Positions 1 to 40,257 of a stretch of DNA of 40,257 nt are shown piece after piece (the stretch's first letter is position 1; every line of letters begins with the position of its first letter). The notes under the pieces were generated by a model. It made no database searches. It was not told where the DNA came from and saw only the letters and a program-made list of their open reading frames with translations. The translations under genes and the position numbers were made by a program. Source of the stretch: Halopseudomonas aestusnigri (lineage in GTDB: Bacteria; Pseudomonadota; Gammaproteobacteria; Pseudomonadales; Pseudomonadaceae); NCBI RefSeq assembly GCF_002197985.1, contig NZ_NBYK01000018.1, positions 1 to 40,257 of the forward strand. The letters run 5' to 3'.

Positions 1-174
1 CCGTTGGTTTTCGGTGCCCCCTGTCGGTTGGCGCGGCGGTTTTGCGGACGCGACATGTCGCGCCCCTACCGGTGCATGGGGCGCGGCCGGATGGGGGCAT
101 GGTCACTGCTGTTCCGCTTTTCATTCGTTGGCTGGCTGCGCACAATGTGGGCCTTGCACCATTCGGAATCCGAA

Positions 175-1011
175 ATGCCCATGACTATCGAAGACAAGCC
201 GCTGGCCGGCCGCCGTATTGCTGTACCCGAGAGCAGGGAGCTCGACCTGTTCGCTGACATGCTGATCAAGCGTGGCGCTGATGTGCTGCGTTGTCCGCTG
301 GTGTCGATCCACGACGCGCCTGACCCGCAGCCGGTGCTGGCCTGGATGCGTGAGCTGATTGAACAGCCCTTTGATCAGGTGATTCTGCTGACTGGTGAGG
401 GCTTGCGGCGCATGCTGGCGCTGGCTGAGCGTCAGGGCGACGGGTTGCGTGACGCCTTTGTTGCAGCGCTGGGGCCGATCCCCAAGCTCACCCGCGGGCC
501 GAAGCCGGGTGCGGCGTTGCGCAAGGTGGGGCTCAGGCCGGATCGCGTTGCGGTGGCGCCGACCACCGAGGGCGTTATCGAGACGCTCAAGGGCGAAAAC
601 CTGCTGGGCGTGCGTATCGGTGTGCAGTTGTACGGCACGGACCCCAATACCCGCCTGATCGATTTTCTGACCGGCGCGGGCGCCCAGGTCAAAACCGTTG
701 CGCCTTATATCTATGCCGACGACGTTGAAGACGCGCAGGTGGATCGACTCATTGACGCACTACTGGCAGTTGAGGTGGACGCCATCGCCTTCACCAGTGC
801 AACCCAGGTGCGTCGATTGCTGCAAATTGCCAAGCGTCGTGATGACGGCGAGGCTATGCTGCTGTCGGCACTGGAACGGATCAAGGTGGCGGCGGTGGGG
901 CCGGTGGTTGCCGATGAGCTGCGAGAACGGGGCATCAATGTGGATCTGATGCCAGAGAGCAGCTTTTTTATGAAGCCGCTGGTGCGCGAGCTGGTGAAGG
1001 TGTTGGGCTGA
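175..1011 (+). CDS. Uroporphyrinogen-III synthase (HemD) superfamily protein
   Basis: Predicted 278-residue cytosolic protein of the HemD fold. The opening PLAGRRIAVPESRELD, the LLTGEGL segment, the TEGVIETL region and the late AFTSATQVRRLL and AAVGPVVADELRERGI blocks follow the order of uroporphyrinogen-III synthases. Those enzymes close hydroxymethylbilane into uroporphyrinogen III for haem, sirohaem and cobalamin. I chose the ATG at 175 (or 181) because the family fold starts just after it; the frame stays open upstream to the window edge, but that part looks like nothing known. No hemC or hemX neighbour is present, so this may be a second copy or a paralogue rather than the main HemD. The superfamily is clear; the exact substrate role is inferred. 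Confidence 0.72.
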   Translation: MPMTIEDKPLAGRRIAVPESRELDLFADMLIKRGADVLRCPLVSIHDAPDPQPVLAWMRELIEQPFDQVILLTGEGLRRMLALAERQGDGLRDAFVAALGPIPKLTRGPKPGAALRKVGLRPDRVAVAPTTEGVIETLKGENLLGVRIGVQLYGTDPNTRLIDFLTGAGAQVKTVAPYIYADDVEDAQVDRLIDALLAVEVDAIAFTSATQVRRLLQIAKRRDDGEAMLLSALERIKVAAVGPVVADELRERGINVDLMPESSFFMKPLVRELVKVLG

Positions 1012-1167
1012 CCGCTTCAGGGCCGGGCTGGTGGCGGCAGCATCCAACATTGATTGGCTTCCCTTTGCAGGATGCGCCGAGCTGAACGGGCTGCTGGCAC
1101 TTGTCAGCCGGTGCCCGCGCGGCAACAATGCAGGCTTGTCTGAACCCCGCGAGCCCAAGGAAGCTGG

Positions 1168-3591
1168 ATGACCAACGAATCCACCGCGCTACGACTTTCC
1201 CCCGACCAACTTACCGCCCCCATCGATCTGGACAGCCTCGGCTTTACGACCACCGACGATCTGGAACCTTTCCGTGGCATTCTCGGTCAGGAGCGGGCGG
1301 TCGAGGCCCTGCAGTTCGGTGTGGCCATGCACCGTCCGGGGTACAACGTGTTTGTCATGGGCGATCCGGGAACCGGCCGTTTTTCCTATGTGCAGCGCTA
1401 CCTGCGCGCTGAGGCCAAGCGCCAGGTCACCCCGCAGGACTGTGTCTACGTCAACAACTTCGATGAGCCCCGCGAACCCTGGGTGATCAGCCTGGCACCC
1501 GGTTCTGCCGGCGAGCTGATCGAGGTGATCGACCGTTTTATCGATAATCTGCTGGCAACCTTCCCCGCAGTGTTTGAACACCCGGCCTATCAGCAGAAGA
1601 AAAGCGCCATTGATCGGGCTTTCAACCAGCGCTACGACCGGGCGATTGATTCGGTAGAGCGCCGCGCGCTGGAAAAAAACATCGCGCTGTACCGTGACTC
1701 GCAGAATATTGCCTTTACGCCGATGAAGGAGGGCAAGGCGCTGGACGAGGCCGACTTTGCCCAGTTGCCGGAGGAGGAGCGCGAGCGTTTCCACAGCGAT
1801 ATTTCCGAGCTGGAGGAGGTGCTGAACGAAGAGCTCGCCAGCCTGCCGCAGTGGAAGCGCGAGTCGAGCAACCAGCTGCGCGAGCTCAACGAGCAGACCA
1901 TTACCGAAGCCTTGCAGCCCCTGCTTGAGCCGCTGCTGGAGCGCTACAGCGGCAATCAGGCGGTCTGTGATTACCTGCAGGCGATGCGCCAGAATCTGCT
2001 CAAGACGGTGATTGATCAACTGGTCGAGGAGCGGGCGCTGGAGGCACGGCCAGACGCGTACAAGCGGCAGATGCTGGTCGAACAGTACAGCCCCAGCCTG
2101 ATCGTTGGTCATCACACCAGTGGCGGCGCGCCGGTCGTGCACGAGCCGCATCCGTCCTACGACAACCTTTTCGGGCGTATCGAGTACTCACCCGAGCAGG
2201 GCGCGCTGGTAACCAGTTATCGGCATATCCGCTCCGGCGCATTGCATCGGGCAAACGGCGGTTTTCTGCTGCTGGAAGCCGAGAAGCTGCTGGGCGAGCC
2301 CTTTGTCTGGGACGCCCTCAAGCGTGCCCTGCATTCGCGCGAGCTGAAGATGGAGTCGCCCTGGGCCGATATGGGCCGACTGGCGACGGTAACCCTGACC
2401 CCCCAGGTAATCCCGCTGGATGTGAAGGTGGTGATCATCGGCTCGCGTCAGGTCTATTACGCGTTGCAGGATCTGGATCCGGACTTCCAGGAAATGTTTC
2501 GCGTGCTGGTGGATTTCGATGAGGATCTGCCGCGCACGCCGGACAGTATCGAAGGCATGGCCCAGTTGCTGAAAACCCGTACCTCGGAGGAGGGGCTGGC
2601 CCCGCTTACCGCGGCGGCGGTTGCCCGGGTGCTGACCTACAGCACCCGGCTGGCCGAGCATCAGAAGCGGCTCTCGGCGCGTATCAGCGATATTTTTCAG
2701 CTGGTGGCCGAGGCCGACTTTACCCGCCAGCTGGCGGGTGACCCGATCACCGATACCGCGCACATCGAACGTGCCCTGCGCGCCAAGGAAACCCGAACCG
2801 GACGGGTCAGCGCGCGCATTCACGAAGACATGCTGTCGGGCGTGATTCTGATCGACACCGACGGCGCTGCGGTCGGCAAGTGCAACGGGCTGACCGTACT
2901 TGAGGTGGGTGATTCGGTATTCGGGTTGCCCGCGCGTATCAGTGCTACGGTCTACCCGGGCGGCAGCGGAATTGTCGATATTGAGCGTGAGGTGAACCTC
3001 GGGCAGCCGATTCACTCCAAGGGCGTGATGATTCTGACCGGTTTTCTCGGCAGCCGTTATGCCCAGAAGCATCCGCTGGAAATCTCCGCGAGTATCGCGC
3101 TGGAGCAGTCCTATGGCTATGTCGATGGCGACAGTGCGTCGCTCGGTGAGGTCTGCACCCTGATATCGGCGCTCTCGCGCACGCCTCTGAAGCAGTGCTT
3201 TGCCATTACCGGTTCGATCAACCAGTTCGGCGAGGTGCAGGCGGTCGGCGGGTTGAACGAGAAGATAGAAGGCTTTTTCCGCCTGTGTCAGGCCCGTGGC
3301 CTGACCGGTCAGCAGGGCGTTATCATTCCGCGCTCGAACGTACCCAACCTGATGCTGGATGAAGAAGTCCTGCAGGCTGTGCGTAACGGCCAGTTCTCGG
3401 TTTACGGCGTGTCCTGTGTGGACGAGGCGCTGGCACTGCTGGCCGGAGAGCCGGCGGGCGAATTGAACGAGGAAGGGGATTTCGCCGAGGGCAGTATCAA
3501 TGCCAGGGTGGTTGCCCGCCTGGCCGAGATTGCCGAGCGTGACCGTGAAGAGGAAGAGTCAGACCCGGAGGAGGGCGACGGCGCCAAGTAA
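1168..3591 (+). CDS. Lon-like ATP-dependent protease (LonB/YcbZ-type AAA protease)
   Basis: An 807-residue cytosolic protease of the Lon family without the classical N-terminal substrate-binding domain. The nucleotide-binding loop GDPGTGRFS is at residues 65-73, a long coiled region rich in Glu/Arg/Leu follows at about 150-290, and the C-terminal third is a Lon protease domain. The Ser-Lys dyad is S656 (in DGDSASLGE) and K699 (in GGLNEKIEG); the 43-residue spacing equals that of E. coli Lon S679/K722. The last 15 residues are strongly acidic. The ATG at 1168 is preceded by AAGGAAG four bases upstream. The Walker A loop has Arg71 where most AAA proteins have Lys. It probably degrades misfolded or regulatory proteins; no specific substrate can be read from the sequence. 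Confidence 0.9.
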   Translation: MTNESTALRLSPDQLTAPIDLDSLGFTTTDDLEPFRGILGQERAVEALQFGVAMHRPGYNVFVMGDPGTGRFSYVQRYLRAEAKRQVTPQDCVYVNNFDEPREPWVISLAPGSAGELIEVIDRFIDNLLATFPAVFEHPAYQQKKSAIDRAFNQRYDRAIDSVERRALEKNIALYRDSQNIAFTPMKEGKALDEADFAQLPEEERERFHSDISELEEVLNEELASLPQWKRESSNQLRELNEQTITEALQPLLEPLLERYSGNQAVCDYLQAMRQNLLKTVIDQLVEERALEARPDAYKRQMLVEQYSPSLIVGHHTSGGAPVVHEPHPSYDNLFGRIEYSPEQGALVTSYRHIRSGALHRANGGFLLLEAEKLLGEPFVWDALKRALHSRELKMESPWADMGRLATVTLTPQVIPLDVKVVIIGSRQVYYALQDLDPDFQEMFRVLVDFDEDLPRTPDSIEGMAQLLKTRTSEEGLAPLTAAAVARVLTYSTRLAEHQKRLSARISDIFQLVAEADFTRQLAGDPITDTAHIERALRAKETRTGRVSARIHEDMLSGVILIDTDGAAVGKCNGLTVLEVGDSVFGLPARISATVYPGGSGIVDIEREVNLGQPIHSKGVMILTGFLGSRYAQKHPLEISASIALEQSYGYVDGDSASLGEVCTLISALSRTPLKQCFAITGSINQFGEVQAVGGLNEKIEGFFRLCQARGLTGQQGVIIPRSNVPNLMLDEEVLQAVRNGQFSVYGVSCVDEALALLAGEPAGELNEEGDFAEGSINARVVARLAEIAERDREEEESDPEEGDGAK

Positions 3592-3978
3592 GCGGGTTTT
3601 ATCCGCCTTGCCCGCGAGCTTGAGCGGTGGGCCGCAACGGGTTCTGTCTACAGGGTTATCCACAGGCTTTGCTGCGACAGGTTGTCACTGATTGCCAACG
3701 GATACCCGAATGAGGTCTTGACGCCGGCAGGGCAATCTGCTCCCTGCTGGCCTTTCGATGCCGCTGAAAGGTGCGCACTGCCTGCTTTTCAGCACATCAA
3801 CGGTTCACCGCGTCAAGGATGGTTCAACTGAACAAAATGTGTGCGAGTCGCGCCAGCGCCCGTGCTGACAGGGTCGCAGTGAGTTATCAGTTCACTGCTC
3901 ACAGAGTTATCCACAGTTACTGTGAACAACCATCGCGCCCCAAAATCGAACATACTGAAATCGAGGTTAATGCAGTCA
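3592..3978. other. Gene-free stretch with two DnaA-box-like sites
   Basis: No convincing gene lies in these 387 bases; frames that cross it are out of phase with yqhA or have no family resemblance. It contains two copies of TTATCCACA in the same orientation at 3656-3664 and 3907-3915, identical to the DnaA-box consensus. The second runs into a CACAG-TTA-CTGTG dyad at 3912-3924. This could be a regulatory region for the downstream membrane-protein gene or coincidence. It does not look like oriC: there is no dnaA, dnaN or cluster of boxes. Confidence 0.4.
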
Positions 3979-4479
3979 ATGGAACGCCTTCTGGAAAACC
4001 TGATGTACTCGGCGCGCTGGATTCTTGCGCCTATCTATCTGGGCCTGTCTCTGGCGCTTGCGGCGTTGGCGGTCAAGTTCTTTCAGGAACTGTTTCATCT
4101 GTTGCCTCACCTGCTCGAAACCGCCGAAGCCGATCTCATTCTGGTCGTGCTCTCGCTGGTGGATATGGCGCTGGTGGGCGGCCTGCTGGTCATGGTGATG
4201 ATTTCCGGCTACGAGAATTTCGTCTCCCAGTTGGACATCGACGACGGCAAGGAGAAGCTCAGCTGGCTTGGCAAGATGGACTCCGGCTCGCTGAAGATGA
4301 AGGTTGCGGCATCGATTGTCGCGATTTCATCGATTCACCTGCTCAAGGTGTTCATGAATGCGCAGAATATCCCCAATGACAAGCTGATGTGGTACGTGAT
4401 CATTCACCTCACCTTTGTGGTGTCCTCCTTTGGCATGGGCCTGCTGGATCGCTTGGGGCGTGACGGTAAGGCGATTTAA
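3979..4479 (+). CDS. yqhA: YqhA/TIGR00645 family inner-membrane protein
   Basis: A 166-residue integral membrane protein with about four hydrophobic segments (roughly residues 12-34, 52-75, 107-125 and 134-155). It matches the YqhA family nearly motif for motif: [14 protein letters not shown] at the start, [18 protein letters not shown] in the second segment, then [12 protein letters not shown], the KLSWLGKMD loop and [18 protein letters not shown]. The ATG at 3979 was chosen over an in-frame ATG at 3970 because the family starts with MERxLEN and GAGG at 3964-3967 is properly spaced for it. The function of the family is unknown; it is presumably in the inner membrane. It is followed 69 bases later by a DUF6482 gene. 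Confidence 0.88.
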
Positions 4480-4548
4480 TGTTGTACTTCTGGTAAAGGT
4501 TTTTGTGTAAGGGTATCGTTCCTGTACAACTTTGCAGGAGTCGATGCC

Positions 4549-4863
4549 ATGACGCTGGAACAATTGATGCGGGCAGCGGACAGAGGGGCCTTGCAGGACC
4601 TGGATCTGCTGTCACACGAAGGCGCGGTGTATCTGGTCGAGGCGCTGATCGACGGGTCGCGCCATCTACTCAAGCAGCACGAGGGGGATACTCGGCCCTG
4701 GGTATTCCGCTCCCTGCATGACGCGCGCAATGCGCTGGTGGAGCTGCCCTTTCAGACCATCAATCTGGTCCATCTCAATGTCTGTGACGAGATGGGGCCT
4801 GACACCCTGGTTACGGGTGGTCCACAGGCGGCGATGCGACTGCCTCTGCCGCTGCACCCCTGA
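4549..4863 (+). CDS. DUF6482 family small protein
   Basis: A 104-residue soluble protein with no signal peptide or membrane segment. It resembles the short Pseudomonas proteins grouped as DUF6482, with the sequence HEGAVYLVEALIDGSRHLL near residues 23-41 and a DARNALVELPF segment. A good ribosome site (AGGAG, 4536-4540) precedes the ATG. The TGA at 4861-4863 abuts the GTG start of the photolyase-related gene, so the two are likely co-transcribed and perhaps translationally coupled. A 7-base inverted pair, GTTGTAC (4481-4487) and GTACAAC (4524-4530), lies upstream. The biochemical role is unknown. Confidence 0.65.
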   Translation: MTLEQLMRAADRGALQDLDLLSHEGAVYLVEALIDGSRHLLKQHEGDTRPWVFRSLHDARNALVELPFQTINLVHLNVCDEMGPDTLVTGGPQAAMRLPLPLHP

Positions 4864-6411
4864 GTGGCTGATATGCGTAATCTGATTCTGCTGCTGGGTG
4901 ACCAGCTTGATACGGCCATCAGCAGCCTGGCCGGCGCCGATCCCGCGCAGGACCGTATCCTCATGGTGGAAGCCGAGGAGGAGGGACGTTACGTTCCCCA
5001 TCACCCGCAGAAGATTGTGTTTATCCTCTCTGCCTTGCGGCATTTTGCCGAGGGGTTGCGTGGCCGTGGCTTCAGCGTTGATTACATCAAGCTGGACGAC
5101 CCGGCCAACAGCGGCTCGCTGGATGGCGAACTGGCGCGTGCCCGCAGCAGGCTGCAGCCTGAGCGTATTCTGCTGACCGAGCCCGGGGAATGGCGGCTGC
5201 TTGATCGGTTTCGTCAGCGTCAGGCTGACTGGCCCGAATTGACCTTGCTGCCGGATGAGCGGTTTTTCTGCAGCGCGGATTGGTTCGCCAACTGGGCCGC
5301 CGGGCGCAAGCAGCTGCGGATGGAGTTCTTCTATCGCGAGATGCGTCGCCGCAGCGGCCTGCTGATGACGTCGGAAGGCCAGCCGGAAGGCGGCAGCTGG
5401 AACTTTGATCAGGATAATCGCAAGGCGCTGCCTGCAGGGCACCCTGTACCGGAGCAGCCGCATTTTCCGATGGACGCCATCACCTGCGAGGTAGCCGCCC
5501 TGGTCGCTGCCCGGTTTGCTGATCATTACGGTCAGCTTGAGGGTTTTGATTACCCGGTCACCCACGCGGATGCCGAGGCGTTGTGGCAGCGTTTTCGCCA
5601 GCAGGCGCTGGCCCGGTTCGGTGACTACCAGGATGCCATGGCGGTGGATCAGCGCTGGCTGTTTCATGCGCGCATAGCCGCGGCGCTGAATATCGGGCTG
5701 CTCGATCCGCGCCGGGTGTGTCTGGACGTGCAGGCCGACTGGCAGGCTGGCCTGATTCCGCTGAACGCGGCCGAGGGCTTTATTCGCCAGATTCTCGGCT
5801 GGCGCGAGTATGTTCGCGGTATCTACTGGTTATTGATGCCGGAGTACGCCGAGCGCAACGCCTTCGGCAATCAGCGCGATCTGCCCGCGTTCTACTGGAC
5901 CGGCAAGACGCGGATGCGTTGCATGCAGCAGGCAATTGGCCAAACGCTGGAACATGCCTATGCGCACCATATTCAGCGTCTGATGGTTACCGGCAATTTT
6001 GCCCTGCTGGCGGGGATTGAACCCAAGCAGATTTGCGACTGGTATCTGGCCGTGTATATGGATGCCTTTGACTGGGTGGAGCTGCCCAATACCCTGGGCA
6101 TGGTAATGCATGCCGATGGGGGGTATCTCGGCTCCAAGCCCTACTGCAGCAGCGGGCAGTACATCAAGCGGATGTCGGATTACTGCGGCGGCTGCAGCTA
6201 CAAGGTCAGCGAGCAGACCGGCGCCAGGGCATGTCCGTTCAACGCGCTGTATTGGCATTTCGTCATGCGCCACCGCGAGCAACTCGGCTCCAATCCGCGC
6301 ATGGCGATGGTGTACCGCAACCTGCAGCGCATGCCGGAAGCCAAACAGCAGGCCCTGTGGCAGTGGGGCGAGCATCTGCTGGAGCGGCTGGATGCCGGTG
6401 AGATGCTGTGA
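4864..6411 (+). CDS. Photolyase-related protein, FeS-BCP / PhrB (6-4) photolyase type
   Basis: A 515-residue member of the bacterial FeS cryptochrome/photolyase group, which repairs (6-4) photoproducts with FAD and light. The N-terminal Rossmann-like half begins with [10 protein letters not shown]. The C-terminal FAD half contains [42 protein letters not shown] and GGYLGSKPY. Four cysteines, C353, C441, C444 and C457, have spacings of 88, 3 and 13, identical to the cluster ligands C350/C438/C441/C454 of Agrobacterium PhrB, so a 4Fe-4S cluster is very likely. The start is either GTG 4864, directly after the upstream stop, or ATG 4873, which gives the usual [11 protein letters not shown] opening. 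The 3' end overlaps a DUF2256 gene by four bases. Confidence 0.92.
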
Positions 6412-6545
6412 TTCGCAAGGGTGACTTGCCGCAGAAAACCTGCGCGGTGTGCGGCAGGCCCTTTGCCTGGCGCCGCAAGTGGGCGCGCTGCTGGGATGAG
6501 GTGCGCTACTGCTCCGAGCGTTGCCGCCGTGCCCGCAGCGGCTGA
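6408..6545 (+). CDS. DUF2256 small cysteine-rich protein
   Basis: A 45-residue protein starting at GTG 6408, overlapping the photolyase-related stop as GTGA. It reads [20 protein letters not shown] followed by [12 protein letters not shown]: two CxxC-type pairs flank an Arg/Trp-rich core, the signature of DUF2256, and probably form a small zinc ribbon. Members of this family are often found beside cryptochrome/photolyase genes, and the coupled start here fits that. Its job is unknown; assisting the flavoprotein or binding nucleic acid are guesses. It converges with rlmG, whose stop lies seven bases away. Confidence 0.85.
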
Positions 6546-6551
6546 GCGCCG

Positions 6552-7676
6552 TCAGCTGGCTGCCAGCACTACGAACTTGGGTGCAGCGGCGCGCTGTTCG
6601 ACCTTGGTGAAGTAGCGCCTGAGGGTCTGGTGGTAGCCCAGATGGCGATTGCCGACCACCAGCAGCTCGCCGCCATGTGCGAGCGCCTTGCGGCTTTGGT
6701 CAAACAGCCGGCGGGCGATTTGATCACCCACTACCTGCTGCTGGTGGAACGGCGGGTTACACAGAACAAGCTCTGCAGACCCTGGCTCGGCTTCACTCAG
6801 CCCGTCGCTGACGATGAACCGGGCGCTGCGGCCGGGGAAGGCTGCTGCGAAGTTGTCCTGCGCCGATGCCACCGCTGCCCAGGACTCGTCGATAAATGTC
6901 AGCTGTGCCTCGGGGTTGCGGCAGGCTGCCATCAGGCCGAGAGCGCCATTGCCGCAGCCCAGGTCTACTATCCGCGCGCTGCCCAGGTCTGACGGAATGC
7001 AGGGCAGCAGCACGCGGGTGCCGATATCCAGCTTCTCGCGCGAGAACACGCCGGGGCGATTGTTCAGCAGCAGCGGGGTGCCATCCAGCGGGTATTGGGT
7101 GCTCAGATTGCTGGCGCAAGGCTGCAATACCGGATCGTGCCTGCACTGCAGCAGCCGGGCCTTCTTCCAGCCAAGCGAAGCCTGATAGGGACCAATATGG
7201 GCTGCCAGCAGGTCGCCGGCACTCGGCGGCAGGTGCTTGATCATGCTGCCGGCCAGCAGCAGGGCGTTGTCGGTGAGGTGCGGGCGCAGGCGCTGTAACT
7301 GATCCTGCAACAGGCTCAGACTCTTGGGGATGCGCAGCAGCACCTGGCGATAACAGCCGTCCGGTGTCTGGGTGCTATTGAAGAATTGAACCCTGGCCGA
7401 ATCAAGATTGTTGGCTGCGAGGTTGCCCTGGAGGGCGCGCCAGCTCATCCATGAATCGCCCCAGCTGTGTGTCTCCAGACCTGCCGTTGCCAGTGCGCAG
7501 GCGAGTGCGCCGAAGCTGTCGTTGACGACCAGGATCGGGCCGCTGTCGGCGGGCTCCTCCTGCAGTCGCTGCAGCAGGTAGAGATCGGCGTTGTCGAAGG
7601 CCTGAAGTGTGTCTTCCCGGGAGGTGGGATAGCGCTGCAGCTGCAGTGAGCCGTAGGGGGTATCGCAGGATTGCAT
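6552..7676 (-). CDS. rlmG: 23S rRNA (guanine1835-N2)-methyltransferase RlmG
   Basis: A 374-residue two-domain rRNA methyltransferase that would methylate G1835 of 23S rRNA using S-adenosylmethionine. It follows E. coli RlmG over its whole length (378 residues). The degenerate N-terminal domain has GPILVVNDSFGALACAL and SLGWKKARLL. The catalytic C-terminal domain has the SAM motif VDLGCGNG (237-244), FIDES with AVASA, and the substrate motif NPPF (307-310) followed by HQQQ. The C terminus KFVVLAAS is also typical. The ribosome site is weak. A TATACT hexamer (7706-7711, minus strand) is a possible -10 element. RsmC is the near paralogue, but the N-terminal half favours RlmG. Confidence 0.88.
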   Translation of the reverse strand: MQSCDTPYGSLQLQRYPTSREDTLQAFDNADLYLLQRLQEEPADSGPILVVNDSFGALACALATAGLETHSWGDSWMSWRALQGNLAANNLDSARVQFFNSTQTPDGCYRQVLLRIPKSLSLLQDQLQRLRPHLTDNALLLAGSMIKHLPPSAGDLLAAHIGPYQASLGWKKARLLQCRHDPVLQPCASNLSTQYPLDGTPLLLNNRPGVFSREKLDIGTRVLLPCIPSDLGSARIVDLGCGNGALGLMAACRNPEAQLTFIDESWAAVASAQDNFAAAFPGRSARFIVSDGLSEAEPGSAELVLCNPPFHQQQVVGDQIARRLFDQSRKALAHGGELLVVGNRHLGYHQTLRRYFTKVEQRAAAPKFVVLAAS

Positions 7677-7719
7677 GGTCAGCCAGGGCAGTTGGGCGTG
7701 CCGCGCAGTATAGCATTAC

Positions 7720-7748
7720 GCGGTGCCCGGATCGGTACCGGGCACCGC
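7720..7748 (-). terminator. Perfect 11-bp inverted repeat between mscL and rlmG
   Basis: GCGGTGCCCGG (7720-7730) and CCGGGCACCGC (7738-7748) form an uninterrupted 11-bp stem with a 7-base loop, seven bases past the mscL stop. There is no clear T tract on the minus strand, so it may be a weak or Rho-assisted terminator, or an RNA 3'-end protector. Confidence 0.55.
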
Positions 7749-7754
7749 TGGGGC

Positions 7755-8165
7755 TTATCCCTGTTTCTGCTCTTTCAGCAGATCGCGGATCTCGCCAAGC
7801 AGTACCTCTTCCTTCGACGGTGCCGGCGGCGCAGCTGGTGCTGCCTCTTCCTTTTTCTTCAGGCTGTTCATTACCTTGACCGCAGTGAAGACTGCGGCGG
7901 CGATGATCAGGAAGTCCACGACGCTCTGGATAAACATTCCGTAGCCGATGGCCACCTCGGCTGCGTCACCTTCTGCCTGTTTCAGGACAATGGCCAGATC
8001 GGTGAAGTTGACGCCGCCGATCAGTACACCCAGCGGCGGCATGACGACGTTGTTGACGAACGAGGAAACGACCTTGCCAAACGCGGCGCCGATGATAATA
8101 CCCACGGCCATGTCGACAACGTTGCCGCGCATGGCAAAAGCCTTGAATTCATCCAGTAGTTTCAT
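7755..8165 (-). CDS. mscL: Large-conductance mechanosensitive channel MscL
   Basis: A 136-residue inner-membrane channel, the same length as E. coli MscL, which opens under membrane tension to release solutes on osmotic downshock. The N-terminal amphipathic helix and TM1 read [40 protein letters not shown] without gaps relative to the family. TM2 is around residues 76-100 ([22 protein letters not shown]), and the C-terminal charged bundle ends [18 protein letters not shown] 8165 is chosen because the family begins [18 protein letters not shown] and AAGGAA lies just upstream; the frame is open further upstream but that part is unrelated. It is likely a single-gene transcript. Confidence 0.95.
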
Positions 8166-8233
8166 TGCCTGTTTCCTTGAGAAGCGCCGACTTGGCGAGA
8201 GCTGATCATAGCCAAGCAAGCGCGTTTGACCAA

Positions 8234-9685
8234 CTACTCAAGTGCTTCCTCAAGTGCCTCGCAGAGGATGCGCAACGTCTGGATGCGGGCATGACGCTTG
8301 TCTTCAGCGGGAATCAGGTGCCACGGTGCCGAGCGGGTCGAGGTGTGCTCAACCATGTCATTGAGCGCCTCAACGTAGTCGGGCCAGCGCTTGCGGTTAC
8401 GCCAGTCTTCCTCGGTCAGCTTGTAGCGTTTAACCGGTGATGCTTCCCGTTCCTTGAAGCGCTTGAGCTGTTCCTCCTCGGTGATCGCCAGCCAGAACTT
8501 GATCAGCAGCGTACCGTTCTCGGTCAGCTGTTGCTCGAATTCATTGATTTCGCCGTAGGCGCGTTGCCATTCGGATTCGGCGCAGAAGCCTTCAACCCGC
8601 TCTACCAGCACGCGGCCGTAGTAACTGCGGTCGAATACCACGACATTTCCGTCAGCCGGTATTCGTCGCCAAAAGCGCCACAGATAGGGCATTCGGCGCT
8701 CTTCGTCACTCGGCGCGCGGGTGCCGTGAACCCGCAGGATACGCGGGTCGAGACATTGGGTGATGCGGCGGATGGCACCGCCCTTGCCGGCGGCATCACT
8801 GCCCTCGAACACCAGCATCAGGCTGCGACGGGCGAAGCGCGGATGCTGCATCAGGTCGCGCAGTCTGTTCTGCCAATGCAGCAGCTGTTGCTGGTACTCG
8901 TCCTTTGGCAGCTTCTGGCTGTAATCCAGCTGGGCGAGGTAGTCGCGCTGGGCGGGTTGCCAGCCGTAGACCGGGCGCGGCACCGGCGGTGTGTTGATAC
9001 GCTGGCGCATGGCTTCCAGCACGATCTGGCCGATGCGCTGGTCGCGCAGGTGAGGGTCTGTTGCCGGCACCCGAATCCAGGGGGACTCGTTGGTGGAGGT
9101 CAGCTCGGTCATCAGGCGGGCACCCTCGCGCACCTTCTCGTAGTCGGCGGCGCTGAAGTCACCCCATTCGCGCATGGCTACGGTCTGTTTCAGCAGACTG
9201 GGGTCCACCCGCTGGCGCGTCCCGCGTTCATCGTCGGTCAGGTGCAGCCAGATCTTGACCAGGATAATGCCTTCATCATTGAGCAGGCGTTCGAAATGCA
9301 GGATGTCCTGCATTTGTGCGGTAAAGCGGTTGATGCTGATTTGCCCCCGACTCAACTTCATCAGCGGCTGGTGGTACCAGGAGCCCAGATAAAACCCCAG
9401 TTCGCCGGCCGGTGGCAGGGTGCGCCAATAGCGCCACATGCGTGGCATGCGCTTGTCGACCCCTTTGGGCATCCCGAAAGCGCGGGTATTGAGGTAGCGG
9501 TTGTCCAGCCACTCGTAGAAGCTGTGGATGACTTCCGCCTTGCCCGCGAAGTCGTTGCCGCTGATCAGGACCAGGACCGAGCCGTGTTCCAGCGAGCGCA
9601 GTTCGAACTGGGTCTCCAGCAGTTCCTCGCGCAGCGCTTCGCGTTCGGCCTTGCGCTGCTTGCTGTCGTCCTTGCTGTTACCCAT
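8234..9685 (-). CDS. pap: Polyphosphate:AMP phosphotransferase (two-domain PPK2)
   Basis: A 483-residue cytosolic enzyme predicted to phosphorylate AMP to ADP with polyphosphate. It contains two tandem PPK2 domains. The N-terminal copy has a degenerate P-loop (GNDFAGKAE, near residue 40). The C-terminal copy has an intact Walker A loop GSDAAGKG (295-302) and the Walker B/lid block [20 protein letters not shown] with D352-R353. The N-terminal copy is therefore probably structural, as in the class II enzymes. ATG 9685 overlaps the end of the upstream EAL gene by eight bases (ATGGGTAA), pointing to translational coupling. Longer starts would run through EAL coding sequence and add nothing family-like. 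Confidence 0.88.
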
Positions 9686-10448
9686 GCGCGACGGCAGACC
9701 AATTGATGTCCGGTACCTGCTCGAAGGCCGGACGTGCCAGCAGATAGCCCTGAAAGAGGTGGACATTCTGTTCGCGCAGGAATGCCAGCTCGGCTTCGGT
9801 TTCGACCCCTTCGGCGATGACTTCGATGCTCAGGGCGGCGCAGACCCCAAGGATGCCGCGCACGATCGCCTGCTTTACCACGTCCTTGTCGATATCACGG
9901 ATCAGCGCCATGTCGAGCTTGATGATGTCCGGCTGGAACTCGGCCAGCAGATTCAGCCCCGAATAGCCTGCACCGAAATCGTCGATGGCGGTTTTGAAGC
10001 CCTGGCGCTTGTACTCGGTAATGATGCTTTTGAGATGATCCTTGTCGACCATCTGCTCGTTTTCGGTAATTTCAAAAATCAGCCGCTCCACCGGGAAGTT
10101 GAAGCGCTTTGCCGCTTCCAGGGTAGCGCGAATGCAGGTCGCCGCCTGATACACCGCGTTGGGCAGAAAATTGATGCTGACAAAGCAGGGGATGTTCAGC
10201 CGGGCAGCCAGCTCTACTGCCTTGACGCGGCAGGACTGGTCAAACTGATAACGATTGTCGGTGGTGACCTTGGACAGAATGCCGGCCGCGCCGGTACCGT
10301 CTATGCCGCGTACCAGCGCCTCGCAGGCAAAGAGCTGGCGGGTGCGTACGTCGACGATCGGCTGAAACGCCATGCTGAAGTCAAAGTCCAGCGCAGGACG
10401 GTCGATGCAGGCTCGACAGGGCGGCGGTGATTGTGGCTCGGTAGTCAT
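9678..10448 (-). CDS. EAL-domain protein (c-di-GMP phosphodiesterase)
   Basis: A stand-alone EAL domain of 256 residues with no membrane segment or PAS/GGDEF partner. The catalytic set looks complete: EAL at 43-45, N93 in SINFLPN, E126 in FEITENE, DD156-157 in DDFGAGYSG, K177 in IKLD, E213 and E216 in AEGVETE, and Q233 in QGYLLARP. It should hydrolyse cyclic di-GMP to pGpG. The N terminus carries a CRAC motif (C11, C14) before the domain, which could bind metal or sense redox state. AAGGAT precedes the ATG. The stop overlaps the start of the polyphosphate:AMP phosphotransferase, so the two form an operon transcribed away from radA. Confidence 0.88.
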   Translation of the reverse strand: MTTEPQSPPPCRACIDRPALDFDFSMAFQPIVDVRTRQLFACEALVRGIDGTGAAGILSKVTTDNRYQFDQSCRVKAVELAARLNIPCFVSINFLPNAVYQAATCIRATLEAAKRFNFPVERLIFEITENEQMVDKDHLKSIITEYKRQGFKTAIDDFGAGYSGLNLLAEFQPDIIKLDMALIRDIDKDVVKQAIVRGILGVCAALSIEVIAEGVETEAELAFLREQNVHLFQGYLLARPAFEQVPDINWSAVAHG

Positions 10449-10483
10449 TCTGTTGGATCCTTACGCCTTTAGGCGGTCAGTAT

Positions 10484-10501
10484 AGAGGATAATGTTCCTC
10501 T
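10484..10501. promoter_or_regulatory. Dyad in the divergent EAL/radA promoter region
   Basis: AGAGGA and TCCTCT flank a 6-base centre (TAATGT) in the 98-base gap between the divergent EAL gene and radA. It sits where promoters of both genes must lie, so it is a possible operator. No regulator can be named. Confidence 0.3.
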
Positions 10502-10546
10502 GATATCAAGCGGCGCTTTATGGTGCCTCGACCCGGATAAAGCAAG

Positions 10547-11917
10547 ATGGCCAAACAGAAACGTATTTACGGCTGCACCGAATGCGGTGCCACCTTTTCC
10601 AAGTGGGCGGGCCAATGCCCGGAATGCCAGGCGTGGAACAGCATGGTGGAGACCGTGGTGGACACCACGCCTACCGGTGGCAGCCCCTCACGCAGCAGCA
10701 ACTGGACCGGGCAGCAGGCGTCAGTCAAGACGCTGGCAGAGGTCACTACAGAAGAAATGCCGCGGCAGCCCAGCGGCTCGTCCGAGCTTGATCGGGTGCT
10801 GGGTGGCGGCCTGGTCGCCGGGTCGGTGGTGCTGATCGGCGGCGATCCCGGGATCGGCAAATCGACCATTCTGCTACAGACCCTCTGCCGCCTGGCGCAG
10901 GGTATGCCTGCGCTCTATGTGACCGGTGAGGAATCACAGCAGCAGGTGGCAATGCGCGCCCGCCGGCTTGGTCTGCCGGAAGATCAGCTCAAGGTGATGA
11001 CCGAAACCTGTATCGAGAGCATTGTTGCGACGGCGCGGCAGGAACAGCCACGGGTTATGGTGGTTGACTCGATCCAGACCATCTTCACCGAGCAGTTGCA
11101 GTCGGCCCCGGGCGGTGTTGCCCAGGTACGCGAGAGCGCTGCCTTGCTGGTGCGATACGCCAAGCAGAGTGGCACGGCAATTTTTCTGGTCGGCCACGTT
11201 ACCAAGGAAGGCTCGCTGGCCGGGCCGCGGGTGCTTGAGCACATGGTGGACACGGTGCTGTATTTCGAGGGTGAGGCTGACGGTCGTTACCGCATGCTGC
11301 GGGCGGTGAAGAACCGTTTTGGCGCGGTCAACGAGCTGGGTGTGTTTGCCATGACCGACAAGGGTCTTAAAGAAGTGGCCAACCCCTCTGCGATTTTCCT
11401 CTCACGTTACGACGCGCCGATTCCGGGCAGCGTGGTGATGGCCACCTGGGAAGGCTCGCGGCCGATGCTGGTGGAGGTGCAGGCGCTGGTGGATACCAGT
11501 CATCTGGGCAATCCGCGCCGGGTCACGCTGGGGCTGGATCAGAACCGGTTGGCGATGCTGCTCGCCGTGCTGCACCGCCATGGCGGCGTTGCGACCTATG
11601 ACCAGGATGTCTTCGTCAACGTCGTCGGTGGGGTCAAGGTACTGGAAACGGCAGCCGATCTGGCGCTGCTGGCGGCGGTCATGTCCAGTCTGCGTAACCG
11701 GCCGCTGCCGATGGATCTGATGGTATTTGGTGAGCTGGGGCTGTCAGGTGAGATTCGCCCGGTGCCGAGCGGACAGGAGCGCTTGAAGGAAGCCGCCAAA
11801 CATGGCTTTACCCGCGCCATCGTACCCAAGGCCAACGCGCCCAAGGAAGCGCCCAAAGGAATGCAGGTGATTGCCGTGACCCGGCTGGATCAGGCGCTGG
11901 CGGCGATATTTGAGTAG
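10547..11917 (+). CDS. radA: DNA repair protein RadA
   Basis: A 456-residue branch-migration helicase that acts with RecA in recombinational repair. The N-terminal zinc finger has C10, C13, C24 and C27 (CTECG...CPECQ). The RecA-like ATPase has Walker A GGDPGIGKST (98-107), VVDSIQT as Walker B, and the RadA-specific KNRFG motif at 255-259. The Lon-like C-terminal domain includes VFVNVVGGVKV and GELGLSGEIRPV. Length and motif order match the family throughout. The ribosome site is poor. It is divergent from the EAL gene and ends in a hairpin that includes its own stop codon. Confidence 0.97.
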   Translation: MAKQKRIYGCTECGATFSKWAGQCPECQAWNSMVETVVDTTPTGGSPSRSSNWTGQQASVKTLAEVTTEEMPRQPSGSSELDRVLGGGLVAGSVVLIGGDPGIGKSTILLQTLCRLAQGMPALYVTGEESQQQVAMRARRLGLPEDQLKVMTETCIESIVATARQEQPRVMVVDSIQTIFTEQLQSAPGGVAQVRESAALLVRYAKQSGTAIFLVGHVTKEGSLAGPRVLEHMVDTVLYFEGEADGRYRMLRAVKNRFGAVNELGVFAMTDKGLKEVANPSAIFLSRYDAPIPGSVVMATWEGSRPMLVEVQALVDTSHLGNPRRVTLGLDQNRLAMLLAVLHRHGGVATYDQDVFVNVVGGVKVLETAADLALLAAVMSSLRNRPLPMDLMVFGELGLSGEIRPVPSGQERLKEAAKHGFTRAIVPKANAPKEAPKGMQVIAVTRLDQALAAIFE

Positions 11918-11938
11918 CAGCGGCGTAGCCGCTGCTAC
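11914..11938 (+). terminator. Hairpin at the radA stop codon
   Basis: GTAGCAGCGGC (11914-11924) and GCCGCTGCTAC (11928-11938) form a perfect 11-bp stem with a 3-base loop, and the radA TAG is inside the left arm. There is no downstream T run, so termination strength is uncertain. Confidence 0.55.
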
Positions 11939-11940
11939 AG

Positions 11941-12018
11941 CTGCAAGCCTCAAGCTGCAAGCTACAAGCTACAAGCTACAAGCTACAAGCTACAAGCGAA
12001 AAGCGAAAAGGCGAAAAG
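11941..12018. repeat. Heptad tandem array (CTACAAG family)
   Basis: Back-to-back 7-base units: CTGCAAG, CCTCAAG, CTGCAAG, then five perfect CTACAAG copies (11962-11996), then CGAAAAG-type variants to 12018. It is non-coding and follows radA directly. Similar degenerate AAGCTACAAGC strings are common in Pseudomonas intergenic DNA. An inverted-sense counterpart lies at 12062-12086. Confidence 0.85.
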
Positions 12019-12061
12019 CAAAACCCCCGGGGCTAGTCGCTCGGGAGGGAGTTGGGAGGCA

Positions 12062-12086
12062 CTTGAAGCTTGAAGCTTGAAGCTTG
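12062..12086. repeat. Inverted-sense heptad array (CTTGAAG)
   Basis: Three perfect CTTGAAG units (12062-12082) plus CTTG. The reverse complement, CTTCAAG, differs by one base from the CTACAAG unit upstream, so the two arrays could pair as a long imperfect hairpin around a loop of about 45 bases. Confidence 0.75.
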
Positions 12087-12091
12087 CCGCT

Positions 12092-12108
12092 GCGGCGCAT
12101 GGCGCCGC
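12092..12108 (-). terminator. Short GC hairpin after the PilZ gene
   Basis: GCGGCGC (12092-12098), a 3-base loop and GCGCCGC (12102-12108) abut the stop codon of the minus-strand PilZ gene. There is no T tract; it is a candidate weak terminator. Confidence 0.4.
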
Positions 12109-12492
12109 CTAAAGCAAAGCCGCCAGCTCTCGTTCAAGCAGCGCTGCATCGCCCAGGTTGAGGGCGACCAGGCGGCGCAGGTGGCTGATGGAGTCGAGGT
12201 CGATGTGCTCACACTGAAAGCCGAGCAGTCCTTCTTCGGCGTGTGCCAGTGAGACTTCCATGCGGATCTGGCTGCCTTCGGACAGGTCGATAATGGCAAC
12301 GAAAGGGGCTTTGGCGCGTGTCGTGTCCCACTGATCAGGCTGCATGACCAGCAGGCCACGCAGGGATATGTCGATCAACTGAACTGCCACGCACCAGTCG
12401 TCCTGTTGCAGCAGGGTGTGGGCATCGAACGGAATGCGGCTGAAACGCCGTCTGTCATCATGCATCCGATGGCTCCCGGGTGTATTGGTCAT
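12109..12492 (-). CDS. PilZ-domain protein (c-di-GMP receptor type)
   Basis: A 127-residue protein made of one PilZ domain. The c-di-GMP-binding signature is present: an arginine-rich DDRRRFSRIPFD stretch near the N terminus and DISLRGLLV (the D/NxSxxG motif) about 25 residues later, then the beta-barrel strands including VSLAHAEEGLLGFQC. The last 30 residues are probably an amphipathic helix. The start is uncertain: ATG 12492 is used here. ATG 12465, with GGGAG upstream, would give MHDDRRRF directly and keep the whole domain. The target is unknown. It shares the signal molecule of the EAL protein encoded about 2 kb away. Confidence 0.82.
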   Translation of the reverse strand: MTNTPGSHRMHDDRRRFSRIPFDAHTLLQQDDWCVAVQLIDISLRGLLVMQPDQWDTTRAKAPFVAIIDLSEGSQIRMEVSLAHAEEGLLGFQCEHIDLDSISHLRRLVALNLGDAALLERELAALL

Positions 12493-12522
12493 CGATGCCC
12501 ACACTATAGCGCTTTTTACTGC

Positions 12523-13884
<1,362 letters not shown>

Positions 13885-14009
13885 TTAGGACGAAAAGACG
13901 TAAAACTACCAGACTGCGAACTGCACAGGAATGGTGCGATTGTAAAATAGCGTGCACGCCAGTGTTTCATTTTGGTGCGCCTGGTCCCGGGCGGGTGGCG
14001 CGGCAGGAC

Positions 14010-14055
14010 CCGCAGCAGCGCGGCCACACCGGATGGTGGGGCCGCGCTGCTGCGG
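14010..14055 (-). terminator. Long hairpin terminator of ettA
   Basis: A 16-bp perfect stem (14010-14025 with 14040-14055), continued past one mismatch by CACC/GGTG around a GGAT loop, starts five bases after the ettA stop. It is the most stable hairpin I saw in the window. The T tract is missing, as is common in GC-rich pseudomonads. Confidence 0.75.
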
Positions 14056-14059
14056 AAGC

Positions 14060-15751
14060 TCAGGCGAGCTTTTTGTAGCGAACGCGGTGCGGCTGCGTAG
14101 CTGCCTCGCCCAGACGCTTCTTGCGATCGGCTTCGTACTCGGTGTAGTTGCCCTCGAAGAAGGTGACTTGCGAGTCGTCCTCGTACGCCAGGATATGGGT
14201 GGCGATACGGTCCAGGAACCAGCGATCGTGCGAGATCACGATGGCTGAGCCGGGGAAGTCCAGCAGCGCTTCTTCCAGCGCACGCAGGGTTTCCACGTCA
14301 AGGTCGTTGGACGGTTCGTCGAGCAGCAGTACGTTGGCGCCCTGCTTGAGGGTCAGCGCCAGATGCAGGCGGCCACGCTCACCACCGGAGAGGTCCTTGA
14401 CGAACTTCTGCTGGTCGGAGCCCTTGAAGTTGAAGCGGCCGACGTAACCACGCGACGGCATCTCGTAGTTGCCGACCTTGATCTGGTCGAAACCATCGGA
14501 CACCTGCTCCCAGACGGTCTTGTTACCGTCGAGGTTGTCACGGCTCTGGTCGACGCTGGCAATCTGTACGGTTTCACCGATCTCGATGGTGCCACTGTCC
14601 GGCTGTTCCTTGCCGGTGATCATGCGGAACAGGGTCGACTTGCCGGCACCGTTACCGCCGATGACACCAACAATGGCCCCCTTTGGGACACTGAAACTCA
14701 GGTTGTCGATCAGCACGCGATCACCAAAGCCCTTGGTGACGCCGTTGAACTCGATGACCTTGTCGCCCAGGCGCGGGCCGGCCGGGATGTAGATCTCGTT
14801 GGTTTCGCTGCGTTTCTGGAATTCCTGCGATTGCAGTTCCTCGAAGCGCTGCAGGCGAGCCTTGGATTTGGCCTGACGGCCCTTGGCGCCCTGACGGACC
14901 CATTCCAGCTCGGCTTTCATGGCCTTGGCGTGGGAGGCCTCCTGCTTGGCTTCGGTTGCCAGGCGGGCAGCCTTGGATTCCAGCCACTGCGAGTAGTTGC
15001 CTTCGAAGGGGATGCCCTGGCCGCGGTCCAGTTCGAGAATCCAGCCGGCAACGTTATCGAGGAAGTAACGGTCGTGGGTAATGGCAACCACGGTGCCCGG
15101 GAAGTTGTGCAGGAACTGCTCCAGCCAGGCGACGGAGTCGGCATCCAGGTGGTTGGTCGGCTCGTCCAGCAGCAGCATGTCGGGCGCCGACAACAGCAGG
15201 CGGCAGAGTGCTACGCGGCGCTTCTCGCCACCGGACAGGTGCTCGATCTTTGCGTCCCAGGCCGGCAGGCGCAGCGCATCGGCGGCGACTTCCAGCTGGC
15301 GCTCAAGGTTGTGGCCGTCGGCGGCCTGCAGAATGGCCTCCAGTTTGCCCTGTTCGGCAGCCAATGCGTCAAAGTCGGCATCGGGTTCGGCGTAGGCGGC
15401 ATATACTTCGTCCAGCCGGGCCTGGGCATTCTTGATTTCGCTGACGGCTTCCTCGACGATCTCGCGTACGGTCTTGTCGTTGTCCAGCTCGGGTTCCTGC
15501 GGCAGGTAGCCTACCTTGATGCCCGGCATGGGGCGCGCTTCGCCCTCGATCTCGGTATCGACACCGGCCATGATCCGCAGCAGGGTGGATTTACCTGCAC
15601 CGTTGAGACCCAGAACGCCAATCTTGGCGCCGGGGAAAAAGGACAATGAGATATCCTTCAGAATCTGACGCTTCGGGGGGACGACTTTACCGACCCGATG
15701 CATGCTATAAACATATGATCCTGTTTGCCCTGTTTTGTCGCCTTTGGCCAT
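14060..15751 (-). CDS. ettA: Energy-dependent translational throttle protein EttA (ABC-F)
   Basis: A 563-residue ABC-F ATPase that binds the ribosomal E site and gates early elongation according to the ATP/ADP ratio. Two ABC domains are present, with Walker A GLNGAGKST and GGNGAGKST, signatures LSGGEKRRVALCRLL and LSGGERGRLHLALTL, and Walker B/D-loops LLLDEPTNHLD and LLLDEPSNDLD. The interdomain linker and the arm typical of EttA are intact. The opening VYSMHRVGKVVPPKR matches E. coli EttA. ATG 15751 has GAGGG about ten bases upstream. The mobile island begins within roughly 100 bases of this start, so part of its promoter region may be island-derived. Confidence 0.96.
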   Translation of the reverse strand: MAKGDKTGQTGSYVYSMHRVGKVVPPKRQILKDISLSFFPGAKIGVLGLNGAGKSTLLRIMAGVDTEIEGEARPMPGIKVGYLPQEPELDNDKTVREIVEEAVSEIKNAQARLDEVYAAYAEPDADFDALAAEQGKLEAILQAADGHNLERQLEVAADALRLPAWDAKIEHLSGGEKRRVALCRLLLSAPDMLLLDEPTNHLDADSVAWLEQFLHNFPGTVVAITHDRYFLDNVAGWILELDRGQGIPFEGNYSQWLESKAARLATEAKQEASHAKAMKAELEWVRQGAKGRQAKSKARLQRFEELQSQEFQKRSETNEIYIPAGPRLGDKVIEFNGVTKGFGDRVLIDNLSFSVPKGAIVGVIGGNGAGKSTLFRMITGKEQPDSGTIEIGETVQIASVDQSRDNLDGNKTVWEQVSDGFDQIKVGNYEMPSRGYVGRFNFKGSDQQKFVKDLSGGERGRLHLALTLKQGANVLLLDEPSNDLDVETLRALEEALLDFPGSAIVISHDRWFLDRIATHILAYEDDSQVTFFEGNYTEYEADRKKRLGEAATQPHRVRYKKLA

Positions 15752-15811
15752 ATAAAATACCCTCAATGATTGATGCTTCTTGGTCTTGATGATTCTAAGG
15801 GAAACAAGAAG

Positions 15812-15870
15812 TGTAAAGTTTAAGATTTGACCTGAATCCCCGCTTTGCTTATTCTAGAAATGTAAAGTTT
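15812..15870. repeat. Paired TGTAAAGTTT direct repeats at the island left end
   Basis: Identical 10-base copies lie at 15812-15821 and 15861-15870, 49 bases apart. They bracket the predicted ginA promoter. They could be operator sites, recombinase-binding sites near the attachment end, or both. Confidence 0.55.
15827..15855 (+). promoter_or_regulatory. Predicted sigma-70 promoter of the gin operon
   Basis: TTGACC (15827-15832), a 17-base spacer and TATTCT (15850-15855) give a -35/-10 pair with 5/6 and 4/6 consensus matches. Transcription would start near 15862, about 20 bases before the ginA ATG. Confidence 0.55.
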
Positions 15871-15882
15871 GGGGATAAGATA

Positions 15883-17148
15883 ATGTCATATCAAGTCGTG
15901 GAAATTCGGCTCAATGGTGGTCGAGAAAAGGTTTTGGTGCAAGACCGGGTGCCGCTTTACTACCCCAATCTGCTAGTGACACATAAGTTTCGGAATCGGT
16001 CGCCCAACACACAAGATAAGCTTCTAAGACACATCGCACTGTTCCACGAGTTTCTTGACAGCTTGTCCATTGATCTAATTTCACGACTCGAACAGCGCCC
16101 AAAATCTGCCTACCTAACAGATAGTGAAATCAGCCGATTCATGGTTGATGCGCACCTCTCAAAGATCACGTTAGACAAAAAGCATGCCGGTGTGAGCTTG
16201 CTCGAAAAAGCCTACGAATTCGTCGGCAGTGCTCACGCCGAGCAGCGCTGCGAGACTGTTCGAGATTACCTTGATTTCTTGTACGAAAGGCTAGGCGATG
16301 AAGTTACGCGAGAGGATGCTGCCAGAGATCTTAAAAAGCGGTTTAATCGTAAGATCAAGTCTGCTAGACCCGCCTGGAAAAGAACTCGGAATGACGAGAT
16401 AAAAGGACTGACTAAAGAGCAACGGGAATCTTTGCTTGAGGTTGCTCACCCTGAGAGCAATGCCAACCCGTTTACCACTGGAGCTCACAAGTACCGCAAC
16501 TACATCATAGTGCTACTTGGGTTGGAGCTCGGGTTACGTCGATCTGAGATGCTCCTTATTAAACTCAGCGACATCATGTGGCACATCAATCAGATTGCTA
16601 TCGTGGGTCTGGAGGATGAATCGATTGATCCTCGTAAGACTGGACCGCGCCCCAAAACGAATGAACGCATGCTGCCGATACCCGACGAGCTTGCACGGGC
16701 TATTCAAAAGTACGTCGATACTTACCGGCGTACCGAGGCCAGCGCTTCTGATGCGAACAACCATCCTTTTCTTCTTGTGGCTCATCATCGCAATGAGGGT
16801 CAGCCCATGTCTATTAAAGCCGTCGATGGTTTGTTCAATCGGTTGGGTGAAACAGTGCCGAAGCTGGCAGGGATTCACTCCCACAGGTTGCGCCATGATG
16901 CGGTATTCACACTGCTTCGCAGCATGAAAGAGGATCTTGGCGCACTTACTCCCGAAGATCGCACAACGCAAACACAGAAGGTGCTGACCTATGCATTCGG
17001 GTGGAGGTCAAACTCCGAGATGCCGGGGCTTTACGGCGCAAAATACTGGAAAGAAGAGGCCGATAAAGCCGTGAAAAAGCGTTCAGAGAATTTCCAGCGG
17101 ATTCGCGAGGAAGTGGAAGACGTTTTCAATAAGCGAGATAAGCAATGA
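15883..17148 (+). CDS. ginA: Tyrosine recombinase, first of trio (GinA-like)
   Basis: A 421-residue phage-integrase-family recombinase predicted to cut and join the island ends through a 3'-phosphotyrosine. Catalytic residues are visible: R219 in LGLRRSEML, H334-R335-L336-R337-H338 giving the HxxR pair, W373 in FGWRSNSEM, and nucleophile Y384 in GLYGAKYW, ten residues after W373. The N-terminal 200 residues form a SAM-like core-binding region (FRNRSPNTQDKLLRHIALFHEFLDSL). Its stop overlaps the next recombinase as ATGA. A plausible promoter lies just upstream. The symbol follows the GInt nomenclature by architecture and is not proven by alignment. Confidence 0.85.
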   Translation: MSYQVVEIRLNGGREKVLVQDRVPLYYPNLLVTHKFRNRSPNTQDKLLRHIALFHEFLDSLSIDLISRLEQRPKSAYLTDSEISRFMVDAHLSKITLDKKHAGVSLLEKAYEFVGSAHAEQRCETVRDYLDFLYERLGDEVTREDAARDLKKRFNRKIKSARPAWKRTRNDEIKGLTKEQRESLLEVAHPESNANPFTTGAHKYRNYIIVLLGLELGLRRSEMLLIKLSDIMWHINQIAIVGLEDESIDPRKTGPRPKTNERMLPIPDELARAIQKYVDTYRRTEASASDANNHPFLLVAHHRNEGQPMSIKAVDGLFNRLGETVPKLAGIHSHRLRHDAVFTLLRSMKEDLGALTPEDRTTQTQKVLTYAFGWRSNSEMPGLYGAKYWKEEADKAVKKRSENFQRIREEVEDVFNKRDKQ

Positions 17149-18731
17149 ACATCGCACTTACCGCATTAGAAGCACCTTCAGCCGATAAACTTGATAATTG
17201 GCTTGATCAGCCACGACTGGCAAGGTGCGGGACCCTGTTTACTCCTTCCCAGCCGATGTGGAGGCCAGATATGACCTGTGTTTCAGTCAACTGGCAAGCT
17301 GCCATAGGCTGCGTCCCTGTTGAATGGCAACGTTGGCTTCATGCCGCGTTGGCGTATCGTATGGCAGAGATAGGACAAGCAACACTGTCTAATATCGCTT
17401 CAATATTATCGCGTGCGGCTCAGGCTGAATTAAACCCCTTGAGAGAGAGTCAGATAATCGACTTGCGTGATCGCTTTTCGATTACTGAATTTTCGATATT
17501 GGTCAGCTTTGTGGTTTTCTGGCACGACTGCGAATCCCTGCAACAACGTCCGGACCAAGCACTGATCGATGCTTATGCCGCAATGCCGAGGAAAAAGCTA
17601 TCTGGTAGAGACGTGATCTTGAGTTTGGACCCCGAAGAGGGTCCGTTTACACTCCAAGAACAAAATGCACTGCACCAGTGGTCGCACGAGGCATTTTGTC
17701 ATGACGTTCTGGATCCCGAACGTTACCTTTATTTACAACTGCTGATGGTGTACGGGCAACGTGGAATTCAGCTACGCAAGTGCGTCTTTGATGATTTTAT
17801 TAGGACTGAGCGGGGATATAAGATCCGCCTTTTTTGGGCTAAGCAGCGATATGATGACGGAGGCTTCCGTAAAAAATACGAGACCTTCAACCTTGATGCA
17901 GATCTGTATGCCACTGTGCAGGCTTATCAGTCGCTCGTGCTGGCCCGTCTTAAATTAGAGTTTCCTGGTCGAGCTGATTGGGATCGAGCAATAAAGCACG
18001 TCCCGCTCTTTCGGCGTAAATTAGCTACTGGTACCAGTTACGTCAGCCCTCTTCCGGTCATTACCGACAATATTGACCTTAATTCACTCGAACACGGCCC
18101 CAACCCGGATTTTCATGTCACCCAGGCCATCACATTGAACTGGTTGAAGCAGATTGAAAAGATGGACAGTTTTCCGATATCGACTCGGACCCATAAACCT
18201 TTGAGGATCACCCGTGGTCATCGTTTCCGGCACACCCTGGGTACCGATCTCTCAAATGCTGGCTTGGACGAGTGGTCGATTGCCCATGCGTTGATGCACA
18301 GGAAAACCACTACGGTTCGCAAGTACCGACAGGTCTCCGCAGAGCTGATGAAGCTGATCGACGCAAAGATGTCCGGTCATCTTGCATTGGTGGTAAATGC
18401 TTTCTCAGGAACAATAGTTACGGATCGTGAGTCGGCTAAGAATGGTTTCAGGGCAGATCGTCAAATTCAGGATCTGGCTGTCTGTGGCTCTGATGCGGCC
18501 TGCCATTTAGACACTCCTCTCTCGTGTTATGGGTGCAGGAAATTCCAACCACTCTTGCATGCCGATCACGCAGCTTCACTGGAGCGCATGGAGCGCTACC
18601 GGGCGCAGTCAATCGATAATGACAAAGTCACTGGCGCGATCTGGGATCGTGCCATCCTCGCCTGTCGTAGGGTCATACTGGACTGTAGGTCGCTCATCTC
18701 CAAACGCGAGATCTCTAGAGGCGATGTATGA
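17145..18731 (+). CDS. ginB: Tyrosine recombinase, second of trio (GinB-like)
   Basis: A 528-residue recombinase that overlaps both neighbours by four bases. The catalytic set is R206 (YGQRGIQLRK), H359-x-x-R362 (GHRFRHTLG), H385 (LMHRKTTT) and Y394 (RKYRQVS), with the canonical nine-residue H-to-Y distance. After the catalytic domain comes a cysteine cluster, C447, C453, C461 and C464 (CxxxxxC...CYGC), likely a zinc-binding module. The N-terminal about 190 residues are not recognisable but should bind the arm or core DNA. Overlapping starts suggest fixed stoichiometry with GinA and GinC. Confidence 0.85.
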   Translation: MNIALTALEAPSADKLDNWLDQPRLARCGTLFTPSQPMWRPDMTCVSVNWQAAIGCVPVEWQRWLHAALAYRMAEIGQATLSNIASILSRAAQAELNPLRESQIIDLRDRFSITEFSILVSFVVFWHDCESLQQRPDQALIDAYAAMPRKKLSGRDVILSLDPEEGPFTLQEQNALHQWSHEAFCHDVLDPERYLYLQLLMVYGQRGIQLRKCVFDDFIRTERGYKIRLFWAKQRYDDGGFRKKYETFNLDADLYATVQAYQSLVLARLKLEFPGRADWDRAIKHVPLFRRKLATGTSYVSPLPVITDNIDLNSLEHGPNPDFHVTQAITLNWLKQIEKMDSFPISTRTHKPLRITRGHRFRHTLGTDLSNAGLDEWSIAHALMHRKTTTVRKYRQVSAELMKLIDAKMSGHLALVVNAFSGTIVTDRESAKNGFRADRQIQDLAVCGSDAACHLDTPLSCYGCRKFQPLLHADHAASLERMERYRAQSIDNDKVTGAIWDRAILACRRVILDCRSLISKREISRGDV

Positions 18732-20938
18732 CAAATATCGAGCCGTTCACGCCAAAAAAAAACCTCAAAGCCGCAGAGCAGGTGGATGCCTTTATTGGAT
18801 GGGCAAAAACCACTCTTCCCAAAGGTGTCCCGCAAAAAGTACATGCGGGTGTGCGGTGGGAGGCATTCTCTTGGCACGGATGGGGTATTCGAAGTTGCAC
18901 GTTCTACGTACTGGGCAATAACAGATTCGCGAAGGCTGTTGATAAAATACCAATGCAACAACCCTTTATCGATTTTGCTAAAGCTACGATCGTACACTAC
19001 CGGATTCTAAATAATAAGAAGAATGTTACTGGCTGGCTTATGGCACTTAAAGCTATGGAGGTAGCGCTGGTCGAGATGACCGGTCGAGGTGATGTGACCC
19101 AGCTCAACGGAGCCGTTTGCTACAAGGCTTGTGAGTACATCCAGGCCAATCTGAACAGTAGTCAAACTTGCTATCGAATCAGCAAGTTTCTGGAAAACAT
19201 CGTTGATTTGATTAAGGAAAAAAAGCTACTAACGACGCCTTTTCACTGGTCTTCGCCGCTATTCCATATATCAAAGGGTACCCTGAAGCAGCAGAGGGGT
19301 GACCGTCAGAAGAAACTCCCTAGCCAAGAGTCGATTAAGGCCTTGGGCGAGATCTTCCATAACGACCTGAACAGCTCGCTAGACGTTATCATAACCTCTG
19401 CCTGTGTGTTCCTGTTGAGCCAGCCAAGCCGTGTAGGCGAACTGGCTGATCTTCCCCGCGACTGTATCGTCTACAAGACGGGTCGGGATGGCAGTCAACG
19501 TATGTTCCTCCGCTGGTACAGTAAAAAAGGGTTTGGCGAGACGCTAAAGCCTGTGGTGACGGGTATGGAGCCTTCCGTAGAACGTGCCCTGAGCTTGCTA
19601 AGACCTCTGACTGACGATGCGCGCAAATATGCGGCTTGGCTGGAGGATCACCCCGACGAATTTCCACCGCACCCAGGGCTGCCCAAAAAGGGACCAGATG
19701 ATCCACTAAGCTATGATGAAGTCTGCGCGGCGCTTAGGCTCGCCGTCGCTAAGGGTGAGAGCGCTCGGAATAGATTTCATCAAAACTTCCTCAACAAGTT
19801 CGCAAAGCGAACCGCGCTGAGCCCTGAGGCGGAGGCTGTCTTTGACGCGATTTGCAGCGGTCTTGATACGAGCGAAGGCGAAAGGGTCTATGTGCCTGGT
19901 ACAACCCGGTACCACATGGAATACACAGATACCTGTGTGATAACGCTTCGCTCGCTGAATGTACTTATGCGGGAGAAGTACCTGCCAAAGAATTTCCCGT
20001 ACACCACTCCCTTCGAAGAGGGTAAACCGCGACTGAAGTACCGTGACGCACTTTTTACCGTGCGTACGGGGAGTTTGTTCAATAACTCACAAGTTCCTGT
20101 TGCGATTGCCCACCCGTTTGGCGTGGAGCTGGGAGCTAATAGTGCTCGCCTTGCTGTACAGCTCAAGGGGGCGAGTAAACGGCGTAGCATTTTTCAGCGG
20201 CACGGATATCCTAATGTTAGCGTAAACACTCATGCTTTTCGACACGAGTTGAATACCGAGATGCACCGGGCCGGTCTTTCGCAGCTGTTGATAGACGCGT
20301 TTTCGGGGCGCACCTCAATGGGGTGCGTATATAACCATGAAACAATTGAAGAGCGCACTCAGGCGCTCATTACGGTGCACCCTTCAACGAAGCAAAGCAA
20401 TAATGGCCAGCGCCTTGAGATGCTTAAAACCAACGCACCACTCAGTCTGAGCGATGTGACTGAATTGGACGAAAACGCCCAAGATCGGATCATCCACAAA
20501 ACGCATCTAGGAATCTGCGTGCATGATTTTAGCTACACCCCCTGCCCAAAGATGGGGGCCTGTTTAACCTGCGGCATGCTGGGGTGCGTGAAGGGCGACG
20601 ATGTGAAGCTAGCGAACATCAAGCAGGAGCGGAACGCTCTCAAAATGAACTATGAAAAGTCTGTTGATGCTGAAGCACGTGGACTTTTCGGCGCGTCTGA
20701 GTGGCGCAAGAAAGCGGCGTTGGATCTATTCAAATGCAACGCCTTGATCGAGACGCTGGAGAACCCTGAAAGGGAAAATGGAGACATCGTGTGGAACAGT
20801 GATAACGGGTGGAATTTGACGAATAACGCGGCTGCAATGGCGGGTCTCATTGATCCCCAGACTATCGAGGCTAAGGCCGAAGAAGCTATGCCCTCCCTAA
20901 CGGACTTAGAGGCACTTATGGAAAAGCTAGAGGGCTAA
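18728..20938 (+). CDS. ginC: Large tyrosine recombinase, third of trio (GinC-like)
   Basis: A 736-residue protein, the largest of the three. The recombinase core has R235 (QPSRVGELADLPRD), H502-A-F-R505-H506, and Y535 (GCVYNHE). The segment between the second Arg and Tyr is atypical: an Arg (R528) stands seven residues before Y535 where a His/Trp would usually be nine or ten before. A cysteine cluster, C597, C606, C612, C615 and C620 (TPCPKMGACLTCGMLGC), follows, comparable to that of GinB. The C terminus is charged and helical (MPSLTDLEALMEKLEG). The start overlaps ginB by ATGA; the stop lies three bases before ginD. Confidence 0.83.
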   Translation: MTNIEPFTPKKNLKAAEQVDAFIGWAKTTLPKGVPQKVHAGVRWEAFSWHGWGIRSCTFYVLGNNRFAKAVDKIPMQQPFIDFAKATIVHYRILNNKKNVTGWLMALKAMEVALVEMTGRGDVTQLNGAVCYKACEYIQANLNSSQTCYRISKFLENIVDLIKEKKLLTTPFHWSSPLFHISKGTLKQQRGDRQKKLPSQESIKALGEIFHNDLNSSLDVIITSACVFLLSQPSRVGELADLPRDCIVYKTGRDGSQRMFLRWYSKKGFGETLKPVVTGMEPSVERALSLLRPLTDDARKYAAWLEDHPDEFPPHPGLPKKGPDDPLSYDEVCAALRLAVAKGESARNRFHQNFLNKFAKRTALSPEAEAVFDAICSGLDTSEGERVYVPGTTRYHMEYTDTCVITLRSLNVLMREKYLPKNFPYTTPFEEGKPRLKYRDALFTVRTGSLFNNSQVPVAIAHPFGVELGANSARLAVQLKGASKRRSIFQRHGYPNVSVNTHAFRHELNTEMHRAGLSQLLIDAFSGRTSMGCVYNHETIEERTQALITVHPSTKQSNNGQRLEMLKTNAPLSLSDVTELDENAQDRIIHKTHLGICVHDFSYTPCPKMGACLTCGMLGCVKGDDVKLANIKQERNALKMNYEKSVDAEARGLFGASEWRKKAALDLFKCNALIETLENPERENGDIVWNSDNGWNLTNNAAAMAGLIDPQTIEAKAEEAMPSLTDLEALMEKLEG

Positions 20939-20941
20939 AGA

Positions 20942-21334
20942 ATGGCGCGTCTTTCGGAAAAGGATGAGCAGAACATACTCGCGCTCATTACGCAGTGGAC
21001 GAACCCTAAGCTTGGATGGGTCGAGCTGGTTGAGGCGTGCAAAGCTGAATTAGGTATCAGCGTCACGCGCCAAGCTCTCAGTACGCGGCAGGATTTCAAG
21101 ATGGCGATCAAGGATCGCAAAAAAGCATTGAAAGCACCGTCTCAAGCTCCGGGGTACGTGAAAGATTTAAAGGATGCTAATGAGCGCATCGCCAAGCTTG
21201 AGGCTGAGAATCAGTTGCTCAGAAAGGTAAATAATCAGCTGCTAGTGCGATTTAAGCGATGGCAAGCCAACGCAGATATGCACGGCTTGACGGAGTCGAT
21301 GCTTGATCAGCCGTTGTTTAAAGCGAGGAGGTAG
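20942..21334 (+). CDS. ginD: Small helical/coiled-coil protein of the recombinase operon (GinD-like)
   Basis: A 130-residue protein. Residues about 1-50 look like a helix-turn-helix (LGWVELVEACKAELGISVTRQALSTRQDFKMAI). Residues about 75-110 form a coiled coil (VKDLKDANERIAKLEAENQLLRKVNNQLLVRF). GAGGG at the end of ginC is its ribosome site, and only three bases separate the genes. In GInts the fourth gin gene encodes a small helix-loop-helix protein required with the three recombinases; Tn554 TnpC is an analogous small partner. A DNA-bending or directionality role is inferred. Confidence 0.75.
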   Translation: MARLSEKDEQNILALITQWTNPKLGWVELVEACKAELGISVTRQALSTRQDFKMAIKDRKKALKAPSQAPGYVKDLKDANERIAKLEAENQLLRKVNNQLLVRFKRWQANADMHGLTESMLDQPLFKARR

Positions 21335-21423
21335 TTTGAGAGCGCTGGTAGGCCGCTAGTGGCGATTCATAGAATGCCGTCAAACAGTTATCGCCGGATC
21401 ATTGCATTCTAAGGTTGAACAAT

Positions 21424-21822
21424 ATGGGGGTTCTCGAAAAAACAATTTTGGGAGGTAATCAGCGAGAAATTCTCTGCCTTGCATTGGCTACATTGAAAAG
21501 CTGGAGCCTGGGCGCTGCAAGCATCTGCCGAGTTTTACGACTGACCACAAGCGAGCTCGAAGATGTAATGCACCCGTCCTCTGATATTGACGGTTTATAT
21601 CGGGTGACGATGAAGCAGGTGGAACGCTCAAAGCTAGTGTTGGAGCTATGCATTGTCATCAACGCCACATTCGAAAACCCTTCTAATCGGAACAAGTTTA
21701 TTCACTGGCTTAACCCCACTTTTGGTGGCCGGACTCCGTTAGATATATTGGAAAATGATGATCCCGGGGCGCTGCGACGGGCGGTTTACCAGCTTGGATC
21801 TCAATCCCGTTGGCCTTGGTAA
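21424..21822 (+). CDS. Orphan Xre/MbcA/ParS-family antitoxin-like protein
   Basis: A 132-residue protein whose C-terminal part, NPTFGGRTPLDILENDDPGALRRAVYQL, is the toxin-binding MbcA/ParS/Xre (DUF2384) domain. The N-terminal half has an HTH-like stretch (LGAASICRVLRLTTSELEDVM). ATG 21424 is preceded by AAGG with good spacing; a TTG at 21415 is the alternative. In typical modules a RES-domain toxin follows immediately, but here the next gene is on the other strand and is not a RES protein. It is the first cargo gene after the gin operon. It might be a solitary regulator, an anti-addiction antitoxin, or a module that lost its toxin. Confidence 0.68.
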   Translation: MGVLEKTILGGNQREILCLALATLKSWSLGAASICRVLRLTTSELEDVMHPSSDIDGLYRVTMKQVERSKLVLELCIVINATFENPSNRNKFIHWLNPTFGGRTPLDILENDDPGALRRAVYQLGSQSRWPW

Positions 21823-21882
21823 TGGGTGTTCGAACCTAGGCTAAGTTCCGACCGAATTTGCCTGCCGGTTGAGACCGAAAAC

Positions 21883-22104
21883 CTACCACTTCGACTGGAG
21901 AATGGTCTGACACACTGCCTGGTAAGCCTCATCTGACATGAAGGTGACCTTGTCCGTGAGAATGGTCTTCACGGCCTTATCGAATGCAGCGTCAACGATA
22001 AAATCTGCAGCTGACCGATCGCAAATGCGGGCCGCCATATTGATGAGTTCGAGCTGGTCGGACTGAAAATCGGCTTCAATTTCGCAATGCTCGTCGTTTG
22101 TCAT
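21883..22104 (-). CDS. DUF1778/TacA-type antitoxin-like protein, no toxin
   Basis: A 73-residue protein. The QLELINMAARICDRSAADFIVDAAFDKAVKTILT stretch resembles the RHH plus helix arrangement of DUF1778 antitoxins, and the tail TFMSDEAYQAVCQTI resembles their toxin-neutralising segment. Such antitoxins normally precede a GNAT acetyltransferase toxin on the same strand. Here the downstream 60 bases run into the end of the convergent antitoxin-like gene, so no toxin is present. Confidence 0.6.
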   Translation of the reverse strand: MTNDEHCEIEADFQSDQLELINMAARICDRSAADFIVDAAFDKAVKTILTDKVTFMSDEAYQAVCQTILQSKW

Positions 22105-22309
22105 TTGAGCGACCGTGCCGTTGGCGGTGGATACAAAATAACGCGGCGTCCTAGTGAAATGTAGCAGGGCATAATATTCCTGATAGCCGGAGGTTTTGTC
22201 ATAGATGTTTCCATGATGCTAAATCCGGAGGCAGTTTTGATACGAGCCTTCCTACGCAGTTAATCTGATGACGATCGATTGGAAGGTAGGAACCATTGGA
22301 GCATCTGAA

Positions 22310-22715
22310 ATGAAAATGCAAAGGCCCACTACCAAGCCGTCAAACGGTTTTCTGGCCGGCATCGGTCTACCTCCGAGAGGGCAGCCACTGATTAACGCAG
22401 TTAAGACCGGCCCGTCCAGCACCCATTTCAAGCGTATCGCTGTTCTTATGGGATGTGTCCCCGTTAAGGCTTGGTCAGTGTCTGGGCATATCGAACTCAA
22501 CCTTTTATCGCCGACTTAAGCGCGGGCGATTCAGCTTTGAAGAACACGATAGGGTCATGAGGGCGGCCATTGTGTTCGAAAAGGTCGTCGAGTTGTTTGA
22601 ACATGATCAGAGCCAAGCGCGTTGCTGGATTCAGCTCCCGCAAAAAGGGCTGAATGGCAAGGCTCCGGCCCAATACCTTCGGACAGATGTTGAATGCCAA
22701 ACAGTCTTAGATTAG
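22310..22715 (+). pseudogene. Frameshifted Xre/MbcA/ParS antitoxin remnant
   Basis: An ATG at 22310 with GGAG eight bases upstream opens a frame reading NAVKTGPSSTHFKRIAVLMG, which matches the N-terminal part of the family. Around 22455-22475 the similarity jumps to another frame (offset +1): LGQCLGISNSTFYRRLKRGR, then SFEEHDRVMRAAIVFEKVVE. The toxin-binding domain then follows (CWIQLPQKGLNGKAPAQYL) but stops early at 22713-22715, before the usual LLGRIEHG end. One frameshift and a truncated C terminus make it non-functional as read. No RES toxin follows. Confidence 0.65.
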
Positions 22716-22798
22716 AGATGAGGTCTTCAGCTAATTGCGCTCAGATAAGCATTTTTGGGGTTCGGCTTGAGTTCAGCTATGCGGTTCCGAATCGGATA

Positions 22799-23053
22799 TC
22801 AAATAGATCGTTCTCGAATATTTACAGGTACGCACGCAACCACCTTCATCTTTGTCGAAACTCCAAGGATTCTTTCCGACCCATCGGGACGCTCTTCAAC
22901 GATGTAACCTCCCTTGGAGACCACGACTGCACAGGATAATTTTTTGGCCCTCATATAGGCCATGTTCGTTGCCATGGAGGCTCGCTCAGCTAGCCACTCA
23001 TGGGCCTCTAAGTCGACTTTCTCAGTTCTAGATTTCTGACGATCGGAAACCAT
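22799..23053 (-). CDS. Small hypothetical protein
   Basis: An 84-residue soluble protein from ATG 23053, which has AAGGA ten bases upstream. The N-terminal half is charged and helical (DRQKSRTEKVDLEAHEWLAERASMATNMAYMRAKKL). The C-terminal half looks like a short beta hairpin with VVVSKGGYIVEERPDGSERIL, a pattern found in many uncharacterised proteobacterial ORFs of this size. I recognise no function. It lies alone between the antitoxin remnant and the restriction operon. Confidence 0.5.
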   Translation of the reverse strand: MVSDRQKSRTEKVDLEAHEWLAERASMATNMAYMRAKKLSCAVVVSKGGYIVEERPDGSERILGVSTKMKVVACVPVNIRERSI

Positions 23054-23180
23054 ATCTTCGTCTTTCCTTGATTGGGTACCCAAGTATTAACTACACAATA
23101 GCCGAATAACCGGCATACCAAGGCGCAAGAATCGTAAGTACGACCGCTTAAATTACACGTCTGCCCAATGTCGCCAGTTC

Positions 23181-23933
23181 TCATCTGGGCAGGATGCTGG
23201 AAGCCATTCCGTCTAACCGCTCCTTGGTCTTCTCCCAACCCGGCATCACCTGGTTCATCAGCCGATAGAACCGCTCACCATGGTTGTGCTCAGCGATGTG
23301 GCAAAGCTCGTGCAGGATCACGTAGTCAATACAGTCGCGGGGAGCTTTGATTAGATGCGGATTCAAAGTGATGCAGCCATTGGGCGAGCAACTGCCCCAT
23401 TGCGTCTTCATGCTCAGAATCCTTAACGGCGGCTTTTCTGTGACCCACAACGCCTGTTCCAGAACGGCGTCTAACCGCCTAGCAAAGTTTTCCTTCGCAC
23501 GTGCTTTGTACCAGCTCGTCAGAAGGTCGCGTACGCTGTCTGCGTCTCTGGTACGTACACTGACTTCCAGCTTGCCACGCAACAGCTTCACGCCTTGGAC
23601 CTGTTTAGGAGCCTCTATGACCTTTAGCAGGTACTGTTTACCCAGGTAGTAATGGGTTTCGCCACTGACGAAGCGGCGAGGGGTTATATGCTCAAGCTGT
23701 TGACGGAACTCTCGCAGTTGCTGGTAGATCCAGCGGCCACGTTTTTTTACCGCGCACAGCACGGCCTCATTACTGGCATCCTCCGGGGCGGACACCACAA
23801 TCCGACAATCTGGGTGAACCTTGATCAATACTCTGTCGGTTGCCTGTGGGCGCTTGATGCGCTCCAAGACAAGCTGTTCGTCACCGTAGCGAAAGTTGAT
23901 GGACTGGTTTTGGGGTTTGATCGGGACGTTCAT
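23181..23933 (-). CDS. YgjP/DUF45-type M48-like metallopeptidase at the end of the restriction operon
   Basis: A 250-residue predicted zinc metallopeptidase. The zinc site HELCH (H208, E209, H212) followed by EHNHG (H218) is the YgjP/WSS1-like gluzincin pattern. Upstream MKTQWGSCSPNGCITLNP is the conserved substrate-cleft block, and the N-terminal beta region (VLIKVHPDCRIVVSAPE) also matches. ATG 23933 lies two bases after the hsdR stop, so it is the last gene of that operon. Genes of this family are frequently found next to type I hsdR; a role in processing or turnover of restriction subunits is inference. Confidence 0.85.
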   Translation of the reverse strand: MNVPIKPQNQSINFRYGDEQLVLERIKRPQATDRVLIKVHPDCRIVVSAPEDASNEAVLCAVKKRGRWIYQQLREFRQQLEHITPRRFVSGETHYYLGKQYLLKVIEAPKQVQGVKLLRGKLEVSVRTRDADSVRDLLTSWYKARAKENFARRLDAVLEQALWVTEKPPLRILSMKTQWGSCSPNGCITLNPHLIKAPRDCIDYVILHELCHIAEHNHGERFYRLMNQVMPGWEKTKERLDGMASSILPR

Positions 23934-23935
23934 AC

Positions 23936-26900
23936 TTACTGCACTCCGTTCAAGCCGACACGGGTGATCTGGACCACCATTTCCACAATTTTCTTCGCCT
24001 GATCCATGCCACCGCCAATGGCTTTGCACTCCTGGAACATGCGTGGCAGCAGCTTCTTACGGATGTCTGCTTCGATGTTCTGTGGATTGATGGAGTTCTC
24101 GGTGACGGCAATCTCGACTGCCTGATCAATTTCAAATGCGAGCTTTATCCACTTGTCCTGAACTTGATGATCCATCACTGCCAGTGCCTCAGACAGTACC
24201 TTCTTGAATATCCCAAAGTAGGCCTGTGCGTGGCGGTTTCCAATGAAAGCGTCGGGCATGTCGTCCAGGCGGCGCTCGCGTACCTGCTCTTCGAACTCAT
24301 GGAACAGCAGGTACTGCTTGAGCGGATGGTCGAAGAGTTTCTCCGCCTCTTCAATTGCCTGGCGCAGTAGCTTAGAGAAGGACTCCTGTGCATAGGGATC
24401 ATCGCGCAGTTCCTGCTCAATCATGCGTGTGACGCGCGTCTTGATGATGTCGGTTTCGTTGCGCGTCTTGTCTTCGTTCCAGTCTTCCGGCTTCTGCGAC
24501 TGGCCCATCTTTCCAACCTCATACACACCATGCGGATCTTTCACGCCAACACCGACCACATGCTTATCCAAAAGCTTCTTCACCTGATCGGCATACTCGT
24601 CGTAGTCGACTTTCTCTCCGGCATCCTGTTGCACCAGTTGCCGCAGGCTGGATAGCTGTTTGACCGTTTCCTTGTAGTGGCGGCGGTCGGCATCGGTGAA
24701 GCTTTTGTCATCAAAGAAGGTAGCCGACTGCAAGGCTACCTTCAGGCAGCTGGCAAAGGCCGTCAGCGCCTCGTAGAAGTCTTCCCGCACCTTCTGGTGC
24801 CCATCCACCAGCTCCCCATCTCTCTCTTCAATGCGGGGCACCAGAACCTGACGCAGCTGCTCAATGTCACTCTTGTTCCTGACTTGATCGAAAATGGCCC
24901 ATAGCTGCTTGTACAGTCGTGGTAGCCGCTTGTACTCGGTACTCATCTGGTTGTACAGACCGGCAATGTCATTAATGTCGTAGCCACCCTGAGTGCGGGA
25001 TGCCAGATCCTGATACTTCTGAATGGTGGTATCAAGTTCGGCCAGAATGCCCCGGTAGTCGATCAGAAGACCAAACTTCTTCTGCGGATGAAGCCGATTG
25101 ACCCGTGCAATTGCCTGAATCAGGTTGTGCTCCTTGAGGGGCTTGTCGATATACAACACGGCGTTCTTTGGCTCGTCGAAGCCGGTCAGCAGTTTGTCCA
25201 CCACAATCAGCATTTTCAGTGGGTCTTGGGCATCGGCAAAGCGCTCAATCAAATGCTTGTTGTAGCTTTGCTCATCCTGACTGCCCACATTTGCTTTCCA
25301 CCACTGGGATACCTCCGGGCTAGCCGCTTCATCCACGGCGGTATTGCCCTCGCGGGTATCGGGCGAGCTCATTATCACGGCAGCTTCAAACAGGTTGGCT
25401 TCGTCCAAATACTTCTGGTACTTGATGGCTGACGCCTTGCTGTCGCAGGCCAGTTGACCCTTCAGTCCATCGTCGATGTTCTTCACAAAGTGGTTGGCGA
25501 TATCCAGCGCAATTAGACGTATGCGGTCATCTACCCCGTACAGCTCGCCTTTCTTGGCAAACTTGCGCTTTAGATCTGCCTTCTGCTGGTCGGTCAGCCC
25601 TTCGGTAATCCGCTCGAACCAGCTGTCTATGGCGCGCTCATTGACTTCCAGATCGGGGATGCGTTCTTCATACAGGAGCGGCGTCACCGCTCGGTCTTCC
25701 ACAGCACGCTGCATAGTATAGGCGTGCACGATGGGGCCGAATTTGTTGGTGGTTTTATCGTCCTTGAGCAGGGGGGTGCCAGTGAACGCGACAAAGGAGG
25801 CATTGGGCAGGGCCTGCTTCATTCGGATATGGTTTTCTCCGCCCTGGCTCCGGTGGCCCTCATCGATCAGCACGATGATGTCGCTGCTGCTGTTCTGACA
25901 TTCTGGCAACCGGGTAGCCGAATTGAATTTCTGAATGAGCGAGAAAACTATACGTTCTGAGCCCTTGCCAATCTGCTCTGCCAGACGTTTGCCTGAAGTG
26001 GCCATGGCGGCCTCACGGTCTTTCTTGTCCGCCAACTCACCACCAGAGGCAAAGGTTTTGCTCAGCTGGTTTTCCAGGTCAACTCGATCGGTAACTACGA
26101 CAATACGACACTGCTTGAGGCTGTCGTGAAGAATCAGCGCTTTGCTTAGAAAGACCATGGTGAAAGACTTGCCGGACCCCGTCGTGTGCCAGATCACACC
26201 GCCCTCACGCCCGCCATCCGGGCGACGGGTATTGATGCGTTCGATCAGCCGCTTGATGCCGAATACCTGCTGATAGCGGGCAACAATCTTGCCGGCCTTC
26301 TTGTCGTACAAGGTGAAGAACCGAATCATTTCAAGCAGGCGGGTAGGGCTCAGAAGGCTGATCAGCAGTCTGTCCTGACCGGTGACCGCCAGATGCCCCG
26401 CCGCGATCAGGCTGTCATACCAGCGCCGATCCGCCGCTAGGCGGTAGTCGAACAGGCTGGACAGATCGGCTTCGCTCAGCGAGCGGTTCTTGATCGCATA
26501 CATTTCGGCGTCAGAAATATCTTCTTCGCGCCAGGTCGCCCAAAACTTGGCCGGTGTGCCGCAGGTGCCGTAGCGCCCGTCCGTTCCGTTCACAGACAGC
26601 AGCAGCTGGCTGTAGGCGAATAACAGGGGTATTTCGTCATGGCGCTGGTTGCGCAAGCTCTGCGAGATGCCCTCGTCGATGGTCGGGCCTTTCTTGGCGT
26701 TCCCATCCGGGCGTTTGGCCTCAATGACGACCAGGGGAATGCCGTTCACAAAGCACACGATATCCGGGCGGCGATTTTCCACGCCACCGGAACGGGTCAC
26801 AGTGAATTCTTCGGTAAACACAAAGCTGTTGTTGGCCGGGTTGTGCCAGTCAATCAACGCAATGGTCGGGTTGGCCTTTTTGCCATCCACAAACTCGGTA

Positions 26901-27223
26901 ACGGAAATACCGTAGAGCATGTGGTTGTACAGGCGCTCATTGGCAGCCTGTAGTCCTTCGTTGAGCGGCGGACTGCATACTTCTGCTATCAGGTTGTCGA
27001 TGGCCTTGTCTGACAGTGAGCAGGTTTTACCAGCCACGCTGTAGGTGCGCTGTTGCAGGGCCTGACGCAGAAAGCCGCTCAGCACCACACCATCGGTTTT
27101 ACCGTCACGGGCTGCCAGTGCCTGCTCTGGCGACAGGAATGTCCACCCCAGGTTGGTCAGTAACGTCAGCGCCGGTAGCTTGGCACTGTATTCTTCCTGA
27201 AATTTTGGGGTGTTGTAGTTCAC
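23936..27223 (-). CDS. hsdR: Type I restriction enzyme R subunit HsdR
   Basis: The 1095-residue motor/nuclease subunit that translocates and cuts unmodified DNA. The N-terminal PD-(D/E)xK nuclease has D154 and E168-A-K170 in RPDIVCFVNGIPLVVIEAKR. The SF2 translocase has Walker A TGSGKS (K352), a DEGH box (454-457), FTGTPLL as motif III and QAIARVNR as motif VI. The C-terminal helical part resembles the HsdM-docking region and DUF3387. The start is GTG 27223 with AGGGAT upstream. It is intact, with no frameshift. It lies 24 bases after the DUF262 gene and just before the DUF45 peptidase gene. Confidence 0.94.
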   Translation of the reverse strand: MNYNTPKFQEEYSAKLPALTLLTNLGWTFLSPEQALAARDGKTDGVVLSGFLRQALQQRTYSVAGKTCSLSDKAIDNLIAEVCSPPLNEGLQAANERLYNHMLYGISVTEFVDGKKANPTIALIDWHNPANNSFVFTEEFTVTRSGGVENRRPDIVCFVNGIPLVVIEAKRPDGNAKKGPTIDEGISQSLRNQRHDEIPLLFAYSQLLLSVNGTDGRYGTCGTPAKFWATWREEDISDAEMYAIKNRSLSEADLSSLFDYRLAADRRWYDSLIAAGHLAVTGQDRLLISLLSPTRLLEMIRFFTLYDKKAGKIVARYQQVFGIKRLIERINTRRPDGGREGGVIWHTTGSGKSFTMVFLSKALILHDSLKQCRIVVVTDRVDLENQLSKTFASGGELADKKDREAAMATSGKRLAEQIGKGSERIVFSLIQKFNSATRLPECQNSSSDIIVLIDEGHRSQGGENHIRMKQALPNASFVAFTGTPLLKDDKTTNKFGPIVHAYTMQRAVEDRAVTPLLYEERIPDLEVNERAIDSWFERITEGLTDQQKADLKRKFAKKGELYGVDDRIRLIALDIANHFVKNIDDGLKGQLACDSKASAIKYQKYLDEANLFEAAVIMSSPDTREGNTAVDEAASPEVSQWWKANVGSQDEQSYNKHLIERFADAQDPLKMLIVVDKLLTGFDEPKNAVLYIDKPLKEHNLIQAIARVNRLHPQKKFGLLIDYRGILAELDTTIQKYQDLASRTQGGYDINDIAGLYNQMSTEYKRLPRLYKQLWAIFDQVRNKSDIEQLRQVLVPRIEERDGELVDGHQKVREDFYEALTAFASCLKVALQSATFFDDKSFTDADRRHYKETVKQLSSLRQLVQQDAGEKVDYDEYADQVKKLLDKHVVGVGVKDPHGVYEVGKMGQSQKPEDWNEDKTRNETDIIKTRVTRMIEQELRDDPYAQESFSKLLRQAIEEAEKLFDHPLKQYLLFHEFEEQVRERRLDDMPDAFIGNRHAQAYFGIFKKVLSEALAVMDHQVQDKWIKLAFEIDQAVEIAVTENSINPQNIEADIRKKLLPRMFQECKAIGGGMDQAKKIVEMVVQITRVGLNGVQ

Positions 27224-27247
27224 ATTAAATCCCTTTTGTTAGCGAGC

Positions 27248-29089
27248 TCAATCCAGCCGCTCAGGCCAGATGCGTTCACATATTGCCTGATACAACGCCT
27301 GTCGAGCTTCAATATCCTGCTTTTTGAACTGCAGATGGGCGCTAAATGGTAGGTTGTGCTGGCGAGTGAGTGCCTGGAAATTCGGGTTGTTCTCATAGGC
27401 CAGTGGGCTGAGGGACTTCACCAGCAGGTTTTCCTTGATGTAGTGCGGTTGTTTCTCGGCATAGGACAAGTCGCCGTAGGACTGGTTGGTGCCGCGAGGC
27501 AGCAGCACCAGATCACCCAGCCGGTTACGGTAGTTCTGGAATTCGTGCTCCTGTTGAAACTCGTCGCTGTGCCGGGAAAACTTGTCGGCCCAGATGTGTT
27601 CTACCTCAAATGGTTTGCCACTGACAGGCTGGTAGTAGGTTACAAAATTGGTACTCATGCCCGCCTGCTGCTCGCACCAGGCCGTCATGCGGGCCAGCAG
27701 AAACTTCACAAAACGCTTGTTCTGGCCGTGCATGCGGAACTTGTCCATACCATCAAACGACTCTTTCATGTCCGCCAGTTTCTGCGACAGCAATACCCGC
27801 AATGCGGGTAAATCAAGTCCGCGCAGTTCTTTCACCAAGCTGTACATGGTGTAGCGGATGGAACTGGCAGAGTAGTTGCGAAAATTGACGGAGCGGCGCA
27901 CCACGAAGGTTTCGATGTAAGAAGCCACCGTGCTGATCTTGGCAGTCACGGTTTTGTTGTCATCATCGGTATTCAGTGCTGCCAGCATCAGCGGATAACT
28001 TAGCGTCGGTGCAATACCCCAGTGGTTAATGTAATACACCGGCTCCAGCCCCTGAGTCAGGCTGCGCTCGGCATCCAGAATGCGCAGGTAGGCTTTCAGG
28101 TAAAAGCGCAAATCCTGCTGCACAAAGCGCTCGAAGCTGTTTCCATCACTGGCATCCAACCCGACCTTATCCAGGTTGTCGCGTACCCAGCTATGAAAGC
28201 GTGTGCCGATCTTTTCGAAGTCCTCGTTTTTTGAGCCGGCCTTGCCGGGGCGGATACTGTCGGCATAACGGGCCCGCAACCAGGATTGGAAGAAACGCTG
28301 GTCCTCGTCCTTGTCGTAGGCTTTCAACTGCAACATGCTCTGCTTCCACTGCTCGTTGGCGGTGTGCCGCTTGGCAGGGCCGTCGAACCGCGACAATACA
28401 TAGCCTTTCAACATTTCCGAAGGGGTCAGGTTCAGGCCACGGTCGTTCATGGTTTCAAAAATCGTGTAGGCGTTCTCATCCGAGTAGGCGATGATTTCCA
28501 CCATGATCACGTTGTACTTCAGCCAGTCGATAAAAAACGGAAAGGCATCCGCTTTCAGTTCTTCCGGAAAGGCCCGCACAATGTCCTGATACCGCTCGGC
28601 CATGTTGCGGGTCGACTCGGTGGCGTTGTCATCCGGCTGGTATTCGCCCTGTGTGAACAGGCTTTCCAGACAGGGGATACGCTCATCCACTGTGATGTTG
28701 AACGACTTGCTGCCTCGCAACTCGGAAAAAATCATCGGCTCGATTTTCTCGTTGTATCCCAGCTCCTTCTGCAAATTGTGCAGGTAGATCAGGAACAGGG
28801 TCAGCGAGGTTAAGCGCTGCTGGCCGTCGATAATACTGCGCTTGCCGTCCTTACTGCTGACCACAAAGGGACCAAGGTAATAGTTGTTGTATAGTTCGCC
28901 CTGTTCGCGCTTGTCGCCGGGGCTGTATTCCGCCAGAAAGGCCGAAGTCAAATCGGTAACCAGCTCTTCGATATGCTTTTCACCCCAGCTGTATTCGCGC
29001 TGGAAGTAATCGACCGTGTACTTCTGCTCATTCAGAACATCGAACAGATGGCGGTGACGGGCCTCGATCTTGTTTTCCAGCTTGCTCAT
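27248..29089 (-). CDS. DUF262/DUF1524 (GmrSD-like) protein within the restriction operon
   Basis: A 613-residue protein. The N-terminal DUF262 domain has QREYSW (30-35) and DGQQRLTSL (from residue 88), the ParB-like NTPase/nuclease signature. The C-terminal DUF1524 domain has VEHIW (496-500) and a later NRLGDLVLLPRGTNQSYGD stretch, the His-Asn-His nuclease pattern. This two-domain layout occurs in GmrSD-type modification-dependent nucleases and in SspE-like effectors. Here it is embedded between hsdS and hsdR, with a strong AGGAGG ribosome site. It may restrict modified phage DNA that escapes the type I enzyme; its exact target is unknown. Confidence 0.85.
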   Translation of the reverse strand: MSKLENKIEARHRHLFDVLNEQKYTVDYFQREYSWGEKHIEELVTDLTSAFLAEYSPGDKREQGELYNNYYLGPFVVSSKDGKRSIIDGQQRLTSLTLFLIYLHNLQKELGYNEKIEPMIFSELRGSKSFNITVDERIPCLESLFTQGEYQPDDNATESTRNMAERYQDIVRAFPEELKADAFPFFIDWLKYNVIMVEIIAYSDENAYTIFETMNDRGLNLTPSEMLKGYVLSRFDGPAKRHTANEQWKQSMLQLKAYDKDEDQRFFQSWLRARYADSIRPGKAGSKNEDFEKIGTRFHSWVRDNLDKVGLDASDGNSFERFVQQDLRFYLKAYLRILDAERSLTQGLEPVYYINHWGIAPTLSYPLMLAALNTDDDNKTVTAKISTVASYIETFVVRRSVNFRNYSASSIRYTMYSLVKELRGLDLPALRVLLSQKLADMKESFDGMDKFRMHGQNKRFVKFLLARMTAWCEQQAGMSTNFVTYYQPVSGKPFEVEHIWADKFSRHSDEFQQEHEFQNYRNRLGDLVLLPRGTNQSYGDLSYAEKQPHYIKENLLVKSLSPLAYENNPNFQALTRQHNLPFSAHLQFKKQDIEARQALYQAICERIWPERLD

Positions 29090-29113
29090 GCAAACCTCCT
29101 TGTTTAATTCAAT

Positions 29114-30280
29114 TCAGTTGACCATAACGCGACGCTTACCCGTCAACAACTGCTGCATAAGGGCTTTTTTCTCTTGCTTCAGGGCATCCAAATTTTGCTG
29201 TAGGGTGGTAATTTCCTGATCAGCGGCAGAAAGTAAGGCAGCGATTTTTTGTTGTTCTTCGAGTGGCGGTGTTGGAATTAAGAAGTCTTTGACCACATTC
29301 CAATCGGCCCTAGGCATATGCGTACCTGAAGACTTATTAGCTACTTCAATAAATGAGTCCAGCTGAACCACCTGGAATATGTAGTCGGCAGCAACCTTGG
29401 CCTTTGTCCTAAACACCCAAATTTCTGTCGAACAAACTCCCTGCCGATCTGCTTTCCAGTACTTTCTCAAATATGGTCGGAGCTTTCCAAACAGTACATC
29501 ATTTTTCTCAAACGCTGTTTTGGTACTTACTACATCAATAGTATTTGTTGAGCCGATCAGAGATGAAGATTCCTGCGCTATGTGCTCAAGCTCGATGCAT
29601 TCGCGCACATCGTCAGCATTGCTTTTTGGATCGAACTTGGTTTTCACCAAAGACACCAGATCAGAAAATGGCAACTTCCGCCACCTCCCCTCAAACCTAA
29701 CTCCATTTTTATCCAACAACCGCTTTTTCCCGGTGAGCAGTTGTTGCATTAGGGATTTTTTCTGCTGTTTGCTGTTGGCGAGCAGTTGTGCGGTGGTGGT
29801 AATGGCCTTATCCCAGGTGGAGAGGAGTTGAGCGATTTTCTTTTGTTCTTCAAGGTTGGGGATTGTGACTGGAATTCGAGCAAAATCGTTAAAATACAAA
29901 CGCAGGCGATCTTTCGTCAGGCCATACGAGTAAGCCCAAAATAGGTAAATCATTCGAGGAGTTTTAAACAAATACTCGGCGTAAAGCGAATCTATTTTTG
30001 AGTTTGATCTAAGTACGACATAGGCTGGGCTGACTAAACCATCAACGCTTGCTCGCCCCAAGGCTCCCTGCCAAACACGCATCATGTTGTAAGCAATGTC
30101 GCCGCTTTTAACTAGCAAATGCTCGTTAGCCTCCAGGTTTGTTTCTGTTCTTCTGTCAAGAAGATCTCTTACAATCAATCCATCATTCAAAGTAACTGAC
30201 AGCAGTGGAAGACCTTCTTCACCTTTTTTTCTGCTGGATCTAAAGAGCTCGCCTAGATAGGTGCTCGAATTACCGGTCAT
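29114..30280 (-). CDS. hsdS: Type I restriction specificity subunit HsdS (two TRDs)
   Basis: A 388-residue specificity subunit with two target-recognition domains. Conserved helical repeats end each half: EEQKKIAQLLSTWDKAI to QQLLTGKKRLL in the centre, and EEQQKIAALLSAADQEI to QQLLTGKRRVM at the C terminus. Each TRD reads one half of a bipartite site and positions HsdM and HsdR. ATG 30280 overlaps the end of hsdM by 11 bases, implying coupling. The two repeats are also similar at DNA level (around 29140-29180 and 29730-29772), a possible substrate for TRD exchange. No invertible second copy is nearby. Confidence 0.93.
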   Translation of the reverse strand: MTGNSSTYLGELFRSSRKKGEEGLPLLSVTLNDGLIVRDLLDRRTETNLEANEHLLVKSGDIAYNMMRVWQGALGRASVDGLVSPAYVVLRSNSKIDSLYAEYLFKTPRMIYLFWAYSYGLTKDRLRLYFNDFARIPVTIPNLEEQKKIAQLLSTWDKAITTTAQLLANSKQQKKSLMQQLLTGKKRLLDKNGVRFEGRWRKLPFSDLVSLVKTKFDPKSNADDVRECIELEHIAQESSSLIGSTNTIDVVSTKTAFEKNDVLFGKLRPYLRKYWKADRQGVCSTEIWVFRTKAKVAADYIFQVVQLDSFIEVANKSSGTHMPRADWNVVKDFLIPTPPLEEQQKIAALLSAADQEITTLQQNLDALKQEKKALMQQLLTGKRRVMVN

Positions 30281-31793
30281 AACCCAGCTCCTCAAGATAC
30301 TTAGCCATCTCGGTTTCCAGCTCTGTAAGCTTCGCTTTTAACTGCTCACGCTCGGCACGCACGGCCAGCAGGTCGATTTCTTCCTCTTCTTCAAAGGTAT
30401 CGACGTAGCGCGGAATATTCAGGTTGTAGTCGTTTTCCCTGATCTCATCGAGGCTGGCGAGGTAGGCGTACTTATCCGCGTTGGTTCTGGCTTTGTAGGC
30501 GTCGATAATTTTCTGGATGCTAGCTTCATCCAGCAGGTTCTGGTTTTTGCCGGCCTTGAAGTCGCGGCTGGCGTCGATAAACAACACCTTGTCGTCATTC
30601 TTGGCCTTTTTGAACAGCAGGATGGCAGCCGGAATGCCTGTGCCGTAGAACAGCTTCTCCGGAAGGCCAATAACAGCATCCAGCAGGTTTTCGTCGATCA
30701 GTTGCTGGCGAATCCTGCCTTCGCTGGAACCGCGGAACAGTACGCCGTGGGGCACCACGACGCCCATGCGGCCGGTCTTTGGTTTCAGGGTTTCGACCAT
30801 GTGCAGGATAAAGGCGAAGTCGCCTTTGGTTTTCGGTGGCACGCCACGGCGGAAGCGGCTGAACTTGTCGTGTTCGGCTTCGTCGTGACCCCACTTGTCC
30901 AGGCTGAACGGCGGGTTGGCGGTGACGATATCGAACAGCATCAGGTCACCGTTTTTATCCAGCAGCTTGGGGTTGCGGATGGTGTCGCCCCATTCGATCT
31001 TGTGGTTGTCTTCGCCGTGCAGAAACATGTTCATCTTGGCCAGTGACCAGGTGGAGCCAATAGCCTCCTGACCATACAGGGCGTAGTTCTTACTGTTGTG
31101 ATGGGCGCGTACCTTGCTGCCGCATTTCATCAACAATGAAGCCGAGCCACACGCCGGGTCGCAGATGCTGTCGCCCGGTTGCGGGTCAAGCAGCTCGGCA
31201 ATCAGCTCGGAAACCTCAGGCGGGGTATAGAACTCACCCGCTTTCTGGCCACCGCTGGCGGCGAAGTTCTTGATCAGGTATTCATAGGCGTTGCCGATCA
31301 CATCCAGTGAGCCGACGCGGCTGGGCTTGAGGTTCAGTTCGGGTTTGGCAAAGTCTTCCAGCAGGTGACGCAGAATGGTGTTCTTCTGCTTTTCTTCGCC
31401 CAGCCTGTCCGTATTGAAAGAGATATCTTGGAACACGCTTTTGCCAGCGTCTTTGAGTTTGGTACCGTTGGCTTCCTCAATGGCGTGCAGCGCTTGGTCG
31501 ATACGCTCACCGTTACCGGGCTCGTGGCGTCTTTCATACAGAGCATAGAACGAGGCGCTCTTTGGTAGCACGAAGCGCTCGTTCTTCATCATTTCTTCAA
31601 GCAGCTCCGGCTCGTCCCCGTACTGGGCCATGTAGCCGTCGTAGTGGTCCTGCCATACATCCGAGATGTACTTGAGGAACAGCATGGTAAGGATGAAATC
31701 TTTATAGGTGTCGGCGCTGATGGTGCCGCGGAAGGTGTCGCAAGCGGCCCAGAGGGCTTTGTTGATGCTATCTTGATTGATCTTGTCGCTCAT
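30270..31793 (-). CDS. hsdM: Type I DNA methyltransferase subunit HsdM
   Basis: A 507-residue N6-adenine methyltransferase subunit. An N-terminal HsdM helical domain (DTFRGTISADTYKDFILTMLFLKYISDVW) is followed by the catalytic domain with GEFYTPPEV, SAM motif DPACGSAS (212-219) and catalytic NPPF (293-296). The C-terminal helix (LLAVRAEREQLKAKLTELETEMAKYLEELGYDR) should pack against HsdS. The ATG overlaps the upstream S-like gene stop (ATGA), and GGAG lies at 31802-31805. It is intact and should protect host DNA at the sites set by HsdS or the S-like protein. Confidence 0.95.
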   Translation of the reverse strand: MSDKINQDSINKALWAACDTFRGTISADTYKDFILTMLFLKYISDVWQDHYDGYMAQYGDEPELLEEMMKNERFVLPKSASFYALYERRHEPGNGERIDQALHAIEEANGTKLKDAGKSVFQDISFNTDRLGEEKQKNTILRHLLEDFAKPELNLKPSRVGSLDVIGNAYEYLIKNFAASGGQKAGEFYTPPEVSELIAELLDPQPGDSICDPACGSASLLMKCGSKVRAHHNSKNYALYGQEAIGSTWSLAKMNMFLHGEDNHKIEWGDTIRNPKLLDKNGDLMLFDIVTANPPFSLDKWGHDEAEHDKFSRFRRGVPPKTKGDFAFILHMVETLKPKTGRMGVVVPHGVLFRGSSEGRIRQQLIDENLLDAVIGLPEKLFYGTGIPAAILLFKKAKNDDKVLFIDASRDFKAGKNQNLLDEASIQKIIDAYKARTNADKYAYLASLDEIRENDYNLNIPRYVDTFEEEEEIDLLAVRAEREQLKAKLTELETEMAKYLEELGYDR

Positions 31794-32425
31794 GAGCTTT
31801 TCTCCATAAGTAGTTGCTGAAACATGCCCTGTAGCATGGTTTCACGGTTGTTTAGCAAGGCTTGTGTCAGCTGCTGCTCCTTTTCCCATAGCTCATTCAG
31901 ATGCACGATTTTCTGTTGAATGGTCATATCAGGCACTGTTAGTTCTAGTGATTTGGCCGCTTTGGTATTGAGCATCACCAGGCTTGTGCCTTGACTGCCC
32001 GCTCCTTGGGATAGCATGTGTTGCATCTCGGGGCGATTGAGTGACCAGCAAATAAACTCTGGCAGTATGCCTGGCTTGGGTGTGATAACCAGGAATTGGC
32101 TGGTGACCACCACGGGTAGTTCTGACTGAGGATCCTGCATTAAGCAGGAGGCACGAAAGTAGCCGCCTTTGGCGCCCCGGGACGGTAACAGTACCGCTCC
32201 GGGGTTTACGAAAGCCTTATCTTTTCCCTGCCAATTAATCTGGGGTAGCTGATGGGCTCGCAGCTCTGTCGTACAGGTAGCCTCCAGCGCTCCACGCACG
32301 TCCTTTATCTGGGCTACGTGAGCATTACCACCGGTTGAAAGCTCCTCGAGTTTCTCTCGGAATGTAAAGCCGGTGCGGACCTCGGCTATGTCGCCGAGGG
32401 CTTGCAAACTATTGGCTTTGCGCAC
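31790..32425 (-). CDS. Single-TRD HsdS-like protein upstream of hsdM
   Basis: A 211-residue protein from GTG 32425, chosen because AAGGAGG lies seven bases upstream. It contains one TRD-like unit: LGDIAEVRTGFTFREKLEE, then AVLLPSRGAKGGYFRAS, VVTSQFLVITPKPGILPEFICWSLN and the helical end IQQKIVHLNELWEKEQQLTQALLNNRETMLQGMFQQLL. This is about half of a normal HsdS. Truncated S proteins can work as dimers with HsdM, so it may give a second specificity, or it may modulate the full HsdS. It overlaps its upstream neighbour by 17 bases and hsdM by four. Confidence 0.78.
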   Translation of the reverse strand: MRKANSLQALGDIAEVRTGFTFREKLEELSTGGNAHVAQIKDVRGALEATCTTELRAHQLPQINWQGKDKAFVNPGAVLLPSRGAKGGYFRASCLMQDPQSELPVVVTSQFLVITPKPGILPEFICWSLNRPEMQHMLSQGAGSQGTSLVMLNTKAAKSLELTVPDMTIQQKIVHLNELWEKEQQLTQALLNNRETMLQGMFQQLLMEKSS

Positions 32426-32825
32426 GGGATGCCTCCTTGAAGTTTGTGGCTCTAAGCCTGCACCCAGCAATTCGTCCGGTCTGCAGGTTTTCCAGAAACT
32501 CGACTTCGTTCCACCCGACCTTCAGGGCATTCTCCTTGAACCAGTCCTTTACCGTGCAGGTCAATTTTTGCTGATTCTTGGACTCCTGCTTGTTGTATAG
32601 AGCCAGGATGCGTTCAGCCGTGCACAGGAAAGCTGTAGCCTCAGTTTTATGCTCAGTAGGCTCTGGAAAAGCAAGCTGCTCTTTCTTTGCGCGCAACGGC
32701 GATCGGGGTTCAGGGTCTTTGCTTTGTGCTCTAATCTCAATCAGTCGCGTGGCTTGGATTAAGATAACCCCGTTGATGTTTTTGCTGGCTTGTGGTGCTT
32801 CATTTGTTTGGTATGCTTGAATCAT
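32409..32825 (-). CDS. Leader ORF of the restriction operon, unknown function
   Basis: A 138-residue soluble protein that I do not recognise. It begins MIQAYQTNEAPQASKNINGVILIQATRLIEI and has a basic, proline-rich middle. It ends with a compact stretch, TVKDWFKENALKVGWNEVEFLENLQTGRIAGCRLRA, which looks like a small helical domain followed by a strand. GGAGG six bases before the ATG makes it a well-translated first gene. Its 3' end overlaps the single-TRD gene by 17 bases, so the two are coupled and may act together, for example as a DNA-binding partner of the half specificity subunit (inference). Confidence 0.7.
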   Translation of the reverse strand: MIQAYQTNEAPQASKNINGVILIQATRLIEIRAQSKDPEPRSPLRAKKEQLAFPEPTEHKTEATAFLCTAERILALYNKQESKNQQKLTCTVKDWFKENALKVGWNEVEFLENLQTGRIAGCRLRATNFKEASRAQSQ

Positions 32826-33128
32826 TCAATGCCTCCATTGGTTTGTCTCAGAGTTGGTTTTGAATACGGCGACAGGCTGCCACCTGTCGCCGACCCATTT
32901 TCACCAAAAAAATACAGTTAGCGCCTAACGATTTCTGTGGTGCGAGTATAATGCTCGCTGCCAGGCTTGGCGTCAACAAAATAATACAGTTAGCTGGCTA
33001 CTGCATTTCTGTCGTCAGGGTTATCTGTGCTGCGCAGTGGTGCCGCAGTTGTAGGGGGCGGGGATATGTTTAAGAGCTTGGTTCTGAGGTTCGGGCCACT
33101 AGAGTTCGGGCCATAAGGGCTGGAGCTA
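32826..33128. promoter_or_regulatory. Control region of the restriction operon: duplicated box modules and promoter
   Basis: A non-coding stretch of 303 bases. AATACAGTTAGC occurs at 32911-32922 and 32983-32994, each followed about 20 bases on by ATTTCTGT (32931-32938 and 33005-33012). The first module contains a GTTAG-CGC-CTAAC dyad (32917-32929). Between the modules, on the minus strand, are TTGACG (32971-32976) and the -10-like CATTAT 17 bases on (32948-32953), which overlaps TATACT (32945-32950). A promoter flanked by two operator-like modules is the simplest reading, with the adjacent Xre protein as candidate ligand. Confidence 0.55.
32867..32892. promoter_or_regulatory. Perfect 10-bp hairpin in the 5' leader of the restriction operon
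   Basis: CGGCGACAGG and CCTGTCGCCG surround a 6-base loop (CTGCCA). It lies between the predicted promoter and the first gene of the operon, so it would be in the mRNA leader. It could attenuate transcription or protect the 5' end. It has no T tract. Confidence 0.5.
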
Positions 33129-33356
33129 TTAGGTGTTAAGTTCTGCGATCGGTGGCAATAGCAACGCTGGCTCGCAGTCAAGAGCGGAAGCTATCCGGTA
33201 CAGCTTCTCAACCGTCATACTCACCTCTCCGCGCTCAATGCGACCCATATAGCTACGGTCGATATTGCAAATGAGCGCAAGCGCATCCTGAGAAATCTGC
33301 CTAGCCTTTCTCTGCGTCCGGATCCGTGCTCCCAGCGCTTTTGCCAGTTGCTCCAT
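33129..33356 (-). CDS. Xre-family transcriptional regulator (C-protein-like)
   Basis: A 75-residue single HTH_3 domain protein: LGARIRTQRKARQISQDALA (helices 1-2), LICNIDRSYMGRIERGEVSM (recognition helix region), VEKLYRIASALDCEPALLL. Size and sequence resemble the controller proteins of restriction-modification systems, which delay restriction until methylation is complete. GAGG five bases before the ATG is the ribosome site. It lies upstream of the type I operon on the same strand and divergent from the helicase pair, flanked by dyads on both sides, so it probably represses itself and controls one or both units. Confidence 0.85.
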   Translation of the reverse strand: MEQLAKALGARIRTQRKARQISQDALALICNIDRSYMGRIERGEVSMTVEKLYRIASALDCEPALLLPPIAELNT

Positions 33357-33381
33357 AGCTGCCTCAATGTGACTTGAGGGA

Positions 33382-33427
33382 GGACTATCCGGTGTTTGCG
33401 GACTAGGAGGCCACGGACTATAATCCG
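33382..33427. promoter_or_regulatory. Divergent promoter with GGACTA operator-like boxes
   Basis: TTGCGG (33396-33401), a 17-base spacer and a perfect TATAAT (33419-33424) form a plus-strand promoter for the winged-helix/helicase pair. GGACTA occurs three times, at 33382, 33400 and 33415. The first is in a palindrome, GGACTATCC, and the third is in the near palindrome CGGACTATAATCCG (33414-33427), which covers the -10 box. This is how a small Xre protein would repress the promoter. Confidence 0.55.
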
Positions 33428-33455
33428 CATCCCTTTTTTGCCGTTGGTTGCCCGC

Positions 33456-34049
33456 ATGAAACCTGCCTCGTTCATCCTCGACAGACGGCTTTACGAGCTA
33501 CTCCAACAAAGCGGGTACACGCAATTCACCACTCGTGATTTGAGAGACGCTTATGCCGAGCGACTGGAAGAGGGGACCTACAAGCTCGGCGATGTGCGCC
33601 TATTTGTGTATGAGCAGATCAGGCGGATGATTCGCGTCGGTTGGCTCGTGCCCGACGAGCAGCAGCGAAAGAGGGGCCAGATCTATCATCTGCAACCATT
33701 TCCGAAGCGTTTAAAGCTTGAGTTAGTCGATCGCGCCTTTGAGCGAAGCGGGAGAGACTCAACCAAGACTGAACAGGTCCCATTGAAGAGCGAAGCCGCA
33801 ACCGCGTCCACGTCCACGTCATTGCAGGGTACCGAGCAGCATGTCAGGACCTTGCTAAAGGAAGTGCGGCTGGACTTTCTCGCGGCGATGGGGGAAGCGG
33901 AGCGTTATAAGCAACTGCTGGATGAGATGCCTCAATTGAGGGGCAGCGTTGAAGAGGACTATCTTGAGGCGCGTGACCGTGGCTCAAGGCTCTTAGGTCA
34001 TCTCCGTGCTGTGGAGAAGACACTCAAAGCGCTCGAAGCCTCACAATGA
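33456..34049 (+). CDS. Winged-helix-like protein coupled to an SF2 helicase
   Basis: A 197-residue protein of unknown function. Residues about 10-80 (LYELLQQSGYTQFTTRDLRDAYAERLEEGTYKLGDVRLFVYEQIRRMIRVGWLVPDEQQRKRGQIYHL) look like a winged helix. A low-complexity Ser/Thr linker follows, and the C-terminal half is helical and charged (VRTLLKEVRLDFLAAMGEAERYKQLLDEMPQL). ATG 33456 is used; it lacks a clear Shine-Dalgarno sequence and sits about 25 bases from the predicted transcription start. Its stop overlaps the helicase ATG (ATGA), so the two are translated together. It may recognise DNA and recruit the helicase (inference). Confidence 0.72.
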   Translation: MKPASFILDRRLYELLQQSGYTQFTTRDLRDAYAERLEEGTYKLGDVRLFVYEQIRRMIRVGWLVPDEQQRKRGQIYHLQPFPKRLKLELVDRAFERSGRDSTKTEQVPLKSEAATASTSTSLQGTEQHVRTLLKEVRLDFLAAMGEAERYKQLLDEMPQLRGSVEEDYLEARDRGSRLLGHLRAVEKTLKALEASQ

Positions 34050-35431
34050 CGTCTTCATTACGCACATGGCAAACCCGCTGCATTGAAAAAGCACTAAGAC
34101 AATTCACTTCTTCTCGGCATTTTTTCTGCCAAGCCACGCCCGGCGCAGGTAAGACTCGAATGGCGGCAGAACTAGCCCGCTGCCTGTTGGAGCAAAACAA
34201 AATTGATCTGGTGCTCTGCTTTGCGCCATCGTGCCAAGTTGTTGAGGGTTTTCGCTCGACCTTTGCCCAGGTATTAGCCAAGCGGCTGGATGGCCACCTC
34301 GGCGCGGTGGGTGCTGCGCATACCTACCAAGCCATGGACTACCGGGGCGAGGCGTTTTGGCAGCTCCTGGACGATTACCGAGTATTCACAGTATTCGATG
34401 AGATTCACCACTGTGCCGGCCATGACCCTCTGCTCAGCAATGCTTGGGGACAGAAAATTCTGCAGCGGGTTCAGGATCGAGCCGCTTTCACTCTAGCGCT
34501 ATCAGGTACGCCATGGCGCTCTGATGATCGCGCAATAGCTCTGGCCCGTTATTCCTCACCAGAAGGTAAGCTGATTTGCGACTATCGCTATGGATTAAGT
34601 GAAGCAATAGCTGAGGGCGTATGCCGATCGCCTCGTATTATTCTCCTTGATAACCAAAAGGTCACACTTATTGAGGAACCAGCCGCCGAGCCGGCGGTCA
34701 GGCTGTTTCCTAGTATCGCCAAGCTGCTTACGGAGTCCCCAGTTACTTACGAGAGCCTTCTGCGCCATGATGAGGTAGTCGATCAGCTACTCAGGCTGGG
34801 GTGTGCAAAGCTGAACGAGGTTCGCCTAAGTAAGCCAGATGCTGCGGGGCTGGTGGTTTGTACAGATATAGAACACGCTCACCAATTAGCAAATGCTTTG
34901 AAAGCACTGGGTGAAAGCTATTTGGTCGTTACCAATCAAACACCGGACGCCCAGCAGGTGATCAGCTCTTTCAGGCATGGCGATTGTCGCTGGATCATAG
35001 CGGTGGGAATGATTAGCGAGGGAACAGACATCCCTCGTCTGCAGGTGTGTTGCTATTTGAGCCGAATCCGCACAGAGCTTTATTTTCGTCAGGTGTTGGG
35101 AAGGGTGCTGCGTAGAACGTCGGACACTGATGAGCAAGCTTGGCTGTTCATGCTGGCGGAGCCGACTTTGAAGGGCTTTGCCGAGCGAATTGCTGAGGAT
35201 CTGCCGGAGGACCTAGCGGTTCTGAGCCAGTTTGATTTAACAGCTGTTTCTTCCGGGTCCTACCTGTCAGAGACCGATGCCGGCGGTCTTGCAATGATCG
35301 ATCTTGGCGGCCAGGAACTTGGCTCCTCGAGGGACGGACCTGATGGTGAAATGACTCCGGCTTTGGACAGCCCAAGCTACCAAATCAGTTTTTCACCGCA
35401 CTATCGAGAGCTGTTGCTGGCGTGCTTCTGA
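34046..35431 (+). CDS. SF2 DEAD/DEAH-type helicase, putative defence ATPase
   Basis: A 461-residue superfamily 2 helicase with a two-RecA core and little else: Q-like RTWQTRCIEKAL, Walker A ATPGAGKT (30-37), DEIH (118-121), SGTP (153-156), GMISEGTDIPRLQ as motif V and QVLGRVLRR (349-357) as motif VI. Motif spacing is like that of the UvrB/XPB/type III Res group. No nuclease domain is visible. The last 70 residues are acidic and serine-rich. It is coupled to the winged-helix gene and lies in a defence-rich island, so an anti-phage or plasmid-silencing role is plausible. I cannot assign it to a named system such as Hachiman or Zorya. Confidence 0.8.
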   Translation: MTSSLRTWQTRCIEKALRQFTSSRHFFCQATPGAGKTRMAAELARCLLEQNKIDLVLCFAPSCQVVEGFRSTFAQVLAKRLDGHLGAVGAAHTYQAMDYRGEAFWQLLDDYRVFTVFDEIHHCAGHDPLLSNAWGQKILQRVQDRAAFTLALSGTPWRSDDRAIALARYSSPEGKLICDYRYGLSEAIAEGVCRSPRIILLDNQKVTLIEEPAAEPAVRLFPSIAKLLTESPVTYESLLRHDEVVDQLLRLGCAKLNEVRLSKPDAAGLVVCTDIEHAHQLANALKALGESYLVVTNQTPDAQQVISSFRHGDCRWIIAVGMISEGTDIPRLQVCCYLSRIRTELYFRQVLGRVLRRTSDTDEQAWLFMLAEPTLKGFAERIAEDLPEDLAVLSQFDLTAVSSGSYLSETDAGGLAMIDLGGQELGSSRDGPDGEMTPALDSPSYQISFSPHYRELLLACF

Positions 35432-35530
35432 TACCTATAAATCACCGCCATGGCGTTTACAAAGCGGGACGCTCTTTGCCCTTTCCCTACACTTGTATTG
35501 ACGCTATGAGGTTCTTCTCACGAGACCGCG

Positions 35531-35998
35531 TCAGACGGGGCCACCCCACTCGATGGCACGGAGCACCCTATAAGCCTGGCGACCTCCAAGCTCGGTTCTA
35601 CAGAGAAAAAAAGGCGCTTCACCCCCTAAGCTATCATTGGGGGTAACCATCCAGTCTTCAGTCGCTCTCCGAGCCTCAAAAACAGTTTCTGAGAGCAGAG
35701 CCAACTGGGCCAGTCGGTCAAGTCGCTCAGAGGCTGGCGAGCCGAGCGGTGTGGCTTTTTTCAATCGCTGCCGAAGTGTTTTAACAGAGATGTCTGCAAA
35801 GCTGGCAATCGCTGACTCATCGAGATCGAAAGCCTTTTTGGCAGCTAACAGCCAGGTAACCGCAAATCCCGATCGTATGCTGCTAATTCGCTCACGCTCG
35901 GTCATCAGAGAGAGCTTTTTTGCAATAATCCAAAAGCTTAGGGCGTCCGCCCCCGGGCTTTTAAGATGGTCATCCAGATGATGTTTTAAGGTCGGCAT
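35531..35998 (-). CDS. Xre/MbcA/ParS-family antitoxin without a RES toxin
   Basis: A 155-residue protein with the full antitoxin layout. The HTH region is around residues 40-80 (FDLDESAIASFADISVKTLRQRLKKATPLGSPASERL). The toxin-binding domain reads EDWMVTPNDSLGGEAPFFLCRTELGGRQAYRVLRAIEWG near the C terminus. ATG 35998 has GAGG eight bases upstream. In complete modules a RES-domain NAD+-degrading toxin starts at or over the antitoxin stop. Here the next 99 bases contain no such frame and then meet the convergent helicase gene. A palindrome upstream (36031-36048) suits autoregulation. Confidence 0.78.
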   Translation of the reverse strand: MPTLKHHLDDHLKSPGADALSFWIIAKKLSLMTERERISSIRSGFAVTWLLAAKKAFDLDESAIASFADISVKTLRQRLKKATPLGSPASERLDRLAQLALLSETVFEARRATEDWMVTPNDSLGGEAPFFLCRTELGGRQAYRVLRAIEWGGPV

Positions 35999-36355
35999 TT
36001 AGACATCCTCAGAGCAAGCCGTTGCATCCTGCTACCCAGCCGGGTAGCGGGCGGGTGAATCCCCTCTATTCCTCAAAGAATCTGAGTGAACGCCTATGGC
36101 CGCGAAGGCGGCGCTTTCCATTTTCTGCTTCCGGCCAAAAGCGGACGCCCGGGAGTGTCCGCATTCGATAAAATTCAATTCGTCGCACTGTCACTACGCG
36201 CCCAGAAAGGGACGACAGGAGAAAGCCCCATGCATCTTGGAACTAAAAATTCGCCCTCCATTCTCTGCATTAGGATAGTCTGCCATTCAGGAAGCCGTTA
36301 TCGAATGTTGAGATCCTACTAAAATTTCGTCTGCAAGATTTACAGGGAGAGAACG
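35999..36355. other. Gene-poor gap between the antitoxin gene and the SIR2 operon
   Basis: I see no convincing gene in these 357 bases; frames here are short with no family resemblance. The hairpin at 36031-36048 lies near the antitoxin gene. A second dyad, GCGGAC with GTCCGC around a 10-base loop, follows near 36140-36162. The promoter of the SIR2 operon should be in the AT-richer last 120 bases, but I cannot pick a clear -35/-10 pair. Confidence 0.4.
36031..36048 (-). promoter_or_regulatory. Palindrome upstream of the antitoxin gene
   Basis: GCTACCC and GGGTAGC surround AGCC, 33 bases before the minus-strand antitoxin ATG. Position and symmetry fit an autoregulatory operator. Confidence 0.4.
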
Positions 36356-37612
36356 ATGGAAACGTTCCACAATCCAGACAGGTTCATGTCTGATCTGCGG
36401 CAAGTGCTATCGCAGGGAAGAAAGCGTATTGGGATTCTTGTCGGTGCAGGTGCCCCCCTCGCGATACGCGTTAATGAAAAAAATGAGATGGATCCTAACG
36501 GGGGGTCGTTAATCCCTGGTGTCGAGACGCTAACAGTACAGGCAACCGCTGGGTTGTCAGAAATTCAGAAGGCGGCAGTCGACGCTATAAAAGAAAGCCT
36601 GGATAACAGCGCAAATATTGAGTCCATTCTTTCTCGTATACGTTTATTAGAACAGGCGCTGGGGAAAACCGTGGTCCAAGGGCTCGATTCTGACGGTTAT
36701 AGAACTCTCGGCAAGGATATTTGCAAAAATATTGCCAAGATTGTTGGCGTGTATTTACCCAAAGATCGTAACGCCTATTCTGACTTGATAGCCTGGATTA
36801 CAGGAACGGTTCGGTCCAATTCAGTCGAAATATTTACTACAAACTATGATCTCTTATTTGAAGAAGCATTTGAAAGAGTTAGAAGCCCCTACTTTGATGG
36901 GTTTTCAGGGGGCAGTAAGCCGTTCTTTGATCCGGTCTCGGTCGCGGGTGATGATTTGCCCGCTCGCTGGGCAAAACTGTGGAAGATGCACGGTTCCCTC
37001 GGCTGGGCATTGGAGGATGGAACGGTTGTCCGGGGACATGGGCGTGAAGCAGCCGAGTTAGTTTATCCAGATCATTTAAAATATGATTTAACGCAAAAAC
37101 AACCGTACTCAGCGCTCTTCGAAAGGCTAAAGAGATTCATACTCACGCCTGACTCCTTATTGCTGGCAATTGGATTTTCTTTTAGAGATGCGCATATATG
37201 TGCGGTTCTTGATGAGAGCTTGGCAATGAATGCCAACTCTGCTGTCTTGGCATTTCAATATCAAGAGCTGGCAAAAGAAGAGCCCGCTGTCAAGTTGGCG
37301 AGTGACCGACCCAACCTTAGTGTCTATGCTGCTGATGGTGCTGTGATAGGAGGAGTTCCGGGTAAATGGAGGCCAGGCGAGCTTCCCAAGAACTGGGGAA
37401 GTATCCGTGAAAGCTTCTGGGCTCCACGATGGCCGAACGAGCCAGACTTGTTTTTATTGGGGGACTTTGCGGCGTTTGCACGCTTCTGCGCTTTGGCCCA
37501 AGCCAACGATCTGATAACGCAATCCCTGAAAAGAGACGAGCCAGAAAAATTGGAAACTGAGGATGGTAGCTACGACGATAATACCGTTGCGCATGGGGAT
37601 GATGATAGATGA
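36356..37612 (+). CDS. SIR2-domain defence NADase (SIR2-HerA system)
   Basis: A 418-residue protein with a SIR2-like NAD+-binding fold. Visible are GILVGAGAP (26-34), the NAD-contacting TTNYD (161-165) and catalytic-type histidine H212 in KMHGS, then LLAIGFSFRD. SIR2 proteins paired with HerA deplete NAD+ on phage infection and abort it. The residues needed for hydrolysis (N163, D165, H212) look intact. AGGGAGAG precedes the ATG, a strong ribosome site. The stop overlaps the HerA gene by ATGA. The last 40 residues are acidic and probably disordered. Confidence 0.9.
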   Translation: METFHNPDRFMSDLRQVLSQGRKRIGILVGAGAPLAIRVNEKNEMDPNGGSLIPGVETLTVQATAGLSEIQKAAVDAIKESLDNSANIESILSRIRLLEQALGKTVVQGLDSDGYRTLGKDICKNIAKIVGVYLPKDRNAYSDLIAWITGTVRSNSVEIFTTNYDLLFEEAFERVRSPYFDGFSGGSKPFFDPVSVAGDDLPARWAKLWKMHGSLGWALEDGTVVRGHGREAAELVYPDHLKYDLTQKQPYSALFERLKRFILTPDSLLLAIGFSFRDAHICAVLDESLAMNANSAVLAFQYQELAKEEPAVKLASDRPNLSVYAADGAVIGGVPGKWRPGELPKNWGSIRESFWAPRWPNEPDLFLLGDFAAFARFCALAQANDLITQSLKRDEPEKLETEDGSYDDNTVAHGDDDR

Positions 37613-39441
37613 GTGGCAATGATCCTACCTACTTAGGAGTCGTCAGTGCCGTGTCCGGCGCAACTCTGACGGTCAAACTTGCAGAGTCTCTGGATTCAGG
37701 GTTTGCCGTCATCAGAGGCCATACATATCGGGTTGGTCAAGTCGGAAGTTTCGTTAGAATTCCTCAGGGCTACCAAGACTTATTTGGCATTGTTTCTGAG
37801 GTGGGAGCAACTGCGGCTCCCGCACAGGCTGTTACATCAGCCATTGACTCAGGAAGATGGATGACGGTCCAGCTTGCCGGCGAAACAGTCGGCGGGCAAT
37901 TCGAAAGAGGCTTGAGCCAGCACCCTAATATAAATGACTCAGTGCATTTAGTAACCGAAGCAGATTTAAGGAGAATATACGGATCAGTTGGCGATGACCA
38001 GGTTGTTATAGGACACCTAGCTAGCGCCGAAAATATTGAGGTGCGGTTATCTTTGGATGCGCTCGTAACTCGTCACTCCGCGATACTTGGTTCAACAGGG
38101 GCAGGAAAGTCCACAACAGTTGCGAGTCTCTTGCGTTCAATTATTCGGAAAGATGAGCAGCCTGGTTCGCCAGGTGCACGAATCCTAATGCTAGACATTC
38201 ATGGCGAATACACCAAAGCGCTTGAAGATGTCGCGACGGTTTTTAGTGCCACTCCTAGCCAAGGCCAAGAGTATTTGTTCGTCCCCTACTGGGCTTTGGA
38301 GGCTGGCGAACTTCTGGATTTTGTTACGGGCGGACTGTCGGATGCTCATGAAATTGCCTTCACTGATAAAATCGCGGAGTTAAAGGAAAAGGGAATAAAG
38401 GCGTGTCCCAAAGCGGGAATTGACTTAAGAACGCTTACCGTGGATAGCCCTGTTCCGTTTAGCTTAAAGCAACTTTGGTATGAGCTGGTCGATTTTGAGA
38501 CGACGACTTATGTCGGTGCTAATCGTGATGAACCTGCGCTGGATGAGGCTGGTGACGCAGATACACTGGTAGCGCCAAAATACCGACCTCATGCGATGGG
38601 GACCAGGGGCCCCTTCACTAACACAGCGGCAAAAGGAATCCGCAGACCATTGAATTTGCTTCGATCCCGCTTACTGGATCGGCGTTATGACTTCCTACTT
38701 CATCCCGGAGATTGGGAGCCAGACCTGACAGGAGCGGTAAAAAGCGACCTCGACAAGCTATTAGAGGGCTGGCTTGGGCACGATAAACAAATCACGATAT
38801 TGGACTTATCCGGTGTTCCGAGCACAGTTCTCACACGCCTCATCGGTTCTATTCTTCGCATTGTTTATGAGGCGCTTTTTTGGAGCCGGGAGAAGTCAGA
38901 AGGTGGCGTAGAGCGCCCTCTTTTAGTCGTGATGGAGGAAGCTCATCGCTACCTAGGGCCTGATGCCGGAACGGTTGCTTCAGAAGTAGTAAAGCGTATC
39001 GCGAAGGAAGGACGGAAGTATGGTGTTGGCGCGATGGTAGTTTCTCAGCGGCCCGCAGAAGTCGATGAGACAGTTCTATCCCAATGCGGCACAATTATCG
39101 CGCTTCGGCTATCAAATCCTGTAGATCGCGCACGTGTGAAGGGGACCTTACCAGATAATTTAGCAGGCCTTATGGACTTACTACCGGTCCTTAGGACCGG
39201 GGAGGCTATAATCACAGGAGAGGCGGCTCGCCTTCCTGTGCGCTGTCGTATTGCTTTACCTCGCAAAGAGCATTTACCTAGGAGTAGCGATCCCAAGGTA
39301 ACTCAAGCTTGGGCCAAGCGGCGCTCGGCAGAGGGGTACGACCGCGTGGTTGCCTCTTGGCGTAGTCAGCAGACCACAGCGGTAGTCCAAGAGCTTGATA
39401 TAACTCGTTTACCAATTGAAGACGATCCTGAGGAAAGCTGA
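37609..39441 (+). CDS. HerA-like DNA translocase ATPase (SIR2-HerA system)
   Basis: A 610-residue FtsK/HerA-clade ATPase. The N-terminal HAS-barrel (about 1-150, VVSAVSGATLTVKL... RVGQVGSFVRIPQG) leads into Walker A GSTGAGKST (161-169), DIHGEY, Walker B VVMEEAH (440-446) and the arginine-finger region SQRPAEVDETVLSQCGTIIALRL. HerA forms hexamers; with SIR2 partners these assemble into a large complex that senses infection and controls NADase activity. The start overlaps sir2 by four bases and the stop lies two bases before the KTSC gene, so all three form one operon. Confidence 0.92.
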   Translation: MSGNDPTYLGVVSAVSGATLTVKLAESLDSGFAVIRGHTYRVGQVGSFVRIPQGYQDLFGIVSEVGATAAPAQAVTSAIDSGRWMTVQLAGETVGGQFERGLSQHPNINDSVHLVTEADLRRIYGSVGDDQVVIGHLASAENIEVRLSLDALVTRHSAILGSTGAGKSTTVASLLRSIIRKDEQPGSPGARILMLDIHGEYTKALEDVATVFSATPSQGQEYLFVPYWALEAGELLDFVTGGLSDAHEIAFTDKIAELKEKGIKACPKAGIDLRTLTVDSPVPFSLKQLWYELVDFETTTYVGANRDEPALDEAGDADTLVAPKYRPHAMGTRGPFTNTAAKGIRRPLNLLRSRLLDRRYDFLLHPGDWEPDLTGAVKSDLDKLLEGWLGHDKQITILDLSGVPSTVLTRLIGSILRIVYEALFWSREKSEGGVERPLLVVMEEAHRYLGPDAGTVASEVVKRIAKEGRKYGVGAMVVSQRPAEVDETVLSQCGTIIALRLSNPVDRARVKGTLPDNLAGLMDLLPVLRTGEAIITGEAARLPVRCRIALPRKEHLPRSSDPKVTQAWAKRRSAEGYDRVVASWRSQQTTAVVQELDITRLPIEDDPEES

Positions 39442-39443
39442 GC

Positions 39444-39653
39444 ATGAACCGTGAAGCGATATCTTCGTCAAATATAATGTCTGCTGGTTACGACTCCGGG
39501 AGTGAAACTTTGGAGATCGAATTCAAGAGCGGAGCTGTTTACCAGTATTATAATGTGAGCGAACATCTTTATGAACAATTCAAAGCTGCCCCCTCTAAAG
39601 GACAGTTTTTTCATATATATATAAAGGATGCGGTTCCATTTTCAAGAGTTTGA
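39444..39653 (+). CDS. KTSC-domain protein, third gene of the SIR2-HerA operon
   Basis: A 69-residue protein consisting of one KTSC domain: SSSNIMSAGYDSGSETLEIEFKSGAVYQYYNVSEHLYEQFKAAPSKGQFFHIYIKD. It keeps the family pattern of SSxIxxxGYD, IEFxxGxxYxYxxV and SxGxFFxxxI. KTSC domains occur alone or at the C terminus of some lysyl-tRNA synthetases; their function is not established. It is two bases after herA, so co-expression is near certain. It could be a regulator or sensor of the NADase complex, but that is inference. Confidence 0.83.
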   Translation: MNREAISSSNIMSAGYDSGSETLEIEFKSGAVYQYYNVSEHLYEQFKAAPSKGQFFHIYIKDAVPFSRV

Positions 39654-39745
39654 TGGATATAGTCGAGCCATATAAACTGCTACCCTATCGATTAGCTGCG
39701 ACAAAGAATAGTTCTTATGTATTAGAGCTTGAAACAGACGTCTGA
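39653..39745 (+). CDS. Possible 30-residue ORF, perhaps a gene fragment
   Basis: An ATG overlaps the KTSC stop as TGATG and opens MDIVEPYKLLPYRLAATKNSSYVLELETDV, then stops. The sequence looks like the start of a longer protein cut short. It may be the broken 5' end of the next frame (39729-40061). The case rests only on the coupled start. Confidence 0.3.
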   Translation: MDIVEPYKLLPYRLAATKNSSYVLELETDV

Positions 39746-40061
39746 AGAGAGCTGGGGTCAGGTGCACATTTTTTGTAGCCTCCCCAGCGGTGAGTCTTTG
39801 CACTATGTGTATTGTCCCCTTGCAGAACTCAAAGCGCATGCCGCTCAGCGGCTTCAGACTCCCCAGCTCCAGTACCCTGAACGAGCTGCCTGGCGATCCA
39901 TAATTGAGGGCAAAAGTCCTTATGGTGTCGATGACACTAAAGCAGAACGAAAAGACAATGGGTGGAACTGTGGCGTCGCAATAATCGGTGCAGACTACGC
40001 GACGTCGGATTTTCTGAACGCCCGCTCTTGGCCGATGGCTGCCGTTTGCCAATGGCCGTAA
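39729..40061 (+). CDS. Hypothetical protein, uncertain
   Basis: An open frame of 110 residues with only a TTG start, or internal GTGs. It reads SLPSGESLHYVYCPLAELKAHAAQRLQ and later DNGWNCGVAIIGADYATSDFLNARSW, which looks protein-like but matches nothing I know. A frame of 136 residues on the opposite strand (39642-40052) overlaps it and looks less natural. Together with the preceding 30-residue ORF it may be one gene broken by a frameshift. Confidence 0.35.
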   Translation: MKQTSEESWGQVHIFCSLPSGESLHYVYCPLAELKAHAAQRLQTPQLQYPERAAWRSIIEGKSPYGVDDTKAERKDNGWNCGVAIIGADYATSDFLNARSWPMAAVCQWP

Positions 40062-40257
40062 CCGGTTAGAAACGGATATCGAGCTTTTATACTATTATCG
40101 GGATAATTAGGCAGAAGGGAGCCGGTGAATTCGCCCCAAACCTGGTAGCCCCCATAAGGGCTTGAGATTGGATATGAGCCCGCAATTCGGCGCGTGAAAG
40201 TGCGGCTACTCTGGCTTAGTGATTTTCGGTTGCCGGATGGGGTGTGGCAGATAGGCT
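40062..40257. other. Window end: non-coding stretch and possible start of another gene
   Basis: An AT-rich piece with the dyad ATTATC-GG-GATAAT (40094-40107) is followed by GC-richer DNA. From about 40158 a plus-strand frame is open to the window edge; from GTG 40194 it reads VKVRLLWLSDFRLPDGVWQI. This may be the beginning of a further cargo gene; nothing can be said about function. Confidence 0.25.

Follow-up and report, generated by a model that had tools for sequence, protein, structure and literature searches.

The window analyzed here, the whole of contig C18 (NZ_NBYK01000018.1, 40257 bp) from the 3.83-Mb genome of Halopseudomonas aestusnigri, very probably contains a GInt that integrated within the first codons of ettA, severed this gene from its native start, supplied a new start codon and leader in its place and carries exchangeable defence modules. 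EttA is a ribosome-binding ABC-F protein that regulates translation. This reading would tie a known mobile-island family to the control of a host translation factor.

The GC content of the window drops from approximately 0.62 to 0.50 at 15.8-16 kb, and four open reading frames of 421, 528, 736 and 130 aa lie in a row divergent from ettA (Table 1). The ginA/ginB and ginB/ginC junctions are ATGA overlaps (at 17145 and 18728, respectively), while ginC and ginD are separated by a gap of 3 bases. The ORFs, overlaps and order were all recovered as a preliminary description of this DNA had claimed for a row of recombinases and a small gene. The ginABCD genes span 15883-21334, adjoining ettA, with the cargo downstream. 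The left boundary had been set at 15770; because the element also encodes the first 12 codons of ettA, it actually lies at approximately 15716.

Table 1. Features of the window (contig C18) of H. aestusnigri; G, C and L numbers denote genomes, contigs and loci used in the comparisons.
Feature	Position (bp)	Strand	Basis
Host part of ettA (target gene), from the Tyr codon of the conserved YVYSM onward	14060..15715	-	NCBIfam EttA 1007 bits; native congener start MAQ[YF]VYSM
Element-encoded start codon and 12-residue leader MAKGDKTGQTGS, in frame with ettA; island left end / attL	15716..15751	-	congener comparison; leader DNA also in L038 and L047
Sub-terminal repeat copy 1, TGTAAAGTTT	15812..15821	+	10-mer present just twice in the window
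Sub-terminal repeat copy 2 (49 bp from copy 1)	15861..15870	+	same-orientation copy at the right end, G000:C5
ginA, tyrosine recombinase	15883..17148	+	PF00589 E-value 2.4e-13; 24-row alignment
ginB, tyrosine recombinase	17145..18731	+	PF00589 29.1 bits (cut-off 27.1); NF041502 222 bits, under the cut-off of 350
ginC, large third recombinase-like protein	18728..20938	+	R235, H502, R505 and Y535 invariant in 25 rows; no Pfam match
ginD, small charged protein	20942..21334	+	synteny; 48-56% identity to 13 related loci aligned (24 available)
Conserved GInt backbone after ginD, without a recognised gene	21335..22990	.	85% DNA identity to L034, to approximately 22990
YgjP-like metallopeptidase; end of the block common with G018	23181..24029	-	PF01863; G018 DNA homology starts at 23202
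HsdR, type I restriction subunit	23936..27223	-	Pfam, NCBIfam, PADLOC
GmrSD/DUF262 protein within the type I operon	27248..29089	-	PF03235 and PF07510
HsdS specificity subunit	29114..30295	-	Pfam, PADLOC
HsdM methyltransferase	30270..31793	-	Pfam, NCBIfam, PADLOC
Short HsdS-like protein, single Methylase_S match	31790..32470	-	PF01420 29.6 bits
217-aa protein without a family match, helicase partner	33396..34049	+	pair also in G018 at 61% and 70% identity
Superfamily 2 helicase	34046..35431	+	PF04851, PF00271
Xre/MbcA-type antitoxin-like protein	35531..35998	-	PF20432, PF09722; NF049845 74 bits, under the cut-off of 90
SIR2 defence protein	36356..37612	+	PADLOC SIR2 528 bits
HerA partner of SIR2	37609..39441	+	PADLOC HerA 543 bits

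The GInt family was described from Pht-PAI and Pseudomonas stutzeri DSM 4166 in the accessible text of Bardaji et al. 2017 (PMC5385486), and in known GInts all four gin genes are essential and a circular intermediate is formed. The island in the window has the four-gene ginABCD arrangement (two recombinases matched by PF00589, a large third protein and a small fourth), cargo following ginD from approximately 23.2 kb with an AT-rich 3' end attributed to a second contig (C5), and a position at the 5' end of an ABC-transporter gene, ettA, for which congeners retain empty sites. Relatives of GinC from the same hosts, rather than the published reference GinA-D, served for comparison, and those in named genomes occupy 24 loci. 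All four gin genes are matched in order at 23 of these, and the remaining locus (L034) starts inside ginA and holds the rest; damage is seen at L055, where ginB matches in two pieces, and at L057, where ginA is short, with a reading that stops early. Of the 23 loci open to judgement, 21 have ettA next to ginA (matching in two pieces at L043), and L038 and L047 are related GInts sited outside ettA. The hosts of these relatives include Pseudomonas, Stutzerimonas, Marinobacter, Halomonas, Hahella and an Oleiphilaceae MAG. Because the Pseudomonas loci have the same layout, we infer that the published GInt target PSPPH_4293 is ettA. In a sample of the family, 18 of 398 genomes gave a strong GinC match (E-value < 1e-200) and another 18 gave weaker matches only (to 1e-20); among 390 genomes sampled from the order, 9 had a match at 1e-20. 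Four-gene synteny, adjacency to ettA, the empty congener sites and the attR on C5 together support the assignment of the island to an ettA-targeting family of GInts.

GinA and GinB both match PF00589 (Phage_integrase), and GinA residues R219/R220, H334-x-x-R337 and Y384 are conserved in the 24-row alignment (with L057 outside its coverage). Neither GinC nor GinD has a match in Pfam or NCBIfam. In GinC, the residues listed in Table 1 form an invariant R, HxxR and Y pattern that resembles the recombinase catalytic motif. As a GinC profile matched nothing among solved structures at an E-value of 10 and did not match GinA in a profile comparison, the catalytic reading is drawn from these motif-like residues, which are a candidate active site. 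The present GinC carries an Arg at a first-Arg-like motif, whereas the first Arg is reported as missing from GinC in the accessible text of Bardaji et al. 2017 (PMC5385486); the protein is termed non-catalytic in the accessible part of PMC10214605.

The island ends were placed by comparison with GInt-free congeners, as the preliminary description had suggested could be done with empty sites. In these congeners ettA starts with an intact MAQ[YF]VYSM, and in the window the EttA N-terminus reads MAKGDKTGQTGS-YVYSM. Contig C5, from the same genome, has the severed native start, ATG GCT CAA, at its end. The DNA upstream of this start matches the ettA-upstream DNA of congeners at approximately 68-70%, and the start is followed by 183 bp (67% A+T) up to the contig end. 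Judged from this arrangement, the end of C5 is attR, the right end of the island beyond the window. At this right end, the native start runs into an in-frame stop within at most 10 codons. A search for small contigs joining C18 to C5 covered 13 contigs, five of them by their first 20 kb only and one of them reading as N, but few of the larger contigs; no end words were shared. The ettA-start pattern was also run on 23 genomes; among the matches listed, candidates were fetched in six and held in five (G233, G416, G420, G423 and G429), in each of which both ends were found, with a severed native start and an in-frame stop within ten codons. The sixth candidate, from G419, was a false match, and no attR was found within the 40 kb fetched for G518 and G527. 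As candidate short imperfect direct repeats, attL GGATCATATGTTTA and attR GGCTCAATTCGGTTA can be aligned by eye with one gap so that 10 of 14 positions agree. Scanning the left end for sigma-70 sites yielded a weak signal (3 sites against 0.7 expected, one of them towards ettA); transcription from a GInt towards its ABC-transporter target gene has been reported.

Near the left end, TGTAAAGTTT occurs in two copies 49 bp apart, and the right end on C5 has one further copy, oriented alike. A repeat of this type is present at both ends of the G233 element (one left copy with one mismatch), and the G416, G420, G423 and G429 elements carry a AAACNTAACNTTTT-type repeat at both ends, with two left copies 48 bp apart and one right copy, all in a single orientation; G423 has one extra weak match that overlaps the right copy. 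The repeat variant matches between the two ends within each of the six elements, and the motifs are rare in the cargo (0 to 0.11 per kb). These repeats are likely binding sites for a Gin protein. For the GInts of Bardaji et al. 2017, the accessible text (PMC5385486) describes conserved AT-rich 3' stretches and no common self-recognition feature, in contrast to the repeat common to both ends here. A variant-matched end repeat was not found in the literature searched.

Comparison with another species of the genus (G583) revealed a step in DNA identity at attL: the ettA core is 82.9% identical, but the 167-bp left end is 97.6% identical and the first 564 bp of ginA are 98.8% identical. This step supports transfer between the two species. 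Despite its near-identical left end, the G583 element is disrupted in ginA, and the G583 assembly (92% complete) gave no match to the HsdR or HerA of the window at the thresholds used. HerA of the window kind was found in only 1 of 37 genomes of the genus (that of the window itself), and HsdR in 2 of 37.

Two alternatives to a GInt of this kind bear on the identity and state of the island. The recombinases could belong to another multi-recombinase family, since SEs (strand-biased circularizing elements), RITs, Tn554 and gamma-mobile trios all use several recombinases and GinA weakly matches the trio protein GmtY (39 bits, cut-off 340). We consider this highly improbable. The gene order (two Pfam-detectable recombinases, a large undetectable one and a small protein) and the target site fit a GInt. 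SEs are given in the accessible text of PMC10214605 as having the order IntA-Tfp-IntB-Srap, while PF00589 is matched here by genes 1 and 2 and not by gene 3; RITs, which have 34-bp terminal inverted repeats, carry three recombinases that, as far as the accessible descriptions go, measure 315-410 aa, against 421, 528 and 736 aa here. A gamma-mobile trio has GmtY and GmtZ above the NCBIfam cut-off, whereas the GinA score falls far under it and GinB and GinC have no GmtY or GmtZ match in NCBIfam. The comparison with these families covered gene order, protein sizes, family-model scores and the target site. It could also be argued that the locus is a defence island fixed in the chromosome, in which the GInt genes are no more than relics. 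Relic relatives do exist: G583 and G752 retain the start of ginA, and G002 approximately 18 codons of it, while G448 and G498 retain the leader, and the DNA fetched from them shows no gin gene. Even among the named loci there are the two-piece matches of ettA (L043) and ginB (L055) and the shorter ginA of L057. For the window itself this is improbable, as all four gin ORFs are intact, the catalytic residues of GinA and GinB are conserved, both island ends are present and the identity step at attL points to transfer.

The new EttA N-terminus follows a pattern, M[AS]K[GSTD][DN]K[TAHS]G[QK]TGS, that is in frame in the window, in G002 and in every one of the 21 named islands linked to ettA; a similar leader in G233 has a TTG start. 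Twelve residues thus stand where the native protein has three (MAQ). The leader is carried by the element, because its DNA is also present in the two islands outside ettA (L038 and L047, the latter with a GTG start). The L047 leader appears, by eye, to be in frame with a helicase-like reading frame. In the family survey, an ettA N-terminus match was obtained in 391 of 398 genomes. Among the matches listed, 22 of the 391 align from residue 1 (E-values to 2.3e-12), and the next best (6.4e-10) aligns from residue 9. Seventeen of these 22 leader genomes have a strong GinC match, and they are all of the genomes with both a strong GinC and an ettA match. The other five (G583, G002, G752, G448 and G498) gave no GinC match in the survey cross-check, indicating that the leader can outlive the island. 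In G583 and G752 the start of ginA gives way to other DNA, and the ginA remnant of G002 is a weak match (E-value 0.31); island loss is less certain in G498, which has a 3.7-kb contig, and in G583, where the contig ends soon after. The leader would serve as a sequence mark for present and past insertions, even where the island has decayed.

Whether the leader has a role as a peptide or is a mere by-product of the recombination site is a closer question, and we judge the by-product reading to be only a little short of an even prospect. The leader DNA lies next to the crossover, and L038 retains it even though that island is not at ettA and the leader frame soon stops there. Conversely, synonymous changes are favoured in the leader frame only: among 17 distinct DNAs of 23, pN/pS is approximately 0.37 in this frame but 0.98 and 1.26 in the other two, and a value as low as 0.37 was reached in 28 of 2000 column shuffles (median 0.94). 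This codon bias is suggestive, as the 17 sequences are related and short, and the conservation could partly reflect the recombination site. The frame is preserved in each of the 23 leaders examined at ettA, however, and the leader stays with ettA in the five genomes without detectable ginC. The literature searched (supplements and closed papers being outside its scope) contained nothing joining GInts and EttA, and replacement of the ettA start and leader by a GInt left end was likewise not found there; the accessible main text of Bardaji et al. 2017 (PMC5385486) makes no mention of a replaced start codon or N-terminus. SXT at prfC and IMEVchUSA3 at dusA, as described in the accessible text of PMC8409611, are elements other than GInts; the new dusA N-terminus is of native length, with 61% identity over 35 residues, whereas at ettA 12 residues replace 3.

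The cargo list of the preliminary description was largely borne out, with R-M, GmrSD, Xre and SIR2-HerA genes recognised by Pfam, NCBIfam or PADLOC. The supposed helicase pair holds one helicase, however, and its 217-aa partner has no family match in Pfam, PADLOC or NCBIfam. Similarly, one antitoxin-like gene (35531-35998, Xre/MbcA type) was found where more than one had been listed, and no toxin partner for it was recognised among the ORFs scanned. The adjacent SIR2 and HerA genes match PADLOC defence models, with NCBIfam equivalogs under cut-off. The short HsdS-like gene adjoins hsdM and is additional to the full hsdS; a search for inverted repeats that could flip hsdS found only weak pairs.

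One congener (G018) carries the R-M block and the helicase pair in the same order, and in the same orientation relative to recombinase genes, as the window. HsdR, HsdM and GmrSD are 95-96% identical (HsdR 95%), YgjP 80% and HsdS only 36%. As the helicase pair (Table 1) is more diverged than the R-M block, a single joint transfer is not established. The G018 recombinases score above cut-off as GmtY (513 bits) and GmtZ (812 bits), lie approximately 2.3 kb from YgjP and adjoin a LysR-type gene rather than ettA; DNA homology with the window ends at the end of YgjP that faces the recombinases. The 40 kb fetched from G018 showed no gin gene, and ettA of that genome has no leader. The gamma-mobile trio resembles a GInt as a multi-recombinase island but differs in its recombinases and, here, in its LysR-type neighbour. 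In G018, genes for an adenosine deaminase, a SIR2-like protein and a DUF2971 protein lie between the R-M block and the helicase pair (L188/L189, G018:C11). The occurrence of the same cargo without these recombinases, which would have counted against a GInt as its vehicle, was therefore observed in half: the R-M block and helicase pair lie near another vehicle at another site. Gamma-mobile trios are reportedly carriers of defence genes (Mahata et al. 2024). The R-M block and more distant helicase pair near such a trio in a congener were not found in the literature searched. Within one genus, two different multi-recombinase systems have closely related defence blocks nearby, which makes a change of vehicle directly testable.

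Taken together, the following course of events is proposed. GinA and GinB, with GinC and GinD, would recombine a site on the element with an attB at approximately codons 3-6 of ettA, by analogy with published GInt experiments, and the end repeats would be bound by a Gin protein. As the sequence shows, integration parts ettA from its native start, ATG GCT CAA being left at the right end, and the left end gives ettA the new ATG and 12-residue leader read in frame with YVYSM, presumably along with a promoter and ribosome-binding site. The cargo modules, namely type I R-M together with GmrSD and YgjP, the 217-aa/helicase pair, the Xre antitoxin and SIR2-HerA, are exchangeable and probably protect the host and hence favour retention of the island. 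A wider reading is possible but doubtful: ettA-type GInts might re-tag EttA with a selected leader, seizing its start and probably its expression, so that a fossil leader outlives the island and imprecise loss of the left end is costly, while defence cassettes hop between such islands and unrelated gamma-mobile trios.

The idea of a GInt as a defence vehicle at ettA, put forward in the preliminary description, held as to the GInt identity, the ettA target and the defence cargo, but not as to dedicated transport of a whole cluster or novelty. Defence-loaded GInts are already in print: E. coli GInts carry defence systems at fixed hotspots according to the accessible text of Hochhauser et al. 2023 (PMC10121019), and R-M cargo is noted in that of the founding GInt paper (Bardaji et al. 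2017, PMC5385486). Like the islands of Hochhauser et al., the present one is a multi-integrase island with defence genes; unlike them, it lies in another host and at ettA, a site not named in the accessible text (PMC10121019). The cargo of related ettA islands is mixed: G416 has R-M, PrrC and a SAVED effector, G423 has SspC and G233 has R-M and DruE, and some cargo is metabolic, such as an acyl-CoA dehydrogenase in L052. In pooled Pfam tallies (25 commonest families per pool; 218 of the 226 ORFs with 120 aa or more, most loci contributing only approximately 10 kb after ginC and the 8 ORFs from L037 being excluded as the same island as G416), defence was one theme among several. PADLOC matched 5 of 10 hand-picked large related cargo proteins at 1e-30 and 7 of 10 hand-picked G416/G423 proteins at 1e-20. 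A related R-M block is also present in an Aeromonas caviae record (L190, NZ_AP026896.1), approximately 6 kb from three recombinase-like genes; this 4.94-Mb record is labelled as a plasmid but is chromosome-like.
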